Shown here: one piece after another, positions 1-64,000 of the stretch
How the letters are laid out: each line of letters opens with the position of its first letter
Position numbering within the stretch: the stretch's first letter is position 1
Source of the DNA: Armatimonadota bacterium
GTDB lineage: Bacteria > Armatimonadota > Fimbriimonadia > Fimbriimonadales > Fimbriimonadaceae
Length of the DNA: 64,000 nt
Reading direction: 5' to 3'
NCBI GenBank assembly: GCA_029781035.1
Contig: JAKOXK010000048.1
Span: forward strand, 1-64,000
Translations under genes and position numbers: made by a program
The notes under the pieces: model-generated
Database searches by the model: none
Told to the model about the DNA's origin: nothing
What the model saw: only the letters and a program-made list of their open reading frames with translations

Positions 1-1
1 C

Positions 2-499
2 CCCACGTTCCTCGCCTTGGCCGGTCTTGGTCCGTTCGCCTGGTGCGACCAAGTTTGCGGCTTTTGGCGCCGGCATGGGACATCGACGACCAAGAGCCGA
101 CTGCCACTCATCTTGGACGGCGCGTACAGGTTGACAGGCGAATGGTTGCAGGGTCCGGCCCAAGGGTTGCGGCTCCCCTCTGATCGGTTGCAGGCGCTGG
201 CCGACGACTGGTCAGCATTCATGGTGCACCGAACTGTCCTGTTGTCGCTGATGTTCCAACGTGCAGGTGACCGTCAGAGAGCGGTCGATGCGGCACGCCG
301 TGGGTTGAGTTTCCCGGGTTCGTGGCGACGTCGGATGAAGTCGCTCTCTGCTCTGGGAGCCGCCAAGTTCGGAATCGGTGAGAGCGCCGTCAAGTGGCTC
401 ACCCATGTGACCGATGAGAGCAACCAGCTCAACCGTTACGATCGGCTCGTCGATGCACAGGCTCTGACCAACGTCGAGCCGTGGGTCTACTTGGCCTGA
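2..499 (+). CDS. C-terminal part of a probable glycosyltransferase (partial)
   Basis: The frame is open to the left edge, so the gene probably begins outside the window; a TTG at 17 is the first start-like codon but need not be used. The visible part includes an 'FWRRHGTSTT' stretch similar to the 'YRRHPGS(T/S)' segment near the end of many GT2 glycosyltransferases, followed by an Arg- and Ala-rich helical tail. No catalytic region is visible, so the family is an inference. It converges on the PEP-CTERM gene, whose last codons overlap its 3' end (487-499). Confidence 0.4.
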   Translation, partial: PTFLALAGLGPFAWCDQVCGFWRRHGTSTTKSRLPLILDGAYRLTGEWLQGPAQGLRLPSDRLQALADDWSAFMVHRTVLLSLMFQRAGDRQRAVDAARRGLSFPGSWRRRMKSLSALGAAKFGIGESAVKWLTHVTDESNQLNRYDRLVDAQALTNVEPWVYLA

Positions 500-1086
500 G
501 GACGGCGGCGCATCAGCGCAGACAATCCAGCCGCACAGGCCAACACGAGGCTTGGCTCGGGAACCGTCTCCAGCCGAGCATCGTCGATGATCGCACCGTA
601 CGAGTCGCTCGCCCCCATGCCTCGGAATGTCACCGTGTTCTTGCCAGCGATAGCTTGCACGAGGAGGTGCTCCCGCTCCATAGCGCCGCTCGTGGGATCG
701 TACGATCGAAGAACCTGGCCGTTCCAAAGAACGTCGAACTTGCAGGTGTCGCTTGACCGACCTTGTAGGTCTGTCGTTCGACGTGCAAACAGGAACGAAA
801 GGTCATAGGCGCCCTGAGCGAGTGCCACGCTTTGGGACACGGCGACGTTTCGGGTGGAGTCGAGTTCCAGCATGTCCCTTCCCTCGAACCCTGTCACACC
901 ATAAACGACGCCGACGCCAATCTCCAAGAGGTCGTTCTGACCGACTGTCCATGCTGGGACTTCACCGTTGTGATAGTGGTTCCAGGCACCGGTTCCCGGC
1001 AGTTCGAATCCACCGTTGATTAAGAACGACGCTTGTGACCAGGCTGGAGAACCGAGAACCGCCAGCAGCGTGAGCGAGTGTTTCAT
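487..1086 (-). CDS. PEP-CTERM sorted extracellular protein
   Basis: This 199-aa protein has an N-terminal signal peptide (about residues 1-19, ending near SQA), a mature region opening 'FLINGGFELPG' as in DUF642/jelly-roll extracellular proteins, and a C-terminal VPEP motif followed by a hydrophobic segment and RRR. That tail is the PEP-CTERM signal processed by an exosortase. No exosortase gene is in the window. The role is probably at the cell surface or in extracellular matrix; no enzyme motif is visible. The ATG forms an ATGA overlap with a short upstream frame on the same strand (1083-1331). Confidence 0.85.
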   Translation of the reverse strand: MKHSLTLLAVLGSPAWSQASFLINGGFELPGTGAWNHYHNGEVPAWTVGQNDLLEIGVGVVYGVTGFEGRDMLELDSTRNVAVSQSVALAQGAYDLSFLFARRTTDLQGRSSDTCKFDVLWNGQVLRSYDPTSGAMEREHLLVQAIAGKNTVTFRGMGASDSYGAIIDDARLETVPEPSLVLACAAGLSALMRRRPQAK

Positions 1087-1478
1087 TGACGCACGACCTC
1101 GAGCCGTTCGGGCCCGTCTCCGGACCTGGCAAGGTGCGCGCCGTCACACAGGATGTGGGCCAAACCTGGCAGTTCTTGGGTGTCAGGGTCGTCGTAGCGA
1201 CGGTCAAAAACGCCGACGCCCCGTCGGGACATACGGGGCGATCGGCCATCCTCTCCAGCCCGACTGGCGCCGGTGCTTGGTTCCTGCAATTCAACAACTA
1301 GGTGCTGTCGCGACGTCCTCCATCGAGTCAAGGGACGAGGATTCTGGCCAATGCGACAAGCCGTTCCCGATCCGAACCGACTGGACGAGCGACAACGAAA
1401 GCCCGTTGTTGGTTCAGACGAGTTCGACCGCGATTTGTTCGGAGATCAGACTGAAGATTTGAGTAATCAGTTCAAGGT
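1087..1478. other. Gap without a supported gene
   Basis: No convincing gene lies here. On the minus strand a frame without stop runs from about 1445 to 1083 and ends in an ATGA overlap with the PEP-CTERM gene. Its last part contains 'ELPGLAHILCDGAHL', faintly like the 'LPGLAHFLEH' zinc motif of M16 peptidases, but the HxxEH ligands are missing. It could be a decayed fragment or chance. Confidence 0.4.
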
Positions 1479-2021
1479 TCAGCAGCTGCCGTGGATCCTG
1501 CCCTCAATCTGGAGGATGTGCCGCTCGGTATGGTTTGTCAGGATGGAAAGAACGTCACCCAGTGTCATTCGGAACATCGGCAACAGCGCGTTCCTCGTGA
1601 ATTTGCGGTTCAACTCACGGTTTCGAAGACCATCGATCAAGTCAATGAGCTGACTCTGTTGTGTGGCCCACTCCGAGACGACGTCGCCGGGCAACATGCC
1701 GTCTGGCGGCACGAGTGCCTTGGGGCTGGGCGCGTTCGTGCCAGGTCCCGACTGCTTCGCCAGGAATCCGCCAAACCACGACAGTTCCAGTTGTTGGTTG
1801 GAGGAGTCAAGGGGAAGACCCTGGGTCTCGACCTGCAGCTTCTCCAAATAGAGCGCGTTCGTGAGAACCAAGTGCTTGTAGACCTGTGCAGGACTCCATG
1901 CTGCGTCCATTGGCTTCTTGTTCAGCCTCTCGACAGGCACGCCCTCTGCCGCCCTGATTCCGCGCTCGAGGTAGTCACGGTTTCGCGCCATACACTGGTC
2001 GAAGAACTGGTTGTTGGTCAA
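1479..2021 (-). CDS. DinB-fold protein
   Basis: This 180-aa protein of the DinB/YfiT-like four-helix superfamily has 'YKHLVLTNALY' in the middle and 'NHTERHILQIEGR' at the end, supplying the usual spaced histidines of the DinB metal site. Such proteins act as thiol-dependent transferases or damage-induced proteins; the substrate cannot be read here. I chose TTG at 2021 because AGAGG sits 5 nt upstream and the conserved fold begins at 'NNQFFDQ'. A longer ATG start at 2099 would run into the divergent peptidase gene. Two other DinB-fold genes occur in the window. Confidence 0.8.
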   Translation of the reverse strand: MTNNQFFDQCMARNRDYLERGIRAAEGVPVERLNKKPMDAAWSPAQVYKHLVLTNALYLEKLQVETQGLPLDSSNQQLELSWFGGFLAKQSGPGTNAPSPKALVPPDGMLPGDVVSEWATQQSQLIDLIDGLRNRELNRKFTRNALLPMFRMTLGDVLSILTNHTERHILQIEGRIHGSC

Positions 2022-2092
2022 GCGATCCTCTGATCTTCTTAGACGTGGAACTTCCGACGCACGATGCGGTGTAAGCTCGCATGCCTGCGACG

Positions 2093-3676
2093 ATGTCACG
2101 CCTCACCTCCCTTTGCTTGCTCATGCTCCTGTCGACAGGAGCCTTCTCTCAGTCTGTCGTTGGAAACGATCGAGCGATCACACCGGCAAGACTTCGCGGC
2201 CATCTGGAGTTTGTAGCCAACGACCTCATGGAAGGGCGAAACACACCTTCGCGAGGGCTCGACGTGACAGCGCTTTACATCAGCACCCAACTCAAGCTGT
2301 GGGGCGCCCAGCCCGCTGGCGACAACGGCACATTCCTTCAGAAAATCGCGCTTTCTAGACTCGCCGTCGATCCCGACGCCAGTTCGATGAGCTTCGGAGG
2401 TGCGACGTTCAAGTACGGCGACGACTTCTACGCGCAGGCCACTCAGGGAAAAGTGAGCGGAGGGCTTGTCTTCGTCAGTCATGGATGGGTCGTGCCTTCG
2501 AAGGGGATCAACCCCTACAAGGGCCTTGATCTTCGAGGCAAGATCGCCGTCGTCTTGCCAGGCATGCCTGAGGGAGTGACGCCTCAGTTGGTGGCAGCGA
2601 GTAAGGCTGGCGACTACGTTGATCCCGAGACAGCTCTTCAAAGTGCCGGTGCGGCGGGAGTCGTCTGGGTTCCGGATCAAGCTGCTATCGATGGTTGGTC
2701 CCGGAGTGTCGGCAGGTCCGAGCGAGGAGGATTCATGAGAGTCGAGACTCCTCGAGAAGCTATGGGTGGCATCCCGTCTGTCACAGCGTCAGCTAAAGTG
2801 ATGGACGCCATCTTCGGTGGCGAGAAGGCGACAGCCGCGGAGATCCTTCAGTGGGCCAAAGCGCCGCAGGAGCATGCCTCGTTCGCGCTGTCGACGGGTA
2901 AGTTGCTCAACTTCGATGTTGAAACCAAGGGCGACCTCCAGTGGACACAGAACGTCGTCGCCATCGTTCCCGGTTCTGATCCAGCGCTCAGGAAGGAATT
3001 CGTAGCGTTTGGCGCCCACATGGACCACCTCGGCATGCGGGACAGCGGCGAGGGCGACCGCATTTACAATGGTGCCGACGACGACGGTTCTGGAACCGTT
3101 TCGATCCTTGAGATCGCTCATGCGTTCCTCACGGGGCCGAGACCGAAGCGGTCTCTGTTGTTCGTCTGGCATTGCGGCGAGGAGAAAGGACTCTGGGGGT
3201 CTTCGTTCTTCACAGACCATCCGACCGTCGACCTCAAGAACGTCGTCACTCAGCTCAACATCGATATGATCGGTCGATCCAAGAAGGCTGGCGATACGAA
3301 CCCGGCGAACAAGGTTCTGACCAGCCCGAACGAGATCTATGTTGTCGGCTCGACGAAAATGAGCACTGACCTGCAGAAGACGAGCGAAACGGTCAACAAG
3401 GGTTTCCTTAACCTCACCTTCAACTACAAATACGATGACCCGAAGGATCCGGAGCGCATCTTCTACCGCTCCGACCACTACAACTACGCGCGAAAAGGGA
3501 TCCCGATCATTTTCTACTTCGACGGAGTCCATGAGGACTACCACCGGCCGAGCGATGAAGTGACGAAGATCGACTTCGACAAGATGAGCAAGGTAGCACG
3601 CACTGTCTACGCCACTGGATGGACGATTGCCAATGCGGTCAAGAGGCCAGTGGTCGACAAGCCTTTGGGCGAGTGA
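2093..3676 (+). CDS. Secreted M28-family zinc aminopeptidase with PA domain
   Basis: This protein of about 527 aa has a signal peptide (MSRLTSLCLLMLLSTGAFS), a protease-associated insert in the first half and an M28 catalytic domain in the second half. The co-catalytic zinc ligands are visible in order: H in 'GAHMDH' (about residue 309), D in 'NGADDDGSG', EE in 'CGEEKGLWGS', D in 'NIDMIGR' and H in 'DYHRPSDE'. It should remove N-terminal residues from peptides in the periplasm or outside the cell. ATG 2081 is also possible, but 2093 gives the cleaner signal peptide and lies just after a TAAGCT -10-like box (2072-2077). Confidence 0.92.
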   Translation: MSRLTSLCLLMLLSTGAFSQSVVGNDRAITPARLRGHLEFVANDLMEGRNTPSRGLDVTALYISTQLKLWGAQPAGDNGTFLQKIALSRLAVDPDASSMSFGGATFKYGDDFYAQATQGKVSGGLVFVSHGWVVPSKGINPYKGLDLRGKIAVVLPGMPEGVTPQLVAASKAGDYVDPETALQSAGAAGVVWVPDQAAIDGWSRSVGRSERGGFMRVETPREAMGGIPSVTASAKVMDAIFGGEKATAAEILQWAKAPQEHASFALSTGKLLNFDVETKGDLQWTQNVVAIVPGSDPALRKEFVAFGAHMDHLGMRDSGEGDRIYNGADDDGSGTVSILEIAHAFLTGPRPKRSLLFVWHCGEEKGLWGSSFFTDHPTVDLKNVVTQLNIDMIGRSKKAGDTNPANKVLTSPNEIYVVGSTKMSTDLQKTSETVNKGFLNLTFNYKYDDPKDPERIFYRSDHYNYARKGIPIIFYFDGVHEDYHRPSDEVTKIDFDKMSKVARTVYATGWTIANAVKRPVVDKPLGE

Positions 3677-3691
3677 GCCGCCTGGTCCCAG

Positions 3692-3719
3692 GCATTTAGT
3701 TGCATACGCAACTAAATGC
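3692..3719. promoter_or_regulatory. Perfect palindromic operator
   Basis: Arms GCATTTAGTTGC (3692-3703) and GCAACTAAATGC (3708-3719) are exact inverted repeats around ATAC. The site covers the -35 region of the FMN reductase promoter. The core TAGTTGC-N4-GCAACTA resembles operators bound by MarR/HxlR-type repressors (inference). No U-tract follows, so it is unlikely to be a terminator. Confidence 0.75.
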
Positions 3720-3728
3720 GCCTATACT
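3700..3728 (+). promoter_or_regulatory. Promoter of FMN reductase gene
   Basis: TTGCAT (3700-3705) is followed by a 17-nt spacer and TATACT (3723-3728). Transcription would begin 1-2 nt before the ATG at 3737, giving an almost leaderless mRNA. The -35 box lies inside the palindrome. Confidence 0.65.
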
Positions 3729-3736
3729 CCTTCATC

Positions 3737-4300
3737 ATGTTGAATCTCCTGGTCGTCATTGCCAGCACCCGCCCAGGTCGCGCTGGCCTTCCGATTGGAA
3801 CTTGGTTCACCGGGCAAGCGCAGGCTGACGGTCGCTTTGCTGTGCAAGTGGCCGACTTAGCCGAAGTCGGTCTGCCTCTCTTGGACGAGCCGAAACATCC
3901 GATGATGCAGCAGTACGAACACGACCATACCAAGCGTTGGAGCGAAACAGTCGCCAACGCGGACGCCTTCGTGTTCGTGACTCCCGAATACAACTACAGC
4001 GCGCCTCCAAGTCTTGTGAATGCGATGGACTACCTGTATCACGAATGGGCATATAAGCCTGTCGGCCTCGTGAGTTACGGCGGGATTTCGGGAGGTATCA
4101 GGTCGGCGCAGATGATCAAGCTGGTGGCCACCACGCTCAGCATGATGCCGATCCCGGAAGCTGTCCCGATTCCTTTTTTCCGAAAGCACATGGACGAACA
4201 CTGGCGGTTTGTCGCTGAAGAAGTTCACGAGAAGTCCGCTCGAGACATGCTGGATTCGTTGGCAAAGTGGGCTACAGCGCTCAAGTCCCTGCGCGGCTGA
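3737..4300 (+). CDS. NADPH-dependent FMN reductase / flavodoxin-fold quinone reductase
   Basis: This 187-aa protein begins 'MLNLLVVIASTRPGR', the phosphate-binding loop of the NADPH-dependent FMN reductase family. It also has 'FVFVTPEYNYSAPPSLVNAMDYL', the conserved flavin-contacting segment with the PEYN motif. It likely reduces FMN, quinones or azo compounds with NAD(P)H in the cytoplasm. The start at 3737 is preferred to an ATG at 3716 that lies inside the operator palindrome. The palindrome over its promoter suggests repression relieved by a small electrophile or drug, as is common for this enzyme class; no regulator gene is adjacent. Confidence 0.88.
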   Translation: MLNLLVVIASTRPGRAGLPIGTWFTGQAQADGRFAVQVADLAEVGLPLLDEPKHPMMQQYEHDHTKRWSETVANADAFVFVTPEYNYSAPPSLVNAMDYLYHEWAYKPVGLVSYGGISGGIRSAQMIKLVATTLSMMPIPEAVPIPFFRKHMDEHWRFVAEEVHEKSARDMLDSLAKWATALKSLRG

Positions 4301-4334
4301 GACAGGCCAAAGGATTGGGCCGGGCCGCAGGCAA

Positions 4335-4353
4335 GGAGGCGGCACCGGCCTCC
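4335..4353. terminator. Hairpin between convergent genes
   Basis: GGAGGC (4335-4340) pairs with GCCTCC (4348-4353) in the 75-nt gap between two convergent genes. There is no clear T-run, so it is a weak or factor-dependent terminator at best. Confidence 0.3.
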
Positions 4354-4375
4354 TCTCCAAACTGACGCTCACAGC

Positions 4376-5770
4376 TCAGAACGGTTCCAAGACAGTCACT
4401 TTCACACCGTTTGCGGCGCGGTCGCTCCCGCTCACATAGACCGTGCCATCCGGGGCGAACGCGATATCGCTCGGTTGGTAGATCTGGAACGGATAGTACG
4501 CGTCGGGAAAATCGGACATAGGTTTGTCGGCCCCTCGACCAAACGTTCGGACAAACCGACCCTGGGTGTCGAAGACGGAGACTCTGTCGCACTCGTTGGC
4601 GTTCGCGTCTCTCGCTTCTGCAACATACAGCCATCCGCTGCTATCGAGCCGTATTGCACCATTTTGAATGATTTGGCCCAGACGCCATCCTGGCTTGGCG
4701 AGCAGCGTTCCGGTCTTGCCGTTGTCGTGAGTCGCCCTCAAGGCCCCCTGCACCATGAAGTACAAGGATCCGTCGGCAGCAGGAACAAAACGACCTCCCG
4801 TGTCGACGTCGTAGTCTCCGACCTTCTCAAAGGTTATGTCCGCCTTGTTGTCGGACCCGAACCGGCAGACCGTTGCCCCGAAACGTCCCCAGAGCCGTCC
4901 CGAAGGATCGTAGTGAAGCTCGTCGGCGTAGTTGGGGACGTTGTCCGGAGGAATCCCGCCGTCCTCGTCTCCCGACTTTGTATAGAAGAAGATTTTGGTG
5001 TTGTTGCCGCATCGCGCAGCGATCCTGCCACTCTTCAAGTCGAACGCACTGGCCACGCACTGATCTGGAGTCTTGGCAATCAATTCATAGGAACCGCTCG
5101 CTATGTCGATCCTCGTCACCCCGCCACCCGGGTCGCTGACGTAGACGTGTCCGTCTGCATCGGCGTCGATGAACCCACCGGCAGCTGCATTGTCGGCCGT
5201 CACCGTCTTGACAAACCGGAGTCCGGAGACGACACCATTCACTACGACTTGGCGAGTCTCCGTCGAAAACTTGATACCGCTAACGTCGAACAGGAAGGGT
5301 CCAACTTCGAGCCCCTTCTGCATGTCGCCAAAGAAGATGGGAGAGGCCAAGGAAACGTCCTGAGCCCTCGTCTTCTCCACGTCCTTGCCGCTCGCGTCTT
5401 TTGCCGTGTAAGTCTCGACGGCGCTGGTCACATCGAGGCGAACGCCTTGCACATCCACTTCTGCTGGGTTTGAGACTTTCGCTTGGGCGGTGAGGTGACC
5501 GTTCGCGTACCCGAGCGACGCGAGGCTCAGATGGAGCTTTCCACCTCCAGGGATCTGCAGATCCAACTCGTTGCCGCTCACGCGTGACCCTCCTTCCGAA
5601 ACGGTCACGGCAAACGGGATTCCCTTGCTGACCGGGGCCGGTTTCTGGCCCTGGGGAAGAAGTTGACTGAGGAGTCCAACTTGCTGGAAATGTCCTGCGT
5701 CCTGAGGGACGAAGCTCTCGGCGATGAGGAGGAAAGCGGTCAGCACGCAGGACAGTATGGGGCCGACCCG
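4376..5770 (-). CDS. Secreted NHL/beta-propeller-like protein
   Basis: This protein of about 464 aa has an N-terminal hydrophobic segment ('PILSCVLTAFLLIAESF'), a beta-rich N-terminal region, and a C-terminal half with repeated 'DxDGxxYVxDPGGG', 'DSSGWLYVAE' and 'APDGTVYVSG' units typical of NHL/SMP-30-like propellers. Its function is not predictable; such propellers bind proteins or sugars or act as lactonases. TTG 5770 is chosen because the frame upstream overlaps the araC-like gene and reads poorly; an ATG at 5845 is the alternative. It lies downstream of, and in the same direction as, the AraC regulator. Confidence 0.7.
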   Translation of the reverse strand, partial: RVGPILSCVLTAFLLIAESFVPQDAGHFQQVGLLSQLLPQGQKPAPVSKGIPFAVTVSEGGSRVSGNELDLQIPGGGKLHLSLASLGYANGHLTAQAKVSNPAEVDVQGVRLDVTSAVETYTAKDASGKDVEKTRAQDVSLASPIFFGDMQKGLEVGPFLFDVSGIKFSTETRQVVVNGVVSGLRFVKTVTADNAAAGGFIDADADGHVYVSDPGGGVTRIDIASGSYELIAKTPDQCVASAFDLKSGRIAARCGNNTKIFFYTKSGDEDGGIPPDNVPNYADELHYDPSGRLWGRFGATVCRFGSDNKADITFEKVGDYDVDTGGRFVPAADGSLYFMVQGALRATHDNGKTGTLLAKPGWRLGQIIQNGAIRLDSSGWLYVAEARDANANECDRVSVFDTQGRFVRTFGRGADKPMSDFPDAYYPFQIYQPSDIAFAPDGTVYVSGSDRAANGVKVTVLEPF

Positions 5771-5813
5771 CAAGTCGTTGATTCCATCAGAGGCACTTAA
5801 CGTTAAATCAAAA

Positions 5814-6590
5814 CTAGTGCTTGGTACGGTGTACAGCCATCTCACGCAATGCCCTAGGAGACAGTCCCGTCGCTGTTCGGACGACCTTGTTGAAGTACTG
5901 GAGATCCGGCATCCCGGTCTTGACCGCTACTTCCTTGAGAGGCATGTCGGTCTCTGTGATCAAGTGCCGCGCAATCTCTGCCCGTTTGTCACGGATGTAT
6001 TGAAGGATCGTCCGATCGTGTTCTTCTCGGAAGAGGCGCAGCAGGTGTCCATGACTGATGCCCAGTTCCCTTGCCAGGCCCGCGACCGAGATCGGTCCGG
6101 CCAAACGATCCGTGATCAGAGCTTCCGCGTCAAAGACCAAGTCCGACTTCCGGAAGACTTCCAGTGGCTCGGCCATACACCACAGGACATTAAAAGCGCA
6201 CGCCAAGCCCCTCATGATGGAGCGTTGCAGCCAATCGATCGAATCCGAGAAGTCCTGCCGACGGACGGACACCGAATCACCGAAGCTCTTGACGGCAGGG
6301 ATGGCCACGGCTTCGATCCGGGAAACCAGACCGAACGTCATGGAGTAGACAAACGTCCCTTCTCCGACCCGGTCGAACTCAACCTTGGCGCCAGGTACGA
6401 CGAGTCCCGCATCACCTTTGCTGAAGTTCTCGGGCCGGTTGTTGACCGTCATCTGACCGTCATGCTCGAAGAAGAAGAGCGTCCAGTGGCGCGGCTGTTG
6501 GGTCCACCCTCGATGCAGGCTCCCCAGGGGTCCTTTGTCGGCCCACATCCAAGGCTCAAATCCTCCGAGCTCAACCCTGAAGTACCGCAT
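5814..6590 (-). CDS. AraC-family transcriptional regulator
   Basis: This 258-aa protein has an N-terminal cupin-like sensing region ('WTLFFFEHDGQMTVN', 'GLVVPGAKVEF') and a C-terminal double helix-turn-helix ('SVAGLARELGISHGHLLRLFREEH' and 'KEVAVKTGMPDLQYFNKVVRTATGLSPRALR') that is diagnostic of AraC/XylS. It probably senses a sugar or related ligand and may control the propeller gene just downstream. ATG 6590 is chosen because the conserved region starts at 'MRYFRVELGG'; the upstream extension is low quality. A short inverted repeat, AATTG-TGT-CAATT (6600-6612), lies directly upstream and may be an autoregulatory site. Confidence 0.88.
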   Translation of the reverse strand: MRYFRVELGGFEPWMWADKGPLGSLHRGWTQQPRHWTLFFFEHDGQMTVNNRPENFSKGDAGLVVPGAKVEFDRVGEGTFVYSMTFGLVSRIEAVAIPAVKSFGDSVSVRRQDFSDSIDWLQRSIMRGLACAFNVLWCMAEPLEVFRKSDLVFDAEALITDRLAGPISVAGLARELGISHGHLLRLFREEHDRTILQYIRDKRAEIARHLITETDMPLKEVAVKTGMPDLQYFNKVVRTATGLSPRALREMAVHRTKH

Positions 6591-6682
6591 CGCTGCATCA
6601 ATTGTGTCAATTACAGACAACAAAACACAAATAGAAACTAGTGACTCATTGTCTTGCGCATCTGGAGGACTTAAAGTGAAGA

Positions 6683-6707
6683 GGGCCAGCCCTTCGAAGG
6701 CCGGCCC
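6683..6707 (-). terminator. Intrinsic terminator, second hairpin after response regulator
   Basis: On the minus strand GGGCCGGCC and GGCTGGCCC form a 9-bp stem with one G-U pair around TTCGAA, followed by a T-rich TCTTCACTTT run (6673-6682). Confidence 0.65.
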
Positions 6708-6719
6708 CACCGGGTTCCT

Positions 6720-6757
6720 GCCCCTCTCGTCAGTCTTCGTCGTCTTCCGAGAGGGGC
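6720..6757 (-). terminator. Hairpin directly after response regulator
   Basis: GCCCCTCTCG (6720-6729) and CGAGAGGGGC (6748-6757) form a perfect 10-bp stem with an 18-nt loop, 4 nt downstream of the response-regulator stop. There is no T-run of its own; it sits 12 nt from the stronger hairpin at 6683-6707. Confidence 0.5.
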
Positions 6758-6761
6758 CGGG

Positions 6762-7424
6762 TCAGTTTCCCTGCACCAACTTGGCTTTCACGGCCTTCAT
6801 CGCAGCCTCTGTCCTCGAGTTCACTTGAAGTGCCTTGAGGATGTTCGAAACGTGGTTCTTCACGGTCTTCTCGGCGATCGAGAGATGGTTGGCGATCTCC
6901 TTGTTTCGCATACCTTTGGCGATCAGCTCAAGGATCTCCGTCTCACGGTCGCTCAAGACGTAGAGCTCGGTATCGTCGGTCTCGTCATCGTCCTTCACTC
7001 TGCGGAAGTCTTCCAGGACCTTTGCCGCGATCTTGGGAGTCAGCTTCGATTCCCCTCGATGGGCCAGCCGGATCGCTTCGATCACGTCTTGCGGAGTGGA
7101 GGTCTTGAGCAAGTAGCCCATGGCCCCTGCCCGGATGGCTTCGAAGACGGTCTCTTCGTCTTCATTGACTGTCAGGACGACGACTTTGACGTCCTTTTCT
7201 TTGCGCAAGAGTCGGCGCATCAGTTCGAGCCCATCGACGCGCGGCATGTTAATGTCGGTACACAGCACGTCGGGTGGGTCCGAAAGGCATAAGTCGAGGG
7301 CTTCTTGGCCGTCTTTGCACACACCGATCACTTCGCACTCTGGCATCAGCGTCAGAGTGCGTTGGATGGCGTTGCGATAGCCGACCTCGTCATCTGCGAT
7401 GACGACCCGTATTGTCGTCGACAT
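6762..7424 (-). CDS. NarL/FixJ-family response regulator (REC + LuxR HTH)
   Basis: In this 220-aa protein the receiver domain (about 1-125) has the acidic pair D11-D12, phospho-acceptor D57 in 'CTDINMP', conserved T in 'VVLTVNEDE' and K in 'GYLLK'. The C-terminal GerE-type HTH has 'LSDRETEILELIAKGMRNKEIANHL' and 'AEKTVKNHVSNIL'. It is a DNA-binding activator switched by phosphorylation. No histidine kinase gene lies nearby, so it is an orphan whose partner is elsewhere. A TATTCT box (7432-7437) ends 7 nt before the ATG, predicting a leaderless mRNA. Two hairpins end the transcript. Confidence 0.95.
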   Translation of the reverse strand: MSTTIRVVIADDEVGYRNAIQRTLTLMPECEVIGVCKDGQEALDLCLSDPPDVLCTDINMPRVDGLELMRRLLRKEKDVKVVVLTVNEDEETVFEAIRAGAMGYLLKTSTPQDVIEAIRLAHRGESKLTPKIAAKVLEDFRRVKDDDETDDTELYVLSDRETEILELIAKGMRNKEIANHLSIAEKTVKNHVSNILKALQVNSRTEAAMKAVKAKLVQGN

Positions 7425-7431
7425 GCGGCGG

Positions 7432-7437
7432 AGAATA
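7432..7437 (-). promoter_or_regulatory. -10 box, leaderless type
   Basis: TATTCT on the minus strand ends 7 nt before the ATG at 7424; no Shine-Dalgarno sequence lies between. Confidence 0.5.
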
Positions 7438-7538
7438 CCCAGGCTGGCTCACTTGAGTCTGGCCTAATGTCGGAATCGGCGTCGGCAAAAGTATCAGGGC
7501 CGATCCCGACTCTCGACTCAGCAAACACGGGGCCGCGG

Positions 7539-7544
7539 CATAAT
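7539..7544 (+). promoter_or_regulatory. -10 box, leaderless type
   Basis: CATAAT is followed by exactly 6 nt and the ATG at 7551. There is no room for a Shine-Dalgarno sequence. Confidence 0.5.
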
Positions 7545-7550
7545 CGACCT

Positions 7551-9068
7551 ATGCGGCTTGCGGGGGCCCTTCTCCTTATTGCCATCGGACACACAGCCCA
7601 AGCGGCCGGATTCCGAGCCGAGGCACTCATGCTCGTCCAGTCGAGCGACTTCCAGGGCCTGCAAGACCTCGCCGACCGGCTCGTGACCGCATCCTCGATC
7701 GCCTTGACGCTCAAGACTGTCCCCGATTCAGGCGCCCAAGTCGATTGGTCGATCCTGATCCACCGGATCGGGGTGAAGCCGCTGAACGCCGTCTTTGGCA
7801 GCGGTGCCGGCGATTTCCTCACCTGGCTTGTCCAGCATCCGGACGCCCTCCAGGACTACATTCATGGCGGAACGGAGGGGGAGATCAACCTCCGCAGTTT
7901 CCAGGTCTGGCACACCCTTTGGAGGGACTTCACCGAAACGCGAGAGCCTGGACCGTGGCGGAACTTCGCTATTGCCAGCGCACTCGTCCAAGCGCAACAG
8001 GTCTATGCGATGGCAGACGGCAAGCCGATCGACCCGGTGGCCCGTTACCGCTTCTTCCGTGAGTCAGCCGAACAGGGCGCCCTCGTGCCCAGTTTCACCA
8101 AGGCTCCAGTCTGGCAACTTCGGTACGTCGCCGGGAGCTGGGCCATGGACTCCGACCTAGCCTGGGTTCGGGCCGCGATGAAACCTGATGTCCGGAACCA
8201 GTTTTCTGTCGGCGATGCTTGCATGATGGTCCCTTACCGAGAGACGAACGCCCAGGGAGTCAGCGTCCAGAGCGGCAGCAAGTTCTACGACGAAAAGCCG
8301 ATGACGCTGCAATTGATGACAGAGTATGGAGGGGTCTGTGGTGCCATTTCGCGGTTTGGGGCATCCAGTGCCCAAGCTCTCGGTGTGCCCGCTTTCCCCA
8401 TCGCCCAGCCCGGCCACTGTGCTTTCGTTTGGGAGAACGCTGAATCATCCTGGAAACTAGGCAACGATGTTTACGGTTGGGGAGCGAGCAGCCAGCATGA
8501 CGGGATTAGACTCCTGTGGGGAACAAGGCCCGTCTTCATCCCTCTATACAATCGGGCTCGGAGGGACGAGAAGGCGTTCTTGACCGCCGACCGACTGACC
8601 TACGCCGCTACGCTCAACCCACACAAGGAATCGATCCTCAGGAGCGCGACACTTTCAAACCCCCTCTTCCTCCCGGCCTGGCAACGCTTAACCCAGCTCC
8701 AGCCGACGTGGCTGGCCGGTGCAGCGAAGGCGCTCGGAACGTCGCCGTTTGCGGTCAGCGACCTCTTCGTTGGCGCCAAAGGAGACAACTACCTCGTCGC
8801 GCTCAAGTCGATCGCCATGGCCGACAGCGCTCCTCAACTCGGCACCCAGGCGTGGGCAGCGGCGGAGTTGGTCGCGCGCAAGGTGTTCGAGGACACCGGC
8901 AAGTCGCTTGACGTCTTTGGTGTCATCCAATGCAAGGAGAAGCACTTCCGTTGGGCGGGCACGGACGGGCCATCTCAAGCCGTCGTCAAGGCCGCAATCC
9001 GGGCTGTCGGATCGCGTGACGACATCAGTTCCCAGCTCGAGAAGTTGCTGTACGACGACAGGCCATAA
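7551..9068 (+). CDS. Secreted transglutaminase-like protein
   Basis: This 505-aa protein has a signal peptide (MRLAGALLLIAIGHTAQA). The central 'YGGVCGAISRFGASSAQALGVPA' places Cys263, and 'QPGHCAFVW' places His289, in the order and spacing of the transglutaminase-like Cys-His-Asp triad; 'GNDVYGWG' is a candidate for the acidic residue. Members may be peptidases, amidases or crosslinkers; the substrate is unknown. ATG 7551 is chosen because it starts the signal peptide and follows a CATAAT box by 6 nt. The stop codon overlaps the -10 box of the ABC ATPase gene that follows. Confidence 0.75.
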   Translation: MRLAGALLLIAIGHTAQAAGFRAEALMLVQSSDFQGLQDLADRLVTASSIALTLKTVPDSGAQVDWSILIHRIGVKPLNAVFGSGAGDFLTWLVQHPDALQDYIHGGTEGEINLRSFQVWHTLWRDFTETREPGPWRNFAIASALVQAQQVYAMADGKPIDPVARYRFFRESAEQGALVPSFTKAPVWQLRYVAGSWAMDSDLAWVRAAMKPDVRNQFSVGDACMMVPYRETNAQGVSVQSGSKFYDEKPMTLQLMTEYGGVCGAISRFGASSAQALGVPAFPIAQPGHCAFVWENAESSWKLGNDVYGWGASSQHDGIRLLWGTRPVFIPLYNRARRDEKAFLTADRLTYAATLNPHKESILRSATLSNPLFLPAWQRLTQLQPTWLAGAAKALGTSPFAVSDLFVGAKGDNYLVALKSIAMADSAPQLGTQAWAAAELVARKVFEDTGKSLDVFGVIQCKEKHFRWAGTDGPSQAVVKAAIRAVGSRDDISSQLEKLLYDDRP

Positions 9069-9069
9069 T
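9064..9069 (+). promoter_or_regulatory. -10 box overlapping the upstream stop codon, leaderless type
   Basis: CATAAT spans the TAA stop of the transglutaminase-like gene and is followed by 6 nt and GTG 9076. Confidence 0.5.
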
Positions 9070-9075
9070 CTTCGC

Positions 9076-10038
9076 GTGCCCTTGCTCGAACTCCGGAACC
9101 TCCATGTCGCCTTCGGCCCGGTCGAAGTGTTGCGTGGTGTCTCGCTGAGTGTGGAAGCAGGCAAAACCCTGGGTGTGGTTGGCGAGTCGGGCTGTGGCAA
9201 GTCCATGACCGGCATGGCGGTGATGGGGATGCTGCCCCTCACGGCCAAAGTTCCCGAAGGCGAGATCCTCCTTGACGGCCGCGATTTGCTCAGACTTTCG
9301 AAGCGAGAGTGGTTGGACATCCGTGGTCAGGAAGTCTCGATGGTCATGCAAGACCCGTTTACCTCTCTGAACCCGATGATGCGGGTCGGTAACCAGATTG
9401 CCGAGGTCTACCGGTTGCACCAGGGCCTTTCGTGGAAGCAGGGGCGGGAAAAGGCGGTCGAAATGCTGCACAAGGTCGGAGTGCCGGCGCCAGAGGAGTC
9501 CGCGCGCAAGTACCCCCACCAGATGAGCGGTGGCCAGCGCCAGCGCGTGGTCATCGCCTGCGCTTTCGCCTCGCAACCGAAAGTCCTCATCGCAGACGAG
9601 CCGACGACGGCTCTCGACGTCACGCTTCAGGCTCAAATACTGCGTTTGCTGAACGACCTCCAGCGCGAGCAAGGCACCGGCGTCATCATCATCTCGCACG
9701 ACATCGGTGTCATTGGATCTGTCGCGGACGAAGTCGCCGTCTTCTATGCCGGTCGCGTGGTCGAGCAGGGCTCGGTCGGACAAGTGCTGAAGTCCCCGGC
9801 CCATCCCTACACAAGGGCCCTTCTGGAAGCCATGCCCAAACGCGGGATGGACCGCCTGGCCCAAATCCCTGGACAGCCGCCTGACTTTGCCTCTATGCCC
9901 CAAGGCTGTTCGTTCCGGCCACGCTGCTCGTTGGCTTTTGACCGCTGTGCTACTGAACCCGGGATCATCGCCTGCGGCAACGCTCACGGTAGCGCATGCT
10001 GGCTAGCCAGCCCTGAGCGGGCCAGCGCCAAGACTTGA
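9076..10038 (+). CDS. Peptide/nickel-type ABC transporter ATP-binding protein (OppD/DppD-like)
   Basis: This 320-aa ATPase has Walker A 'GESGCGKS', Q-loop 'MVMQDPFTSLNP', signature 'MSGGQRQR', Walker B 'VLIADEPT' and H-loop 'IISHD'. The C-terminal oligopeptide-type tail ('GCSFRPRCSLAFDRC') contains the cysteines of the OppD/DppD extension, which in some family members binds a 4Fe-4S cluster. It should power uptake of peptides or related solutes. No permease, second ATPase or binding-protein gene is adjacent, so it is an orphan subunit. GTG 9076 gives the canonical 'MPLLELRNLHVAFG' start and sits 6 nt after CATAAT. Confidence 0.92.
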   Translation: MPLLELRNLHVAFGPVEVLRGVSLSVEAGKTLGVVGESGCGKSMTGMAVMGMLPLTAKVPEGEILLDGRDLLRLSKREWLDIRGQEVSMVMQDPFTSLNPMMRVGNQIAEVYRLHQGLSWKQGREKAVEMLHKVGVPAPEESARKYPHQMSGGQRQRVVIACAFASQPKVLIADEPTTALDVTLQAQILRLLNDLQREQGTGVIIISHDIGVIGSVADEVAVFYAGRVVEQGSVGQVLKSPAHPYTRALLEAMPKRGMDRLAQIPGQPPDFASMPQGCSFRPRCSLAFDRCATEPGIIACGNAHGSACWLASPERASAKT

Positions 10039-10767
10039 TCGTGAGGGCCTGTCTGCAAGAACAGGTCAACCCTGTTCACTGTCGGCTCGAGGAGGTGACA
10101 GCCGTGTGGGCCTTGGCTGCATCCCCGGTCTTCTTAGTCATGGGGTTGCCCGTCCGCAAGCTCTGCGCTGTCGATGCCAGGGCTGTCGCCATGCCCGCAT
10201 CGTTGCCCGTAGTCGTTGGACTGGGCTTGGGCTTCTCCCGGGGTATCGGCGCGGGCTTGGCTCTGTCTGGCGTCGAAGTGTTCCTTTGAGGCATGCAGAT
10301 CGGTCAAGCCACGGAATGGGAGCTTCGGCATTTCCGATGTCTGCCGTGGTGATGCACGCGGGACTGTCGGGAGTTCACCGGTGACGCATGTACGGCAGCG
10401 CGAGCCGTCTTTGGAGCCCTCGAGTTCGCTCTCGATGTCGCCCCTCTAGCCTTCGGCCCTAACCTCCAGGGTGAGTACGCTGCTGCCGTCCCTGGGATAG
10501 CGTTCTGTTTCCTCTCAACGACCCGATTGCGGGGCTCGTCCTAGAATGGTTCAGCCACGACGGTGATTGCCGTTCAGATTCGGGCACTGATCGTTGGGAT
10601 CCAATTCAGGCAAAGGTAACCAGGCTCCTGGACCAAGATCAAACGCGGAGGTATTCCCAAGGCAGCGCGCCTCTGCCGACGATTGCCTCGCCTGAGCGCC
10701 CAGTTCCATGCTAGGGCGTAACGGGCTGACGGGGCCAACCGTCCGACTACCAAGAGGGATCCTTCGG
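10039..10767. other. Gap of about 730 bp without a supported gene
   Basis: Short open frames exist on both strands near 10035-10294, but neither has convincing codon use, start signals or recognisable protein features. A 7-bp hairpin, GAACAGG-TCAAC-CCTGTTC (10059-10077), lies 20 nt after the ABC ATPase stop and may help end that transcript, though no T-run follows. The rest, up to the Shine-Dalgarno sequence of the vWA gene, shows nothing I recognise. Confidence 0.5.
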
Positions 10768-12744
10768 ATGAAGCGAAACGTTTTCACTTGCCTGCTCGCC
10801 TTTGCTTTAGCTCCTTGCGCTTTGGCGCAGGACGGTGTTTCGACGGGATCGGAGGCGCGTACCAAGTATTTGGGGAACCGGGGCGAGATCCCGGCTTCGA
10901 GCGAGATCGCAGTCGAGGACTTTGTCAACTACCACCGACACGAGCTACCGCGGCCAAAGTCGGGACAGGCCGTGGCGATGGACGTGCGATGGGGAAACGA
11001 CACGGTTCGCGAGGGCAGGCACTCTGTGTTGCAAGTCGGCTTCAGCACAGCGCTCGTCAATGATCGGAGGGGCCTCAGGCCGCTCAATCTCGGCCTGGTC
11101 ATCGACAAGAGCGGTTCGATGGCAGACCATGACAAACTCAGCCGCGTCAAGCAGGCGCTTCTTGCGTTGCTCAAGGAGCTTCGCCCGACGGACAGACTTT
11201 CGCTCATCGCTTTTGACTCGAATGCCGAGGTGGTGCTCCCCTCTCGTGCACTTGGCAATGGCCAAGAGGCGGTGTCGGTCATTCAAGGGCTCGGACCCGG
11301 CAGCTCGACAAACCTCGAGGCGGGCCTGCGATTGGGATACGACGAAGTGCTGAAACATGCCGACCGAGAATCGACCAACCGGGTCATTTTGCTTACCGAC
11401 GGGATAGCGAACGAAGGCACGACCGAACCAGCGGCGATTGCCAGTGAGTCGCAAAGCTACAACGACCGAGGCATCGACCTGTCGACGATAGGAGTCGGTG
11501 AAGACCTCAACAAAGACCTTTTGCGAACACTGGCCAAGAGTGGACGGGGCTTGTACCACTTCATTGGCGACACCGAAGACATCACGAAAGTGTTCGTCAA
11601 CGAAGTCCAGAGTCTCGTCTCTCCTGTCGCATCGGAGCCTGACTTGGAGATCACCTACGCCCCTGGTCTGAAAGTCGAGCAAGTCTACGGATTCGAACCG
11701 AAGACTTCGGGACGCACGGTGCGGATCCACTTGGACAACATGAACAGCGGGATGACTGAGGTCGTCTTGGTGCGGTTTTCGCACGATGCTGGCCAGACCA
11801 AGGAGTTCCCTGTCCAAGTGCGCCTGCGCTACCACGATCTGGAGCGGAACAAGAACGTCACCCTGGAAGATCAAGCTGTGTTGAGTTCTGGAGACACCGG
11901 CCGAAGAGGCGAATTGGACGACCCGGCTGTCGCCAAGAACTACACGATCGCCGAACTAGCCCAGTCGATCAAGGACATGGCCAAGGACTGCGAGTCCGGG
12001 CGTTACCGTGATGCCGAGGCAGGCGTGGCTGCTACTGTCGCCCGTACCGACCGTTGGTACCCGCACATGGAAGACGCGGACATCAAGCGCAACTACGACA
12101 TGGCCGTGAAGTACCGAGACTTGCTGCGGGAGCGCTACGGCATAGGCGAGTCGACCAATGATGACCACGTGACGTTTCGAGGAGACGAACGAAGGCAGGT
12201 TTCGACAAAACCAGATCACGCTGTCAGAAGCGGCCCCAACCTCATTCCGAACGGCGATTTTTCGCAGGGCAACAAAGGGTTCGTCTCTGACCGGCCCTAC
12301 ATCAAGCCGAGTCCCAACTGCCTTTGGGGCGGGTATTACACGGTCGTTCCGGCGTTCAACGACCCCGTCTGGCTCCACACGAACGTCGCTTCACAGCCTT
12401 TCGCCGCCCCCTTTGGTGGGAAAGTGCTGTTCATGAACACGGGTGGTTCCGACCAGTTCACCGTTTGGTCGACGAAAGTGAGCTGCCGCCCCCACAACCG
12501 GTATCGGCTCAGTTTTCAGGAGATTGGCCTCAGCGGAGGTCGTGACTGGGTGAACACGTACGAGATCCGGGTGAACGGTGCCCGAAGCGAGGCCCAAGTC
12601 GGCGGTGACGGCCAATACGTCGAAGTCGCCTATGACTGGGATTCAAGCTCCTCCACCTCGGCCACAGTCTCCATCGTCCGCCTGCCGAACGTCCATGGCG
12701 GCGGTGTTGTCGGGATCGCGAACATTCAGATGGTGAAAAAATAG
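10768..12744 (+). CDS. Secreted von Willebrand factor A domain protein with C-terminal jelly-roll-like domain
   Basis: This 658-aa protein has a signal peptide (about 1-20, ending ALA), an N-terminal 'EDFVNYHRHELPRP' segment typical of vWA proteins of the YfbK type, and a vWA domain with an intact MIDAS 'DKSGS' (D113, S115, S117) and 'LLTDGIANEG'. A helical region follows, then a C-terminal part starting 'LIPNGDFSQGNKGF' like DUF642/CBM folds. It probably mediates metal-dependent adhesion or complex assembly outside the cytoplasm. A Shine-Dalgarno GAGGGA lies 8 nt before ATG 10768. The last Lys codons double as the T-run of the opposite-strand terminator. Confidence 0.85.
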   Translation: MKRNVFTCLLAFALAPCALAQDGVSTGSEARTKYLGNRGEIPASSEIAVEDFVNYHRHELPRPKSGQAVAMDVRWGNDTVREGRHSVLQVGFSTALVNDRRGLRPLNLGLVIDKSGSMADHDKLSRVKQALLALLKELRPTDRLSLIAFDSNAEVVLPSRALGNGQEAVSVIQGLGPGSSTNLEAGLRLGYDEVLKHADRESTNRVILLTDGIANEGTTEPAAIASESQSYNDRGIDLSTIGVGEDLNKDLLRTLAKSGRGLYHFIGDTEDITKVFVNEVQSLVSPVASEPDLEITYAPGLKVEQVYGFEPKTSGRTVRIHLDNMNSGMTEVVLVRFSHDAGQTKEFPVQVRLRYHDLERNKNVTLEDQAVLSSGDTGRRGELDDPAVAKNYTIAELAQSIKDMAKDCESGRYRDAEAGVAATVARTDRWYPHMEDADIKRNYDMAVKYRDLLRERYGIGESTNDDHVTFRGDERRQVSTKPDHAVRSGPNLIPNGDFSQGNKGFVSDRPYIKPSPNCLWGGYYTVVPAFNDPVWLHTNVASQPFAAPFGGKVLFMNTGGSDQFTVWSTKVSCRPHNRYRLSFQEIGLSGGRDWVNTYEIRVNGARSEAQVGGDGQYVEVAYDWDSSSSTSATVSIVRLPNVHGGGVVGIANIQMVKK

Positions 12745-12775
12745 CAGGGTCAGGTCTCGGCTTGCCCGACCCTGC
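12744..12775 (-). terminator. Intrinsic terminator of the PEP-CTERM gene, overlapping the vWA gene end
   Basis: GCAGGGTC (12744-12751) pairs with GACCCTGC (12768-12775). On the minus strand the stem is followed by TATTTTTT, which is the complement of the final AAA AAA TAG of the vWA gene. Confidence 0.8.
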
Positions 12776-12782
12776 CAGGGAC

Positions 12783-13445
12783 TCAGTGCGTCTTCGCTTG
12801 GCGCCTTCGCAGCATGGCTGCGAGCCCGATTCCCATTGCAGTGAGCGAAACGGGCTCGGGAACAATCTTGATGCTGATCGACTCGTAATCGTAGATCGCT
12901 CCCGGATTGCCGAATCGTCCGATCGTCCAGTTGTACGAGCTGAGGTTGCCTAGATTGTAGAACCCGACCGCGTCGAGTATGTCCAGTGAGTGGAGAGCTG
13001 ACCCATTGGCGAACGTGCGGGAGAAGTCTAAGTCGTGCTGCGGAGTGAGCCCCGGGATACTGACGGTCCACGGCGTAGGCATGTCGACTTCACCTTGCGA
13101 AATGAAAAAGCCGTCTACCGCCGGATCATTGTCCCGAAGGACAAAGTACGCCAGACCGTTTGGCTGCGGCTTGACGATGTCGACGTTCACGCCACCGACG
13201 GTCATCACGAACGAGTCGAGATCGATGTCGTAGCCTCTCGTCGGATGAAACGGATTGTCGAGGTAGGAGTTCGAATCCACGACAAAGTCCATCGCAACAG
13301 GGTCGCCTGGCTTGACGCCGCTCATTCCGCCACCGATCACGTTGGATTCGACTTTGCCCAGAACTTCGATCTGGACGAACGTCGAGTGGGCCTGAGCGAC
13401 CATTGCCGCACTGGCCAAGATGCCAAAGAACCTGGAAACCTTCAT
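12783..13445 (-). CDS. PEP-CTERM sorted extracellular protein
   Basis: This 220-aa protein has a signal peptide (about 1-19, ending AQA), a beta-rich mature region without known catalytic motifs, and the C-terminal tail 'VPEPVSLTAMGIGLAAMLRRRQ', a textbook PEP-CTERM signal. It is exported and should be anchored or released by an exosortase encoded elsewhere. ATG 13445 is chosen because GGAGGAGG sits just upstream and the signal peptide begins there. A strong terminator follows its stop codon. Confidence 0.85.
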   Translation of the reverse strand: MKVSRFFGILASAAMVAQAHSTFVQIEVLGKVESNVIGGGMSGVKPGDPVAMDFVVDSNSYLDNPFHPTRGYDIDLDSFVMTVGGVNVDIVKPQPNGLAYFVLRDNDPAVDGFFISQGEVDMPTPWTVSIPGLTPQHDLDFSRTFANGSALHSLDILDAVGFYNLGNLSSYNWTIGRFGNPGAIYDYESISIKIVPEPVSLTAMGIGLAAMLRRRQAKTH

Positions 13446-13558
13446 GCCTCCTCCGCAATGCACTCGCCAAGCGGCCTGCACCAGGCGCGCTTGAACTTTG
13501 CCATAACATTATTGCACAGGTTGTGGCGTCGGGCACGTCCGCATTCCTACGGGCTCTT

Positions 13559-14524
13559 TCATCCCTTGACAAAGGTCATGAGGTTGTCTACTGTCGTAAA
13601 CGCAAGGCACGTGACCGTGTCGGCACCCCCATAGTAGACCGCGATCCGTCCTGTTGCCGAGTCCGCCAAGGCTGCGCACGGAAAGACGACGTCCGGAACA
13701 TCCCCAACCTGTTCGTAGAGCATCTGCGGCGACAAGAGATACGAGTCGCCGCGAGCGACGACGCGCCAGGGCTCCTCCAAGTCGAGCAGACAGGCTCCCC
13801 AATGATAAACGTAGCCGTTGCAACTGGTGAGCACGCCGTGATAAATCAAGAGCCAGCCTTCGTCGGTCTCGATGGGAACAGGCCCGGCACCGATTTTCGT
13901 GCTCTCCCAAGGCTGTTCCGGCTTCATGACCCACCGGTGTCTTCCCCAATGCACGAGATCGTCGCTCTGTGAGAGGAAGATCTCTCCAAATGGCGTGTGT
14001 CCGTTGTCGCTGGGACGGCTGAGCATCATGTAACTGCCTCCGATCCGCCTCGGAAAAAGCACACCGTTGCGGTTGAACGGCAACAGGGCGTTCTCGATCA
14101 TCTCGAACGACTTGAAGTCGCGGGTGGATCCGATTCCAATGGTTGGACCGTGCCAACCGTTGCACCAGGTCACGTAGTACCGGTCTTCGAGCCAGCAAAC
14201 CCGCGGGTCATAGCCGTATTCGGGCTGATCGATGCCGTCCGGAACGATCCATTCGATCGGTGCTGGCTCGATCTCCCATTGGAAACCGTCAGAGGAGAAT
14301 CCGGCATGGAGCCTCATCTCTCGGCGCCGGTCGTCACACCGGAACACGCCTGCAAAACCTCCCTCAAAGGGCACGGCTGCACTATTGAAGACGCTGTTGC
14401 TGGTGGGGGTGGCATTGCGTGGGACAATAGGATTGTGCGAACACCTCCAAACGGGTTCGGAGCAACCTGATGGTCGTTCCTGCCACGGGACATTCGGAAG
14501 TTCTGGGCCAACAATGCAAGGCAC
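13559..14524 (-). CDS. GH130-family glycoside phosphorylase/hydrolase
   Basis: This 321-aa protein has the five-bladed propeller pattern of GH130: 'NPIVPRNATPTSNSVFNSAAV' at the N-terminus, 'DPRVCWLEDRYYVTWC' with the conserved Asp/Glu, 'KIGAGPVPIETDEGWLLIYHG' and 'YYGGADTVTCLA' near the end. GH130 enzymes phosphorolyse or hydrolyse beta-mannosides. Whether phosphate is the nucleophile cannot be decided from these motifs alone. There is no signal peptide, so a cytoplasmic role on imported mannosides is likely. GTG 14524 is the likely start; a TATGAT box sits 3 nt upstream. Confidence 0.85.
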   Translation of the reverse strand: MPCIVGPELPNVPWQERPSGCSEPVWRCSHNPIVPRNATPTSNSVFNSAAVPFEGGFAGVFRCDDRRREMRLHAGFSSDGFQWEIEPAPIEWIVPDGIDQPEYGYDPRVCWLEDRYYVTWCNGWHGPTIGIGSTRDFKSFEMIENALLPFNRNGVLFPRRIGGSYMMLSRPSDNGHTPFGEIFLSQSDDLVHWGRHRWVMKPEQPWESTKIGAGPVPIETDEGWLLIYHGVLTSCNGYVYHWGACLLDLEEPWRVVARGDSYLLSPQMLYEQVGDVPDVVFPCAALADSATGRIAVYYGGADTVTCLAFTTVDNLMTFVKG

Positions 14525-14600
14525 ACTCCATCATATCTGCTCGCAAAAGCACGTGCACCGGGCCGTCTCGCCGGTGCTATGATGCCACGTTGGTGCTGTT

Positions 14601-15026
14601 ATGGGAAAGTTGAAAGTCTTCGGGTGCGTGATCTTCCTCATCCTGGCCATTGGTGGCGGGATCCTGTTCCAGGACTGGCGGAAGAAGGAGACGGCCAAGA
14701 CCGAACAAGCCGCCTGCAACTACTTTGCCTCCTTGCTCGCCCAAGATCCGAACATCAATATCAACGCCCAAAACGGTGGCCCAGTGCTCCACCCGTGGTA
14801 CCTGAAGCAGACGCCGACGATGCAGGAAATCGAAGACAAGACCGGGATCGAAAAGACGTCCGACGGCGAATGGTACACCTGGACGTTGCACTGTGATCCA
14901 GACGGCGGAACGAACGTGCGCGAGGTCAAGATCAAGGTGAAACTCGACGCCCAGAACAAGCTGTTCGTCCTCTCGGGGATTCATGGAACAGCCACGGCGT
15001 ACGCCGCAGGTTGGCAACCCAACTAG
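14601..15026 (+). CDS. Membrane-anchored protein of unknown function
   Basis: This 141-aa protein has one N-terminal membrane segment (about residues 5-23), then a soluble domain of about 115 aa rich in Asn, Asp and Lys with a 'GEWYTWTLHCDPDGG' core. It probably faces the periplasm. I do not recognise a family. The promoter box TATGAT (14578-14583) would give an 11-nt leader without a Shine-Dalgarno sequence. Confidence 0.65.
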   Translation: MGKLKVFGCVIFLILAIGGGILFQDWRKKETAKTEQAACNYFASLLAQDPNININAQNGGPVLHPWYLKQTPTMQEIEDKTGIEKTSDGEWYTWTLHCDPDGGTNVREVKIKVKLDAQNKLFVLSGIHGTATAYAAGWQPN

Positions 15027-15227
15027 CTCACCTCGACGGGAATCCCGTGAGGCCTAGCTCGCGAGGCCATTGAGAGACTAAGCGGCGTGGTCAACGGCGT
15101 GACCGAAGTCAGACCCTGGGCCGTGTTGCCCTCGTCAGTCACCGCGGACGACGACTCACCCTCCTGGTGAGCGCGACCGTAAGGACTCTGTCAAAGGACC
15201 CTAGACCGCGGCAGGGAACCCGGATCC

Positions 15228-17765
15228 CTAGTTCAGGGTGATCTCACGGATCACGAGCCAGTTTCCATTGTCCTTAGTAAGCCGAATGCGAACCGCTTTG
15301 ACGGGAAACGCAACCGGCCCGCCCTTGGCCACTCCCTTGTCGAACTGCCCGATCTCCTTCCATCTCGTCCCGTCAGGCGATACCTCGACGACTCCTGCAT
15401 GGACATAGTCGTCCGGATGGTCGGGGGCACCCGTGACGACGGAGAACGAAGACACGTTCTGGGGGGAGTCGAGTGTCACGGTGAACGTCGAGCCTTGGGA
15501 GGGCTGACCGTAAGTCCAAAAGTACGTGTCGTCCAGTCCGTCAAAGGCCAGCTCAGGCACGTTGTCACCGTAGTGGTTCCACGAGGTCTCTATGTGGCAC
15601 GGTCGCAAAGGAAATGTGTACAGCGCGGCCATGGTCGGGGACGTCGACCCGTCGGGCATGAAACGTGTTGCCCTTAGTTTGGCTGAGTGAGTCAACTCGA
15701 TGGGGCCTGTGTATTGGGGAGAAGAGCTGTCCGGTTCGGTGCCGTTGAGCGTATAGCGCACGGTACCGACCTCCTTCAACGAGCCGACTGTAACTTGGAT
15801 CGGCTTCTGGAATGTCCCTCCCTTCGGAGTCAGCAGGGGAACGGTGTCCAAGCCCTTGACGCTAGCGATTGCGCGGTCAAACTTGGCCAAGTTCCTATCC
15901 AACCACCACGGCCGGTTTTCCAGGTTCCAGGCGTCGGCATAGGTCTTCCGCAACCAGGAGAGTCGGAACGAGAGGTTGTCGGATGCTTCGGGGAACGAGT
16001 CTCTTCCAGCGACAGGGTGGATCTCAGCCACGGTCGCAGCTTCAGCCACGAGGTACTCCGCCCGATTGTAAGCCACCATTGTGGCGTCCAGAGCCTCGGC
16101 GTTGAACCGGGCCTTGAGGGTCGCGGCATGGAGTCCCTGCCACACCTCGTTCAGAGAGTTGCCGAACGAATCGATCTGTGCCTTGGTGTTCGCAGATGCA
16201 TCCAAATCCCACGGCAGTCGCCAGAAAGCCTGGTCAGACATTCCATAGCTCAAGGGGTTCTGCCTGAGTCGCGAGAGCTGCCAGAAGGTCTTCGAAAGGG
16301 ATCCATCGGGCAGACCGAAGAACAGCCTCGGGAACGAGTCGTCAAAAGCAGCGAGCCTTGCCTCCCGCTCTTGATCGAACTTCGCCGGATCCGCGCCGGC
16401 TAGCTTTTCACCAGCAGGAATGGCCGGATTCCAAGACACTTCGGCACCCCATGCCAATGGGTACCAGTTGTTGTTGAAGAGGTTCTCCCCGGTGTCGTCC
16501 CACGTCGTGTTCAACATCCCCTCGGCTCCAAATCGGACTCCATCGCGGACGAAGTTGCTGATGTTGACCGTCGCTGCATCGAGATCGGGAAAGATTTGCC
16601 CCCAGCAGGAGACACCTGGACAGACGAGAAACTTGAATCCGATCTTCGTGAACGGCTCGATCTGGTCGTCAAAGCTCTTGCGGGGATCGTATCCCCAAGT
16701 CAGCACGACCAAGTCCTTCGGGAGGTTCTTGCGGATATCAGGGTATTGCAGGGCGATGTCGCCCCACATCATGACGGTCTTTTGGTGGGCCTTGAGGAGA
16801 GAAGCGACCCGGTTGATATGCCCTGCGTACACATTGCCCAGCCCTTCTTTTTCGACCATAGCTTTGGCCGGGCCTTCCCCCAAGCCGTAGGTCTCGTCGC
16901 AGTTGATGTTGAACAGCGGTGACGAATACGCGGGCGCGATCTCGTCGTAAACGTCCTTCAGGAACTGATAGCTCTCCTCCTTGGCCGGTGTGATCACGTT
17001 CGGGGTCTCCGCGAGGTTCTGGTAACCAGGGACACTCAGAATGTTCGCGAAGTGGCCGAAGCTTTGGAAATTGCCTATGAGCTGAACGTGTCTTTCACGG
17101 CAGTAGGCGTCGAGCTCCCTGACTTCCTCAGTCGTTATGCCGTCGGCAGGGGCGATCGTCGGATGCTTCTTGAGCTTGAAGACGTGCTCGGTGTAGAGGG
17201 TGAAAGCGTTGAGCTTGTACTCGCTCATTTGCTGGACTTCTTTCTTGAGAAAGGCCAAGGTCGGAATCGGGCCACGGCTGATGTCGTCCTGCCAGCCTCG
17301 AATCTTGAGGGCGGGCCAGTCGACGATGTCTACGCACGGGATGGCGTCTCCCACCCTGTTCGCCCTCACCAGTTGCTTCAGCGTCTGAACCGCGTAGAAC
17401 ACGCCAGCCTCGGACTTTCCGGCACAGATGACCTCCCTCGGCCGAACACTCAAGATGTAGGACTCGTCACTGGCCTCAGCCGGCAGAACCAAGTGATACT
17501 GCTTCAGCTTTTCGTCAAGCCCGGCCACTTCGCCGATCCGAGTGACGTAAACGGCGAGCTTCTTGTTGTCGTAACTGGTACCAAAGCTAGCAGGCGACTC
17601 GTCGATCAGGTCCCTTGCCGAAGCGGCGTGCGACTTGTCCGTGACATGGACTTCTGCCCGTCGATCGAGAGGAAACTCGCCCGCCGCCGTCACCACGGTC
17701 CGAGGTGTAGGGATCAAGTAAAGCTGTGGTGTCATCAAGCCAAGGGCGACGAGCGTCGAGACCAT
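15228..17765 (-). CDS. GH20 beta-N-acetylhexosaminidase with accessory domains
   Basis: This 845-aa protein carries a short N-terminal hydrophobic segment, a GH20 domain 2 ('YILSVRPREVICAGKSEAGVFYAVQTLKQL') and a GH20 catalytic barrel with the Asp-Glu pair D290-E291 in 'NINCDETYG'. It ends with a chitobiase-type C-terminal Ig-like module ('VRYTLNGTEPDSSSPQYTGPI') and an F5/8-type discoidin domain ('ELAFDGLDDTYFWTYGQPSQG'). It should remove terminal GlcNAc/GalNAc from glycans by substrate-assisted catalysis, outside the cytoplasm. TAGAAT ends 6 nt before the ATG, predicting a leaderless mRNA. Confidence 0.93.
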   Translation of the reverse strand: MVSTLVALGLMTPQLYLIPTPRTVVTAAGEFPLDRRAEVHVTDKSHAASARDLIDESPASFGTSYDNKKLAVYVTRIGEVAGLDEKLKQYHLVLPAEASDESYILSVRPREVICAGKSEAGVFYAVQTLKQLVRANRVGDAIPCVDIVDWPALKIRGWQDDISRGPIPTLAFLKKEVQQMSEYKLNAFTLYTEHVFKLKKHPTIAPADGITTEEVRELDAYCRERHVQLIGNFQSFGHFANILSVPGYQNLAETPNVITPAKEESYQFLKDVYDEIAPAYSSPLFNINCDETYGLGEGPAKAMVEKEGLGNVYAGHINRVASLLKAHQKTVMMWGDIALQYPDIRKNLPKDLVVLTWGYDPRKSFDDQIEPFTKIGFKFLVCPGVSCWGQIFPDLDAATVNISNFVRDGVRFGAEGMLNTTWDDTGENLFNNNWYPLAWGAEVSWNPAIPAGEKLAGADPAKFDQEREARLAAFDDSFPRLFFGLPDGSLSKTFWQLSRLRQNPLSYGMSDQAFWRLPWDLDASANTKAQIDSFGNSLNEVWQGLHAATLKARFNAEALDATMVAYNRAEYLVAEAATVAEIHPVAGRDSFPEASDNLSFRLSWLRKTYADAWNLENRPWWLDRNLAKFDRAIASVKGLDTVPLLTPKGGTFQKPIQVTVGSLKEVGTVRYTLNGTEPDSSSPQYTGPIELTHSAKLRATRFMPDGSTSPTMAALYTFPLRPCHIETSWNHYGDNVPELAFDGLDDTYFWTYGQPSQGSTFTVTLDSPQNVSSFSVVTGAPDHPDDYVHAGVVEVSPDGTRWKEIGQFDKGVAKGGPVAFPVKAVRIRLTKDNGNWLVIREITLN

Positions 17766-17771
17766 GGCCTG

Positions 17772-17777
17772 ATTCTA
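17772..17777 (-). promoter_or_regulatory. -10 box, leaderless type
   Basis: TAGAAT on the minus strand is followed by 6 nt and ATG 17765 of the GH20 gene. Confidence 0.6.
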
Positions 17778-17822
17778 GTCCATCGTTTCAATCCCATAGT
17801 TGCCTGGGATTCCGGACCCGGT

Positions 17823-18419
17823 CTACTGAAGAGGTGGCTCAAATCCCAACGTCACGTCGTCAGCACAGAACTTGCCCTTTCCTGCGAGCTCAAAGCCAAA
17901 ACAGAGATTGCGGGCACCGATGGGCACCCTGCCCTTCAACGTGTACTTCTTCCAGCCCACGCCTCCAGCCCGGACCCCATCCTTAAACTCGGGCAGAGAC
18001 CGGTGTCGTCCATCGTCGAACCAGGCCCACATTGTCGCCGTCGGGCTGGCTGACGGATCGAGCTTGATCCATGCGGTCAATGTGAACTCCTGGCCCCAGC
18101 GACCTTCCATCGGGAGTGCCTGCAGAGTCACGCCCGGACCTTCATAAGTGGAGGAGGAAGACATGACGAGGCAAGCCCCGTGCTCGGGCATGCCGCTTTG
18201 TGCGACGGCCACCTCGAATCCTGCTTCACGCTGAGGTGCGGGCACGAACCACCCCAGGGGGCGTCCCAACTCGTCGGACATCTCGAACTGACCGTTGAGG
18301 ACGGTCACCTGACTTGACTGGCTTCCGTAGGTCAATCCCAAGACAAGGGCATAGGCCGCGGTCATGCCCGTGGCCACCGAGCTCAAACCTCGAAGCACTC
18401 CCAATAGAGACCCTCTCAT
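17823..18419 (-). CDS. Secreted jelly-roll (CBM4_9-like) protein
   Basis: This 198-aa protein has an N-terminal membrane or signal segment ('GMTAAYALVLGLTYG') followed by 'LNGQFEMSDELGRPLGWFVP', 'FTLTAWIKLD' and 'FCADDVTLGFE'. These are typical spots of CBM4_9-like beta-sandwiches that bind carbohydrate. There is no catalytic motif. It sits directly upstream of the GH20 gene in the same direction (57-nt gap with the GH20 promoter), so a shared role in glycan use is plausible but not shown. Confidence 0.6.
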   Translation of the reverse strand: MRGSLLGVLRGLSSVATGMTAAYALVLGLTYGSQSSQVTVLNGQFEMSDELGRPLGWFVPAPQREAGFEVAVAQSGMPEHGACLVMSSSSTYEGPGVTLQALPMEGRWGQEFTLTAWIKLDPSASPTATMWAWFDDGRHRSLPEFKDGVRAGGVGWKKYTLKGRVPIGARNLCFGFELAGKGKFCADDVTLGFEPPLQ

Positions 18420-18716
18420 CAGTCATTGCACCTCTCTTGCCTTTCGGAGCCAGCGGCGTCCCGAAAGTCACTTTGCCGACATTACGCAAGGCTCTCTGAC
18501 CACGTTTCGGCCTTGTGACAATGGGCGCATACTGGATCCCGGCCAGGCGAAGTGCCTGGTCACAGGGACCCTGGCCCTGAATGGGCCGAAGGCTTCACCA
18601 AGTGGGACGAGACCATGAGTGGAACACGTGAACGAGAGCATCGTCTGCGGCTAGTGAAGAGTTGAGCGGGGTATCTTGAACCCCCGGTGCCCGGTGGCAG
18701 GCACTCGTAGCCAACA

Positions 18717-19472
18717 ATGTCCACGACCCGCGAGATCGCCAAACCCGACCCTGTAACGGCGCTCGGTGTGACGCAACCACCTGAGATCCTGGTGGAATGC
18801 GAGGCGTTCACCGGTTCTCTCGCGACGCTCTTTCTTTGTGTGCGAGACGGCAAAGTGGATCTTCTCGGCGTGCCCCTTGCCCCGATATGCGAGGCTTATT
18901 GGCAGTATCTCGTCGAAAGCTCGGGTACCGATATCGATCGGGCCAGCGCGGCTTTGGCGGTCTTGGCCTACTTGCTGGAACGGAAGGCCTGGGCGCTCTT
19001 ACCGACTGAGGGTGACGAACCGAGCGAAATGGAGCCAGATGAGCCCGTCGAGCCCTGGATCCACGAGTTCGCACCCGCCATCGAGGCCCTCAAGGCTCTT
19101 GCCGAACAACGGGGCCAGGTGTTCTTTCGACCACCAGAGTCGGGCACCGAAGCCTATGAGCTTCCACTCGACCTTGGCGATGTCACCCTGTTTGACCTTT
19201 CCCGGGCTCTCCAGCGTCTTCTCGAGAAGGCCAAGCCGGAGCCGCCGGACACGTTGCGAAAGCCCGCCCGCTCCCTGAGCGAGATGATGACGGTCGTACT
19301 CCGGGTTCTGCCGCCGGAGTTCGCCAGCCTTGACAGGATCGTCACTGGCGAGTTCACCCGTAGCGAGGTCGTTTGGTGGTTCCTGGCCCTCCTCGAGCTG
19401 ATCCGGTTGGGGCAAGCCCGGGTCAGACTCCACGAGGGCGAGATCGAGTTCGCCCTGGCGGTGACAGCGTGA
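18717..19472 (+). CDS. scpA: Segregation and condensation protein A (ScpA)
   Basis: This 251-aa kleisin of the bacterial SMC complex contains 'FTGSLATLFLCVRDGKVDLLGVPLAPICEAYWQYL', the conserved ScpA N-terminal SMC-neck-binding region, and a C-terminal winged-helix segment ('VWWFLALLELIRLGQARVRL'). It bridges SMC heads and ScpB to compact and segregate the chromosome. It is followed by scpB with a GTGA overlap, the usual pairing. It heads a co-directional run of six genes. Confidence 0.93.
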   Translation: MSTTREIAKPDPVTALGVTQPPEILVECEAFTGSLATLFLCVRDGKVDLLGVPLAPICEAYWQYLVESSGTDIDRASAALAVLAYLLERKAWALLPTEGDEPSEMEPDEPVEPWIHEFAPAIEALKALAEQRGQVFFRPPESGTEAYELPLDLGDVTLFDLSRALQRLLEKAKPEPPDTLRKPARSLSEMMTVVLRVLPPEFASLDRIVTGEFTRSEVVWWFLALLELIRLGQARVRLHEGEIEFALAVTA

Positions 19473-20023
19473 ATGTCCTCCGGCATGTCGAGGCCATTCT
19501 CTTTGTCGCCGACGCCCCAGCCAAGCCTGACGATTTGGCGAAAGCCATTGGATGCCCAGTCTACGAGGTCGAAGAGGCCCTCGAAAAGCTCGGTGGCCGT
19601 CTCCACCACGACTCGCCGCTCCAACTCGTTCGCATCGCTGGGGGCTACCAGGTCTGTACGAAACCCGAATACGCAGAGTCCGTGGCCCGATTCGCCAAGC
19701 CGCAGAAGACGCGTCTCAGCCGGAGCCTTCTCGAGGTCCTGGCGATTGTCGCCTATCAACAGCCCGTCACGGCCGCTGAGGTAGATGCAGTCCGAGGAGT
19801 GGACAGTTCCTACGCTCTACACCAACTCCTTGACCGTCGCCTCCTCACCGAGGTCGGTAGAAAGAAGGCTCCGGGTCGGCCCGTCTTGTACGGAACGACG
19901 CAGCAGTTCCTTCATATCTTCAATCTGGAGGACCTGACTGAGTTGCCGCCGATCGACCGAGCCTTGCCCCAGACGGTCGGAGAAGACAGGGTTGCCGAAC
20001 AAGGGGTGTTCAGCCTTGAGTGA
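19469..20023 (+). CDS. scpB: Segregation and condensation protein B (ScpB)
   Basis: This 184-aa protein has tandem winged helices: 'HVEAILFVADAPAKPDDLAKAIG' at the N-terminus and 'SRSLLEVLAIVAYQQPVTAAEVDAVRG', the ScpB hallmark. It dimerises and binds ScpA in the SMC condensin. GTG 19469 is chosen because it overlaps the scpA stop as GTGA and starts the conserved domain; longer starts would lie deep in scpA. Confidence 0.95.
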   Translation: MNVLRHVEAILFVADAPAKPDDLAKAIGCPVYEVEEALEKLGGRLHHDSPLQLVRIAGGYQVCTKPEYAESVARFAKPQKTRLSRSLLEVLAIVAYQQPVTAAEVDAVRGVDSSYALHQLLDRRLLTEVGRKKAPGRPVLYGTTQQFLHIFNLEDLTELPPIDRALPQTVGEDRVAEQGVFSLE

Positions 20024-21239
20024 CCGAGCGCAGCGGCTTCCTCGAAAAAGCCGCTTGCTTCCAACCATCGCATCGGTCGTCCTGTTCATCGTTGCTTGCC
20101 CGCCCGGTCGGGCTCAAGTCGTTCCTCCTGAGGCCAAGGCGACAGCCTGGGTCGTGATGGACGCCGATTCGGGACGGGTTTTGGCCAGTAAGAACCCGGA
20201 CCTGCAGCGCCCTCCAGCGAGCACGACCAAGATCATGACGGGCCTCTTGCTCGTCGAGCATTGCGCTCCGGACGACGTCATCGTGGCGCCTCTCCACGTG
20301 GAGGACACCAAAGAAAGCAGCATGCACTTGGAGCCTGGTGAACGGGTCACTGCCAAGAACATGCTCTACGCGCTCATGCTGAGGAGTGCCAACGATGGTT
20401 GCCACGCTGTCGCGGTTCACATCGCTGGATCTGATGCGAAATTCGCAACGATGATGAACGAGCGGGCCAAGCAACTGGGTTGTCTCAACACGCATTTCGC
20501 CAATCCGCATGGGTTGAACGATCCTCGTCACCTAACGACGGCCCGAGACCTGGCCTTGATCGCGCGGGAAGCCATGAAGCATCCCCGGTTCGCCGAAGCC
20601 GTCCACACAGAGAAGAAGGTCATCGAGCGGAGCATGAACCTTGAGGACCGCCTCATGGTCAACCGGGACAAGTGGCTCCGCGATGACCCTAGGGCGATCG
20701 GAATCAAGACGGGATGGACAATTCCGGCCGGACACTGTTTTGTGGGCTGCGCCCGCGACGGCCGAATGACCGTCATCACCGTCATCCTGGACAGCCCAGA
20801 CTGGGTGGCCGATCAGAAGACCCTTGTCGACTGGTCATTCATGAACTTCGCACCGGAGCGAGTCTTCAGGAAGGGAGACTTCGTTACCGAGGCTACCTTT
20901 GCTGACGCGACCAAGCCGCATCAGCGGCTCTACTCGTCCGAAGACGTGTGGACGATCGCACCCAAAAAGGGAGGGTTCGACGTCGGGAAAGGAACGCTCG
21001 ATCTCACGATCACGAAAGCACCGGTCAAAGCTGGCACCGTCGTCGGCCGCTGGACCCTTGAGCACGACGGCGTCGGGTTTGTGGGTACCGACCTCATCGT
21101 CGACGAGGACGTGACACAAAGGCCGTTTGGTGCCGCGCTATTCAGTCCAGGCGGGCTCTTCGGGTTCGTCGTCTTGTCAGGCGGCGCCCTCTACATGCGG
21201 GCCCGGTCACGGCGGATGGGTCGCGGTTCCCTGCTGTAA
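20016..21239 (+). CDS. D-alanyl-D-alanine carboxypeptidase (penicillin-binding protein 5/6 type)
   Basis: This protein of about 407 aa is an S11 peptidase with a signal peptide ('LLPTIASVVLFIVACPPGRA'). The active-site motifs are SxxK in 'PASTTKIM', SxN in 'RSANDG' and KTG in 'GIKTGWT'. A C-terminal PBP5-like beta domain and a hydrophobic anchor ('GLFGFVVLSGGALYM') follow. It removes the terminal D-Ala of peptidoglycan pentapeptides in the periplasm. TTG 20016 overlaps the scpB stop and is a likely start; ATG 19992 is the alternative. Confidence 0.93.
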   Translation: MSDRAQRLPRKSRLLPTIASVVLFIVACPPGRAQVVPPEAKATAWVVMDADSGRVLASKNPDLQRPPASTTKIMTGLLLVEHCAPDDVIVAPLHVEDTKESSMHLEPGERVTAKNMLYALMLRSANDGCHAVAVHIAGSDAKFATMMNERAKQLGCLNTHFANPHGLNDPRHLTTARDLALIAREAMKHPRFAEAVHTEKKVIERSMNLEDRLMVNRDKWLRDDPRAIGIKTGWTIPAGHCFVGCARDGRMTVITVILDSPDWVADQKTLVDWSFMNFAPERVFRKGDFVTEATFADATKPHQRLYSSEDVWTIAPKKGGFDVGKGTLDLTITKAPVKAGTVVGRWTLEHDGVGFVGTDLIVDEDVTQRPFGAALFSPGGLFGFVVLSGGALYMRARSRRMGRGSLL

Positions 21240-21251
21240 GCTGACGAACCG

Positions 21252-21974
21252 ATGAGGCTCCACCGATTCATCGCCCAATGTGGCGTCACGAGCCGGCGCA
21301 AAGCCGAAGACTTGATTCGTGAGGGTCTTGTCTCGGTGAATGGCGTGACCGTGACCGAGATGGGCGTCAGCGTCGATCCAGAGACCGACCAAGTGGAAGT
21401 CGAAGGCAAGCCGGTGGCGTTGCCAGACAAAAGGAGCTACCTCTTCAACAAGCCTCGGGGCATCGTCACCACGCTGTCGGACCCACGAGGACGACCGACC
21501 GTTGCTGGGTTCTTTCCAGGTGATGTCAAAGGGCTCAAGCCGGTTGGACGGCTTGACATGCAAACCGAGGGACTCATGATCGTCACCAACGACGGCGAAC
21601 TGGCAGCGCTCTTGTCTCACCCTCGGCATGGAGTTGAAAAGGAATACGTGGCTCAAGTCAAGGGCGTCCCAGAGTCCAAGGCCATCGAGCGCTTGCGCAA
21701 GGGCGTCTGGATCGAAGGCGGAAGGACCGCGCCCGCCTCAGTCGATCTGACCGGCACCGATCCAAAGACGGGTACATCGCTCCTGACGCTGATCATCCAT
21801 GAAGGCCGCAAGCACCAGGTTAGACTGATGTGTGAGGCGGTCGGCCATCCTGTGGTCCACCTCAAACGAGTCAGGATCGGACCGTTCCGGTTGAAGGGGC
21901 TGAGTTCGGGCGAGATGAGGAAGCTCAGCCAAAAGGAAGTCGAGGCGCTGAGGCTTGCTGCCCGCAAAGGCTGA
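21252..21974 (+). CDS. rluB: Pseudouridine synthase of the RsuA/RluB/RluE/RluF family
   Basis: This 240-aa protein has an N-terminal S4 RNA-binding domain ('[31 protein letters not shown]') and a catalytic domain with the invariant Asp in '[18 protein letters not shown]'. It isomerises a uridine in rRNA; RluB (23S) is the most common member next to scpA/scpB, hence the symbol, but RsuA-type specificity cannot be excluded. It starts 12 nt after the carboxypeptidase stop and has a TAAGCT box (21237-21242) 9 nt before ATG. Confidence 0.88.
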
Positions 21975-22009
21975 GCGCAACTCTGCCCAATCCCCCGGTT
22001 CTTGCCCGG

Positions 22010-22015
22010 TACTCT
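22010..22015 (+). promoter_or_regulatory. -10 box, leaderless type
   Basis: TACTCT is followed by exactly 6 nt and ATG 22022 of the DUF255 gene. Confidence 0.5.
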
Positions 22016-22021
22016 AGGGCC

Positions 22022-24184
22022 ATGCCCAACCGCTTGGCGGCGAGCACGTCACCTTATCTTCTTCAGCACAAAGACAACCCCGTGGACTGGTGGCCCTGGT
22101 GCGACGAGGCCTGGGAGAAGGCCTTGGAAGAGGACCGACCCGTCTTCCTGAGTGTCGGCTATTCAAGCTGCCATTGGTGCCATGTCATGGCTCACGAGTC
22201 GTTCGAGGACGAAGAGGTCGCCGAAGCGCTGAACCGGTCCTTCATTTCGATCAAACTTGACCGAGAAGAGCGGCCCGACGTTGACGAAGTGTACATGACG
22301 GCCGTGCAGTTGGCCAATGGTCACGGTGGGTGGCCCATGTCCGTGTTCCTGACTCCGGGACGAAAGCCAGTCTTCGCCGGCACCTACTTTCCGAAGGCTG
22401 CCCGCGGTCAGCAACCAGGTTTTCTCAACATCGTGAACTCCTTGGCAAGGGCATGGAAAGACCAACGTCCGGAAGTCGAGCAAGCGGCTGACGAGTTCGC
22501 TACCGCACTCGCAGCCGCCCTCGAGAAGACGCTTCCATCAACGACCAACCAATTGGACGTTTCGCTCCTTGACCATGCGGTTGAGCTGCTACACCAGGAT
22601 TTCGACGAGGAACACGGCGGGTTCGGTTCGCGACCCAAGTTTCCGCCGCATGCTGCACTCAGGTTCCTGCTTGACTATGCGCAAATTCGAGACGCTCTGG
22701 TCGACGATGGCAGTGACCTCTCAGAACGTGCGGGACACATGGCGCTGTACACCTTGGAGCAAATCGTGCTGGGGGGCATTCACGACCATGTCGGCGGAGG
22801 GTTCCATCGATACTCGACCGACGAGTCGTGGTTGTTGCCCCACTTTGAGAAGATGCTTTACGATAACGCACAGTTGCTCAGCGCACTGCGTGCAGCTCTG
22901 GAAGCAAGCGAGGACGATCGGCTGAGATCGCTTTTCGGTCGGGCTGCCGATCAGACGGCTGAGTGGATCGCGCGGGAGCTCACGGCAGCTGACGGGCTGT
23001 TCATGAGCGCTCTTGACGCCGACAGCGACGGTCGCGAAGGGGCGTACTACACGTGGACCATGGAGGAGTTGTCCAACACCCTCGGCCACGCTTCCGAACC
23101 CTTCGCCACAGCCTTTCGCTGTCGGCCGGAAGGCAACTTCAACGAGGAGTCGTCGGGCAAAGCGACTGGCGAGAACATCTTGCACCTTTCCAACGACATC
23201 GGCGGTGAATTCGGACCTCAGCTCCGCCAGTTGTTGGAGGCTCGGTCGGCAAGGGCACGCCCCTTGACCGATCACAAGTGCGTCGCATCGTGGAACGGTC
23301 TGACGATCGGGGCCCTGGCCAAGATGGGAAGACTGGATATGGCGATCTCATGTGCCGAACAGTGGCGTCGACACATCGAGTCGCCAGCGGGGCTTCCACA
23401 CATGGTCACGGACGGGGTTCCCAGCGGCGCGCCCTTTCTCGACGACTATGCCTTTATGGCCGACGGTCTCTTGGATCTCGCCGAAGCCAGCCGTGACGAG
23501 TCTTGGGCCGAACTGGCCCAGCGACTGGTCGTATCCATGGCCGATGACCTTGCCGACCCTGAGGGGGGTTTCTACTTCTCCAGCCCACTTCACGACACCC
23601 CGATCGGCCGGTCTAAGCCATTTATGGGAACGGCGACTCCCAGTCCAAACGGCGTGGCGGCCAGGGTTCTCCGGAGAACGGGAGATCCAGACGGGACCGC
23701 GGTCGTCCTTCGGGCTGGCTTAGGATGGATGCAGCGCGTGCCCCGGGCAGCAGAGACCCTTTTGCACGAGACGCTCTTATTCCTATGGGAGTCTGACAAT
23801 CAGGCCTACTTGTTCCACCTCGGGGCCGGAGCACGACTTGACGGCGTTTCCGTGTACCTCGAACCCGATGACCCGTCTGCCGACCCAGACGGCTGGTACC
23901 ACACGGATCTCGTGATCCAGATTCCGAGTGGTCACCACATCAATGCAGACGAGCCCATTGCCGACTGGCTGGTCCCGACCAGTCTGCACATCGAGGGGTC
24001 GTTCGGGGAGGCGGCCTTCCCCGGCGCTAAAGACGGTGTCTACCAGGGTGTTGTGCGGATTCCCCTTCGCTTGAGGCGCAGGGGTCCGAGCGGTGCGTTC
24101 CAAGTCACGGTCCGGTACCAAGTCTGCACAGAGTCCGAGTGTCACTTGCCCTCCGAGGTCACGTTGACCGGGTCTCTGGCATGA
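22022..24184 (+). CDS. Thioredoxin-domain protein of the YyaL/SSP411 (DUF255) family
   Basis: This 720-aa protein has an N-terminal thioredoxin-like domain '[19 protein letters not shown]' with a CxxC pair, '[22 protein letters not shown]', a central (alpha/alpha)6-barrel like N-acylglucosamine 2-epimerases ('[15 protein letters not shown]', '[16 protein letters not shown]') and a C-terminal extension that includes 'CTESECHLP' near residue 700. The family is conserved but poorly understood. The C-terminal 'IPSGHHIN...CTESEC' segment looks like the substrate domain of DsbD/thiol-disulfide proteins, suggesting a redox function. Leaderless-type promoter. Confidence 0.9.
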
Positions 24185-24206
24185 ACCTGATGTAAACTTT
24201 CGGCCC

Positions 24207-25412
24207 ATGCGCGTCTTGGTGGCTGACAAGTTTGAAAAGAGTGGATTGGACGGTCTCCGCAACCTCGGTTGCGAAGTCCACTTCGATCCAGACCTAAGCG
24301 GAGAGTCTCTAGCGAAGGCGATCAAAGATAACAAGTCAGAGATTCTGATTGTTCGGAGTACGAAGGTTGATGCCTCGATGCTCAGCGGGACGAGCCTTCA
24401 TGTGATCATTCGGGCCGGTGCAGGCTACAACACGATCGATGTGGGGGCAGCGAGTGCAGAGGGGATCTTTGTCGCCAACTGTCCGGGCAAGAACGCGCTC
24501 GCTGTCGCCGAACTGGCATTCGGCCTGATCCTTGCTCTTGACCGCCGAATCCCTGACAATGTGATCGACCTGAGAGGTGGTAAGTGGGACAAGAAGAAGT
24601 ACAGCAAGGCGCGCGGGATTTTCGGGTCGACTCTCGGCATCGTCGGTATGGGCCAGATCGGCCAGGAGATGATTCCCAGGGCCAAAGCGTTTGGCATGAA
24701 TGTGATCGGCTACAGCCGATGGATGACGTCGGACATCGCGGCGGCTTTGGGAATCGGACAAGCCGAATCGCTCGAGGAACTTGCCAGCCGGTCGGACGCC
24801 GTCACAGTCCACGTCTCCCTCAGCCCCGAGACGCGCGGGCTTATTGGTGCGCCGTTCTTCAAAGCGATGCGGCCAGGAAGCCTCTTTGTCAACACCAGCC
24901 GTGCGGAGGTCATCGACCAAGCCGCCCTGGTCCAAGCTGTTCAAGAAGGTGCCATTCGTGCCGGCCTTGACGTCTTCGAGGGCGAACCTTCCGGAGCTGA
25001 GGGATCCTACGATGGGATTCTCACGAGTGTCCCTGGAATCTATTGCACCCATCACATCGGCGCCAGCACAGAGCAAGCCCAGGAAGCGGTCGCTGCCGAA
25101 ACGGTCCGAATCGTCAAGGAGTATATGTCTTCGGGTGTCGTCCCTAACGTGGTCAACATCAACCGTGGTGAGGCTGCCACCCACCTGATTGTGGTTCGCC
25201 ATCGGGACAAAGTTGGCGTCCTTGCATCGGTGTTGGCGAACCTTAAGGATGATGGCGCGAGCGTCCAGGAAATGGAAAACATCGTGCTTAAAGGTGCTCA
25301 AGCGGCCATTGCCCAGATCTCTGTCGACAAAGAGCCGAGCCACGACTGCCAAGCCAAGATCCGCATGAGTCAAGACGTGTTTTCGACGAACGTCATCGCT
25401 CTCGGAAAGTAG
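24207..25412 (+). CDS. serA: D-3-phosphoglycerate dehydrogenase
   Basis: This 401-aa NAD-dependent 2-hydroxyacid dehydrogenase has 'GIVGMGQIGQEMIPRAKAFGM' (Rossmann motif), a catalytic Arg in 'FVNTSRAEVID', Glu in 'DVFEGEP' and His in 'THHIGAST'. A C-terminal ACT-type region ('LIVVRHRDKVGVLASVLANLKDDGASVQEMENIV') follows. It makes 3-phosphohydroxypyruvate, the first step of serine synthesis; the ACT domain suggests feedback control. TAAACT (24193-24198) lies 8 nt before ATG. It ends convergently 4 nt from alr. Confidence 0.92.
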   Translation: MRVLVADKFEKSGLDGLRNLGCEVHFDPDLSGESLAKAIKDNKSEILIVRSTKVDASMLSGTSLHVIIRAGAGYNTIDVGAASAEGIFVANCPGKNALAVAELAFGLILALDRRIPDNVIDLRGGKWDKKKYSKARGIFGSTLGIVGMGQIGQEMIPRAKAFGMNVIGYSRWMTSDIAAALGIGQAESLEELASRSDAVTVHVSLSPETRGLIGAPFFKAMRPGSLFVNTSRAEVIDQAALVQAVQEGAIRAGLDVFEGEPSGAEGSYDGILTSVPGIYCTHHIGASTEQAQEAVAAETVRIVKEYMSSGVVPNVVNINRGEAATHLIVVRHRDKVGVLASVLANLKDDGASVQEMENIVLKGAQAAIAQISVDKEPSHDCQAKIRMSQDVFSTNVIALGK

Positions 25413-25416
25413 CGCT

Positions 25417-26520
25417 TCAGTAGTGATAACGGCGCGGCACGCGCGACATGATCCGCGTAACGATCTCGTGCGAGTTAGTGTCGGCCAAAGACGCCAGAAG
25501 CGGCACGTCCACACTGCCCCCAATCAGCTTCACTTCGTCGCCGATCGCCGCGCCAGGAATGTCCGTGACGTCCACGATGATCTGATCCATGCAGATCAGG
25601 CCCACGACTTGGGCTTTCTGACCCCTGATCTCCACGACTCCCTTGCTACTGAGGGTCCGAGGATAGCCGTCCCCATAGCCGGCACCTACCGTCGCCAGTC
25701 GGCTGTCCCGCCTCAGTCGGTATGTCCCCGAGTAGCCCACCGTGTCCCCAGACGGCGCCTCACGCATCGCGGTGACCCTGGCCGTCCAACTGAGCACAGG
25801 TTTCACGGTTCCCTCCAAAAGGTTCACCGGATCGATGCCGTAACCGAGGATGCCGATACGCACGAGGTTTCCGCGAGCTTCAGGATAGCGGATGGCACCT
25901 GCGCTGTTCGCAGCTTGAACGTGTTGGAACGAAAGGCCGGCCGACCGACAATCGGCCAAGACCTTCAACCACCGGTCGATCTGGAGCCGAGTGAAGTCAG
26001 GATCTTTCGGACTGTCCGCGAAGTGCTGGGCGATTCCAACGAGGCGGACGTTTGGCAACTCACAGATGCGGCAGCCAAGTTCGACCGCGCCCTCGGGGAG
26101 ACAACCGAACCGATGCAGCCCCGTGTCTACCTTGAGGTGCACCCTAGCTGGTTTGCCCACGTCCTTCGCGGCCTCTTCGAGGGCCCTAGCGGTCTGAAGG
26201 TTCTCGGTCAAGACGTCAAGATCGTAGAAGACCGCCTGTTCGGCCTCAATGTCGAGGATGGGGGACAGTGCCATGATCGGGGCGTCAATTCCGGCGTCCC
26301 GCAGACTAATCCCTTCCTGAACGGTCGCGACCGCCGCCCAGTCGGCTCCGTGGCGGAGCGCGTAACGGCTGATCGGCACCAGGCCGTGTCCATATGCGTC
26401 TGCCTTCGTCACCAGAGCGATGCCCACACCAGGATCGTTCATACGCTGACGTACCAGACCCAGGTTGAAACCTAGGGCAGGCAGGTCGACATCGGCCCAT
26501 GTGCGCGGGTAGGGCTGCAC
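25417..26520 (-). CDS. alr: Alanine racemase
   Basis: This 367-aa PLP-dependent racemase supplies D-alanine for peptidoglycan. The PLP Lys falls at position 39 in 'LVTKADAYGHG', exactly the usual number, and the C-terminal catalytic Tyr is in 'GYSGTYR'; 'GYGDGYPR' and 'CMDQIIVDVT' are also conserved. This numbering supports GTG 26520 over a longer ATG start at 26589, and CACAAT ends 6 nt before the GTG. It is divergent from the TetR regulator. Confidence 0.95.
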   Translation of the reverse strand: MQPYPRTWADVDLPALGFNLGLVRQRMNDPGVGIALVTKADAYGHGLVPISRYALRHGADWAAVATVQEGISLRDAGIDAPIMALSPILDIEAEQAVFYDLDVLTENLQTARALEEAAKDVGKPARVHLKVDTGLHRFGCLPEGAVELGCRICELPNVRLVGIAQHFADSPKDPDFTRLQIDRWLKVLADCRSAGLSFQHVQAANSAGAIRYPEARGNLVRIGILGYGIDPVNLLEGTVKPVLSWTARVTAMREAPSGDTVGYSGTYRLRRDSRLATVGAGYGDGYPRTLSSKGVVEIRGQKAQVVGLICMDQIIVDVTDIPGAAIGDEVKLIGGSVDVPLLASLADTNSHEIVTRIMSRVPRRYHY

Positions 26521-26573
26521 CCGGTCATTGTGACCCGAACCAGGGTTATGAACACTAGGACGCAACCTTACGG

Positions 26574-26603
26574 TTGACAAGAGCTTCACCAGTAGGTCAG
26601 ACT
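26574..26603 (+). promoter_or_regulatory. Promoter of the TetR gene, leaderless type
   Basis: TTGACA (26574-26579), an 18-nt spacer and CAGACT (26598-26603) are followed by 6 nt and GTG 26610. This is the clearest two-box promoter of the leaderless set. Confidence 0.7.
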
Positions 26604-26609
26604 CATCTT

Positions 26610-27167
26610 GTGAAAGACCGTCGACAGGAAATCCTCGTCACTGCATACGGGCTGATGGGCACCAAAGGGTTGGAGGAGGTCCATGCTCGGACTGTCGCTG
26701 CCGAAATTGGGGTCAACCACGCGACCGTCCACTACTACTTCCCACACCGCTCGGACTTGATCGCAGGGATCGCCGAGTATGCCCAACAGATCCTCCTCGA
26801 AGACCGTGCACGGTTCCAAGAAGGCAACACCACGGGACGCGAAGTCGTGGAGTCAGAACTGTCGCTGGCCGAAGCCTACTGCCGAAAACAGAGCCGGTTT
26901 GTCAAAGTGCTGGCCGGACTGTACGTGGCCAGCGTTGCGGACCCCGCCGTGCGAAAGAAGGTCAAAGGCCTCTGGTCCATCTGGCTACAGGCGTTCGCCG
27001 AAGGCATGGCATCGGCCCGGCCCCGAAAAGACTCGCCTTTTGCCGATCCCGAGATGCTGATGGCCTCCGTCTTCGGCCTCGGCTTGGCTAGCCATATGCT
27101 GGACGGGGGGATCAACGCCCAAGACAAAATCGAAGCGATGCTGCGATCCCTCTTCGGCAGCGCTTGA
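26610..27167 (+). CDS. TetR-family transcriptional regulator
   Basis: This 185-aa protein has an N-terminal HTH 'ILVTAYGLMGTKGLEEVHARTVAAEIGVNHATVHYYFPHRSDLI', typical of TetR, followed by an all-helical ligand domain. GTG 26610 starts the conserved region and follows a TTGACA/CAGACT promoter. It lies 37 nt upstream of the DUF4965 enzyme gene and 90 bp from the divergent alr start, so it may control either or both. The ligand is unknown. Confidence 0.9.
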   Translation: MKDRRQEILVTAYGLMGTKGLEEVHARTVAAEIGVNHATVHYYFPHRSDLIAGIAEYAQQILLEDRARFQEGNTTGREVVESELSLAEAYCRKQSRFVKVLAGLYVASVADPAVRKKVKGLWSIWLQAFAEGMASARPRKDSPFADPEMLMASVFGLGLASHMLDGGINAQDKIEAMLRSLFGSA

Positions 27168-27204
27168 CGGCCGTCGCCGCTGCCCAACAGACGACCAGGA
27201 GTTC

Positions 27205-29229
27205 GTGGAAAATGGGGGCATGCTTGGAGCGTTTGCCCTTATGGCCGCCTATCAGCAGACTAGTTTTCGCCCCCCTGCCATCCCCCTGATCGCTCACGAT
27301 CCCTACTTTTCGGTCTGGTCCTTCAACGACAGACTCACTGACGACTGGACCAAGCACTGGACTGGCAAGAACCAGGCGCTGTGCGGAATGATCCGGGTCG
27401 ACGGAAGGACCTACCGATGGATCAGCCGAGGGCTCGACGGCGTCCCCACCGTAGCGGAACAAGCGGTGTCCGTAGGCTTCCGTACGACCGTGGCAAGCTT
27501 CGTGGCGGGGCCGGTTTCCTGTCGCGTCGTCTTCGTCGATCCCGGTCAAATCTCCGATCCAGCGTCGCTTGCCTGGCCAATCAGCACGGTCGCGTTCGAG
27601 GCCCGTTCAAAGGACGAGAAAGAGCACACCGTTGAGTGGTACTTCGATGTGTCCGGCGAGATCGCCGTCGACCGTGACGACCAGGAGGTGACCTGGTCGC
27701 GACTCCGAGTTGGCGGCCGGGACGCTCTGAGCATCGGTTGCGACGACCAGAAAGTCTTGGGCAAGACAGGTGATGATCTGCGGATCGACTGGGGACGCGC
27801 CTACTTGGTCCCCTTCGACGGTGGGCAAACCGTCGTTGGGCCGAGCGAGACGACCCGATCCGCGTTTGCCAAGGAAGGCCGTCTCCCGATCAGCGACGAT
27901 CTTCGGCAGCCGCGATCCGTAGACGACGACTGGCCCGTCATGGCTTGGTCGGCAACGATCCACGTTGCTCCTGAAGCCAAGCTCTTGTCGGTCGGTCTGG
28001 GCTACGACGATCTCTTCTCTATTCAGTACTTCTTCCGTGACCTGCAACCGATCTGGAGGTCACAAGGGATCGGTCTTGCAGAGGTCATCCAGCAAAGCGC
28101 TGACCATGCCAAAGAGTCGCTTGCTCAGGGCCTTCTCCTGGACCGGGCCGCCACGGAATCCCTCACCGGCCGGTTTGGACCCGAATATGCGGACTTGGCG
28201 ACCATTGCCTTTCGCCAATGTCTCGCCGCCCACAAGATCGTGCGCGACATTGACGGGACACTCCTCATGTTCCCCAAGGAGAACTTTAGCAACGGATGCA
28301 TCAGTACGGTGGACGTCATCTACCCCGCTTGCCCGATCTTTCTCGCATACAACCCGGCCCTGCTCAAGGCGAACATGGAGCCCGTCATGGAGTATGCGAG
28401 CATGCCACGCTGGAAGTGGCCCTTCGCTCCCCACGACTTGGGTACCTACCCAAAGGCCAACGGTCAAGTCTATGGGGGTGCAGAGCTGACGGAGCAAAAC
28501 CAGATGCCCGTGGAGGAGAGCGGAAACATGCTCATCATGGCGGCCGCTTACCTTGAAAAGAGCAACGACAAGGCTTGGATCCAGAAGTACTGGGGCAAGT
28601 TCACGCAGTGGGCCGAGTACTTGAAGCAGTACGGGGTTGATCCTGGAAACCAGCTCTGCACCGACGACTTTGCCGGCCACCTGGCCCACAATGCCAACCT
28701 TTCGGTCAAGGCTATCGTCGCAATGGCCTGCTATGGGAGGATGGCCCAAGCCCTGGGCCAGAAGGAAGTAGCCGAACAGTGGACTCGTTTGGCAAAAGGC
28801 TTTGCGAACGAATGGATGAAGATGGCCGACGATGGCGACCACTACCGCCTTGCTTTCGACAAGCCAGGCACCTGGAGCCAAAAGTACAACCTCGTCTGGG
28901 ACAAGGTGATGAACCTTGGGCTGTTCCCCAAGGATGTCTATGACAAGGAGGTCGCCTGGTACCTCAAGCACCAGAACGACTTCGGCCTTCCGCTCGACAA
29001 CAGGGCCACCTACACCAAACTGGACTGGACTGTTTGGACGGCGTGTCTCGCTTCCAGCAGGTCTGACTTCGAGGCGATCATGGCTCCCCTGTACAAGTGG
29101 ATGAATGCGACCCCTGACCGAATTCCCCTGACTGACTGGTTCGACACCAAAACCGCCAAGTGTGTGGGGTTTAGGGCACGGTCTGTCGTGGGTGGGATCT
29201 TCATGCCGCTTCTCTTGCGGCACGACTGA
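27205..29229 (+). CDS. DUF4965/DUF5127/DUF1793 'glutaminase A'-type protein
   Basis: This protein of about 674 aa has DUF4964/5127-like beta-sandwich motifs in the first third ('HDPYFSVWSFNDRLTDDWTKHWTGKNQALCGMIRVDG'). An (alpha/alpha)-barrel of the DUF4965/DUF1793 type follows, with 'FAPHDLGTYPKANGQVYGG', 'MPVEESGNMLIMAAAYLEK' and 'LCTDDFAGHLAHNANLSVKAIVAMA'. Fungal relatives are called glutaminase A; the fold resembles glycoside hydrolases, and a sugar substrate fits the neighbours better (inference). The start could be GTG 27205 (AGGAG 3 nt upstream) or ATG 27220. It follows a TetR gene. Confidence 0.85.
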   Translation: MENGGMLGAFALMAAYQQTSFRPPAIPLIAHDPYFSVWSFNDRLTDDWTKHWTGKNQALCGMIRVDGRTYRWISRGLDGVPTVAEQAVSVGFRTTVASFVAGPVSCRVVFVDPGQISDPASLAWPISTVAFEARSKDEKEHTVEWYFDVSGEIAVDRDDQEVTWSRLRVGGRDALSIGCDDQKVLGKTGDDLRIDWGRAYLVPFDGGQTVVGPSETTRSAFAKEGRLPISDDLRQPRSVDDDWPVMAWSATIHVAPEAKLLSVGLGYDDLFSIQYFFRDLQPIWRSQGIGLAEVIQQSADHAKESLAQGLLLDRAATESLTGRFGPEYADLATIAFRQCLAAHKIVRDIDGTLLMFPKENFSNGCISTVDVIYPACPIFLAYNPALLKANMEPVMEYASMPRWKWPFAPHDLGTYPKANGQVYGGAELTEQNQMPVEESGNMLIMAAAYLEKSNDKAWIQKYWGKFTQWAEYLKQYGVDPGNQLCTDDFAGHLAHNANLSVKAIVAMACYGRMAQALGQKEVAEQWTRLAKGFANEWMKMADDGDHYRLAFDKPGTWSQKYNLVWDKVMNLGLFPKDVYDKEVAWYLKHQNDFGLPLDNRATYTKLDWTVWTACLASSRSDFEAIMAPLYKWMNATPDRIPLTDWFDTKTAKCVGFRARSVVGGIFMPLLLRHD

Positions 29230-29231
29230 CG

Positions 29232-29648
29232 TCAGCGATCGGTCAGTTCGATATAGTGGCCGTCTGGATCTTCGAAGAAGTAAGACCGGCGGCCACTTTC
29301 AAACTCCACTGGCCCTTTGACTTCGGTGCCTGTTTCCCTGATGGTTGCCGCATTACCGTCCAAGCTGCTGGGCTCGACTGCGAATGCCACGTGATAGACG
29401 TCCCCCCGGACTCCACCCGTCCTGGCGAGGTAACTACGGCCCAAGTCCGAACCTGGGTCGGCAGGGTTGAAGAAGGCCAGGAGGAAGCTGCCGGCATCCA
29501 AGAACGCGTGCTGGCCAGGAGAATGATCGGTCAAGACCATGTCGAAACGGTCCTGATACCATGCGACGGCCCTCTCCACGTCCGAAACCCAGTACACCAC
29601 TTCCGTGACCGACCTTACGCGAGCCCGCTCTCCTGAACGACTCACCAT
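29232..29648 (-). CDS. VOC-family (glyoxalase/bleomycin resistance-like) protein
   Basis: This 138-aa protein has the paired beta-alpha-beta-beta-beta modules of the vicinal oxygen chelate fold: 'VVYWVSDVERAVAWYQDRFDM' and the C-terminal 'SYFFEDPDGHYIELTDR' with the Glu ligand; 'VYHVAFAVE' gives the His ligand. It is a metal-dependent lyase, dioxygenase or binding protein of unknown substrate. Its ATG overlaps the end of the upstream GHL10-type gene, so it is the third gene of the fucosidase operon. It converges with the DUF4965 gene with a 2-nt gap. Confidence 0.88.
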   Translation of the reverse strand: MVSRSGERARVRSVTEVVYWVSDVERAVAWYQDRFDMVLTDHSPGQHAFLDAGSFLLAFFNPADPGSDLGRSYLARTGGVRGDVYHVAFAVEPSSLDGNAATIRETGTEVKGPVEFESGRRSYFFEDPDGHYIELTDR

Positions 29649-30862
29649 GACCTCGCCGCGATTCGCCAAAGAGAGTGCCGATCCATGTCTCCCGCACAGA
29701 AGACACAACAGCCCTGTCCGTTGTTCTCCTTCACCAAACGGATAGTCTCGGCGAACCGTGTTGCCCGCTCCGATTCGGGCTCGTCGTCTCGAACCAGGGG
29801 CCAGATCGCGAAACCCGTCAGGTATCGGGTACATCCGATCGCCCAGCGCTTCTGTCGTTCGATGGTCTCCGCCAGGAGACCCAGATAGTGGTCGAACGTA
29901 CCTGGAAAATGGTCGCGGTAGTCCATCGGGATCATCGTGTCCACATAAGGAGCGAACTCCCTCCAATCCTGACCGATGAACCGCCCGCTGTGGACCGGAT
30001 TCTTGAACACGGCAGCCGAAACTCGCATTTCAGGTCGCGCCTGCTTGACGGCCTCGTGAGACCGTTTCACGAAGTCCAACATGGCTCCCTTTCGGTACTG
30101 GTAGTAGAAGTAGTCCAGATCCTGGCGGCCATACCGGAAAAACGAGCCCTCAAGCAGAAACCGTGACTTCTCCGCACGGTTCAGTTTCGACCAATAGGTT
30201 GGCAAGACGCGCGGCGACTGCTCCCAGTGGGCCTCGAGGTACTCCCTGTCGTACAAGGCATGGTCGAATGGCTCCTCAGGAAACGAGTCATTGACATATC
30301 CTGCCCACCGAGGCAGGTCCTCGAGGCACCAGTCACAAAAGCAATACTGGTCGGGCGCCAAGTCACCGGGATAGCGAACGTAGTCGTGGTGGACCGCGTC
30401 AAATGCGTATCTTTCGGCGAACTCACGGTACACAGGGACCAGCCATTGATCTGTGTATCCAGGACGGCGAGAAGGACACATCCAGAGTCCTGTGAACCTC
30501 TGTCCTCTCAACTGCTCTTCGTTTGTGCACCTCCCTTGAGCGTCACGGGCCGCCCATTCCGGATGGTCGAGGAATGCAGGGCCGTTTTCACCTTCAAAGA
30601 AATCGATGAACCACACGTGCAATTCGATGCCCCTCTTCTTGCACTCGTCCAGAAGCACGGCGGGCAGATCGAACTCGTCGTATGGCTTTTCGACAGCTTG
30701 AGGAAAGGCCTTGCTGGGATAACGCAACAATCCATGGCCGCCCTTTAGTTCGGGCAAGAGCAAGTTGAAGCCTGCGTCTTCGACTTTGGAAACGAATTCA
30801 ACCACCTGGTTGCGGGTTGTCCCACAGTCGGACGCCCCGCACCAGAGACCGCGCGTTTTCAT
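29642..30862 (-). CDS. GHL10-type glycoside hydrolase-like protein
   Basis: This 406-aa TIM-barrel protein lacks a clear signal peptide. Key stretches are 'GFNLLLPELKGG', 'GIELHVWFIDFFEGENG', 'DAVHHDYVRYPGD', 'MRVSAAVFKNPV' and 'YVDTMIPMDYRDHF', as in the GHL10/DUF187 group; the Asp of 'HHDYVRYP' is the conserved acid. It likely cleaves a glycosidic bond after the fucosidase has acted, but the bond is unknown. It starts with an ATGA overlap on the fucosidase stop. 'YCFCDWC' is an unusual cysteine cluster that might bind metal. Confidence 0.8.
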   Translation of the reverse strand: MKTRGLWCGASDCGTTRNQVVEFVSKVEDAGFNLLLPELKGGHGLLRYPSKAFPQAVEKPYDEFDLPAVLLDECKKRGIELHVWFIDFFEGENGPAFLDHPEWAARDAQGRCTNEEQLRGQRFTGLWMCPSRRPGYTDQWLVPVYREFAERYAFDAVHHDYVRYPGDLAPDQYCFCDWCLEDLPRWAGYVNDSFPEEPFDHALYDREYLEAHWEQSPRVLPTYWSKLNRAEKSRFLLEGSFFRYGRQDLDYFYYQYRKGAMLDFVKRSHEAVKQARPEMRVSAAVFKNPVHSGRFIGQDWREFAPYVDTMIPMDYRDHFPGTFDHYLGLLAETIERQKRWAIGCTRYLTGFAIWPLVRDDEPESERATRFAETIRLVKENNGQGCCVFCAGDMDRHSLWRIAARSW

Positions 30863-32895
30863 TGGGTGCTGCGGGAAAGGGCGGCGGCGGGCATGTCGTG
30901 CAACGGCTGACCGATGTTCCCCATACGCAAGAGCAAGTCCATTCCGCCCGTCTTGTTGTGCCACTCGACCTGGATCAGATGCTTGCCCTTGGCCAGTGCA
31001 ACCGATCCAGACTTCTCAACTGGGCTGTGGAGCCCAGCATTGTCGACGACCAACTGGTCGTCGATCCAGAGGCGGGAACCGTCGTCCGACCGCAGGGCGA
31101 ACTTGTAGACGTCGTCAGCCGATACGTCGAGGTAACCCGTGTAGGCCCTCACAACATTCTCCTTTTTCGGAATGTCGGAGACAGTGAAGCCACTAAGAAC
31201 GAGGGAGCGCGCAGGAGTTCCAAGGCCCTTCGTTTCCGGCACGTCGTTGAAGTCGCCTTCCCATTCCTTCACGTCGAGCCCAACCACCGTTGGTCCCGGC
31301 TGGACGGCGGGGAGAAGCGTCGCCTTCTTGAACTCATGGGTGACAACCCCGGACACAGCTTTACCGTTGTGGAACGCCACCACCTTTAGAGTGCACGGTT
31401 TGGTGATTCTCACGACGCCTTTCGTCATGGCCGAAGCCGCCTTCGGGGTGGATCCGTCCAGGGTGTAGCGAATCTCAAGCCCTGGAGAGGTATGGATCAT
31501 TACAGGCAGCGAATGCACAAACGTCGATGAATCGGTCTCGATCTCGGGCGCATCATAGACGATGGGGACACCCTTCACCTTCAATTCCACAACGGAAGCG
31601 AACGCGTCGGGAGCATGCGCCGGCACCGATACGATGACGTCGCTTCCCGCTCGGTGCGTCCTGACGTTGTGGCGTCCGGCTAGGAGCTTGGCGCCCAACA
31701 CTTCGTTCCCGAGCCCAGGAACGACCAATTGACCGTTCGACGGCCAGTCGAACACTTGGAGGAACAACGCTGTGTCCTTCCCTTCTCGCTTGACGGTGCA
31801 CCGGCCCCAAGGGAGCTTCTTGAAAACGCTGGCGGTCGTGTCGTATATCGACGGACTGTTCACCTTCATCCAGGACCCGATATCCTTCAACCGCTGCACT
31901 GATTCAGGAGGAAACTCGCCCTCCGGTGTCGGGCCGATGTTGAGAAGATAGTTGCCTCCCTTGGACGCAATGTCGCACAACATCTGAATGATCTGTTTCG
32001 AGGACTTGTAGTCCTTGTCGGCCTTGTTGTAACCCCAGTGGTCGTTCATCGTCATGCAGGTCTCCCAGTCGACGCCTGGGAGTCCAGTTGCGGGAATCTC
32101 TTGCTCAGGAGTGCCGTAGTCGCCCGCAAAGCCCTGGTCGCTCATCCCGCCCATGCCTCCACGGCCGACATCGACCCGGTTGTTGACGATCACGTTCGGC
32201 TGCAACTTACGGCACAAGTCGTACAAAGCCTGGCCCCGTTCATGGTTCCAAGTGCTCTCCCATTCGCCGTCGAACCACATGAGCCCGATCTTGCCGTACT
32301 TCGTGAGGAGCTCTGTCACCTGGTTGTGGAGGTATTGCACGTAGCGATCCATATCGGCGCCGTCGACAGGCCTGTCCGCGACCTCCCACGAACGGCGCGG
32401 AAGATAGTCCGGGTGGTGCCAGTCCATGATCGAGTGATAGAAACAGATCTGCATTCCCTGCGCGTGACAGGCGTCAGCCATCTCCTTCATCACGTCACGG
32501 TGGAACGGGGTGTGCATGATCGTGTAGTCGCTGTATTTGGAATCGAACATGTCGAAGCCTTCGTGGTGCTTCGACGTGATCACGACATACTTCATGCCCG
32601 CGTCCTTCGCCATCTTCACCCACTTCATGGCGTCGAACTTGACCGGATTGAACCGGTCTTTGACCTTTTCGTATTCACCGACAGGAATGTGGGCCTCCTC
32701 ACGGATCCACTCGGCATAGTTGTTGTGGCCGTTGTACTCGCCCTCCAGGACCGAGTAACTGCCCCAGTGGATGAAGAGGCCAAACCGAGCTTCGCGCCAC
32801 CACTTCATCCGGGCGTCTTTTTCGGCTTTGGTCTCAGCCGCAAAAGCAGACAATGACAGTGACGCAAGGGCAGCAAGAAGCAGTACGCGTAACAT
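30859..32895 (-). CDS. Alpha-L-fucosidase (GH29) with chitobiase-like and PA14 domains
   Basis: This 678-aa protein has a signal peptide (MLRVLLLAALASLSLSAFAA). The GH29 barrel includes 'ARFGLFIHWGSYSV', 'SKHHEGFDMFDS' and nucleophile D209 in 'GLMWFDGEWE'. A C-terminal beta domain follows, then a chitobiase-type Ig-like module ('EIRYTLDGSTPKAAS') and a PA14 domain ('GYLDVSADDVYKFALRSDDGSRLWID'). It should release terminal alpha-L-fucose from extracellular glycans. It is the first gene of a three-gene overlapping operon with GHL10 and VOC proteins. TAATCT 13 nt before ATG gives a short leader. Confidence 0.95.
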   Translation of the reverse strand: MLRVLLLAALASLSLSAFAAETKAEKDARMKWWREARFGLFIHWGSYSVLEGEYNGHNNYAEWIREEAHIPVGEYEKVKDRFNPVKFDAMKWVKMAKDAGMKYVVITSKHHEGFDMFDSKYSDYTIMHTPFHRDVMKEMADACHAQGMQICFYHSIMDWHHPDYLPRRSWEVADRPVDGADMDRYVQYLHNQVTELLTKYGKIGLMWFDGEWESTWNHERGQALYDLCRKLQPNVIVNNRVDVGRGGMGGMSDQGFAGDYGTPEQEIPATGLPGVDWETCMTMNDHWGYNKADKDYKSSKQIIQMLCDIASKGGNYLLNIGPTPEGEFPPESVQRLKDIGSWMKVNSPSIYDTTASVFKKLPWGRCTVKREGKDTALFLQVFDWPSNGQLVVPGLGNEVLGAKLLAGRHNVRTHRAGSDVIVSVPAHAPDAFASVVELKVKGVPIVYDAPEIETDSSTFVHSLPVMIHTSPGLEIRYTLDGSTPKAASAMTKGVVRITKPCTLKVVAFHNGKAVSGVVTHEFKKATLLPAVQPGPTVVGLDVKEWEGDFNDVPETKGLGTPARSLVLSGFTVSDIPKKENVVRAYTGYLDVSADDVYKFALRSDDGSRLWIDDQLVVDNAGLHSPVEKSGSVALAKGKHLIQVEWHNKTGGMDLLLRMGNIGQPLHDMPAAALSRSTQ

Positions 32896-32959
32896 GGCTT
32901 GCGGCAGGAGATTACCTGTACCGGTCGGGGCCCGGCTTCCTCCAAACAACCAGCTGAAG

Positions 32960-33430
32960 TCAGGGTGAAACCAACTTGATCAACTGCCGGACCGCACCCA
33001 AATGGAACGACGCGTGAGCGAGATTGGCTAAGACTCCACCCAAGACGTCTGGATCCGGATCGTCAAGGGCCCGCACATGGCTGCAGAACTCGACGTAGTC
33101 GAACCGAAGCCCGTCCCGAAGTGCGTCCCACTCAGACTCATTGACCGTCTGCTGAGCCCAGCTACCTTCCCAGTCATAGGTCGGTCGCTCTCCACGAGCG
33201 ACAGCGTTCGACTGGCTCAAATAGTAACGTGCGTGAACGATGTGGGCCGCGATCGAGCTCATACCGGGCTTGGGAGATGCCGAAGCTTGCACAGCGTTGA
33301 CCGCAGCAAATGTGTCAAACAGGCCCTCCTTGCCTTGGACGAACCACGTGCCTCCAGCATCCGGTGCGATCCCATCAAACGCCTCGCGAAAGAGGTCCAA
33401 AAACGCTTCTTTGAATCGAGCGCCTTCCAT
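32960..33430 (-). CDS. DinB-fold protein
   Basis: In this 156-aa protein 'SSIAAHIVHARYYLS' and 'LANLAHASFHLGAVRQLI' provide the histidine triad of the DinB/YfiT metal-binding four-helix bundle. The enzymatic partner thiol and substrate are unknown. TATTGT ends 7 nt before ATG (leaderless type). It is the closest upstream neighbour of the fucosidase operon in the same direction (64-nt gap). Confidence 0.85.
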   Translation of the reverse strand: MEGARFKEAFLDLFREAFDGIAPDAGGTWFVQGKEGLFDTFAAVNAVQASASPKPGMSSIAAHIVHARYYLSQSNAVARGERPTYDWEGSWAQQTVNESEWDALRDGLRFDYVEFCSHVRALDDPDPDVLGGVLANLAHASFHLGAVRQLIKLVSP

Positions 33431-33437
33431 AGACAGA

Positions 33438-33443
33438 ACAATA
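33438..33443 (-). promoter_or_regulatory. -10 box, leaderless type
   Basis: TATTGT on the minus strand is followed by 7 nt and ATG 33430. Confidence 0.45.
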
Positions 33444-33476
33444 CCTAAACAGCATCTTTTTGTCTACTCTATTGAT

Positions 33477-33503
33477 GTCTGGAGGGCATTACACCCTCCA
33501 GAC
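33477..33503 (-). terminator. Perfect 10-bp hairpin after the blaI-M56 operon
   Basis: GTCTGGAGGG (33477-33486) pairs with CCCTCCAGAC (33494-33503) around a 7-nt loop, 6 nt after the M56 gene stop. The following bases are A/T-rich but lack a T-run, so termination is likely but not certain. Confidence 0.6.
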
Positions 33504-33509
33504 GCTCAG

Positions 33510-35225
33510 TCATGGACGATCGGTCGGGGCGATCTGCTCAGGCATAGGGCTCTTGTTCGGTGGCGGGGTTCTCTCCTCTACCCTCGTGCGGAACAGACGA
33601 CCGATGATCGGAATGTCTGAAAGGAACGGAACGCAAACAACACGAACCGTGCCGCCAAGCTGCCCGAGTCGAATCCTCTGGGTCTGTTTGCCAACCGGGT
33701 CAACCATGACCGTTCGTTGATCCAAGGTGACTGGCGTGAGCGGGTCGACCCTTGTGCCACCCAACCCACCGGGGCGAGACTTCGCTGTGCGGGCCCGTAT
33801 GCCCGACACCGGATGACTTCTGGTGGCCACGGATGGCGTGGTTCCCTGAACCCGCTGGCGAGAACGAGGCACGGACATGGTGACAGCGGGCACAGCTGGG
33901 GCCACCCCCCTGACCGCCACTGGCGCCTCCGGTGCGCGAGCGTCAACGACGGACTCGTTGGGCGGCAACAGTCGGCCTGGAGCCAATTGGGGCGCAGCAG
34001 CCGGTGCGGCTTGCTGAGGCGCCGGGGTCTCTTCCACGGGTGGAATCATGTTCCCCGGACGATCATGGGGCGGTGCCAACCGGGCTGCCGGAGGCAGTGC
34101 CGGCACTGAGGGTGCCGCCGATCTGGATCGCTTGCGGGCTCTCCCATCCCGTATCCGTGCAACGTCTGGCTTGGTGTCGACCGCTGGTGCCGGTGCCAAG
34201 ACCGGTGCGGGCGGGGCTGATGTGGCGGGCGTCGGGGCGACCTGCGGGGCTGGGCTCATGGGCGCTGTCGGCGCTTGCTGCATCCGTGCCGAGGCGCCTG
34301 CGACGGCGATCGTCGCTGACGTGATGCCCAGCGCCAACAGCAGTCCACTGGCCGTAACCATGCCTTGTGCTCGCGTTCCTAGGATCCGCTTGACGCGGTG
34401 TTCGAGTGTTCTATGACTCATGATCGTGACTCCCAGGGAGCGGACTAACCCCCGTGGCTTTCTGCAAAGGCGGGCAGTCGCGACGAGGTGTCCGGCGTAG
34501 TCCGTCGCCGGGACGCCTGCTGCGACCACCCTTTCGTCCGCCGCGAGTTCGGCCTCGTCCCTCAGTGCGCGCCTGAGGAGCCAAACAAGCGGATGACACC
34601 AATAGACCGCAGCCAAGACGTTGGCGAACGCCGTCCAGACGCAGTCAAACCGATTGACGTGTGCGAGTTCGTGCATCAGGACGGCACGCCTTTGCTCAGC
34701 GGGCCAGGAGCCGAACTCCTGAGGCAGCGAGATGACTGGCCTGAGCGCTCCAGTGACAAGCGGAACTGGGGCCCTGCCCAACACGAACCGCACCGGGACT
34801 CGGAGCCTCATGGTCTCCGCAAGTTCCATCCCTTCCGCCTTGAGCCACTTCGGTGTGTTGCCACGGCGCAAGGAACGGACCAGTCTTGCTCCCAAAACCA
34901 CACGTCCGAGCAGTACGAGGACTCCAAGCAGCCACAAGCCGGTCACAAGGGAGAGCCAGTCAATACTGACCGACGCAACAGCAGGAGTCCCCGAGGCTCG
35001 CTGCACACCCTCCGCAACGCAGGCCGGTGACTGGAGTTGGATCGCCACCCAATGAGGCACGAACGGCCCAACCAAGGCCACGAGCACTGCCAATGCGAGA
35101 GTCGCCACCAGCAATGCATGCCTGGCGCTTGGGGCCGACCTTCGTAGCAGGCCGACAGCGACAAAGCCGAACAACAATACCGATGTGACTTTGGCGACGA
35201 GGAGTCCAAGTTCAGGCTGACTCAA
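33510..35225 (-). CDS. BlaR1/MecR1-type M56 membrane metallopeptidase with secretin-like C-terminal motif
   Basis: This 571-aa protein has about four N-terminal membrane segments and a cytoplasmic M56 zinc site 'HELAHVNRFDCVW' (HExxH) with 'DEAELAADERVVAAG'. A further membrane helix near 'MVTASGLLLALGITSATIAVAGASA' precedes a long Pro/Ala-rich, low-complexity extracytoplasmic region. It should cleave the adjacent BlaI repressor when its sensor is stimulated. There is no penicillin-binding domain, so the signal is not obviously a beta-lactam. The last 40 residues contain 'VPFLSDIPIIGRLFR', like the end of secretin proteins. TTG start overlaps the blaI stop (TTGA). Confidence 0.88.
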   Translation of the reverse strand: MSQPELGLLVAKVTSVLLFGFVAVGLLRRSAPSARHALLVATLALAVLVALVGPFVPHWVAIQLQSPACVAEGVQRASGTPAVASVSIDWLSLVTGLWLLGVLVLLGRVVLGARLVRSLRRGNTPKWLKAEGMELAETMRLRVPVRFVLGRAPVPLVTGALRPVISLPQEFGSWPAEQRRAVLMHELAHVNRFDCVWTAFANVLAAVYWCHPLVWLLRRALRDEAELAADERVVAAGVPATDYAGHLVATARLCRKPRGLVRSLGVTIMSHRTLEHRVKRILGTRAQGMVTASGLLLALGITSATIAVAGASARMQQAPTAPMSPAPQVAPTPATSAPPAPVLAPAPAVDTKPDVARIRDGRARKRSRSAAPSVPALPPAARLAPPHDRPGNMIPPVEETPAPQQAAPAAAPQLAPGRLLPPNESVVDARAPEAPVAVRGVAPAVPAVTMSVPRSRQRVQGTTPSVATRSHPVSGIRARTAKSRPGGLGGTRVDPLTPVTLDQRTVMVDPVGKQTQRIRLGQLGGTVRVVCVPFLSDIPIIGRLFRTRVEERTPPPNKSPMPEQIAPTDRP

Positions 35226-35611
35226 CGATCCCGCTCCCTACGAGACTTCTCGATCAAATCCACCAAACGGTCAAGCTCGTCGATGGTCAGTCGCCGCTCT
35301 GAACTTGACAGCAGGCTCGCGACCGTCTGTTCGACTGAACCCTCGAAAAACGTCTTCACGAGACCGGAAAGGGCCGATGCGGCAGCCTGCTCCTTCGGGA
35401 CGGCGGGCCTGAAGACGTAACGCACCCCGTCCTGGCGATAGGAGACCCGACCCTTCTCACTGAGCACACGGAGCATGCCCCGAACCGCGTTGTAGTTCAG
35501 GTCCTCACCCAAGGCTTCTTGCACCTCCGCAACCGTCGCTTCGCCCAGCGAGTAGAGCGTGTCCATCACCTGCCGCTCCCGCTTGCTTAAGGGACCGTAT
35601 CCACCAGGCAT
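35222..35611 (-). CDS. BlaI/MecI-family repressor
   Basis: This 129-aa protein has a winged-helix domain 'LSKRERQVMDTLYSLGEATVAEVQEAL', 'NYNAVRGMLRVLSEKGRVSYRQDGVRYVF' and a C-terminal dimerisation helix region ('SSERRLTIDELDRLVDLIEKSRRERDR'). It is a dimeric DNA-binding repressor inactivated by proteolysis through the M56 partner encoded next (4-nt overlap). Two identical dyads over its own promoter suggest autoregulation. The AATAAT box 6 nt before the ATG makes the mRNA leaderless. Confidence 0.93.
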   Translation of the reverse strand: MPGGYGPLSKRERQVMDTLYSLGEATVAEVQEALGEDLNYNAVRGMLRVLSEKGRVSYRQDGVRYVFRPAVPKEQAAASALSGLVKTFFEGSVEQTVASLLSSSERRLTIDELDRLVDLIEKSRRERDR

Positions 35612-35626
35612 GCAAGAATTATTGCA
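35611..35626. promoter_or_regulatory. BlaI-type operator, site 1
   Basis: TGCAA-GAATTA-TTGCA overlaps the blaI start codon and -10 box. It has the same half-sites and 6-nt spacer as site 2, 31 bp away. Confidence 0.65.
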
Positions 35627-35646
35627 CAGAATCCCGCTATTTGCAA
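35618..35646 (-). promoter_or_regulatory. blaI promoter, leaderless type
   Basis: On the minus strand TTGCAA (35646-35641), a 17-nt spacer and AATAAT (35623-35618) are followed by 6 nt and ATG 35611. Confidence 0.7.
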
Positions 35647-35657
35647 TTTTTTTTGCA
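35642..35657. promoter_or_regulatory. BlaI-type operator, site 2
   Basis: TGCAA-TTTTTT-TTGCA covers the -35 box of the blaI promoter; it is identical in half-sites and spacing to site 1. Confidence 0.65.
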
Positions 35658-35852
35658 CGTTACGCATTCCAAGCACCGACCGTCCTTGCATTGAGGACTC
35701 GGACGACATAGCCAGACGACATCGTGCATTGTCTTGGCGAACCGACCCGTCAAGCCTCAAAGGGCTGGGACTCCCAGCGGCTCAAGAGGGGACGTGCTCG
35801 ACAGAAGAGTGGGACTCCTGGCTTGATCCGAATTGAACTAAGGAACCAGAAC

Positions 35853-37631
35853 ATGACACTCACGAACATGAAAGCAATGACGGTGACACTTCTAGCCGTC
35901 GGGCTGTGGTGCGTCGGCGGGTGCCAACCCGTACGCTATGTCCTCGATGCCAAAACGGAATGGGTCAGTGGCGTCCGCATGACACCGTACACCGAATACA
36001 GCTACTTCAAAGTAGACGCCACCGGGAGCAAGACCATACTGTGGCACGAGAGGCGTATGGAGGCATATGCTAGGCACTGGGTCTCGGAAACCGGAGCCCT
36101 ATGGGTGATGACGAAGCCCTTTATCGGCCCGGGTGGAGCGGGTGGAGTCTGGTACGGTGATCCCTCGGGTGGAGAAGCAGGGCAGTGGCCCCGATACGGC
36201 TTGTCCTCGCTCGTCGATGACGATCACGAAGCCAAGGGCTTGACCGGACGGACCGTGACGCTCAGGACGGGAATCGCCGACGAACTGATAGTGAGCAACC
36301 CGCGGGGCAAGGAGGCCCGTTTGATCGCTTTCAAACCTGCGAGTGGGTTGCCTGTACAGCACGTCCAATTCACTCGTGAGCCATCTCAAACGGCCGACTC
36401 GCCAGGGATCCTCGAACAAACGCTACGGGATCTCTCATACAAGACACCGAGCATACGGCAAGTCGGATGGTCGCCCGGAACGTATGAAATGGAGGCCGCA
36501 CGCACAACGCCAGGCGGCCCGCCACGGTTCTGGCTCCTCTCCGTGAACAACCCCGAGTCTGTCCGCAAGGGACTAGAGGGAACGATCGCCTTCGAGCACA
36601 TGTGGGCATCCAAACCCACTCTTCTCAAGTACACACCATCCGGATACCTCGTCGCCTTCGTCTTTGACGACACCAAGTCCCCCGGGACGGCGGTTCTGAG
36701 CGTGTTCGACCACTCGACCAAGAACTACACGGCCGATCTCCTCCAACTGGGCGGTTTTGCGTCGTCACGCGAGGCCAGAAGAAGCATTGACCTGGACCGT
36801 GGTGTCTCATGGTCGTGTCCCAGCTCATCCTGGATGACCCTCCAGGATCGGTACGACATCCTGTACGGTCGCGGTCATGAGACGCTTGATTTCTTCGACC
36901 GATCCGGCAAACGCTACGTACTCGATATTTCGACCGCGGACAACAGGAAATCGACTTATTCCTTCCGTGTACAAACCGGACTTCAGGCCCGTAAGCCCCT
37001 AAGTTTCCAGGACGAGGCTACACCGGTGGTCTGGCAACGAACGGCCAGTTCACCGCACGGCACGTTCCATGTGAGCGCCTCAAAGCGGGCATACAGCAAG
37101 TGCTACGCTGGTTGGACTGACGATCCAGTCTTCATCCTCCTCACTGCCGATCTGCCGGACAATGGAAGGACTACACGAGTCGAGGTCTGGAGCAGCACCG
37201 AATATGGTGACGTCTATCCAGCAGTGTCCGACAGTGGGCGCGTGTTCCTCTTGAGCCTCAACGGAGCTTCGGGCAAGGCCAGCCTTGGGCAAAGGGACCA
37301 CGCCACGATCCAAATCGGGGGTCCGGGCGCGCAGGGGATCGGCGGTCTCGAACTCCTTGGCCAGAACACGTGGGTCGACACGGGCGGAAGCTACTCGACT
37401 TGCGCAGAAGCGGTGCGAGGCATCAAGTGGGATCAGATGCGCATTGTCTCACGTGGAATCCTATCGACTCGGAACTATGACGGTTTACCCTTACCGGCAT
37501 GGAGCATCGAGGAGTTCACGATCCCCCAGGACAACGGTCGCACCATCCATGAGGCGATCGTCGGTGACAAGCTAGCACCCAAGAGGATTTTGCCAGACGG
37601 AAAGAAGGTCTTGGATCTACCCGAGGGGTAG
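35853..37631 (+). CDS. Lipoprotein of unknown function
   Basis: This 592-aa protein has a lipoprotein signal ('MTVTLLAVGLWCVGGC', Cys acceptor near residue 22 or 23). The long mature part is beta-rich with repeated 'D..G...V..' patterns that could be a propeller; no catalytic motif is recognised. ATG 35853 is supported by AAGGA 8 nt upstream; the open frame before it (from 35724) reads poorly. It ends immediately beside the tRNA-Cys gene on the opposite strand. It is divergent from blaI across about 240 bp. Confidence 0.75.
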   Translation: MTLTNMKAMTVTLLAVGLWCVGGCQPVRYVLDAKTEWVSGVRMTPYTEYSYFKVDATGSKTILWHERRMEAYARHWVSETGALWVMTKPFIGPGGAGGVWYGDPSGGEAGQWPRYGLSSLVDDDHEAKGLTGRTVTLRTGIADELIVSNPRGKEARLIAFKPASGLPVQHVQFTREPSQTADSPGILEQTLRDLSYKTPSIRQVGWSPGTYEMEAARTTPGGPPRFWLLSVNNPESVRKGLEGTIAFEHMWASKPTLLKYTPSGYLVAFVFDDTKSPGTAVLSVFDHSTKNYTADLLQLGGFASSREARRSIDLDRGVSWSCPSSSWMTLQDRYDILYGRGHETLDFFDRSGKRYVLDISTADNRKSTYSFRVQTGLQARKPLSFQDEATPVVWQRTASSPHGTFHVSASKRAYSKCYAGWTDDPVFILLTADLPDNGRTTRVEVWSSTEYGDVYPAVSDSGRVFLLSLNGASGKASLGQRDHATIQIGGPGAQGIGGLELLGQNTWVDTGGSYSTCAEAVRGIKWDQMRIVSRGILSTRNYDGLPLPAWSIEEFTIPQDNGRTIHEAIVGDKLAPKRILPDGKKVLDLPEG

Positions 37632-37707
37632 TGGAGGCGCCGAGCGGATTCGAACCGCTGGATGAGGGTTTTGCAGACCCTTCCCTTAACCACTTGGGTA
37701 CGGCGCC
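37632..37707 (-). tRNA. tRNA-Cys (anticodon GCA) with encoded CCA
   Basis: On the minus strand the gene starts GGCGCCG and ends CGGCGCC-T-CCA: a 7-bp acceptor stem, discriminator U73 (a cysteine identity base) and genome-encoded CCA. The anticodon stem AGGGT/ACCCT encloses CTGCAAA with anticodon GCA, and the T-arm has GGTTCGAATCC. The 3' CCA abuts the stop codon of the lipoprotein gene on the other strand. Confidence 0.97.
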
Positions 37708-37718
37708 AGGCCACCTGA

Positions 37719-39836
<2,118 letters not shown>

Positions 39837-39842
39837 CTCTCA

Positions 39843-40757
39843 ATGCGACGAACCTACCTGACCCATCAGGCGACCGGCGGACTGGACGTTCGCTTGTCCG
39901 TGTTTTGTGGGCAGGTGTTCCGATGGACGGAACGGCTAGACGGGTCACTAGTTGGCGTTGACGGCGACTCTTGGTGGCTCGTGACTCCGGCAGACGACGG
40001 TATCTTCCTAGAGGGCAGCGGCGAGCCTTCGAGTTTCGCAAAGCTCTTTCGGCTGGATGAGGACTGGCAAGAGGCGTCGGCCTTCGTCCGAGGCCGAGTA
40101 CCCGAGTTAGGCCCCATGATGGACGCCTTGCCTGGGCTCCGACTGATGGCACCGGGCGACGCCGTTGAAGAGACGTTCAGCTTCCTCTGCACCAGCAACA
40201 ACCACCTTTCCCGCATCAAATCGATGGTCGAGAAGCTTTCTGCGTACGGACCGGTTCTGACTGAGTTGGATGGAACTCGCCTTTATCGTTTTCCCACCGT
40301 CGAGGAAATCGCGGCGATTCCTGAGGGCGAGTTGCGGTCGCAGGGCTTTGGCTACCGGGCCGCCACGATCCCTCGCGCTGCAGCCCAGATTTGCGAGAAA
40401 GGGGGCCAAGACTGGCTGAGAGGCTTATCGTATGTGAGCTACGAAGAGGCCCGATGGAGCTTGCTCAGCCTGGCAGGTGTCGGGCCAAAGCTCGCTGACT
40501 GTATCTGCCTGTTCGCACTTGGGTACACCGAAGCGGTGCCAGTCGACACCCATGTCTGGCAGGCCTTCACCCGTCTGTGGTTCCCCGAGCTGCAAGGCGC
40601 ACCCTTGACTCCGGCGCGAGTCGAACTGGTCACCCGCCCATTCAGAGATCTCTTGGGAAGACATGCCGGCTGGGCCCACCAGTTCCTTTTCTATGAGAAC
40701 CTCTTGAACTGGCGCCAAAGGCGGGCGTCGACAGGCGGGCCCGCCGACCTGCCTTAA
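39843..40757 (+). CDS. 8-oxoguanine DNA glycosylase/AP lyase (OGG1 type)
   Basis: This 304-aa HhH-GPD protein has the N-terminal OGG_N domain ('SVFCGQVFRWTERLDGSLVGV') and a 'TSNNHLSRIK' motif diagnostic of OGG1. The HhH 'LAGVGPKLADCICLFALG' gives catalytic Lys216, and 'VPVDTHVWQ' gives Asp235. It excises 8-oxoguanine opposite C and cleaves the backbone. The OGG1 form, rather than Fpg/MutM, is uncommon in bacteria. It lies 6 nt after ligA, so excision and ligation activities are co-transcribed. Confidence 0.92.
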   Translation: MRRTYLTHQATGGLDVRLSVFCGQVFRWTERLDGSLVGVDGDSWWLVTPADDGIFLEGSGEPSSFAKLFRLDEDWQEASAFVRGRVPELGPMMDALPGLRLMAPGDAVEETFSFLCTSNNHLSRIKSMVEKLSAYGPVLTELDGTRLYRFPTVEEIAAIPEGELRSQGFGYRAATIPRAAAQICEKGGQDWLRGLSYVSYEEARWSLLSLAGVGPKLADCICLFALGYTEAVPVDTHVWQAFTRLWFPELQGAPLTPARVELVTRPFRDLLGRHAGWAHQFLFYENLLNWRQRRASTGGPADLP

Positions 40758-40816
40758 ATGATCGAAGGCCCCGCCGATCGACTCAGCGAAGCCCTCGAAA
40801 CCGTGGACTAGTCGGA

Positions 40817-41140
40817 CTACGACTCGCCCTGTGTGTGACCGAAGAACGGTTCAAACGGGATGAGGCCAAGCCTTGTCGCCGCTCGCAGGGCCTGCACCCT
40901 GTTGTTCACCTGCAACTTCTGATAGATGTTGGCTAGGTGAAAATCCACCGTCCGTTTTGACACGACCATTCGGTCGGCAGCCTCTTGGCTGCTGTGACCC
41001 TGCGCGATGAGGCTCAAAACCTTGACTTCCGTCGGCGTGAGCCTAACGCCTCGGGGCGATTCGCTAGATCTACTCGTTCCTGGCATTGCCATAACCCATC
41101 CCTCGCTTCGGATTGCTTTCTTGCCGCCTGTGAGTCTCAT
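40817..41140 (-). CDS. Small LuxR-type HTH protein
   Basis: This 107-aa protein has a GerE-type HTH 'RLTPTEVKVLSLIAQGHSSQEAADRMVVSKRTVDFHLANIYQKLQVNN' that fills most of the length. There is no receiver or sensor domain, so it is a stand-alone DNA-binding protein. Internal Met codons (17, 19) could be the true start. Target genes are unknown. It is divergent from the region that holds a strong terminator without an obvious gene. Confidence 0.85.
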   Translation of the reverse strand: MRLTGGKKAIRSEGWVMAMPGTSRSSESPRGVRLTPTEVKVLSLIAQGHSSQEAADRMVVSKRTVDFHLANIYQKLQVNNRVQALRAATRLGLIPFEPFFGHTQGES

Positions 41141-41462
41141 TCCATGTTCTCAGTAGGATTTGAGATAGTCCGTCGAGAAATGTGCGAACGCCATCGAGAG
41201 GATGCCGTCAGACGTCTCCGTCCGCTCTGCCTCTCGTCCCCGACCCAGTTCCTCTCGCCGCCAACCTTGGCTTTCACAAGTACTTCGATACGCTTGACCC
41301 GGCAAATGTTCCGGGCTCAAAGCTGACTCCCTCTACATACTAAGACACCTCAGACGCTTTCGCAAGTTCAAACGGCCAAAAGTCCGGGGCCTAATTTCCA
41401 AAGCTCCGAAATCCAGTAGCCCTGGCAGGGTGACGGGCCCATGAACACGGAATGAGTTAGAC

Positions 41463-41512
41463 GGCAGGTCGTCGGACCACGCTGCCGCCCGGTCCGACGC
41501 CTGTCGTTTTTT
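41463..41512 (+). terminator. Strong intrinsic terminator
   Basis: GGCAGG and CGTCGGACC (41463-41478, one bulged T) pair with GGTCCGACG and CCTGTC (41491-41505), forming a 15-bp stem with a 12-nt loop, followed after one G by TTTTTT (41507-41512). Confidence 0.85.
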
Positions 41513-41532
41513 ATCCGGGAGCCTCCAGACGG

Positions 41533-41538
41533 TACCCT
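41533..41538 (+). promoter_or_regulatory. -10 box, leaderless type
   Basis: TACCCT is followed by 7 nt and ATG 41546 of the dipeptidase gene. Confidence 0.4.
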
Positions 41539-41545
41539 CCGACCC

Positions 41546-42943
41546 ATGGCCTCGGACAATGTTGCTCGGCTCCACGCCTGGCTGAAAGCCCACGAACAGC
41601 AGTTACTCGACGACTACCGTCGACTGCTTCAAGTCCCTTCGATCGAAAGCGAACCCGCGCCAGGATCCCCGTTTGGCGAGATGAACCGCAGAGCCTTGGA
41701 TCTGATGCTCGGACTTGCGGAATCCTCCGGCATGGCCACAAAGGATCTTGAGGGCTACTGCGGGTGGGCAGAGTTTGGAAAGGGTGAACGGTTGGTGGTC
41801 ACACTCGGCCACCTTGACGTCGTCCCAGTCGGGCCGGGCTGGAAGCACGAGCCTTTCGGCGCCGAGATTGAAGACGGCTATGTGTACGCCAGGGGTGCCG
41901 TGGACGACAAAGGCCCGACGATCGCCTCGTTCTACGCGTGTCGGGCCATCCAAGAGTCCTTCCCGGACCTTCCTGCCCGAATCAGGTCCGTCTTCGGCTG
42001 CAATGAGGAGAGCGGCTTCCAGTGCGTCGCCAGGTACGTCAAGACCGAGGAGCCACCGACCTATGGCGTCGCTCCAGACTCAGGCTGGCCTTGTATCCAT
42101 GGGGAAAAAGGCATCGCCAACTTCGTGATCGAGCGGCCCCTCATCGTTGGCGAGCTTGAGTTGATCGAGGTCGAGGGAGGTCAGAGGCCCAATATCGTCA
42201 TCGACTCCTGCCGGGCACGAGCTCGGGTGAACGGCCCGACGGCACGAGCGTTTGTGGAGTCCAAGGTGGCCGACAGATGGGACCGGAACCTCGATGTCGC
42301 TTGGCAAGGCGACGAACTCATTGTCTCGGCCCGAGGCAAAGCGGCCCATGGCGCCTTTCCCATGGGAGGCGACAGTGCCGCCACGCGGGTTTTTAGATTC
42401 CTGCGAGAGATCGCCCCGCTCTCCAATCAGCGGGAGTACGACCACTTGCTCATGATCTGCCACATTGGTGGGGATGGGCTCGGCATCGCAGGGTCGGACG
42501 AGGCCAGCGGAGCCCTCACTGCCAACATGGGAATCGTCCGCACCCTGAACGGCAACCTGCAGCTCACGGTCAATGTCCGCTATCCTGTCACTTGGAAAGG
42601 GGCCGAACTACAAGCCAGGTGCAAAAAGAAGCTCGCTGAATACGAGAACGGATTCACGATCGCCAGTTTCTCTGACTCGCCGCCTCTCTACTTCCCCGTC
42701 GACCATCCTTTGGTCAAGACTATTTGCGAGGTCTATCGTGAGGAGACAGGGGACACGAAGGAGCCTGGGACGATGGGCGGCGGAACCTACGCCCGCGCCA
42801 TCCCGAACACAGTCAGTATCGGCACCGGCTGGGACGGCGACGGCGACGCCCACGAAACTGACGAGCGCTGTGCCATCGAGAGCCTGTTCAAAATGAGCCG
42901 GATCTACGCCCATCTCTTCTATCGACTCGCGACCATGGATTGA
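41546..42943 (+). CDS. M20-family dipeptidase (PepV-like)
   Basis: This 465-aa protein has a two-zinc site: His/Asp in 'TLGHLDVVPVG', bridging Asp in 'GAVDDKGP', the Glu pair in 'GCNEESGF', Asp in 'APDSGWP' and His in 'GDAHETDE'; 'GKAAHGAFPMGG' belongs to the lid/dimerisation domain. It hydrolyses dipeptides or N-acyl amino acids in the cytoplasm. It is followed by an MFS transporter 7 nt later, suggesting an uptake-and-cleavage or cleavage-and-export pair. Confidence 0.92.
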   Translation: MASDNVARLHAWLKAHEQQLLDDYRRLLQVPSIESEPAPGSPFGEMNRRALDLMLGLAESSGMATKDLEGYCGWAEFGKGERLVVTLGHLDVVPVGPGWKHEPFGAEIEDGYVYARGAVDDKGPTIASFYACRAIQESFPDLPARIRSVFGCNEESGFQCVARYVKTEEPPTYGVAPDSGWPCIHGEKGIANFVIERPLIVGELELIEVEGGQRPNIVIDSCRARARVNGPTARAFVESKVADRWDRNLDVAWQGDELIVSARGKAAHGAFPMGGDSAATRVFRFLREIAPLSNQREYDHLLMICHIGGDGLGIAGSDEASGALTANMGIVRTLNGNLQLTVNVRYPVTWKGAELQARCKKKLAEYENGFTIASFSDSPPLYFPVDHPLVKTICEVYREETGDTKEPGTMGGGTYARAIPNTVSIGTGWDGDGDAHETDERCAIESLFKMSRIYAHLFYRLATMD

Positions 42944-42950
42944 CTTCTCG

Positions 42951-44144
42951 GTGAACCCGGAATCAGCGATGCGTCGGAAAATGGGCAGCACCGGGGAGCG
43001 GGCAGTACTCGCCCTTGCCTTTCTCGACCTGCTTGGCTTCGGCATGCTGATCCCGGACATCCAACTGCGCGCCGAAGCATGGGGCGCCCCAGGATGGATG
43101 ATCGGGGGGCTCCTGAGCAGCACCTTCTTGATCCAGTTCCTCGTTTCTCCGCGATGGGGGCACTTGAGCGACGCTGTGGGGCGCAAGCCTGTCATCGTCG
43201 GTTGCACAGTGCTGTCGGCACTCTCCATGGCCGTGTACGCGATGGCCACAAACCCGGGGATGATCCTCGTTAGCCGGATCCTCGCCGGAGTCGGAGCCGC
43301 CAACATAGCTGTGGCTCAGGCTTATGTCGCGGACTCCTCAGACCCGGGTTCGAAAGTGGCGGCCATGGGGAGGGTCGGATCAGCCGTCTCCGCCGGGCTC
43401 ATCTTCGGCCCAGCTTTGGGCGGGTGGTTGGCTTCAATCGGTGGCAACCACCTTCTTGGTGCTGTCGCCGCCACGGCGTCTTGTGCCGGTGCCGCGATCG
43501 CCGCGTTCGCCCTGCCCCGAATCCAACCCAAGCCACGGGAATCACAGGAGAGGGCCTCCATACGAGACCTACTGCCAATACCTGGGCTGGCACGCACCGT
43601 CTTCGTCATCGCCGTCAGCTGGTTCGCACTCGCAATGCTGGAGGGCACGTTTGGCCGACTCATTGAGTCAAGCCTAGGCTATGGCCAGTTCGAATTCGGC
43701 GTGATCTTCGCTTTTGAGTCCATGGTGACGTTTGGCGCCCAAGCGTTTCTTGTGGATCGACTGTCGAAGAGGCGGTCGACCCGGGCCAACCTCCGGGCAT
43801 CGTATCTCCTGATGGGTGTAGGACTCGTCTCCTTTCCCTGGGCTCCCAGCTTCGCCTTCCTGCTTGTTGGTTCGTTCCTCTTCGCGGTAGGTTCCGGAGT
43901 GGCCAACCCGACGGCCAACGCCCTGTGCAGTTCTCTTACTCCTGACGACAGACAAGGACAGTTGTTCGGCCTGCTCCAGTCCGCCCGGTCGTTGGGCTAT
44001 TTGCTGGGGCCATCCCTGGGGGGCGCGCTCTTCGACGTCTGGCACGCTGGCCCCTACGTTTTGGCTGCGCTCATCTGTTGTGTCGCGGCCATGGCCGTTC
44101 CGCGAATCAGGGTCGAACTAGGTCTGATCACCGAAAAGCTCTGA
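42951..44144 (+). CDS. Major facilitator superfamily transporter
   Basis: This 397-aa protein has twelve hydrophobic segments. Motif A is seen as 'RWGHLSDAVGRKPVI' after helix 2, and 'SAGLIFGPALGGWLA' is the antiporter-like motif C region in helix 5. It is probably a drug or metabolite exporter. GTG 42951 lies 7 nt after the dipeptidase stop, so the two genes form one transcript; ATG 42969 is an alternative start. The substrate is not predictable. Confidence 0.9.
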   Translation: MNPESAMRRKMGSTGERAVLALAFLDLLGFGMLIPDIQLRAEAWGAPGWMIGGLLSSTFLIQFLVSPRWGHLSDAVGRKPVIVGCTVLSALSMAVYAMATNPGMILVSRILAGVGAANIAVAQAYVADSSDPGSKVAAMGRVGSAVSAGLIFGPALGGWLASIGGNHLLGAVAATASCAGAAIAAFALPRIQPKPRESQERASIRDLLPIPGLARTVFVIAVSWFALAMLEGTFGRLIESSLGYGQFEFGVIFAFESMVTFGAQAFLVDRLSKRRSTRANLRASYLLMGVGLVSFPWAPSFAFLLVGSFLFAVGSGVANPTANALCSSLTPDDRQGQLFGLLQSARSLGYLLGPSLGGALFDVWHAGPYVLAALICCVAAMAVPRIRVELGLITEKL

Positions 44145-44156
44145 GGCGGCCACTGC

Positions 44157-44162
44157 TAGAAT
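44157..44162 (+). promoter_or_regulatory. -10 box, leaderless type
   Basis: TAGAAT is followed by exactly 6 nt and ATG 44169. Confidence 0.6.
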
Positions 44163-44168
44163 CCTCGC

Positions 44169-44621
44169 ATGAGTCCCATGACGGTGGCGGAGATGCTGCA
44201 TCAAGTCCTGACGGGCGTGGATATACCCAAGGTCGAACCCATGTTGAAAAGGCTCAGTGCCGAAGATGCTGCGCGCACCCTTGACGGCTTCCCCTATTCC
44301 ATCCTGACTAACCTGGCCCATATGGACTTCTGGCAAAGAGTCTGGCTAGCTCGCCTTGAAGGGACACCACGGCCCGGATGGAAAGACGATTGGAAGATGC
44401 CCGATCCCAGTCAATTCAGTCCTTTGCGCATCTCGGTCGTCAACGGCATGAAGAGGGCGATCGCCCTGGCGTCGGCCGATCCGTTCATCCACCAGATGAA
44501 GTCGGACGATGTTGCAGTCAAGACGCTGATCGCCATGGCCGTACACGATGCCTATCATATTGGGCAGATCAAGCTCATCGCACGCGTCCTCAGTTCGGTT
44601 CGGGACAAAGATACAGCCTAA
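44169..44621 (+). CDS. DinB-fold protein
   Basis: This 150-aa protein has 'SILTNLAHMDFWQRVWLARL' and 'LIAMAVHDAYHIGQIKLIARVL', which give the three His ligands of the DinB superfamily. It is the third DinB-fold gene of the window, and these proteins share only the metal-site pattern by eye. Leaderless-type promoter directly upstream; gap of 24 nt after the MFS gene, so it has its own start signal within a possible longer transcript. Confidence 0.87.
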   Translation: MSPMTVAEMLHQVLTGVDIPKVEPMLKRLSAEDAARTLDGFPYSILTNLAHMDFWQRVWLARLEGTPRPGWKDDWKMPDPSQFSPLRISVVNGMKRAIALASADPFIHQMKSDDVAVKTLIAMAVHDAYHIGQIKLIARVLSSVRDKDTA

Positions 44622-44720
44622 CCGCCGGTCAAAACTCCTAGGGATGTGTGGCCCGTGTCGCTGGAAACACCCTGTACAATATACGAGTGCCATTTCGTGG
44701 TATCCGCGAGAGGAAACAAC

Positions 44721-45569
44721 ATGTCCCCAACTGCTTTCATCCGCATTTTTCTCGTTCTTGGGATGGTATCGGGCGTCGCCTCGGCCCAAGCGATCGACTC
44801 CATAACGTTGACCGACGGTGCAACGTCCTGGACGATCGGTAACATCTCTGGGCACCGACTCTTGGCAGACCCCGGCGAAGGAACCTTCGTCACGGGTGGT
44901 GTTGCAAGTCCGATGCAACACTGGCTCTGGTACCGCAGTGAAGCTGATCACCGGGAGTTCGCGCTCTCCAATCTCCACGACTGGACATTGGGCACGAATA
45001 CGGCCACCCTCAACTACTATGAGCCCAGCGGCTCAAGCGACGCCGAACTTTGGTTCTCACTCCAGTACGAACTGCACGAGACCGCACTGGGTCAAGCATC
45101 GGGAACACTGACGTACGGCGTCTTCGCCCTGACCCAAAACGCGCACCACGTTGACCTATTCTCGTACCTCGACGCGGCCCTCGCCGGAACCATCGACGAC
45201 GACTCTGCGATCGTTAGTGGGCCCCAGAACGAGATTCAAACCGTGACCGATGGAGGAACGGCAAGTTCCCTCATCATGACTGCCTCGACCAGGGCCCTGG
45301 TTGGCTATGAGATATCCGGGTTCTCCAGCCTCCGCGACAGTCTGACCGATGGTTCAGTGACGAACCTCTCGAACAGTGGTTCTCCTTTCGGCCCTGGCGA
45401 CTACGTCGGAGCTGACCAGTGGACAGGCGATGTCCACTTCGGCCGTGTGGGCTATGTTGGGCAGGTTAAGTTCGACGTCATGGCTGTGCCGGAGCCGCCT
45501 ACACTGCTGGCCGGGTTTCTGGCGACCATCCTCGTTCTTGGGGCGCGACGAAACAATAGTCGGGTTTGA
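44721..45569 (+). CDS. PEP-CTERM sorted extracellular protein
   Basis: This 282-aa protein has a signal peptide (about 1-23, ending ASA), a beta-rich mature region with 'LHDWTLGTNTATLNYYEPSGS' and no enzyme motif. The C-terminal 'AVPEPPTLLAGFLATILVLGARR' is a PEP-CTERM signal. Shine-Dalgarno GAGAGGAAA is present before ATG 44721, and TACAAT/TATACG boxes lie about 40 nt upstream, so this is a conventional leadered mRNA. Confidence 0.85.
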   Translation: MSPTAFIRIFLVLGMVSGVASAQAIDSITLTDGATSWTIGNISGHRLLADPGEGTFVTGGVASPMQHWLWYRSEADHREFALSNLHDWTLGTNTATLNYYEPSGSSDAELWFSLQYELHETALGQASGTLTYGVFALTQNAHHVDLFSYLDAALAGTIDDDSAIVSGPQNEIQTVTDGGTASSLIMTASTRALVGYEISGFSSLRDSLTDGSVTNLSNSGSPFGPGDYVGADQWTGDVHFGRVGYVGQVKFDVMAVPEPPTLLAGFLATILVLGARRNNSRV

Positions 45570-45623
45570 ATCTGGGGTGGAACAGTTCATCCCTCTTGGA
45601 ACGGGGTAACATCAATTCGAGAG

Positions 45624-46742
45624 ATGCGGGTTAGCTTCTCAAGAGGCTCGGCGTTGTTCGTTACGCTCATGGCGCTGGGATCTTGCGCAACGAACCAGAG
45701 CACAAGGTTGGCTCGTTCTCCCGACCCAGTTAACGTGCGGGGTCAAGGTGTCCAACCTGCCATGCCCCGCGTTTCAGGAAACACGGAGCTTCCCCTCTGG
45801 GTTCAGTCACCAAGCAAGCCAATGCCCCAGCCTGATGAGATAGTCGCTACCCCATACCGGACACCGTATGGCGACACTGTCGACGTGTATGGCGTCTGTA
45901 AGGTCACTGAGGATTCGGTGGCTTGCTGGAAGCGCGACGGTTCCGACAATCCCGAACTGCGAAAGGAACTGTTACACCAGCTTGAAGGCTCAGCTCCCGG
46001 TCATGGGCAGATATCCACACTTTATGGGAACAAGAACCGGCTCGTCGTCCTGCAGACGACGCTGCCTGCGACGTTTGCCGGAGTCCGTCGACGTTGGAGC
46101 ATCGTTGCCCCAGAACCTGGGAACTACTTCCGACACGTCGCCTTCGCTGGTGGCACCTATGCCGATGGCAGGAACCAAGTCCAATATAGTGGCGTCGGCG
46201 TGTCGGCGCCTCGCGACCAAAGGACGGCGAGTGTCCTCATTCGAGTGCAGCATCCCGTCATAGAAGTCTCGACTTTGGACATCGCGCCGGGTGCCTCGTC
46301 AAGTTTTCAAGGCATTGGGTTCAGGATTCGGTCGGTCGATTTGATCAAGCCGGGATCCGAACAATCGGCGCCTTACTTTCGGGGAAAAGCCTGGAAGATC
46401 CAGATCGAAATCAAGAGACCAGCGGACGACGAAACCGACCTCGAGTACACACCCCTTGACCATGACGGGAACTTGGTCCGATTCTCGGACACCTTGGGAA
46501 ACCCCTTGTCCGACAAGCAGTATGAGGAGCAGCGGCGGGCTTACTTCGCGGCGCCACACACTGGACAACTGTCCGCCCTCATGGACTACGTTCGAGAAGC
46601 GGTCTTTGATGGCTCGTTTGACCAAGAAGGCCTCGTGACAGTGTTCGACATGGTCGATCCAAAGGCGGCCCCGACGCTCCAGATCAACGGCGCAGTGCCC
46701 CACTATGTCAAGTTGGGCGGAATTCCATTGGATCCCAAGTAA
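45624..46742 (+). CDS. Lipoprotein of unknown function
   Basis: This 372-aa protein has a lipobox 'LMALGSC' near residue 21. The mature part is beta-rich with two similar beta modules ('RRRWSIVAPEPGNYFRHVAFAGGTYADG', 'GASSSFQGIGFRIRSVDLI'). No catalytic site is recognised. GAGAG lies next to ATG 45624 and TAACAT 11 nt upstream. A bidirectional terminator separates it from gdhA. Confidence 0.7.
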   Translation: MRVSFSRGSALFVTLMALGSCATNQSTRLARSPDPVNVRGQGVQPAMPRVSGNTELPLWVQSPSKPMPQPDEIVATPYRTPYGDTVDVYGVCKVTEDSVACWKRDGSDNPELRKELLHQLEGSAPGHGQISTLYGNKNRLVVLQTTLPATFAGVRRRWSIVAPEPGNYFRHVAFAGGTYADGRNQVQYSGVGVSAPRDQRTASVLIRVQHPVIEVSTLDIAPGASSSFQGIGFRIRSVDLIKPGSEQSAPYFRGKAWKIQIEIKRPADDETDLEYTPLDHDGNLVRFSDTLGNPLSDKQYEEQRRAYFAAPHTGQLSALMDYVREAVFDGSFDQEGLVTVFDMVDPKAAPTLQINGAVPHYVKLGGIPLDPK

Positions 46743-46746
46743 AAAG

Positions 46747-46774
46747 CGGGCGGCGCCGCGGTGGACGCCGCCCG
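46747..46774. terminator. Bidirectional intrinsic terminator
   Basis: CGGGCGGCG (46747-46755) pairs with CGCCGCCCG (46766-46774). The plus strand continues TTTGCT and the minus strand continues CTTTTTAC, so it serves the lipoprotein gene and gdhA. Confidence 0.85.
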
Positions 46775-46785
46775 TTTGCTAGGGC

Positions 46786-48024
46786 CTAGACCCAGCCACG
46801 AACGTGGCAGGCCTCTGCGACCCTTTGGATCGCCACGACATAGCCAGCTAGCCTGGTGTGCAGTCGTTTCTTCTCCCGAATCTCGTGGACGCCGTAGAAG
46901 GCATCCGTCATGATCTTGTCGAGCTTCTCGTAGACGAACGGGCGAGACCACTTGTCGTGGCCTGCGTTCTGAACCTGCTCCATCCAAGACACCGTAACTC
47001 CACCTGCGTTGCAGAGGAAGTCAGGGATCACGTAGATGCCTCGCTCGAAGAGGATCTTGTCCGCTTCGGGAGTCATCGGGCCATTGGCCAGCTCAGCGCT
47101 GATCTTGGCCTTGACCTTTCCAGCATTATCGGCCGTAATGACGTTCTCCAAGGCCGACGGCAACAGGACGGTGCACTCGGTCTCGAGGATCTCATCGTTC
47201 GTCAATGGCTTGGATCCCGGGAACCCAACGACCGAGCCCGTCTCGGTCTTGAAGCTCGAAACTTCGCAGAAGTCGAGCCCGTTCGGATTGATGATCCCAC
47301 CCTTCGAGTCGGATACGGCGATGACCTTGGTGCCGAACAACTCCTCCAACAGCCTGTGAGCGTGCTGTCCTGCGTTGCCGTAGCCCTGGATCACTGCGGT
47401 AGCGTCTTTCAGATTGATATTCAGCGCGTTGGCACACTCGCGCAGGGTGTACATGCCACCACGCGCCGTTGCGTCGTCGCGTCCCGCAACGCCACCCACT
47501 GAGAGCGGCTTGCCGGTGATCATGCCCGCTTGGCTCTTGCCGTTGATGGCCTCATACTCGTCCATCATCCAAGCCATGATCTGCGGGTCAGTGTAAACGT
47601 CCGGAGCGGGAACGTCGCGGTCTGGACCGACGACGTTGCTGATCTGTCGGATGTATCCCCTTGCCAAGCGCTCCTTTTCACCAAGCGACATATGCTTGGG
47701 GTCGCAGACGATGCCGCCCTTTGCACCGCCCAGAGGGATGTCGGCGATGGCCGTCTTCCACGTCATCCAAGCTGCTAGTGCCCGAACCGTGTCGATGGTC
47801 TCTTCTGGATGCCAGCGGATTCCGCCTTTGGCCGGGCCGCGCGCATCGTTATACTGGACTCGGAAGGCCTGGAAGGTCTTCACTTTGCCGTCATCCATGC
47901 GCACGGGCACGCGTACCCAGTATTCGCGCATGGGCCACCGCAGGAAATCATGGGTGGAAGGGTCGAGTTTGAGGTGGCTCGCGGCTTCATCGAGCTGCGC
48001 TTGCGCCGTTGCAAACGGATTCAT
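46786..48024 (-). CDS. gdhA: Glutamate dehydrogenase
   Basis: In this 412-aa protein the catalytic segment '[15 protein letters not shown]' with Lys, '[10 protein letters not shown]' and '[19 protein letters not shown]' are diagnostic of the Glu/Leu/Phe/Val dehydrogenase family, and '[16 protein letters not shown]' is the nucleotide fold. It interconverts glutamate with 2-oxoglutarate and ammonia; the shorter length fits the hexameric catabolic/dual type. ATG 48024 is chosen because '[14 protein letters not shown]' begins the usual N-terminus and TAACCT lies 8 nt before it; a longer start at 48075 is less likely. Confidence 0.95.
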
Positions 48025-48102
48025 AGGGCAGCAGGTTACACGAGGAAGAAAATACCGTTCGATGCCCGCGGTCATATAATGAAGGCCCCATTAGTGGGAT
48101 AC

Positions 48103-48108
48103 TAGAAT
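48103..48108 (+). promoter_or_regulatory. -10 box of the disrupted gene
   Basis: TAGAAT lies 32 nt before ATG 48141, which itself has GAGG 5 nt upstream, so the remnant keeps ordinary expression signals. Confidence 0.4.
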
Positions 48109-48140
48109 CTTCAACATCTCGCCCTGCGAGTGAGGCTTCG

Positions 48141-48770
48141 ATGACGCTTCACCTCGAGCTCGCCGAGAGATAGCCCAGCCCCACCGCTGTCGACTTCCGT
48201 TTGGCCCAATTGGCGAGAACCACGGCAACAGAGGGCCTTGTGGTCGTCGCCTTCATCTGTTGTACTCACGTAGCGGCGAGCCTCGTCAAGCGAGACTGGA
48301 CTGACATCGTGGCCACAGTCAACGCCTACTTTCTCGTTTGGTGACTGATCGAGCCCTTGGCGACTTTTCTGACAAGGCGTAAAGCCCGCCATCACGAAAT
48401 CGGCCCTTACCGCCTCAAGTCCGGCCACCTCGAATGTATCCCTGTCCTCTTCGAGCTGCTTCAGGGTGACCAGAAACTAACCGACTACGGCCTACCGGCC
48501 CTTGGGCCCTCAGTGAAGGTCCTGGGTCGGACGTCCTGGGTCGAGTTCGACCGAAGCGACGTTGTGAACCTCAACCACGCCGACCGCCTCGACATCGAGC
48601 AGGAGCTGGTGCTCAAGTTCATGTACCCTGGGACGCGACACAGCCTTCGGAGCGGCGTCAATGGCAAGTCAGATGAGTTCAAGAACATTCCCGGATGGCT
48701 GATCGACCAACTTGGGAAGTGGCGGGACTCCGCCCCGTATGCCCCCTCTCTTCCCCGGCCGCTCCCCTGA
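48141..48770 (+). pseudogene. Probable pseudogene with two in-frame stops
   Basis: One frame with strong GC-rich third positions runs from ATG 48141 (GAGG 5 nt upstream) to the stop at 48768-48770. It is broken by TAG at 48171 and TGA at 48342. The conceptual product of about 209 codons has a hydrophobic middle ('GLVVVAFICCTHVAASLV') and a C-terminal region 'DRLDIEQELVLKFMYPGTRHSLRSG'. I do not recognise a family. The last part (from TTG 48357, 137 codons) could still be expressed as a fragment. A sequencing error would have to occur twice to explain it. Confidence 0.5.
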
Positions 48771-48860
48771 GCCGAGGTAACATCCCTGCGCCGCCAGACT
48801 GTCCGGGCTCCTGCGCCCAGACACGACGGGCCGGACTCCACGGAGTAAACGCTAGACAAC

Positions 48861-49142
48861 ATGCCACTCGAAAAGAACAAGAAAGCTGAGACGATCAAGA
48901 CCTATGCGGTCAAGGAAGGCGACACCGGATCCACCGAAGTGCAAATCGCAATCCTCCAGGCCCGCATTGAGCAGATCACTAACCACCTCAAGTCCAACAA
49001 GAAAGACTATCATAGCCGGACAGGCCTCCTGAAGCTGGTCGGTAAGCGGCGCAGGCTCGAAGCCTATCTTCGAGCCAAAGACGTGGTCAAGTATCGCGAA
49101 CTTATCGCCAAACTCGGCATTCGCGAAGTCCGACCCCGCTGA
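48861..49142 (+). CDS. rpsO: 30S ribosomal protein S15
   Basis: This 93-aa protein is near the usual 89. The S15 signature is clear: '[50 protein letters not shown]'. It binds the 16S rRNA central domain early in 30S assembly. It is usually followed by pnp, but not here: a hairpin ends the transcript and the next gene is on the opposite strand. There is no strong Shine-Dalgarno sequence before ATG 48861; a TAGACA box lies 2 nt upstream. Confidence 0.97.
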
Positions 49143-49163
49143 CGCATTCAATCCGTTCACGCC

Positions 49164-49199
49164 GCCCTCGAGCCGAAACGAACCCGACCGCTCGAGGGC
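49164..49199 (+). terminator. Hairpin after rpsO
   Basis: GCCCTCGAGC (49164-49173) and GCTCGAGGGC (49190-49199) form a perfect 10-bp stem with a 16-nt loop; the tail ATCTACTTTCT is only moderately T-rich. Confidence 0.65.
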
Positions 49200-49260
49200 G
49201 ATCTACTTTCTGACGCCCCAGAAGCCAAACGATCCGCAAAGACAGAGAGGTCTTCGCCGT

Positions 49261-52200
49261 TCAGCCGCCAAGAACATCCTGTAGAGAACGAGATGGCGAG
49301 CCACCGAGACTCTCCGTCGCGTTCAAAGCGCGTTCAATGCGCATCAGGCACTCGTCGTAGTGAGTTCCCGTGGTCCGATCTCTGACCGATGGGCGGATCT
49401 TGACGATCTGGGCCCTGATCGTCTTGAGGTTCTCCCAAGCCCACATACGTGCGTCGGCTGGAAGTCCCGATGGGGTCTTGTTGACGTCGGTGATGAGGAT
49501 ATCCAAGTATCGGCGTTGCAGGTTCCGTCGGACAGCGTCCACTGGATCCCCAGTGTGCAACTCCGACCACACGGCCGCCCGAGTCTTGTCGAACACCGTT
49601 CCGATCGACATCGAAGGCTCGCCCTTCTTCGCCTTGAACTCGTTGTTCGCGACGAGCGACATCCGAGTGGCGCTCAACAGGTCGCTCAGCACCATTGATT
49701 GCAGGCCGGTGAGGAGGTCGAGAACTGGATAGCTGTTCTGACCGTCCACAGTCACTTGCAGCTCGGATCCGTTGGGATTGCCCGTGAGCTTGTCCAGATA
49801 GCTCTTGGGAATGGAGAAGGCTCCAGCGGACAGACCGTACTGGCAGGCTAGATCGAGGGCTTTCGCCTGTACCTCGGCACTAAGCGGTGCCAGTGGCGGC
49901 TTCTCGCCCGGGTCGCCCTTGAAGTTAGCGTTCCTCCTCAAGCCTCCCACGAACCGGACTAGCTGGTCGGCTGACCGCGCTTGCGTGCTCACAAGCCCAA
50001 TCAGTTGGCGGGTCATCATGTAGTAGCTTTGACCGGCTGTTGGGATCCGGGAACCCAGTGACCCGATGAGATTCCGCGTCAAGCCCATGTACTTTGTCCA
50101 GTATTCGACGGGGTTCGCGCTCAGGTCAAACCGGCTGACGTAGGGATCGTACCCATCAGCCGCTTCATCGGTCTGGTAGGCAAGCCCAGGCTGGTTACAT
50201 TGGCTGGCCAGCTTCGACAGTCCGGCCGACTCAGCAGCCTGCGACGGGTACATCGTGTAGCCGTATTGGATCGCCCAGGCGTCGTACTTGCCGATTCCCT
50301 GGCCGTAATAGTCGATGCCCTTGTTGCCGATCGCCGCCAGATTGAAGGGCACATAGTCCATGACCGAAGCCGCGGGCTGAGCCTGCTCTACCAGGCCCCT
50401 GTCCCCGAGCTGACTCAGTGTCAGTTCAGTGCTCGCCTCAAAGTTGTGCCGCAAGCCTAACATGTGACCGAACTCGTGCGTGATCACGTTGTGGAGGTAC
50501 TGGTCGATATAGGCTTCTTTGCTGACCTTGTTGTCCAGGCCAAGGATCGTGTCGGCGAGATAGCCGATGGTGGCCTGCAGCATCCCATCTTGGACGAGGC
50601 GGCAGCTCCGCGGGTCAAGTTGCGCCTTAGTGGCCGTATTGGCAGGATTGATAAAGACGTCCTGCTCCAACCCAAGGAAGCGAACCATGTTGGCGTCGAC
50701 AAGGATGTCGCCGTTGATGATCTCGCCCGTGATCGGGTTCACCCTAAACAGGGTCACAGCGTAGGCGTCCCCCGCGGAATTGACCCAGCGGATCGTGTTG
50801 TACCGCATGTCTGCCGGATCCCAGTCCGCGTCATCCGGCATTTGCTTGACCTGGATCGCGTCCTTGATCCCCAGCTTTTCAAACGCCTGGTTCCACACGA
50901 GGATGCCATCCCGCAGCGGCTGCCTGTACTCCTTTGGGATCGCGTTGTCCAGCCAAAAGACGATCGGCTTGATGGGCTCAGACAAGGCGGCTTGCGGATC
51001 TTTCTTCTGTACGTTCCAACGCAGAATGTGTTGGACGTTCTGATCCACGCTCGCGACCTTGCCAAAGTCCTGGTAGGCCACCGTGAAGAAGCCGACCCGT
51101 GGATCAAACGCTCGCGGTGTGTAGCGGTCGTCTGACTTCAATAAGAACAGGTTGTAGACGACCTTGAGCACGATGCTCCTCGGGTCTGCCTGAGTCGAAC
51201 TCCCACTCATGCCGTCCAGTCCGGCAGCCGGGCCACCCCCGCCAGTCAAGTTGTACACGGTCTCTGCAACGAGATTCTCAGGGAAGACCTTGAGTGCCGA
51301 GACAAACGTCTTCTCCCGGTCGAGGCTGTAGCTGCCACCGCCTCCGCCGCCGAAGGGGGACATTCCGCCCTGAAACGCCGCCTGTAGCCGGGAGATATCG
51401 CCGCGAAAGAGGTCGCTTACGTCGATCAGAAGACTGTCGCGCTCCTTCGAACGAGCCTCGACATTGAACTGGTCAAGAAACGAGTCGGCAAAGCTCCGCT
51501 TGACCGCCCGTTCTGTCGGACTGCCGGTTTTGGCCCGGTTACCGATGTTCGGAACGACAATCGTGATCTTGTCCGGTTGGAGCTCCTCGAACTGGAAGAG
51601 CAGGTCTCCGATGGGCGAGCCCGAAACAACCTGGGTGGAAGTGCCTGTCGATGCAGTCGCCTGGAGCATCATCGGCTGGTTCAACTGGCTCTTCTTCAAC
51701 TCCATGTAGATGGTGAGCCGGCCGGCCTCGCGTTTCTTGTACAGAGTGACGACACCTTCCAGCTTCTCACAGCCCTTCGTGACGTCTTCGATCTTCTTTG
51801 CCTCAGGCTCCGCCGAAGCAGGAGGGCCGCTTTCAGGCAAAGGTCCGCCCGCGATCCGCTGGCCGGTTCCCTTGGCCTGGGCGGCCATATTGCCATTTGG
51901 TCCGGGGAACGGCAGTCCTTCAAACTGATAGGACTCCTTGACCACGTCACCACTGACGAGTTCGACCCACAGCGTGATCTTGCTCGTCAGGGCTGGATTC
52001 CCCGTCGTCTCGTGGTACTCCATCAGGATCTTCGCGCACTTGGCGCCACTGACGTCCTCTAGGGCCTGGAACGTGAAGGCCGCCTCGGCGGCTGGGGCGT
52101 TCGTCGCAGCGTCCGCAGAGTAGGTGTGAGACCACTTGTCTCCCACCCCGACGGGCTTGTCGCTGAACACGGGCGACTGCGCCTGCCATATGCGGACGTC

Positions 52201-52590
52201 CAGGTGGTTGGGGTCTGGCTCTTTCGAATCGCTCTTCAGTGAGACCAACGTGCCATTGGCACGAACGACCTCGGTCGAAGTCGTGTTATCGTCACCGGCA
52301 GGCAGCTTCTGCCCGTTGAAGGTCTGTTCGGACGACTCCGTCTTGTGCTCGAACGTCAGAGTCCCATCGGCGGCCGATTTGGACACCGTCACCTTCGTCG
52401 TTTCCTTCACCACAATCGTGGACGGCTGTCCTGCCAGGTCAAGCGTGATCGTCGTCTCAGACGTGTATCGGCCGAACGATCCCTCCTTTCCCTTTACAGT
52501 GATCAGAGTCTTGTCCTGGGCGACGGCAAGCAGAGAAGCGGCGGTCAGACACGCGACCATCACCACACGGCGACAATTGGGACTTGCCAT
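49261..52590 (-). CDS. Large secreted zinc metalloprotease (DUF4953/DUF5117, EcxA-like)
   Basis: This 1109-aa protein has a signal peptide (about 1-24, ending AVAQ). The first third is a beta-rich region without catalytic motifs. The middle has the DUF5117-like N-terminal domain ('VDQNVQHILRWNVQKKDPQ'). The catalytic region carries 'VITHEFGHMLGLRHNFEAS', an HExxHxxGxxH metzincin-type zinc site starting at His705, with 'SVMDYVPFN' as the Met-turn. It probably degrades extracellular proteins. A Shine-Dalgarno AAGGA and a TATAAG box both lie within 15 nt of ATG 52590. Confidence 0.9.
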   Translation of the reverse strand: MASPNCRRVVMVACLTAASLLAVAQDKTLITVKGKEGSFGRYTSETTITLDLAGQPSTIVVKETTKVTVSKSAADGTLTFEHKTESSEQTFNGQKLPAGDDNTTSTEVVRANGTLVSLKSDSKEPDPNHLDVRIWQAQSPVFSDKPVGVGDKWSHTYSADAATNAPAAEAAFTFQALEDVSGAKCAKILMEYHETTGNPALTSKITLWVELVSGDVVKESYQFEGLPFPGPNGNMAAQAKGTGQRIAGGPLPESGPPASAEPEAKKIEDVTKGCEKLEGVVTLYKKREAGRLTIYMELKKSQLNQPMMLQATASTGTSTQVVSGSPIGDLLFQFEELQPDKITIVVPNIGNRAKTGSPTERAVKRSFADSFLDQFNVEARSKERDSLLIDVSDLFRGDISRLQAAFQGGMSPFGGGGGGSYSLDREKTFVSALKVFPENLVAETVYNLTGGGGPAAGLDGMSGSSTQADPRSIVLKVVYNLFLLKSDDRYTPRAFDPRVGFFTVAYQDFGKVASVDQNVQHILRWNVQKKDPQAALSEPIKPIVFWLDNAIPKEYRQPLRDGILVWNQAFEKLGIKDAIQVKQMPDDADWDPADMRYNTIRWVNSAGDAYAVTLFRVNPITGEIINGDILVDANMVRFLGLEQDVFINPANTATKAQLDPRSCRLVQDGMLQATIGYLADTILGLDNKVSKEAYIDQYLHNVITHEFGHMLGLRHNFEASTELTLSQLGDRGLVEQAQPAASVMDYVPFNLAAIGNKGIDYYGQGIGKYDAWAIQYGYTMYPSQAAESAGLSKLASQCNQPGLAYQTDEAADGYDPYVSRFDLSANPVEYWTKYMGLTRNLIGSLGSRIPTAGQSYYMMTRQLIGLVSTQARSADQLVRFVGGLRRNANFKGDPGEKPPLAPLSAEVQAKALDLACQYGLSAGAFSIPKSYLDKLTGNPNGSELQVTVDGQNSYPVLDLLTGLQSMVLSDLLSATRMSLVANNEFKAKKGEPSMSIGTVFDKTRAAVWSELHTGDPVDAVRRNLQRRYLDILITDVNKTPSGLPADARMWAWENLKTIRAQIVKIRPSVRDRTTGTHYDECLMRIERALNATESLGGSPSRSLQDVLGG

Positions 52591-52689
52591 AGTCTTTCCT
52601 TATACAGAGCGGCGCGAGCCGCCACCGAATTATGTCCGTTGCGCGTCACTGAGGCTTACCGAGAGTCCCCCGCGGGCTGGAGCCGTCGC

Positions 52690-52695
52690 TATACT
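52690..52695 (+). promoter_or_regulatory. -10 box, leaderless type
   Basis: TATACT is followed by exactly 6 nt and ATG 52702. Confidence 0.6.
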
Positions 52696-52701
52696 TCTGC
52701 C

Positions 52702-53811
52702 ATGAGCCTGAGTTCCACCGCATCCCAACGCATCGACCGACTTGCAGCTGTAATGGAGGCCAACAACATTGGCGCGGTGCTCTGTTCGTCAAGCGTGACC
52801 ATGGGTTATTTGGCCGGACTCCACGAGGAAGGTGGCGAGCGGTTGCTGGTTCTGGCAGTCGGCAAGTCGGGCAAATCACGGTTGATCGCTCCCGCCCTGG
52901 CCGAGACTCAGGCGAAAAAGAGCGGCCTTGAGGATATTCGCACCTGGCGCGATGGCCAGGATCCGTATCGATTGATCCGCGAACTGGCCGACGACTGGCA
53001 CCTAGGGCAGTCGGTCGTCGCCGTGGACGATGAGATGAGATCATCGATCCTCCTTGAGCTCCAAACGACATTACCGACCATCCAGTTTCGAGCGGCTCAA
53101 CCTGTTCTCTCAGCCCTGATGCGGATCAAGGGGCCGGATGAGATCGCCCTTCTCAAGCGGGCCGGAGCTGTTGCCGACGATGCACTCGACCCCACGTTGG
53201 CCCAGTTGCGGCCCGGAATGACCGAGTGGCAAGTCCACGAGCTTCTGACGGAGAGCATGCGTTCCGCGGGTAGCCAACCTAACTTCTGCATCGTGGCGAC
53301 AGGCGCACATGGAGCTGAACCTCACCACGGCACAAGTCAGACAGTCATCGAGAAGGGGGATGTGCTGGTCATGGACTACGGATGCAGCATCGACGGCTAT
53401 ATGAGCGACATCACGCGGACAGTTGTGCTGGGAGCGCCTTCGCCTGAGCAGTGCTCGGTCTATGACACCGTGTATCGAGCCCACATGGCCGCGCGAGAGG
53501 CCATTCGCCCAGGCGTTCTGGCCGAAGAGATCGACAAAGCCGCACGGCGCGTCATCGTGGAAGCGGGCTATGGCGATTTCTTCATCCATCGCACTGGACA
53601 TGGGCTCGGACTCAGAATCCACGAGGAGCCGTACATCTGTGCCGGCAACCAGCACCGCCTCGAGCCAGGGAACGTCTTCAGCATCGAGCCAGGCATCTAC
53701 TTGCCCGGTCGGTTTGGAGTCCGGATCGAGAACATCGTTGCCGTCACGGAGGACGGTCACGAAAGTATGAACGCAGAGCCGAGTTCCACACTCCGTTCCG
53801 TTGCGTTCTAG
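52702..53811 (+). CDS. Xaa-Pro aminopeptidase/dipeptidase (M24)
   Basis: This 369-aa protein has a creatinase-like N-terminal domain and a pita-bread C-terminal domain with all five metal ligands: D in 'VMDYGCSIDG', D in 'YMSDITRTV', H in 'RTGHGLGLRIHE', E in 'FSIEPGIYL' and E in 'GVRIENIVAV'. It cleaves X-Pro bonds in the cytoplasm. It has a leaderless-type promoter and is divergent from the metalloprotease gene. Its stop codon overlaps the convergent PEP-CTERM-like gene by 4 nt. Confidence 0.94.
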   Translation: MSLSSTASQRIDRLAAVMEANNIGAVLCSSSVTMGYLAGLHEEGGERLLVLAVGKSGKSRLIAPALAETQAKKSGLEDIRTWRDGQDPYRLIRELADDWHLGQSVVAVDDEMRSSILLELQTTLPTIQFRAAQPVLSALMRIKGPDEIALLKRAGAVADDALDPTLAQLRPGMTEWQVHELLTESMRSAGSQPNFCIVATGAHGAEPHHGTSQTVIEKGDVLVMDYGCSIDGYMSDITRTVVLGAPSPEQCSVYDTVYRAHMAAREAIRPGVLAEEIDKAARRVIVEAGYGDFFIHRTGHGLGLRIHEEPYICAGNQHRLEPGNVFSIEPGIYLPGRFGVRIENIVAVTEDGHESMNAEPSSTLRSVAF

Positions 53812-54542
53812 CTGTGGCGCCTTCGCGACAGAAGGCCGACCGCGCAAAGACCACCGAAGACGGCCAGAGGTCCGAGTTCGGGCACCGTCTGCTCGTGGCT
53901 GGAACTGCCACCGATACCAATGGCGACTAGGAACGGGAGCACGTTCACGACGTTGAAGCTGGGAGCGTGGACGACGGGCAACGCGGGTGCGATAGGCGCG
54001 AGTTCCGCGGCATTGGCTTCCATGCCCGCAGGCGCCATGGCCTCAGCCGGCATCGAGGTCGGGATCGTCGTAGGCTCCTTGACGGCGATCAGGCTTCGCT
54101 GCTGATCAACCGGGGAAACGGCGAATTCCGGCGCGACCTGCGCCACGCCTATGTCTGTTCCTCGGACAAGGGGATTGCCACAGGAGGCTTTGAGCACTGG
54201 TTCGCCAGTCTTGTCCTTCCAGACCAGCGTGCCCTTCTTGTAATAGAGGGCCCTCTGACGCACTTCTTCCCATTTGGGAACGTTGTAGACCAGGTAGACC
54301 CCATCTTCTTGGAGACGGTCCAGTGTCAAGCCGTCCACCATCTGGATCACTTCGTCCTTGGTCATACCGAAGTGCCGCATGTATCGGTCGGCTACGACAG
54401 AATCCGTACGGATCTGATCCTCCAATTCCGCTTTGGTATACGCTGGACGATTGAGGAAGCTATTGGGCTCTGTCCTCGCCAAGGCACTACTAGCCACCGC
54501 GGCGACTGCAATGACCGCAAACAGAATTCGAAGTAACCTCAT
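53808..54542 (-). CDS. Exported protein with variant PEP-CTERM-like tail
   Basis: This 244-aa protein has a signal peptide (about 1-22, ending ALA), a middle region with 'VYLVYNVPKWEEVRQRALYYKKGTLVWKD' and 'KASCGNPLV', and an Ala/Pro-rich linker. The C-terminal 'VPELGPLAVFGGLCAVGLLSRRR' has the architecture of PEP-CTERM but reads VPEL in place of VPEP. Function unknown. GAGAG lies directly before ATG 54542. Confidence 0.75.
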   Translation of the reverse strand: MRLLRILFAVIAVAAVASSALARTEPNSFLNRPAYTKAELEDQIRTDSVVADRYMRHFGMTKDEVIQMVDGLTLDRLQEDGVYLVYNVPKWEEVRQRALYYKKGTLVWKDKTGEPVLKASCGNPLVRGTDIGVAQVAPEFAVSPVDQQRSLIAVKEPTTIPTSMPAEAMAPAGMEANAAELAPIAPALPVVHAPSFNVVNVLPFLVAIGIGGSSSHEQTVPELGPLAVFGGLCAVGLLSRRRHS

Positions 54543-54676
54543 CTCTCACTACCCTTGCTTCTGACGTCCTTCACCCAGGTTCAATCAGAGCATACTAAGG
54601 ATCCGATGGATATCTTGACCGCAAGATTAGGGCCAATGTTCATTGTACTCCTAAGAATCTCTACTTTTCGAGTCCC

Positions 54677-55387
54677 TCACGGGTCTTGGTCGCGAGTACC
54701 GACCGCATACTGACGCGCTTTCTGCGCCCTCTCGATAACCTCTAGTGCATCTCGGGCCGCCGATTGTTCAGCTTCTTTCTTCGACCGACCGGCACCCTCG
54801 CCCATGACCTCGTTGTCAAAGACCACCTGGACCGTGAACCGTCGGTCGTGGGAAAGGCCGGTCTCGTGCACGACTCGGTAGAGTGGGGTTCGGCGCCACA
54901 TAGCCTGGGCTACTTCCTGGAGCCGTGATTTATAGTCGTTCGGGCTGACGTCGCCCGCACTGACTTGCATGAGGAATGGGTTCAGTTGCTCGAGCACGAA
55001 CCAACGTGCCTTCTCAAGACCGGATTCGATGTAAATCGCTCCGATGACGGCTTCGAAAACGTCGCACAGCACAGCAGGACGGCTCCGACCCCCTGCCGAC
55101 TCCTCGCTCGGGCTGAGGCGGAGCCGTTGATCGAGGCCCAGTTTGAGTGCCGTTTCGGCAAGAGGACCTTCTTGAACCACACTCGACCGCGCCTTGCTCA
55201 TCATCCCCTGATCCCAGTCCGGATGATGCTCGTAAAGGTACTGCGCGATGATAAGGCCGAGCACCGCGTCGCCGAAGAACTCAAGCCTCTCATAACTGTC
55301 GTACACCGAGTCTTCTGCCGACGACCGATGGGTCATGGCCAACTGGAACAGGTCCTCGCTCTTCAGGGGGATTGAGTTGGGGATCAT
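54677..55387 (-). CDS. rnc: Ribonuclease III
   Basis: This 236-aa protein has the RNase III signature 'YERLEFFGDAVLGL' with catalytic Glu/Asp, the second acidic site in 'VFEAVIGAIYIESG', and a C-terminal dsRBD ('YKSRLQEVAQAMWRRTPLYRV', 'GAGRSKKEAEQSAARDALEVI'). It processes rRNA precursors and other double-stranded RNAs. It starts with an ATGA overlap on the aminotransferase stop, so the two are co-transcribed. Confidence 0.97.
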   Translation of the reverse strand: MIPNSIPLKSEDLFQLAMTHRSSAEDSVYDSYERLEFFGDAVLGLIIAQYLYEHHPDWDQGMMSKARSSVVQEGPLAETALKLGLDQRLRLSPSEESAGGRSRPAVLCDVFEAVIGAIYIESGLEKARWFVLEQLNPFLMQVSAGDVSPNDYKSRLQEVAQAMWRRTPLYRVVHETGLSHDRRFTVQVVFDNEVMGEGAGRSKKEAEQSAARDALEVIERAQKARQYAVGTRDQDP

Positions 55388-56571
55388 GCGGAAAGCCGTG
55401 CGAGCGCCTGCCCGATTCGAGCCACCCCGCGTTCAATGTCCTCACGAGATGCTGCGTAAGAGAGCCTGACATGGGCGGGAGCCCCAAAGACCGACCCTGG
55501 CACCGTCGCCACAAGTGCCTCTTCCAGCAAGAATGTGGCCAAAGCACTGTCGTCAGGAATTCCGCCGCTGAGGAACCGACCGATGTCGGGGAGAGCATAG
55601 AAGGCCCCCATCGGTGTCTCAATCTGAACACCTGGAATCGCACGGAGGAGCTTAAGGATCAAATCTCGACGGCCCTCGAACTCCTCGCGCATGTGCTCGA
55701 TGTCCATCGGATCCATTTGAAGCGCCGCCAAAGCTCCTGCCTGAGCAAAGCTTGTCGCATTGCTGGTCACCTGGTCTTGTAGGTTCGACATCGCTTTCGC
55801 CACTTCGATCGGTGCCGCCGCATACCCGACGCGCCAACCCGTCATAGAAAAGGACTTGCTGCACCCGTTGATCGTCACCGTGCGGTCGGCCACCTCTGGG
55901 CCGAGCGAGGCTGGGCTCACCGCACTAGCCCCATAGACAAGCCGTTCGTAGATCTCGTCACTAATGATCCAGAAGTCCCGCTTGACCGCCTGCTCGGCCA
56001 GCCATTCAAGGGTCTCTCGGCTCAGAACTGCTCCTGCAGGGTTCGAGGGTGAATTGATCACGATCGCCTTTGTCCGGCTTGAGAAGGCAGCCTCAAAGTC
56101 TTCCCGACGAGGCTGAAAGCCCTCTTCGTGCCGTGTCTGGACGATCACGGGCTTTCCGCCTGCGATAGCGACTTGCTCCGTGTAGGTCATCCAGTAAGGG
56201 GCGATGACGATCACTTCATCGCCAGGATCGACCAACGTCATGAAAGAGTTGAAGAGGCTGTGTTTCGCGCCACAGGAAACGATGACCTGCTCTGGTGAGA
56301 CCCGAATGTCATTCTCGCGTTCGAGCTTGGCCACGATAGCCTCGCGAAGAGCGGGCATGCCTGGCGTCGGAAGGTATTTGGTGAGTCCGTCGCGCATCGC
56401 CTTTATCGCAGCCTCCACGATCGGTTCGGGCGTCGGGAAGTCAGGTTCACCGGCCCCAAAAGACACGACGTCATGCCCTTGGGCCTTCAATTGTTTGGCT
56501 TTGGCCGTGATTGCGAGCGTCGGGGACGGGCTGAGGAGTCGGGTGCGGGACGCAAGGCTCTCGGTCTTCAC
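55384..56571 (-). CDS. aspC: Aspartate/aromatic aminotransferase, class I (Ib type)
   Basis: This 395-aa protein is a PLP fold-type I enzyme. The Schiff-base Lys is in 'INGCSKSFSMTGWRVGYAAAP'; 'SFGAGEPDFPTPEPI', 'NSPSNPAGAVLSRETLE' and the substrate Arg in 'APAHVRLSYAAS' are present. This pattern fits the aspartate aminotransferase Ib group. The likely GTG start at 56571 has TATCCT 9 nt upstream. It forms an operon with rnc, and is divergent from the FecCD permease. Confidence 0.93.
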   Translation of the reverse strand: MKTESLASRTRLLSPSPTLAITAKAKQLKAQGHDVVSFGAGEPDFPTPEPIVEAAIKAMRDGLTKYLPTPGMPALREAIVAKLERENDIRVSPEQVIVSCGAKHSLFNSFMTLVDPGDEVIVIAPYWMTYTEQVAIAGGKPVIVQTRHEEGFQPRREDFEAAFSSRTKAIVINSPSNPAGAVLSRETLEWLAEQAVKRDFWIISDEIYERLVYGASAVSPASLGPEVADRTVTINGCSKSFSMTGWRVGYAAAPIEVAKAMSNLQDQVTSNATSFAQAGALAALQMDPMDIEHMREEFEGRRDLILKLLRAIPGVQIETPMGAFYALPDIGRFLSGGIPDDSALATFLLEEALVATVPGSVFGAPAHVRLSYAASREDIERGVARIGQALARLSA

Positions 56572-56634
56572 TACAACTCAAGGATACCAGCGCATCCTGA
56601 TACACCCAGCCGACCCCTCCTCGCCGGGTTGTCC

Positions 56635-56640
56635 CATAAT
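56635..56640 (+). promoter_or_regulatory. -10 box, leaderless type
   Basis: CATAAT is followed by exactly 6 nt and GTG 56647. Confidence 0.5.
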
Positions 56641-56646
56641 GCCCGT

Positions 56647-57636
56647 GTGCCCCTCCGTCCGCTGCCGTGGAAACACCTGGCCTGGGCTCTCTCGGCGGTC
56701 ATAGTCGCGCTTGTCGCCTATCTCGCCATTGGTAGCGTGACGATCCCACTTCCCGTCATTCTCATGAATTTGGCCCTCGGAAACACAGGAGGGAGCGGTG
56801 ACAACCTGATTCTGTGGCAGATTCGGATGCCTCGGGCCTGCGCCTGCGTCTGTGTCGGGGCGATTCTCGGCTCGGCAGGCGCCGTCTTCCAGGCCCTCTT
56901 CCGGAACCCTCTGGCCGAACCCACCCTTATCGGAGTGTCAAGCGGGGCAGCGGTGGGTGGCACGTTCGCCATCCTCGTCGGGCTCGATGCCGGCCTTGGC
57001 CGTGTCGGTTTTGCCGCGCTCGGCGCCCTGGGCAGTCTCGGACTGGTGATGGCTCTTGCCAGGAGACAGGGTTCCATCAACGTACAGACACTGCTCGTCA
57101 GCGGCGTCGTGATCGGCACGATGCTTTCGGGTTTGACAACCTTGAACCTCACTTTGGCTGGGCTCAATGTGAACATCCTGTGGTGGCTGTTGGGCAGCGC
57201 CACTCCCATGTTCTGGAACCGTGTGGAGCTCCTCTTTGTGACGGGACTTGTGGGCTCGGGCCTCCTCCTGCTTCAGAGCCGGAAACTCAATGCCTTGACC
57301 CTCGGTGAGTTCATGGCGGAGCGCCAAGGAGTAGACGTCAAGCGGCTCAAGTGGATCGTCCTGGGGGCCGGAACCGCAATGACGGGTGTCGCGGTCGGAA
57401 CGGTCGGGATCGTCGGCTTTGTCGGTCTCATCGGGCCGCACCTCGCCCGTCGGGTCGTGGGAAACGACCTCCGGGCCTCCCTGCCCTTGTCTTGCCTCTT
57501 GGGATCGCTGATCCTTCTCGTTTCGGACAATCTGGCCCAAAGACTGATTCCTGGTGGTGGCGAGGTTCCGTTGGGGGCCGTCACCGCTGTGCTGGGCGCT
57601 CCGGTCCTTCTTTGGATGCTGAGGAGAAAGGGCTAG
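56647..57636 (+). CDS. FecCD-type ABC transporter permease (iron-siderophore/cobalamin)
   Basis: This 329-aa protein has about 9-10 membrane helices with FecCD motifs: 'LWQIRMPRACACVCVGAILGSAGAVFQALFRNPLAEPTLIGVSSGAAVGG' and 'GTVGIVGFVGLIGPHLARRVVGND', the ATPase-coupling loop. It forms the channel for ferric siderophore or vitamin B12 uptake. No binding protein or ATPase gene is next to it in this window. GTG 56647 fits the first helix and the -10 box 6 nt upstream. Confidence 0.93.
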   Translation: MPLRPLPWKHLAWALSAVIVALVAYLAIGSVTIPLPVILMNLALGNTGGSGDNLILWQIRMPRACACVCVGAILGSAGAVFQALFRNPLAEPTLIGVSSGAAVGGTFAILVGLDAGLGRVGFAALGALGSLGLVMALARRQGSINVQTLLVSGVVIGTMLSGLTTLNLTLAGLNVNILWWLLGSATPMFWNRVELLFVTGLVGSGLLLLQSRKLNALTLGEFMAERQGVDVKRLKWIVLGAGTAMTGVAVGTVGIVGFVGLIGPHLARRVVGNDLRASLPLSCLLGSLILLVSDNLAQRLIPGGGEVPLGAVTAVLGAPVLLWMLRRKG

Positions 57637-57652
57637 TCAGCGACCCCTCTCA

Positions 57653-58744
57653 CTACTTCCGGAACGGCCGGCACAGGGGATCCCCGACGACCACGTCCTT
57701 CCACTTCACGACGAGTGAAGCCATCGAAAACGACTCGGCCAAGTTGTAGCCCTTCGTATAGCGGTCGAACAAGACCTGGGGGTTGGCGAGTGCGAAAGTG
57801 TAAGGCTCGCTGACATAGCCTTTCACCCCCGTGACACCTTGTGCGATGAGGTCGGTGATCTGGCTTTGTCCGCCCGACAGCTTAGCGAAGCTACGGGCGC
57901 TGGTCGAGACAAACGTCTCGGCGATCGCGCCAGGTAGGAACTTCAACTTGTGGTATGTGTCTTCGCTGAAGCCCGAGTCGTTGCTGCCCCAACTCGTGTA
58001 GCCGATCAGAGCCTCTGACGGCGCGACGAACGCCCCCGTTGTCTCCAAAGCGCTCTTGAAGCCTGCCGCCCTTAGCGAAGCGTCAGCATCGCCAAGGGCC
58101 TTGTTGAAGGCTCCGTAGCCCCCATCAGTCCTGTTCCCTGCTTGGTCAAAGAAAAACGGGCCCTTGACAGGCTTTGCCGCCAACGAGTCGTCCACCAACT
58201 TCTTGGCGTCGGCGACGCTCTCGCCATCCAGTCTGGTCACGAGCAGCATTCCTCCAAACTTGTTACTGGCGAACGGCTCGTCCTTTAGAAAGAACGGGTT
58301 GACCGACCGTTTGATCTGGTCCGCCTCCGGCTTGGTAATCGGGCTGATCCCGAGTTTCATCGCGCCGAGAAAGGCGTCGACTCCCCAGCCCCCATCGTTG
58401 TCGATCCGCAAGGGAACACCCTTGGTGAGCACGACGTAGTCGATCCGAGTCTTGCTCCGGTCGACGGCTTCTCGGACCGGCTTCTCAAGATCCTTGACAT
58501 AGTCGGCATAGGGGACGTTGTCGGTCGTGACGGTCTGGATTACGAGCACGTTCTCTTTCGGCACGCCACGCCTGTCGCGGTAATAGTTGCCAATCTCGAC
58601 GCTGTCGGTGCTCGCCTGGTTCTCGACGACCAAAACGTGGCTGGCTTCTTCCCGCTCCTGGGGCGTCAGGTCGCTCGCTGGATCCCAGTAACAGGCAAGG
58701 TTGAGGGCAAGGACGACGGTCCACATGGCGATCCACCGAGTCAT
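57653..58744 (-). CDS. TIGR03790-family secreted protein
   Basis: This 363-aa protein has a hydrophobic N-terminus ('MTRWIAMWTVVLALNLACYW', possibly a lipoprotein signal with Cys18). 'HVLVVENQASTDSVEIGNYYRDRRGVPKENVL', 'YVVLTKGVPLRI' and the C-terminal 'VVVGDPLCRPF' are hallmarks of the TIGR03790 family of planctomycete-type and related bacteria, whose function is unknown. ATG 58744 is chosen because it begins the signal segment and TAACGT lies 7 nt upstream; a longer frame would overlap the aminotransferase gene. Confidence 0.88.
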   Translation of the reverse strand: MTRWIAMWTVVLALNLACYWDPASDLTPQEREEASHVLVVENQASTDSVEIGNYYRDRRGVPKENVLVIQTVTTDNVPYADYVKDLEKPVREAVDRSKTRIDYVVLTKGVPLRIDNDGGWGVDAFLGAMKLGISPITKPEADQIKRSVNPFFLKDEPFASNKFGGMLLVTRLDGESVADAKKLVDDSLAAKPVKGPFFFDQAGNRTDGGYGAFNKALGDADASLRAAGFKSALETTGAFVAPSEALIGYTSWGSNDSGFSEDTYHKLKFLPGAIAETFVSTSARSFAKLSGGQSQITDLIAQGVTGVKGYVSEPYTFALANPQVLFDRYTKGYNLAESFSMASLVVKWKDVVVGDPLCRPFRK

Positions 58745-58838
58745 CGGTCTAACGTTATGAACGACCCTAGGGCCTGAATGGTGCCCGGTGATCTCCGATA
58801 AGCCAACGGAATCCGTCCGTAGGTTCCTGAACCTGTAA

Positions 58839-59966
58839 CTATCGAACCGATGTCGCACTCCGGCAGAACTCGGCGACTTTCATCGCCGCATAGGCGGCCT
58901 GTTCGTCAGACAAATGCTGGTGAACCGGAAGGCTCAGGCACTCGTTGCTGACCTTCTCCGTGACGGGCAGGCCGCGCCATGCCGGACCCCCCGCAAACGG
59001 TCTGTACGGTTCGTGAAGATGCAGCGGCACAGGGTAGTAGATGCCGCTGTCGATCTGGTTCTCTTTCAGGAAGGCCATCAGGTCGTCGCGACGTGGATGG
59101 CGGATCGTCAACTGGTGCCACGTGTTGTTGTTGTCTGGCGATGTCACAGGCAGTCCCACGTCCTCGTTCTTCAGGGCGTCCAGGTAGATCTGCGCGACCT
59201 CACCCCGGCGTTTGTTCCAAGCCTCCAGTCGCTGGAGCTTGATCGCCAGAACCGCGGCCTGGACCTCGGACATGCGGCTTGTGTAGCCGACCTCGTCGTA
59301 GTAGTAGCGCTCTCGGCCCATACCGTGGATTCGGAGGCTCCGGCTCCGGCGGTCGACCTCGTCGTCGTTCGTCAGGATCATGCCGCCGTCGCCTGCAGCA
59401 CCAAGGTTCTTCGTCACGTAGAAGCTCAGTCCGGCAGCTTTGCCCCAGTTCCCGGCATAGACCCCATCGTGGTGATTGGCGATCGCCTGTGCCGCGTCTT
59501 CAAGGACGGTCAAATGGTGTTCCTCGGCGATGCGTGCGATCTCTTTGACATTGACCAACTGGCCAAACAGGTGGATGGGTAGGATCGCCTTCGTCCGTGG
59601 GGTAATAGCGTCCTCGATCTTCGATGGATCGATGTTGAACGTGTCTTCTTCGATGTCCACAAAGACAGGAGTGGCACCCAGTTGGACGACAACCTCGACG
59701 CTGGCGACAAATGTGAACGCCGTTGTGATCACTTCGTCCCCCGGGCCGATGTCACAAGCCTGCATCATGATCCGAAGTGCGTCGGTCCCGCTGTTCACCG
59801 CGATGGCGTGCTTGACGCGGTGCAGCCGGGCCAGGTCGTCCTCGAGCTTGCGGTTCCACTTGCCAAGCACGAAGGCGCTTGTCGCAAAGATCTCGGCAAT
59901 GGCCGCGTCGATCTCCGACTTGACTTCGTTGTACTGGGCGGTCAGATCGAGGAAGGGGACACGCAT
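58839..59966 (-). CDS. DegT/DnrJ/EryC1/StrS-type sugar aminotransferase
   Basis: This 375-aa PLP enzyme has the Schiff-base Lys in 'SFYVTKNLGAAGDGGMILTN', plus 'AVNSGTDALRIMMQACDIGPGDEVITTAFTFVA' and 'LEDAAQAIANHHDG', all typical of nucleotide-sugar ketone aminotransferases. It probably makes an amino sugar for surface polysaccharide. No other nucleotide-sugar genes are beside it. TAAACT lies exactly 6 nt before ATG 59966. Confidence 0.93.
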   Translation of the reverse strand: MRVPFLDLTAQYNEVKSEIDAAIAEIFATSAFVLGKWNRKLEDDLARLHRVKHAIAVNSGTDALRIMMQACDIGPGDEVITTAFTFVASVEVVVQLGATPVFVDIEEDTFNIDPSKIEDAITPRTKAILPIHLFGQLVNVKEIARIAEEHHLTVLEDAAQAIANHHDGVYAGNWGKAAGLSFYVTKNLGAAGDGGMILTNDDEVDRRSRSLRIHGMGRERYYYDEVGYTSRMSEVQAAVLAIKLQRLEAWNKRRGEVAQIYLDALKNEDVGLPVTSPDNNNTWHQLTIRHPRRDDLMAFLKENQIDSGIYYPVPLHLHEPYRPFAGGPAWRGLPVTEKVSNECLSLPVHQHLSDEQAAYAAMKVAEFCRSATSVR

Positions 59967-59972
59967 AAGGAC

Positions 59973-59978
59973 AGTTTA
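59973..59978 (-). promoter_or_regulatory. -10 box, leaderless type
   Basis: TAAACT on the minus strand is followed by exactly 6 nt and ATG 59966. Confidence 0.55.
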
Positions 59979-60073
59979 CGTGGAGCGCACCTGAGGCCTA
60001 AGGGCGAGAGCAAATCGCAGCAGTCAGAACGGTCTGCGGAGACCCCCGAAACGGGCTGGTGCCGTCAGCAAGC

Positions 60074-60079
60074 TAGAAT
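60074..60079 (+). promoter_or_regulatory. -10 box, leaderless type
   Basis: TAGAAT is followed by exactly 6 nt and ATG 60086. Confidence 0.6.
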
Positions 60080-60085
60080 CACCGC

Positions 60086-60850
60086 ATGGGCAGGAGCTGG
60101 CTGAGCCAAGCCAACAACGTGCAGGATATCGGCGTCAATACCCATGCCATCAAGTTCAATGCCCAGAACTGGCAAGAGCGGGAGGCTCGCGCTGAGACCA
60201 AACAGATGGCTGTCAGACGCCGTGACTTACCGAACACAGTTCGAGATCCGAGCTTCTTCGGTGGCCGGCTCCACGACAGCGAAGTCCTGTCCATCGTGAG
60301 GGACGCTCAAAGGATCACAGTCGAGCTGAACGACAACGCGGCCAATGAGTTCGCATGGGTTGTCTCCTCGATGGTCGGCAGTGCTGATCCCCCCGCCAAT
60401 CCGATTCGAATCGCACTCGTGTTCCACGAACCGAACTTCGTCCGTGCGGCCCGTCACGACCCCGATGGTTGGCTGAAATGGTGCGACTGGGAACACCTCG
60501 CACGCACGGATGAGAAAGCGAGTGTCATCCACATAGACGACTGGTTCTACGAAGATTCGGGGGCACTCCAGTGGGTCGCCAACCTGTGGAGCCCCTGCCA
60601 TGGACGACTCAGTGACGACGTCTTCTTGATGATCGATTGCCACGGTGCCCACGTGATCGACCGTCGGGCCGCCGACATCGAACGAGGCTTCTCCCCAGGC
60701 GCACGGAGACTGTGGGAAGACGTTGCCACGGGCGTCGGGCTTGAATACCCCGGCCATCTGTGGGGAGTCGACGCCGTCGACTATCTCTCGGAACGAATGG
60801 CCGTCCGCGGGCTTCGCACCGACGACCTTGTCCCCACCGGAATGGCGTAG
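60086..60850 (+). CDS. Conserved-looking protein of unknown function
   Basis: This 254-aa protein has no signal peptide or membrane segment and is Trp- and Asp-rich ('WLKWCDWEHLARTDEKASVIHIDDWFYED', 'LWEDVATGVGLEYPGHLWG'). 'HDSEVLSIVRDAQRITVELNDNAANEF' resembles the opening of small immunity- or DUF-type proteins with a beta-sheet core, but I cannot assign a family. Codon use is like its neighbours and a leaderless-type promoter precedes it. It converges on the AAA ATPase gene. Confidence 0.7.
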   Translation: MGRSWLSQANNVQDIGVNTHAIKFNAQNWQEREARAETKQMAVRRRDLPNTVRDPSFFGGRLHDSEVLSIVRDAQRITVELNDNAANEFAWVVSSMVGSADPPANPIRIALVFHEPNFVRAARHDPDGWLKWCDWEHLARTDEKASVIHIDDWFYEDSGALQWVANLWSPCHGRLSDDVFLMIDCHGAHVIDRRAADIERGFSPGARRLWEDVATGVGLEYPGHLWGVDAVDYLSERMAVRGLRTDDLVPTGMA

Positions 60851-60871
60851 GTCGTCGCAGGTTCGGTCTGC

Positions 60872-62371
60872 TCAGTCCTTCCTAGTCGCGCTCGGCCGAG
60901 CCCGAAGCTTGGCCCAAGCGCGCAACGCGGCAATATCTTCGGCCATCGTTCGACTGAGCGGTACTTGAGCTTTGGCCTCTCCGGAAAGATCCTGGTAGGA
61001 CAGCTCTCTTCCTTCATCGAAAGCGTGGTTCAAGGCGCCGACCACGATCTGTTCGATCTCGGCACCGCTGTAGCCGTCAGTCTCCTTGGCGAGTTCGGGA
61101 ACCTTGAATTTGCGCGGATCTCTCTTGCGCTTGGCCAGATGGATCTTGAAAATGTCCTTGCGTTCGTCGAGATCTGGGAGGTCGACGAAGAAGATCTCAT
61201 CGAACCGACCTTTGCGCAGGAGTTCTGGCGGCAACGTCGACACGTCGTTGGCCGTCGCCACGATGAACACCGGCTTCGTCTTGTCCTGCATCCAGGTCAA
61301 GAACGTCGAGAAAACACGCGCGGTCGTCCCGCTGTCACTGACCCCGCCGCCACTCATCCCGGCAAAGCCTTTCTCCAGTTCGTCGATCCAGAGGATGCAC
61401 GGGGCCAAGCTCTCCGCGATCCGGATCGCCTTTCTCATGTTCTCCTCGCTCTGCCCGACCAAGCTTCCGAAGACCCGGCCCACATCCATCTTCAACATCG
61501 GCAGCGAGTAAGCCGCAGAGATCGCCTTGGCAACCAGGGACTTGCCGCAACCTTGTACGCCCAGCAGCAACACGCCCTTCGGATAGGGGATACCAAACTC
61601 CCGCGCCGCGTCGGTGAAGCTCTTCTCCCGCCGGTTCAGCCACTCCTTGAGCAGGTCGAGGCCCCCAACGTCGTTCAGACCCTGGTCAGCCGGATAGAAC
61701 TGGAGTATTCCCGTCTTCCTGACGATCTGCTTCTTCTCTTCGATGATCTGCTCGACGCTGAGTGTCTTGGTTTCGACAAGACTACGGGCCAAAGCGCTCT
61801 CGATCTCGTCCGCCGTGAGCCCTTGGGCGGATCGAACCAACATCTCTGTCTGCTTCGCACTCAGATCAACTTTCAGGTTGGGGTTGTCCTTGACCGCGGC
61901 CACCGCCTCTTGGATCTGCTTCTCAATGTCCTCTGGGCCTGGGAACGGAAACTCCATGACCGTGACGTCCTTCTCGAGTTCCAGGGGCAGATTGAGGTTC
62001 GGCGAAACGATGAACAGGGTCTGCGTCCGTCCCCGCAACCTATTGGCCAAGTCCCGCATCAACCTCACGACCCGAGAGTCCTTCATGTAAACATGAAAGT
62101 CTTTGAGGAGGAAAACGGTGTACTCGGGCGCCTCGTGCACGAGCGCCAAGGCTTCGAGCTCGCCTGGAAGGGATGTTGGCTTGACCGGGCCTGTCGTCCG
62201 ATTGACAGGCGGCTTCATCCCTTGAGTCACGCTCCACGAGTGCAGGTTCCGCTGCAGCTTCTGGCTGACTTGCCTGAGAGCTTCCTCAACCCGCCTTTCC
62301 TCCCAGGTCACGATGTAGACGATGGGGTACTTGGCGCGCATCAAGACTTCGATCTCGTGCAAGGGATCCAT
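60872..62371 (-). CDS. Ycf46-like AAA ATPase
   Basis: This 499-aa protein has a degenerate N-terminal AAA-like half ('[18 protein letters not shown]', '[13 protein letters not shown]', '[19 protein letters not shown]') and a canonical C-terminal AAA module. The latter has Walker A 'GVQGCGKS' (271-278), Walker B 'ILWIDE' (326-331), sensor 'VATAND' and arginine finger region 'LLRKGRFDE'. This layout matches Ycf46 of cyanobacteria and plastids, whose role is poorly known. ATG 62371 begins '[16 protein letters not shown]'; TAGGAT lies 8 nt upstream. It is divergent from the LacI gene, 94 bp away. Confidence 0.92.
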
Positions 62372-62452
62372 GTGCCGAAATCCTACCTCTTGGCCCCGTT
62401 GCCCAGGCTCCAGGAGTCTGAGGCGTCGGAGCCACCCTGTGTCGAACTCCGA

Positions 62453-62458
62453 TATAAT
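62453..62458 (+). promoter_or_regulatory. Consensus -10 box, leaderless type
   Basis: A perfect TATAAT is followed by 7 nt and ATG 62466. Confidence 0.65.
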
Positions 62459-62465
62459 GCGCCGG

Positions 62466-63491
62466 ATGGCTGAAGCGGGCGCCCGACCCAAACGAGTCAC
62501 GCTTGTTGACGTCGCCAAAGTGGCCGGAGTCTCTGTACAGACCGCATCACACGTGATGGCCGGCAACATGACGGTCCGTCTCCCTGAATCGACTCGGAGC
62601 CGGGTCGTGGCGGCTGCCCAACAAGTCGGGTACAGGCCGAACCGGTACGCCCAAGCTATCCGCAGCGGCAAAACGAACGTCGTCTCCGTCTGGATGCCCC
62701 TAGACAGGCCCAATACGTCGTATTTGCGAATGCTCCATCTGATCAGTGAGCACGCCAAGACGACCCCGTATCAACTGATGATCGTTGGACTCGACCGCGA
62801 AAGCGCCCTCGGTGCGACGGCAAAGGCTCCCCAAACCTGGCCCGTCGACGGGGTGATCAGCATCGACGCAGGCAAAGCGATTGAAGCCTTTCGCAAGGAC
62901 AGTTACAATGACACGACGCCCGTCTGCGTCCTCGGCTACGAAGAGGTGGCCAATGGAGACACCGTGGCCTGGGACGTCCTTGGCGCGGAACGCCGAGCGA
63001 TACAGGAGCTGATCGCCAAGGGCTGCAGGAAGATCGTGCACGTCACGCTCGATTGGATCCTGCAGGACTTCCCCCGGGAAAGGCGGCGCACTGGCTACAC
63101 CGAAGCCATGACCGAAGCCGGCCTCGAACCTGTCTTCTTTGGTTGCCAAAGCGAGTCGAGCGGTGCGATCGCGAATGAGTTCAGCCAGTTCCTTGACGTG
63201 CACGGGGTGCCCGACGCCATCACCGGGATGACCGACACGCTCGCCATAGGTGCGGCGCGGGCTTTGCTGACCCGTGGTGTCCGCATCCCTGAAGACTGCA
63301 GAGTGTTCGGTTTTGGCGACTATCCAGAGTCAGAGGACTTCATGATCCCGATCTCGACGATCAGCCCGCCTCTGCCCCGCATCATGGAGACCGCTTGGTC
63401 TTGGCTCACTGAGCGTATGCAGGATCCCAACCTCGAACACCGATTTGTCGAGATCCCGATGCAGATCGTCGAACGTCTCTCTTCGCAGTGA
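62466..63491 (+). CDS. LacI-family transcriptional regulator
   Basis: This 341-aa protein has an N-terminal HTH 'VTLVDVAKVAGVSVQTASHVMAG' (about residues 11-33) with hinge 'QQVGYRPNRYAQAIRSGKTNVV', then a periplasmic-binding-protein-like sugar-sensing domain ('GVISIDAG', 'AITGMTDTLAIGAARALLTRGVRIPEDCRVFGFGD'). It probably represses sugar-use genes in response to a sugar. No transporter or hydrolase gene is next to it, so its targets are elsewhere. A perfect TATAAT lies 7 nt before ATG. Confidence 0.94.
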   Translation: MAEAGARPKRVTLVDVAKVAGVSVQTASHVMAGNMTVRLPESTRSRVVAAAQQVGYRPNRYAQAIRSGKTNVVSVWMPLDRPNTSYLRMLHLISEHAKTTPYQLMIVGLDRESALGATAKAPQTWPVDGVISIDAGKAIEAFRKDSYNDTTPVCVLGYEEVANGDTVAWDVLGAERRAIQELIAKGCRKIVHVTLDWILQDFPRERRRTGYTEAMTEAGLEPVFFGCQSESSGAIANEFSQFLDVHGVPDAITGMTDTLAIGAARALLTRGVRIPEDCRVFGFGDYPESEDFMIPISTISPPLPRIMETAWSWLTERMQDPNLEHRFVEIPMQIVERLSSQ

Positions 63492-63608
63492 TCTTGGCAA
63501 AGGTGCCCAAGATGCTCCCGTTCTGGTTGTGACAGACGTCCTTAAGCCAACGTGGCGAACACATTGCTGGTCGGGCACCCAGGTTTCTCCTGGAGGCCTT
63601 GGATCAAG

Positions 63609-64000
63609 ATGCGAGAGCGCCCGCTTCTGTGCCTGGATCCTTCGAGTGCCGAGCACGGCCCTGCGTCACGCGTCTTTCTACTCGAAGGCTCGAAAGTCCG
63701 AGCATGGCGCCTAATCGGGTCCGTCGACCCCCGACGTAATCCTGTCGCCGCAGCAACTGCGGCCTGGGAGCTCTCGCAAACGGGGGCAGGAAATTGGGAC
63801 GCGGTTCTGTTTCCCGTGACGAACGGCCCCATGTCTCGAAACCTCGCCCTGAGCATTGCTTCAGCTCTGGCGCCCGACTCGATCTACGTGCCCAAAGGCT
63901 CCGGCCTTGCAGAACTGGGATGGCCTGTCGGTGCCGAGGAAGTCGACTTGCCCGCCGAAGTCCCTTCCATGGTGCTCGAGGCCCAGCGGCGGGCCCGCTG
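63609..64000 (+). CDS. N-terminal part of a protein of unknown function (runs off the right edge)
   Basis: The frame starts at ATG 63609 and stays open to the end of the window (130 residues visible). The first residues 'MRERPLLCLDPSSAEHGPASRVFLLEG' and later 'WDAVLFPVTNGPMSRNLALSIA' read like a real protein, with GC-rich third positions. I do not recognise a family. GGAGG lies 12 nt before the ATG, which is rather far. The start could be different because the upstream region was judged by eye only. Confidence 0.55.
   Translation, partial: MRERPLLCLDPSSAEHGPASRVFLLEGSKVRAWRLIGSVDPRRNPVAAATAAWELSQTGAGNWDAVLFPVTNGPMSRNLALSIASALAPDSIYVPKGSGLAELGWPVGAEEVDLPAEVPSMVLEAQRRAR

Follow-up and report, generated by a model that had tools for sequence, protein, structure and literature searches.

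At 21 sites in a stretch of 64,000 nucleotides from an Armatimonadota bacterium (contig JAKOXK010000048.1, positions 1 to 64,000; hereafter the window), a hexamer resembling a -10 promoter box precedes a start codon by 6 to 8 nt. A preliminary description of this DNA took these hexamers for widespread leaderless promoters, and the question is whether transcription of many genes in this lineage starts at the coding sequence itself, or whether the boxes serve translation or occur by chance.

Sites in the window and the positional signal

All 21 boxes, their gaps and their start codons are present in the sequence exactly as that description gave them (Table 1). Scored against a box model learned from a 757-kb sample, which takes in the window's 51 genes, 16 of them exceed 5 bits; the sites before 22022, 33430-, 41546 (5.0 as rounded), 58744- and 62371- do not. 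The gap had been described as free of Shine-Dalgarno sequences, which holds at 19 sites and fails at 33430- and 62371-, where the Shine-Dalgarno score is above 5 bits. Independent start calling agrees with 18 of the 21 start codons and differs at 3737, 26520- and 52702. The Creatinase_N domain starts at residue 10 counted from 52702, which favours this codon over the ATG at 52753, and the FMN_red domain starts at residue 3 counted from 3737. In the G003 orthologue of the 44169 gene, TAAAAT occupies the equivalent place.

Table 1. Boxes upstream of start codons and of a tRNA gene in the window (bits, score against the learned box model; SD, Shine-Dalgarno score)
Box	Position	Strand	Gap and start	Gene product	Score and remarks
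-10 box CATAAT	7539..7544	+	6 nt to ATG 7551		7.9 bits, SD 1.2
-10 box CATAAT	9064..9069	+	6 nt to GTG 9076	ABC transporter ATPase (Pfam ABC_tran)	7.9 bits
-10 box TAGAAT	17772..17777	-	6 nt to ATG 17765-	GH20-like (Pfam)	8.8 bits
-10 box TACTCT	22010..22015	+	6 nt to ATG 22022	DsbH-like thioredoxin domain	4.4 bits
-10 box CACAAT	26527..26532	-	6 nt to GTG 26520-		6.8 bits; start calling prefers ATG 26442
-10 box CAGACT	26598..26603	+	6 nt to GTG 26610	TetR regulator (Pfam)	6.8 bits
-10 box AATAAT	35618..35623	-	6 nt to ATG 35611-	penicillinase-repressor family (Pfam)	6.4 bits
-10 box TAGAAT	44157..44162	+	6 nt to ATG 44169	DinB family	8.8 bits
-10 box TATACT	52690..52695	+	6 nt to ATG 52702	M24 peptidase	8.4 bits; start calling prefers ATG 52753
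-10 box CATAAT	56635..56640	+	6 nt to GTG 56647	FecCD (Pfam)	7.9 bits
-10 box TAAACT	59973..59978	-	6 nt to ATG 59966-	DegT aminotransferase	8.2 bits
-10 box TAGAAT	60074..60079	+	6 nt to ATG 60086		8.8 bits
-10 box TATTCT	7432..7437	-	7 nt to ATG 7424-		5.5 bits
Weak, doubtful box TATTGT	33438..33443	-	7 nt to ATG 33430-		1.3 bits, SD 5.1
-10 box TACCCT	41533..41538	+	7 nt to ATG 41546	PepV-like dipeptidase	5.0 bits
Weak, doubtful box TAACGT	58752..58757	-	7 nt to ATG 58744-		outscored by CATAAC, 3.5 bits, gap 9
-10 box TATAAT	62453..62458	+	7 nt to ATG 62466	LacI regulator (Pfam)	9.2 bits
-10 box TATACT	3723..3728	+	8 nt to ATG 3737	FMN reductase	8.4 bits; start calling prefers ATG 3716
-10 box TAAACT	24193..24198	+	8 nt to ATG 24207	2-hydroxyacid dehydrogenase (Pfam)	8.2 bits
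-10 box TAACCT	48033..48038	-	8 nt to ATG 48024-	glutamate dehydrogenase	5.9 bits
-10-like box TAGGAT	62380..62385	-	8 nt to ATG 62371-		4.7 bits, SD 5.3; Shine-Dalgarno also possible
-10-like box TATAGT, GG before it	37718..37723	-	16 nt to tRNA-Cys (37632-37707-)	tRNA-Cys	4.3 bits; one of 3 among the 20 scored tRNA genes that stay under 6 bits

The check proposed with the earlier claim, a positional peak of TANNNT, was run on 567 starts of the sample called without use of the motif (20 of 587 called genes, which were open-ended or had less than 60 nt of upstream sequence, were dropped). The peak was indeed found, at -12 (35 starts) and -13 (26), where shuffles give some 3 per position, and internal ATG/GTG codons gave no TANNNT positional peak. 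With a gap of 6-8 nt, TANNNT stands before 71 of the 567 starts versus 0.56% of internal codons (p 4e-70). It precedes 13 of the 51 called window starts versus 0.57% of 1397 internal ATG/GTG codons of window genes (p ~3e-18), and 58 of 516 starts outside the window (p ~8e-55). Compared with the remainder of the sample, the window thus over-represents the trait (odds ratio 2.7, p 0.007 for TANNNT) and is atypical.

A definition as loose as [ACT]ANNNT or NANAAT, 6-8 nt from the start, could be suspected of finding boxes in any upstream DNA by chance, and such a box does lie before 6.6% of 15308 internal codons. It lies, however, before 139 of the 567 sample starts (p 6e-42) and before 22 of the 51 in the window (6.7% of the 1397 internal codons, p ~3e-13); these excesses, together with the TANNNT counts, the positional peak and the mixture weights given below, leave chance with practically no probability.

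Share of genes, gap and shape of the box

In a mixture model with fixed matrices, the box received a weight of 0.307 at real starts and 0.000 both at internal codons and in shuffled upstream sequences, and the Shine-Dalgarno sequence a weight of 0.345. Counting against 40 column-permuted decoy matrices gave lower shares: 92 of 565 called starts in a strict count (decoy mean 17.7, best single decoy 55), equal to 13%, and 129 of 565 (decoy mean 35.6, best single decoy 114), equal to 16.5%, when any plausible start was allowed. The share of box-at-start genes therefore varies with the method, from 31% by the mixture to 13-17% after decoy correction. The dominance of leaderless starts suggested by the preliminary description did not survive these counts: box-led genes are a large minority, Shine-Dalgarno starts are at least as common, and the anti-Shine-Dalgarno sequence at the 3' end of 16S rRNA (GGATCACCTCCTTA, reverse complement) is intact.

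Nor is the gap as exact as the 6-7 nt originally claimed. Among 125 confident box-at-start genes (mixture posterior above 0.7), a 6-nt gap is found in 60, and gaps of 7, 8 and 9 nt in 16, 12 and 17; the remaining 20 have 5, 10 (7 sites) or 12 nt (6 sites). This distribution bears on a weaker form of the promoter reading, in which the promoters are real, yet many transcripts keep a leader of a few nucleotides and only part of them are strictly leaderless. The 42 sites at gaps of 8, 9, 10 and 12 nt, which would leave leaders of about 1-6 nt, speak for it, and the concentration of 60 sites at exactly 6 nt, with 16 more at 7, against it; we consider it possible, though rather unlikely. Since a leader of 1-6 nt is too short for a usable Shine-Dalgarno sequence, the mode of initiation would differ little.

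The learned box reads GG[T/C]AnA[A/C]T, and its matrix matches the -10 box of sigma-70 promoters rather than a run of A/T. An accompanying -35 element is not apparent in the class: alignment of the 125 boxes gives no peak of information upstream of -5, and TTGACA-like hexamers upstream of 147 boxes have no preferred spacer. A -35/-10 pair was present within 200 nt of 16 of 71 divergent box genes, where shuffling gives 9.5 on average (sd 3.1) but destroys the box as well. A TTGACA element with a 16-18 nt spacer is not a feature of the box class, and single cases do occur: by eye, the CAGACT box of GTG 26610 has TTGACA 18 nt upstream, and the TATAAT upstream of 16S has TTGATT 18 nt farther upstream. 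That the -35 is absent because sigma region 4 was lost was rejected, as the best RpoD-like protein of the genome is matched by Sigma70_r4 over positions 2-50 of 50 (68.4 bits); hence -35 recognition need not be lost.

Promoter box or ribosome site

A different explanation would make the box an AT-rich element of the kind found in Bacteroidota, binding ribosomes or enhancing translation, with the true promoters lying farther upstream. Non-canonical AT-rich sites are reported for the FCB group in the part of PMC9581028 consulted, and our own matrix received a weight of 0.18 in Bacteroidota loci, against 0.01 for the internal control, so that in AT-rich genomes it lacks specificity. Against this, in addition to the sigma-70-like shape of the matrix, stand tRNA genes, which are not translated. 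We scanned 36 loci of the genome itself and 35 of G001, G003 and G010 for tRNA genes, setting aside five short contigs of the former and the G023 loci. For 20 genes (19 solitary ones and the first of one pair; the 22-gene cluster at L211 and the second member of the L212 pair were left out), a box above 6 bits was found 15-21 nt upstream in 17 cases, 1.35 being expected from shuffles, and only 1 of 719 column-permuted matrices reached the real mean. Most of these boxes carry the same preceding GG. Occurrence before untranslated genes makes the element look like a promoter box rather than a ribosome site.

If the boxes at starts are promoters, the other genes might be expected to carry theirs farther upstream, and a mirror test of the region from -120 to -19 agrees with this. 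Among genes with a box at the start, a second one is not in excess there (7/94; mean of 60 decoys 5.6, maximum 13), whereas Shine-Dalgarno-led genes (15/93; mean 6.8, maximum 15) and genes with neither signal (16/81; mean 5.5, maximum 14) do show an excess, the count of the Shine-Dalgarno class being equal to that of its best decoy. Gene context points the same way. None of 57 genes overlapping a same-strand upstream gene has a confident box at its start, a comparison partly confounded because intragenic sequence is poor in TANNNT anyway; the box is present in 56 of 192 genes with an opposite-strand upstream neighbour and in 6 of 25 that border the end of a contig or stretch. For same-strand gaps the counts are 8/44 (0-20 nt), 22/56 (21-60), 18/99 (61-150) and 15/94 (>150). 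Taken together, these results leave a translational element very improbable. For action of the box as a promoter, the tRNA genes and the mirror test provide evidence that is strong, though indirect.

Conservation was followed in orthologues: each of three proteins contributed its 30 best matches from 61 genomes, and most of these loci come from the same family. Of 101 orthologue upstream regions, 54 retain the box close to the start, versus 6.7% in shuffles, amid diverged flanks and even where GTG replaces ATG. More than 5 bits were reached in 15 of 30 upstream regions of the 22022 (DsbH-like) family and 19 of 30 of the 41546 (PepV-like) family, so that the orthologues speak for the box at these two genes despite their own low scores. 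The same was found in 13 of 29 regions for DegT (59966-; one of 30 loci, L328, had no match near the N-terminus) and 7 of 12 for glutamate dehydrogenase (48024-), own copies included in both. Dehydrogenase loci of less than 50% identity (L116-L133) were excluded from the count, and six of these (L116-L121) have AGGAG-type sites in place of the box. Among 44 reciprocal-best pairs, a box in one partner did not correlate significantly with a box in the other (p 0.20); for the 18 pairs with aligned starts, co-occurrence reached p 0.0498.

The boxes before tRNA genes and the conservation of those before start codons in orthologues make leaderless transcription very likely. Indeed, the positional peak, the learned box, the tRNA genes and the orthologues all support the original view of the boxes as -10 elements with transcription starting on, or a few bases from, the start codon, and very probably many mRNAs begin at or beside it, with the -10 box about 6-8 nt upstream. 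With a probability of roughly 0.9, the boxes would be housekeeping -10 elements and a large minority of genes would yield leaderless mRNAs. In the mechanism that we propose, GG[T/C]AnA[A/C]T would be the -10 element of the lineage's ordinary housekeeping promoter, the -35 being absent as a class. In this large minority, the roughly 6-7 nt that usually separate the -10 box from the first transcribed base would place that base on or just before the start codon, and the ribosome would recognise the resulting mRNAs through their 5'-terminal AUG or GUG. In the remaining genes the same box would lie farther upstream, so that their mRNAs have a leader, often with a Shine-Dalgarno sequence. The box, its spacing and fixed position, its occurrence before tRNA genes and its conservation near the start are observed; where transcription starts, that the main sigma factor is used and that translation is leaderless are what we infer here from DNA sequence.

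Relatives, known systems and meaning

Fixed matrices learned from the Armatimonadota bacterium genome were used for cross-genome comparisons, because free re-learning of both motifs on small or control samples yielded matrices without meaning. Box weights of 0.34 and 0.32 in two genus mates, 0.31 in a family mate and 0.23 in an order mate support the view that the trait is common to these sampled relatives. Stretches from elsewhere in the phylum (19 of 20; L243, of the same order, was left out) are mostly Shine-Dalgarno-led, and the box is weak in most of them. Controls for named phyla were rpoB neighbourhoods from an RpoB scan, and as these hold few genes each, E. coli, Thermus pTT27 and D. 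radiodurans MP1 were added. The weights were 0.01 in E. coli, 0.17 in pTT27, only 0.07 in MP1, 0.00 in Cyanobacteria, 0.03 in Bacillota and 0.04 in Chloroflexota; the Actinobacteria loci, intended as positives, failed (Streptomyces 0.00, Mycobacterium 0.08 with 19 genes, others 0.00).

Similar promoters are described elsewhere, as far as the consulted parts of the papers cited here go. In Mycobacterium tuberculosis, TANNNT promoters lack a conserved -35, [G/C][A/G]N precedes the box in 49% of them, and transcripts are leaderless for 26% of the genes that have a primary start site (PMC3898074). The likeness lies in the -10 box alone without a conserved -35; start sites were measured there and are predicted from sequence in our case, and our box has a more informative middle ([T/C]AnA[A/C]T), C as its first base in about one third and GG before it. 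In Deinococcus-Thermus, a -10 motif, mostly without -35, adjoins on average about 30% of ORFs and was shown by reporters to function as a promoter -10 (PMC12340547; PMC3160421). The likeness here is TANNNT close upstream of the start codon, mostly -35-less; the difference is that every analysed species of that group has the trait, whereas in Armatimonadota the order shows it strongly and most of the 19 phylum stretches show it weakly. Leaderless bacterial genomes were also recognised in the GeneMarkS-2 survey (as reported in the part of PMC9581028 consulted). No report of leaderless genes was found in our searches of the open-licence literature on Armatimonadota/Fimbriimonadia, and the consulted part of a study on anti-Shine-Dalgarno classes gives Fimbriimonadia the value 25 and reports no leaderless genes for them (PMC10783764). 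Our finding extends a promoter kind known from Mycobacterium and Deinococcota to a further lineage, for which no report was found.

The best RpoD model score drops as the box-at-start share rises (Spearman -0.72 over 18 genomes, uncorrected for kinship; each of the 17 foreign genomes contributing 5-26 genes, and G043 entering as the gene-weighted mean of two stretches), a correlation that we treat as a lead only. Tentatively, one order, perhaps together with the families of G043 and G034, may have moved independently to a -10-only housekeeping promoter, GG[T/C]AnA[A/C]T, and large-scale leaderless initiation, in step with sigma divergence, within a phylum that is mainly Shine-Dalgarno-led. If this were true, the phylum would be a natural experiment on the origin of leaderless initiation.

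For the annotation of these genomes, gene finders that expect a Shine-Dalgarno sequence will tend to misplace box-led starts, and the box offers a second start signal, which at 52702 agrees with a protein domain boundary. With this finding, one more order of bacteria joins those in which the translation start appears to be set by the promoter and not by a leader, and since relatives in the phylum are mostly without the trait, related lineages with and without it can be compared.

Positional peak of the box and its share of starts

The preliminary description placed -10-like hexamers 6-8 nt before the start codons of 21 genes in the window, and this observation is confirmed: box, gap and start codon were found as described at 21 of 21 sites, with a box score above 5 bits at 16 of them. 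Its statement that no Shine-Dalgarno sequence lies in the gap held for most of these sites and failed at two, where the Shine-Dalgarno score exceeds 5 bits. Genes were called, in the window and a further 0.69 Mb, with a program written for the purpose that uses only coding statistics and the type of start codon, so that its choice of start is independent of the motif; it yielded 587 genes (567 usable) and chose the same start at 18 of the 21 sites. The window forms the first 64 kb of contig C14 in a 3.42-Mb genome of 98 contigs; the GC content is about 0.60. The 16S and RpoB sequences suggest that the organism belongs to the Armatimonadota, class Fimbriimonadia. Its RpoB has a best-segment identity of at most 58% among the 80 named matches listed, and the anti-Shine-Dalgarno sequence is intact at the 3' end of 16S rRNA.

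The positional peak of TANNNT that the description proposed to look for was present among the 567 starts, at -12 (35 starts) and -13 (26 starts), far above the roughly 3 per position in shuffled upstream sequence or the 1-2 (scaled to 567) at internal ATG and GTG codons, in frame and off frame. A mixture model of background, box and Shine-Dalgarno parts returned [T/C]AnA[A/C]T, with a weight of 0.307 and its commonest position at -12, and an AGGAG-like motif with a weight of 0.345; when the matrices were fixed, neither internal codons nor shuffled upstreams gave the box any weight (0.000). The box posterior exceeded 0.5 at 161 of the 567 starts and 0.7 at 125. A stricter count, in which boxes between -15 and -11 had to exceed 6 bits and the mean of 40 decoy matrices was subtracted, gave 13% for called starts and 16.5% when any plausible start was allowed, or 18% and 27%, respectively, in the 192 genes with an opposite-strand upstream neighbour; the best single decoy reached 55 against 92 for the real matrix (called starts) and 114 against 129 (any plausible start). 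Both approaches together give a share ranging from roughly one in eight to one in three; the suggested dominance of leaderless starts is unsupported. The window is richer in TANNNT than the remainder of the sample (13/51 versus 58/516, p 0.007).

In a box-centred alignment of 125 sites, G occupies the second base ahead of the box in 58% and the base directly ahead in 45%, no signal stands out at the -35 position, and the start codons are 88 ATG, 35 GTG and 2 TTG. Among sites with a posterior above 0.6, the preceding base is G in 61% of 84 T-initial boxes and most often C (44% of 45) in C-initial ones. Sample-wide, codons 2-6 of box-at-start genes are not A-rich (A content 0.20, versus 0.29 in the A-rich Shine-Dalgarno-led genes). 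In both classes, the first 40 nt are predicted to fold less strongly than sequence within genes. Two upstream segments looked AT-richer by eye than the others (see the table), with no drop there in 4-kb composition.

Features with coordinates
Feature	Position	Strand	Orthologue upstreams with box
DsbH-like	22022		15/30
PepV-like	41546		19/30
Glutamate dehydrogenase	48024	minus	7/12
DegT	59966	minus	13/29
Penicillinase-repressor family protein	35611	minus	
AT-richer 45 nt upstream of gene 33430	33431-33475	minus	
AT-richer 45 nt upstream of gene 35611	35612-35656	minus	
RpoD-like best match, contig C3 of the same genome (outside the window)	44847-45530		
tRNA cluster, locus L211 of a genus mate (G003 contig C5, 500001-520000)	4178-19889		

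Evidence for a probable role of the box in transcription

Of 20 tRNA genes, ten belong to this genome and the rest to G001, G003 and G010 of the comparison set; 19 stand alone and one leads a pair. In 17 of the 20, the same box scores above 6 bits and lies 15-21 nt ahead of the tRNA, mostly preceded by GG. Shuffles gave 1.35, and the real mean score was reached by 1 of 719 permuted matrices. Since tRNAs are not translated, the box very probably belongs to transcription. When a second box was sought at -120 to -19 against 60 decoys, box-at-start genes had no excess (7/94; decoy mean 5.6, maximum 13), genes with neither signal had one (16/81; mean 5.5, maximum 14), and so did Shine-Dalgarno-led genes (15/93; mean 6.8, maximum 15), whose count equals that of the best decoy. 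A confident box occurs in 56 of 192 divergent genes, in 22 of 56 genes with a same-strand gap of 21-60 nt and in none of the 57 that overlap their upstream neighbour on the same strand, the last count being confounded by the low TANNNT density within genes. Judged from these sequence patterns, the predicted leaderless transcription from such boxes is very likely.

By eye, TATAAT precedes the 16S gene, with TTGATT 18 nt further upstream. The best RpoD-like match of this genome, which covers sigma region 4 completely, and those of four family mates score 327-332 bits, below the family cut-off of 354 bits that 32 of 61 genomes pass.

The box in related and distant genomes

Scored with the same matrices, two genus mates had box weights of 0.34 (202 starts) and 0.32 (230 starts), a family mate 0.31 (59 starts) and an order mate 0.23 (80 starts). 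For four window genes, orthologue upstream regions came chiefly from the same family, with some from elsewhere in the order, and 54 of 101 carried a box scoring above 5 bits between -18 and -10, versus 6.7% of shuffles; these totals include the genome's own four copies, two of which (59966- and 48024-) exceed 5 bits. The flanks have diverged, with the box still close before the start, and many sub-threshold PepV upstreams have TANNNT near -12. Counting against conservation, box presence was not significantly correlated between partners in 44 reciprocal-best pairs (p 0.20); in the 18 pairs with aligned starts p was 0.0498.

A second glutamate dehydrogenase group (L116-L121, loci of order mates) has AGGAG-type Shine-Dalgarno sites, whereas the group of the window mostly has a -10 box near the start; the mode of initiation is apparently not the same for both paralogues. 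The cluster in L211, with 22 ARAGORN tRNA calls in 16 kb, one of them tRNA-Pyl (anticodon CTA), resembles a tRNA array and perhaps sits on a mobile element.

Pooled over the phylum outside the order (226 starts in 19 stretches, each about 20 kb long, of 17 genomes), the box weight was 0.10 and that of Shine-Dalgarno 0.59; genomes G043 (box weights 0.15 and 0.35 in two stretches) and G034 (0.34) stood out, at 11-14 genes per stretch. Controls gave 0.01 for E. coli, 0.17 for Thermus pTT27, 0.07 for D. radiodurans MP1, and 0.00, 0.08 and 0.00 for actinobacterial rpoB neighbourhoods. Bacteroidota loci reached 0.18, which indicates that the matrix is unspecific in AT-rich genomes.

Relation to known leaderless promoters

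Zheng et al. (2011) described a TA-like signal some 12 bp ahead of the start codon and identified leaderless genes in 207 of the 953 bacterial genomes they covered (PMC3160421), and a survey reported in PMC9581028 put the predicted share of bacterial species with leaderless transcription at 21.6%. Our search of open-licence papers found no description of leaderless promoters for the present lineage, provided that its assignment to the Fimbriimonadia is right. In M. tuberculosis, TANNNT promoters lacking a -35 motif are described, with [G/C][A/G]N ahead of the box in 49%, and 26% of the genes that have a primary start site give leaderless transcripts (PMC3898074). The same kind of promoter is reported at about 30% of ORFs in Deinococcota, where there is reporter proof (PMC12340547). 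This kind of promoter is already known, and the present lineage, alike in its -10-only boxes, is very probably a further instance of it.

Follow-up and report, generated by a model that had tools for sequence, protein, structure and literature searches.

Two palindromes of the form TGCAA-N6-TTGCA lie just ahead of a blaI-like gene in the window (the whole 64,000-nucleotide stretch of Armatimonadota DNA that was analysed), and the question is whether they are operators of the repressor encoded immediately downstream. The gene (minus strand, 35222..35611) specifies a protein of 129 amino acids matching PF03965 (E 4e-26; 92 bits, cut-off 22.6), and is the only PF03965 gene in this genome. The top PDB matches of its AlphaFold2 model (mean pLDDT 75; at least 90 in the winged-helix part) are 1okr, 1sax and 1xsd, which have the MecI/BlaI fold, and residues N41, R44, G45 and R48 are located on the recognition helix (40-52). 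No in-frame ATG, GTG or TTG is found upstream of the ATG, and the next in-frame ATG (Met16) falls within the DNA-binding domain. The following gene (minus strand, 33510..35225), whose TTG start overlaps the blaI stop, encodes an M56 (BlaR1-like) membrane metalloprotease (PF05569, E 2e-26, 93 bits) with HELAH as its HExxH motif and a Pro/Ala-rich C-terminal part.

On the coding (minus) strand the proximal operator (35611..35626; forward-strand letters TGCAAGAATTATTGCA) reads TGCAATAATTCTTGCA, its last base being the A of the ATG, and the distal operator (35642..35657; forward-strand letters TGCAATTTTTTTTGCA) reads TGCAAAAAAAATTGCA. The minus-strand order is ACG-TGCAAAAAAAATTGCA-AATAGCGGGATTCTG-TGCAATAATTCTTGCA-TGCCT. 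The 3′ half of the distal operator supplies five of the six bases of the predicted -35 hexamer, TTGCAA (minus strand, 35641..35646), itself a four-of-six match to TTGACA; the predicted -10 hexamer, AATAAT (minus strand, 35618..35623), lies inside the proximal operator and is preceded by TGC (35624-35626), forming an extended -10. Both hexamers were read from the sequence and are 17 bp apart. An earlier note on this DNA had placed the sites over the -35 box and over the -10 box and start codon, about three helical turns apart, and had remarked on a half-site unlike the TACA/TGTA of classical BlaI/MecI operators. These descriptions are borne out: the coordinates are right, the motif reads as given, and the starts are 31 bp apart, in agreement with three turns. 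The two sites had also been called identical in half-sites and spacer, which is true of the half-sites and the spacer length; the spacer sequences differ (GAATTA and TTTTTT).

The earlier note further suggested a genome scan for the motif, with a comparison of its frequency. Exact matches number two in the 3.42 Mb genome (96% complete), both at blaI, versus four for a reversed control pattern. With ten fixed bases and a genome of 3.42 Mb, approximately three isolated chance matches are expected, so that the count itself reveals no enrichment; one site alone says little, and the signal resides in the 31-bp pairing and the placement. Sites with one mismatch are fewer than those of the reversed control (46 vs 110), and 19 of the 20 inspected are within long open frames. 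A wider regulon in this genome was rejected on the basis of these inspected sites and of the lack of any further exact match. When G/A tolerance is allowed, this genome has a single 31-bp pair and only five of 291 genomes of the phylum have any, and the reversed control gives none. In three of the five (G000, G003 and G019) the pair is situated on the blaI start and promoter.

A same-genus ortholog of 69% identity (L005/L047) has TGCAAAAAAAATTGCA, 15 bp and TGCAATAATTTTTGCATG, preserving the two dyads, their 31-bp spacing and the overlap with the ATG. A more distant relative (L021; 53% identity) has TGCAGATTTTCTTGCA, 15 bp and TGCAAAAATATCTGCATG, with TGCAA/TGCAG half-sites and the same spacing and ATG overlap, and G014/G156 possess a single imperfect dyad, TGCGAAAAACTTTGCA. 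The TGCAA class is small: two of its pairs are perfect, a third is nearly so, and the rest is this one imperfect site. The tRNA-Cys gene, at 37632-37707 here and at 1331-1406 in L005, is the direct upstream neighbour of blaI in the latter; in this genome a lipoprotein-like frame of 635 codons intervenes, which suggests an insertion or loss beside the tRNA gene. Divergent control of this lipoprotein-like gene (35724-37631) by the paired sites is unsupported, its likely start being about 200 bp from them and its place being taken by tRNA-Cys in L005.

Related repressors were collected as a clade of 171 distinct proteins scoring more than 110 bits to the clade profile, drawn from the same phylum and from records titled Acidobacteria/Bryobacterales, Gemmatimonadaceae, Polyangiaceae, Verrucomicrobiia and Pseudomonadales. 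Upstream of these 171 members, 5+5 palindromes peak sharply at a gap of 6 (158, against 25.2 ± 4.9 in dinucleotide shuffles); a gap of 4 is also well represented because A/T bases often lengthen the dyad inward. Dyads of the type TGYNR-N6-YNRCA number 199 in 130 of the 171 loci, where 1.15 would be expected from mononucleotide shuffles, and the remaining 41 members have no recognised TGYNR-type site. The commonest half-sites are TGCTA (61), TGCCA (23), TGCGA (16) and TGTTA (14), followed by a few others including TGCAA (4). TGCAA is one of a graded set of predicted half-sites (TGCTA, TGCCA, TGCGA, TGTTA) used by the clade. At many TGCTA-type promoters (e.g. L033 and L175) tandem dyads lie 18-19 bp apart, a layout unlike that of the 31-bp and 42-44-bp pairs.

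Among all columns of the repressor alignment, operator type shows the highest mutual information over shuffled background with residue 45, followed by residue 41 (ranked by z-score). S41/A45 goes with TGCTA in 62 of 63 typed members, T41/T45 with TGCCA in 16 of 17, K45 with TGCGA in 7/7, and S41/T45 mostly with TGTTA (11/17); N41/G45, the residues of the present repressor, accompany TGCAA in both cases. To control for kinship, the helix columns were dropped before the tree was built, and only pairs whose paths on it do not overlap were compared; same-operator pairs had to be no closer than the 10th percentile of the distances in the different-operator set. Where the operators differ, so do residues 41/45 in 14 of 16 independent pairs; where the operator is the same, these residues differ in 5 of 25 (Fisher p 2.8e-5). 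This count of independent pairs rests on the best tree, the supported-branch sign tests having had too few pairs. Residue 45 is the top column in this comparison (0.88 vs 0.16). Positions 41, 44, 45 and 48 align with Lys43, Arg46, Thr47 and Thr50 of MecI, all of which are listed among its DNA-interacting residues (PMC2954202). Specificity would reside in half-site bases 3-5 (TG-Y-N-R), recognised mainly by helix residues 41 and 45, and the invariant Arg44 probably grips the conserved TG. The residue-base code is partial. Across phyla, base 4 is well predicted from residues 41/45 (59/59 and 41/42, nearly all of these being T and the position having been chosen post hoc), base 3 transfers poorly (4 of 16 non-majority operators), and prediction of the full operator type is little better than a majority guess (45/59 vs 43/59).

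This covariation bears on the most durable of the alternatives, that the dyads belong to another regulator, for example one of GntR type favouring TTGCA/TGCAA dyads, with BlaI merely its target. The other two 31-bp pairs of the phylum (L237 in G066 and L238 in G098) speak for it: they are located on the starts of unrelated ATPase-like genes, with no BlaI in some 3 kb around them, and for this reason the motif alone is no proof of BlaI. However, the sites are found nowhere else in this genome, and the dyads of different clade members vary in step with the recognition-helix residues of BlaI itself, a pattern that a foreign regulator would not account for. We consider this alternative unlikely, and the L237/L238 pairs seem to be a system apart, probably a self-regulating element unrelated to this one. 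Around 1501-1547 of L237 and L238, which come from two other families of the phylum, a conserved TGGCAC lies between the paired TGCAA-type palindromes; the ATPase-like gene may be DUF4143-like.

A second alternative is that selection has kept only a promoter (-35 TTGCAA, extended -10 TGCAATAAT) and that the palindromes are incidental. The promoter elements do match the sites well, and the match extends to the 130 loci, in which the best -10 begins at operator base 4 (offset 3), just past TG-Y, as in an extended -10. Hexamers resembling TTGACA are most frequent at a spacer of 17 (at least 5/6 matches in 38 of the 130 loci, and in no more than five at any other spacer). In all three members of the TGCAA class the distal dyad provides the -35, TTGCA[A/T/G]; in 8 of 16 of the TGCCA class the -35 is TTGGCA, the half-site of that class. 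What weighs against a promoter alone is that, by base counts, the mirror half of each dyad is as conserved as the promoter half and has no promoter role, and that relatives with 42-44-bp spacing carry full second dyads well upstream of the promoter. This explanation we regard as very improbable. That the dyads are RNA hairpins or terminators can practically be dismissed, for although they are inverted repeats, their arms are of 5 bp with an A/T-rich core, and the transcript is predicted to begin at or near the ATG, so that the RNA would contain no complete dyad.

Transcription usually begins about seven bases past the -10. Here the start point probably lies at or beside the A of the ATG, giving a predicted leaderless transcript, and the transcripts are probably leaderless too at the 26 loci in which the operator ends on the A of an in-frame ATG. 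With a 31-bp offset one half-site can serve as the -35 while the one after it forms the extended -10, and no such pair was seen in the TGCTA class, whose half-sites are unable to act as a -35. Helical phasing need not be invoked, since a 17-bp promoter spacer demands the same distance; as the sole explanation it fits the 31 bp, but relatives also use spacings of 18-19 and 42-44, and 31 is limited to the TGCAA class.

With these alternatives weighed, we are confident, short of certainty, that the BlaI-family repressor whose gene directly follows has these two sites as its operators and that the blaI-M56 operon represses itself. Such autorepression, already proposed in the earlier note, is supported by the retention of the pair in two relatives and by dyads of the same class upstream of 130 of the 171 related genes. 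With a repressor dimer bound to each of the 16-bp dyads, the blaI-M56 promoter would be blocked: the distal dimer would overlap the -35, and the proximal one would cover the extended -10, start point and ATG. Whenever BlaI ran low the operon would fire and restore it. By analogy with BlaR1/BlaI, an extracellular signal might activate the M56 protease, whereupon BlaI would be cleaved and the promoter freed. The sites, their rarity and conservation, the promoter fit, the residue-base covariation and the protease neighbour are observations; binding, repression, cleavage and signal we infer, the cleavage step being carried over from BlaR1/BlaI. One point against a BlaR1-like cleavage model is that the Asn-Phe site (MecI 101-102) is absent, the aligned residues being Ser99-Leu100 (alignment extended by eye).

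The BlaI/MecI and BlaR1/MecR1 systems of Staphylococcus aureus and Bacillus licheniformis have a winged-helix repressor of the same family and predicted fold and, as predicted here, an autoregulated operon with an M56 protease and operators over the promoter. Their mec/bla operator consensus, RNATTACAWNTGTA..., is centred on TACA-NN-TGTA (PMC5341023), whereas in the present sites the specific bases are at the outer ends of the dyad (TGCAA-N6-TTGCA) and this core does not occur. Unlike the BlaR1/MecR1 systems, this locus is without a penicillin-binding (transpeptidase) sensor domain, Pfam finding in the M56 protein only M56 and a sub-threshold secretin-like stretch, and without a beta-lactamase or PBP2a-type gene among the four neighbouring proteins scanned. 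The switch would work as BlaI/MecI does and has the domain and fold of the family, but it departs from it in operator core, sensor domain and cleavage site. The copper repressors CopY/CopR share the family, the 16-bp dyad frame and the use of two operators, but differ in the bases recognised (RNYKACANNTGTARNY; PMC7253601), in their metal-binding Cys-X-Cys tails and in their copper target genes. Clostridium thermocellum offers a precedent for non-TACA BlaI operators: BlaI_0696 and BlaI_1845 have the motifs GTCTAT and GACTAT, as paired inverted repeats with very small self-regulating regulons (PMC8457756). Those operators differ from ours in half-site sequence and in a 5-nt gap, and in the passages of that study consulted we found no link of motif to particular residues.

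A literature search for the TGYNR class, the residue rule or these half-sites in connection with BlaI found nothing relevant, most subscription journals being outside its reach. The operator pair is very probably real, a putative variant operator, judged by sequence, in a known BlaI/MecI-type switch; the sites are very probably those of the repressor itself and belong to a little-described class whose variable bases change with one or two repressor residues. We lean slightly towards the broader proposal of a large multi-phylum BlaI-M56 clade with a two-residue code (41 and 45 against bases 3 and 4) and operators that double as -35 and extended -10. Many bacteria of soil and water have BlaI-M56 pairs that carry the annotation of penicillinase regulators, but the TACA/TGTA motif misses the sites of this clade. 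Residue-based prediction of operators would allow regulons to be listed straight from sequence, and the residue rule offers a testable case of repressor paralogs shifting specificity without crosstalk. If the two-residue code is true, one or two substitutions could insulate paralogous switches within a genome.

An M56 gene follows blaI in all 20 related loci examined; all encode HExxH, and their C-terminal parts are widely different, which suggests that many different signals may feed into one core switch. The C-terminal 70 or so residues of the M56 protein of this genome resemble the secretin signature (VPFLSDIPIIGRLFR), scoring 20 bits with Pfam Secretin, which is below the cut-off; the same-genus ortholog L217 has no such stretch at its end. 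Three loci of the same bacterial family (L014, L017 and L018) encode another BlaI type with the recognition helix GYTTVLKLL or similar and carry TACGAA-N4-TTCGTA-type dyads upstream, a further operator class, and two same-genus family members of another type (L012 and L015) have CCTACA-NN-TGTAGG.
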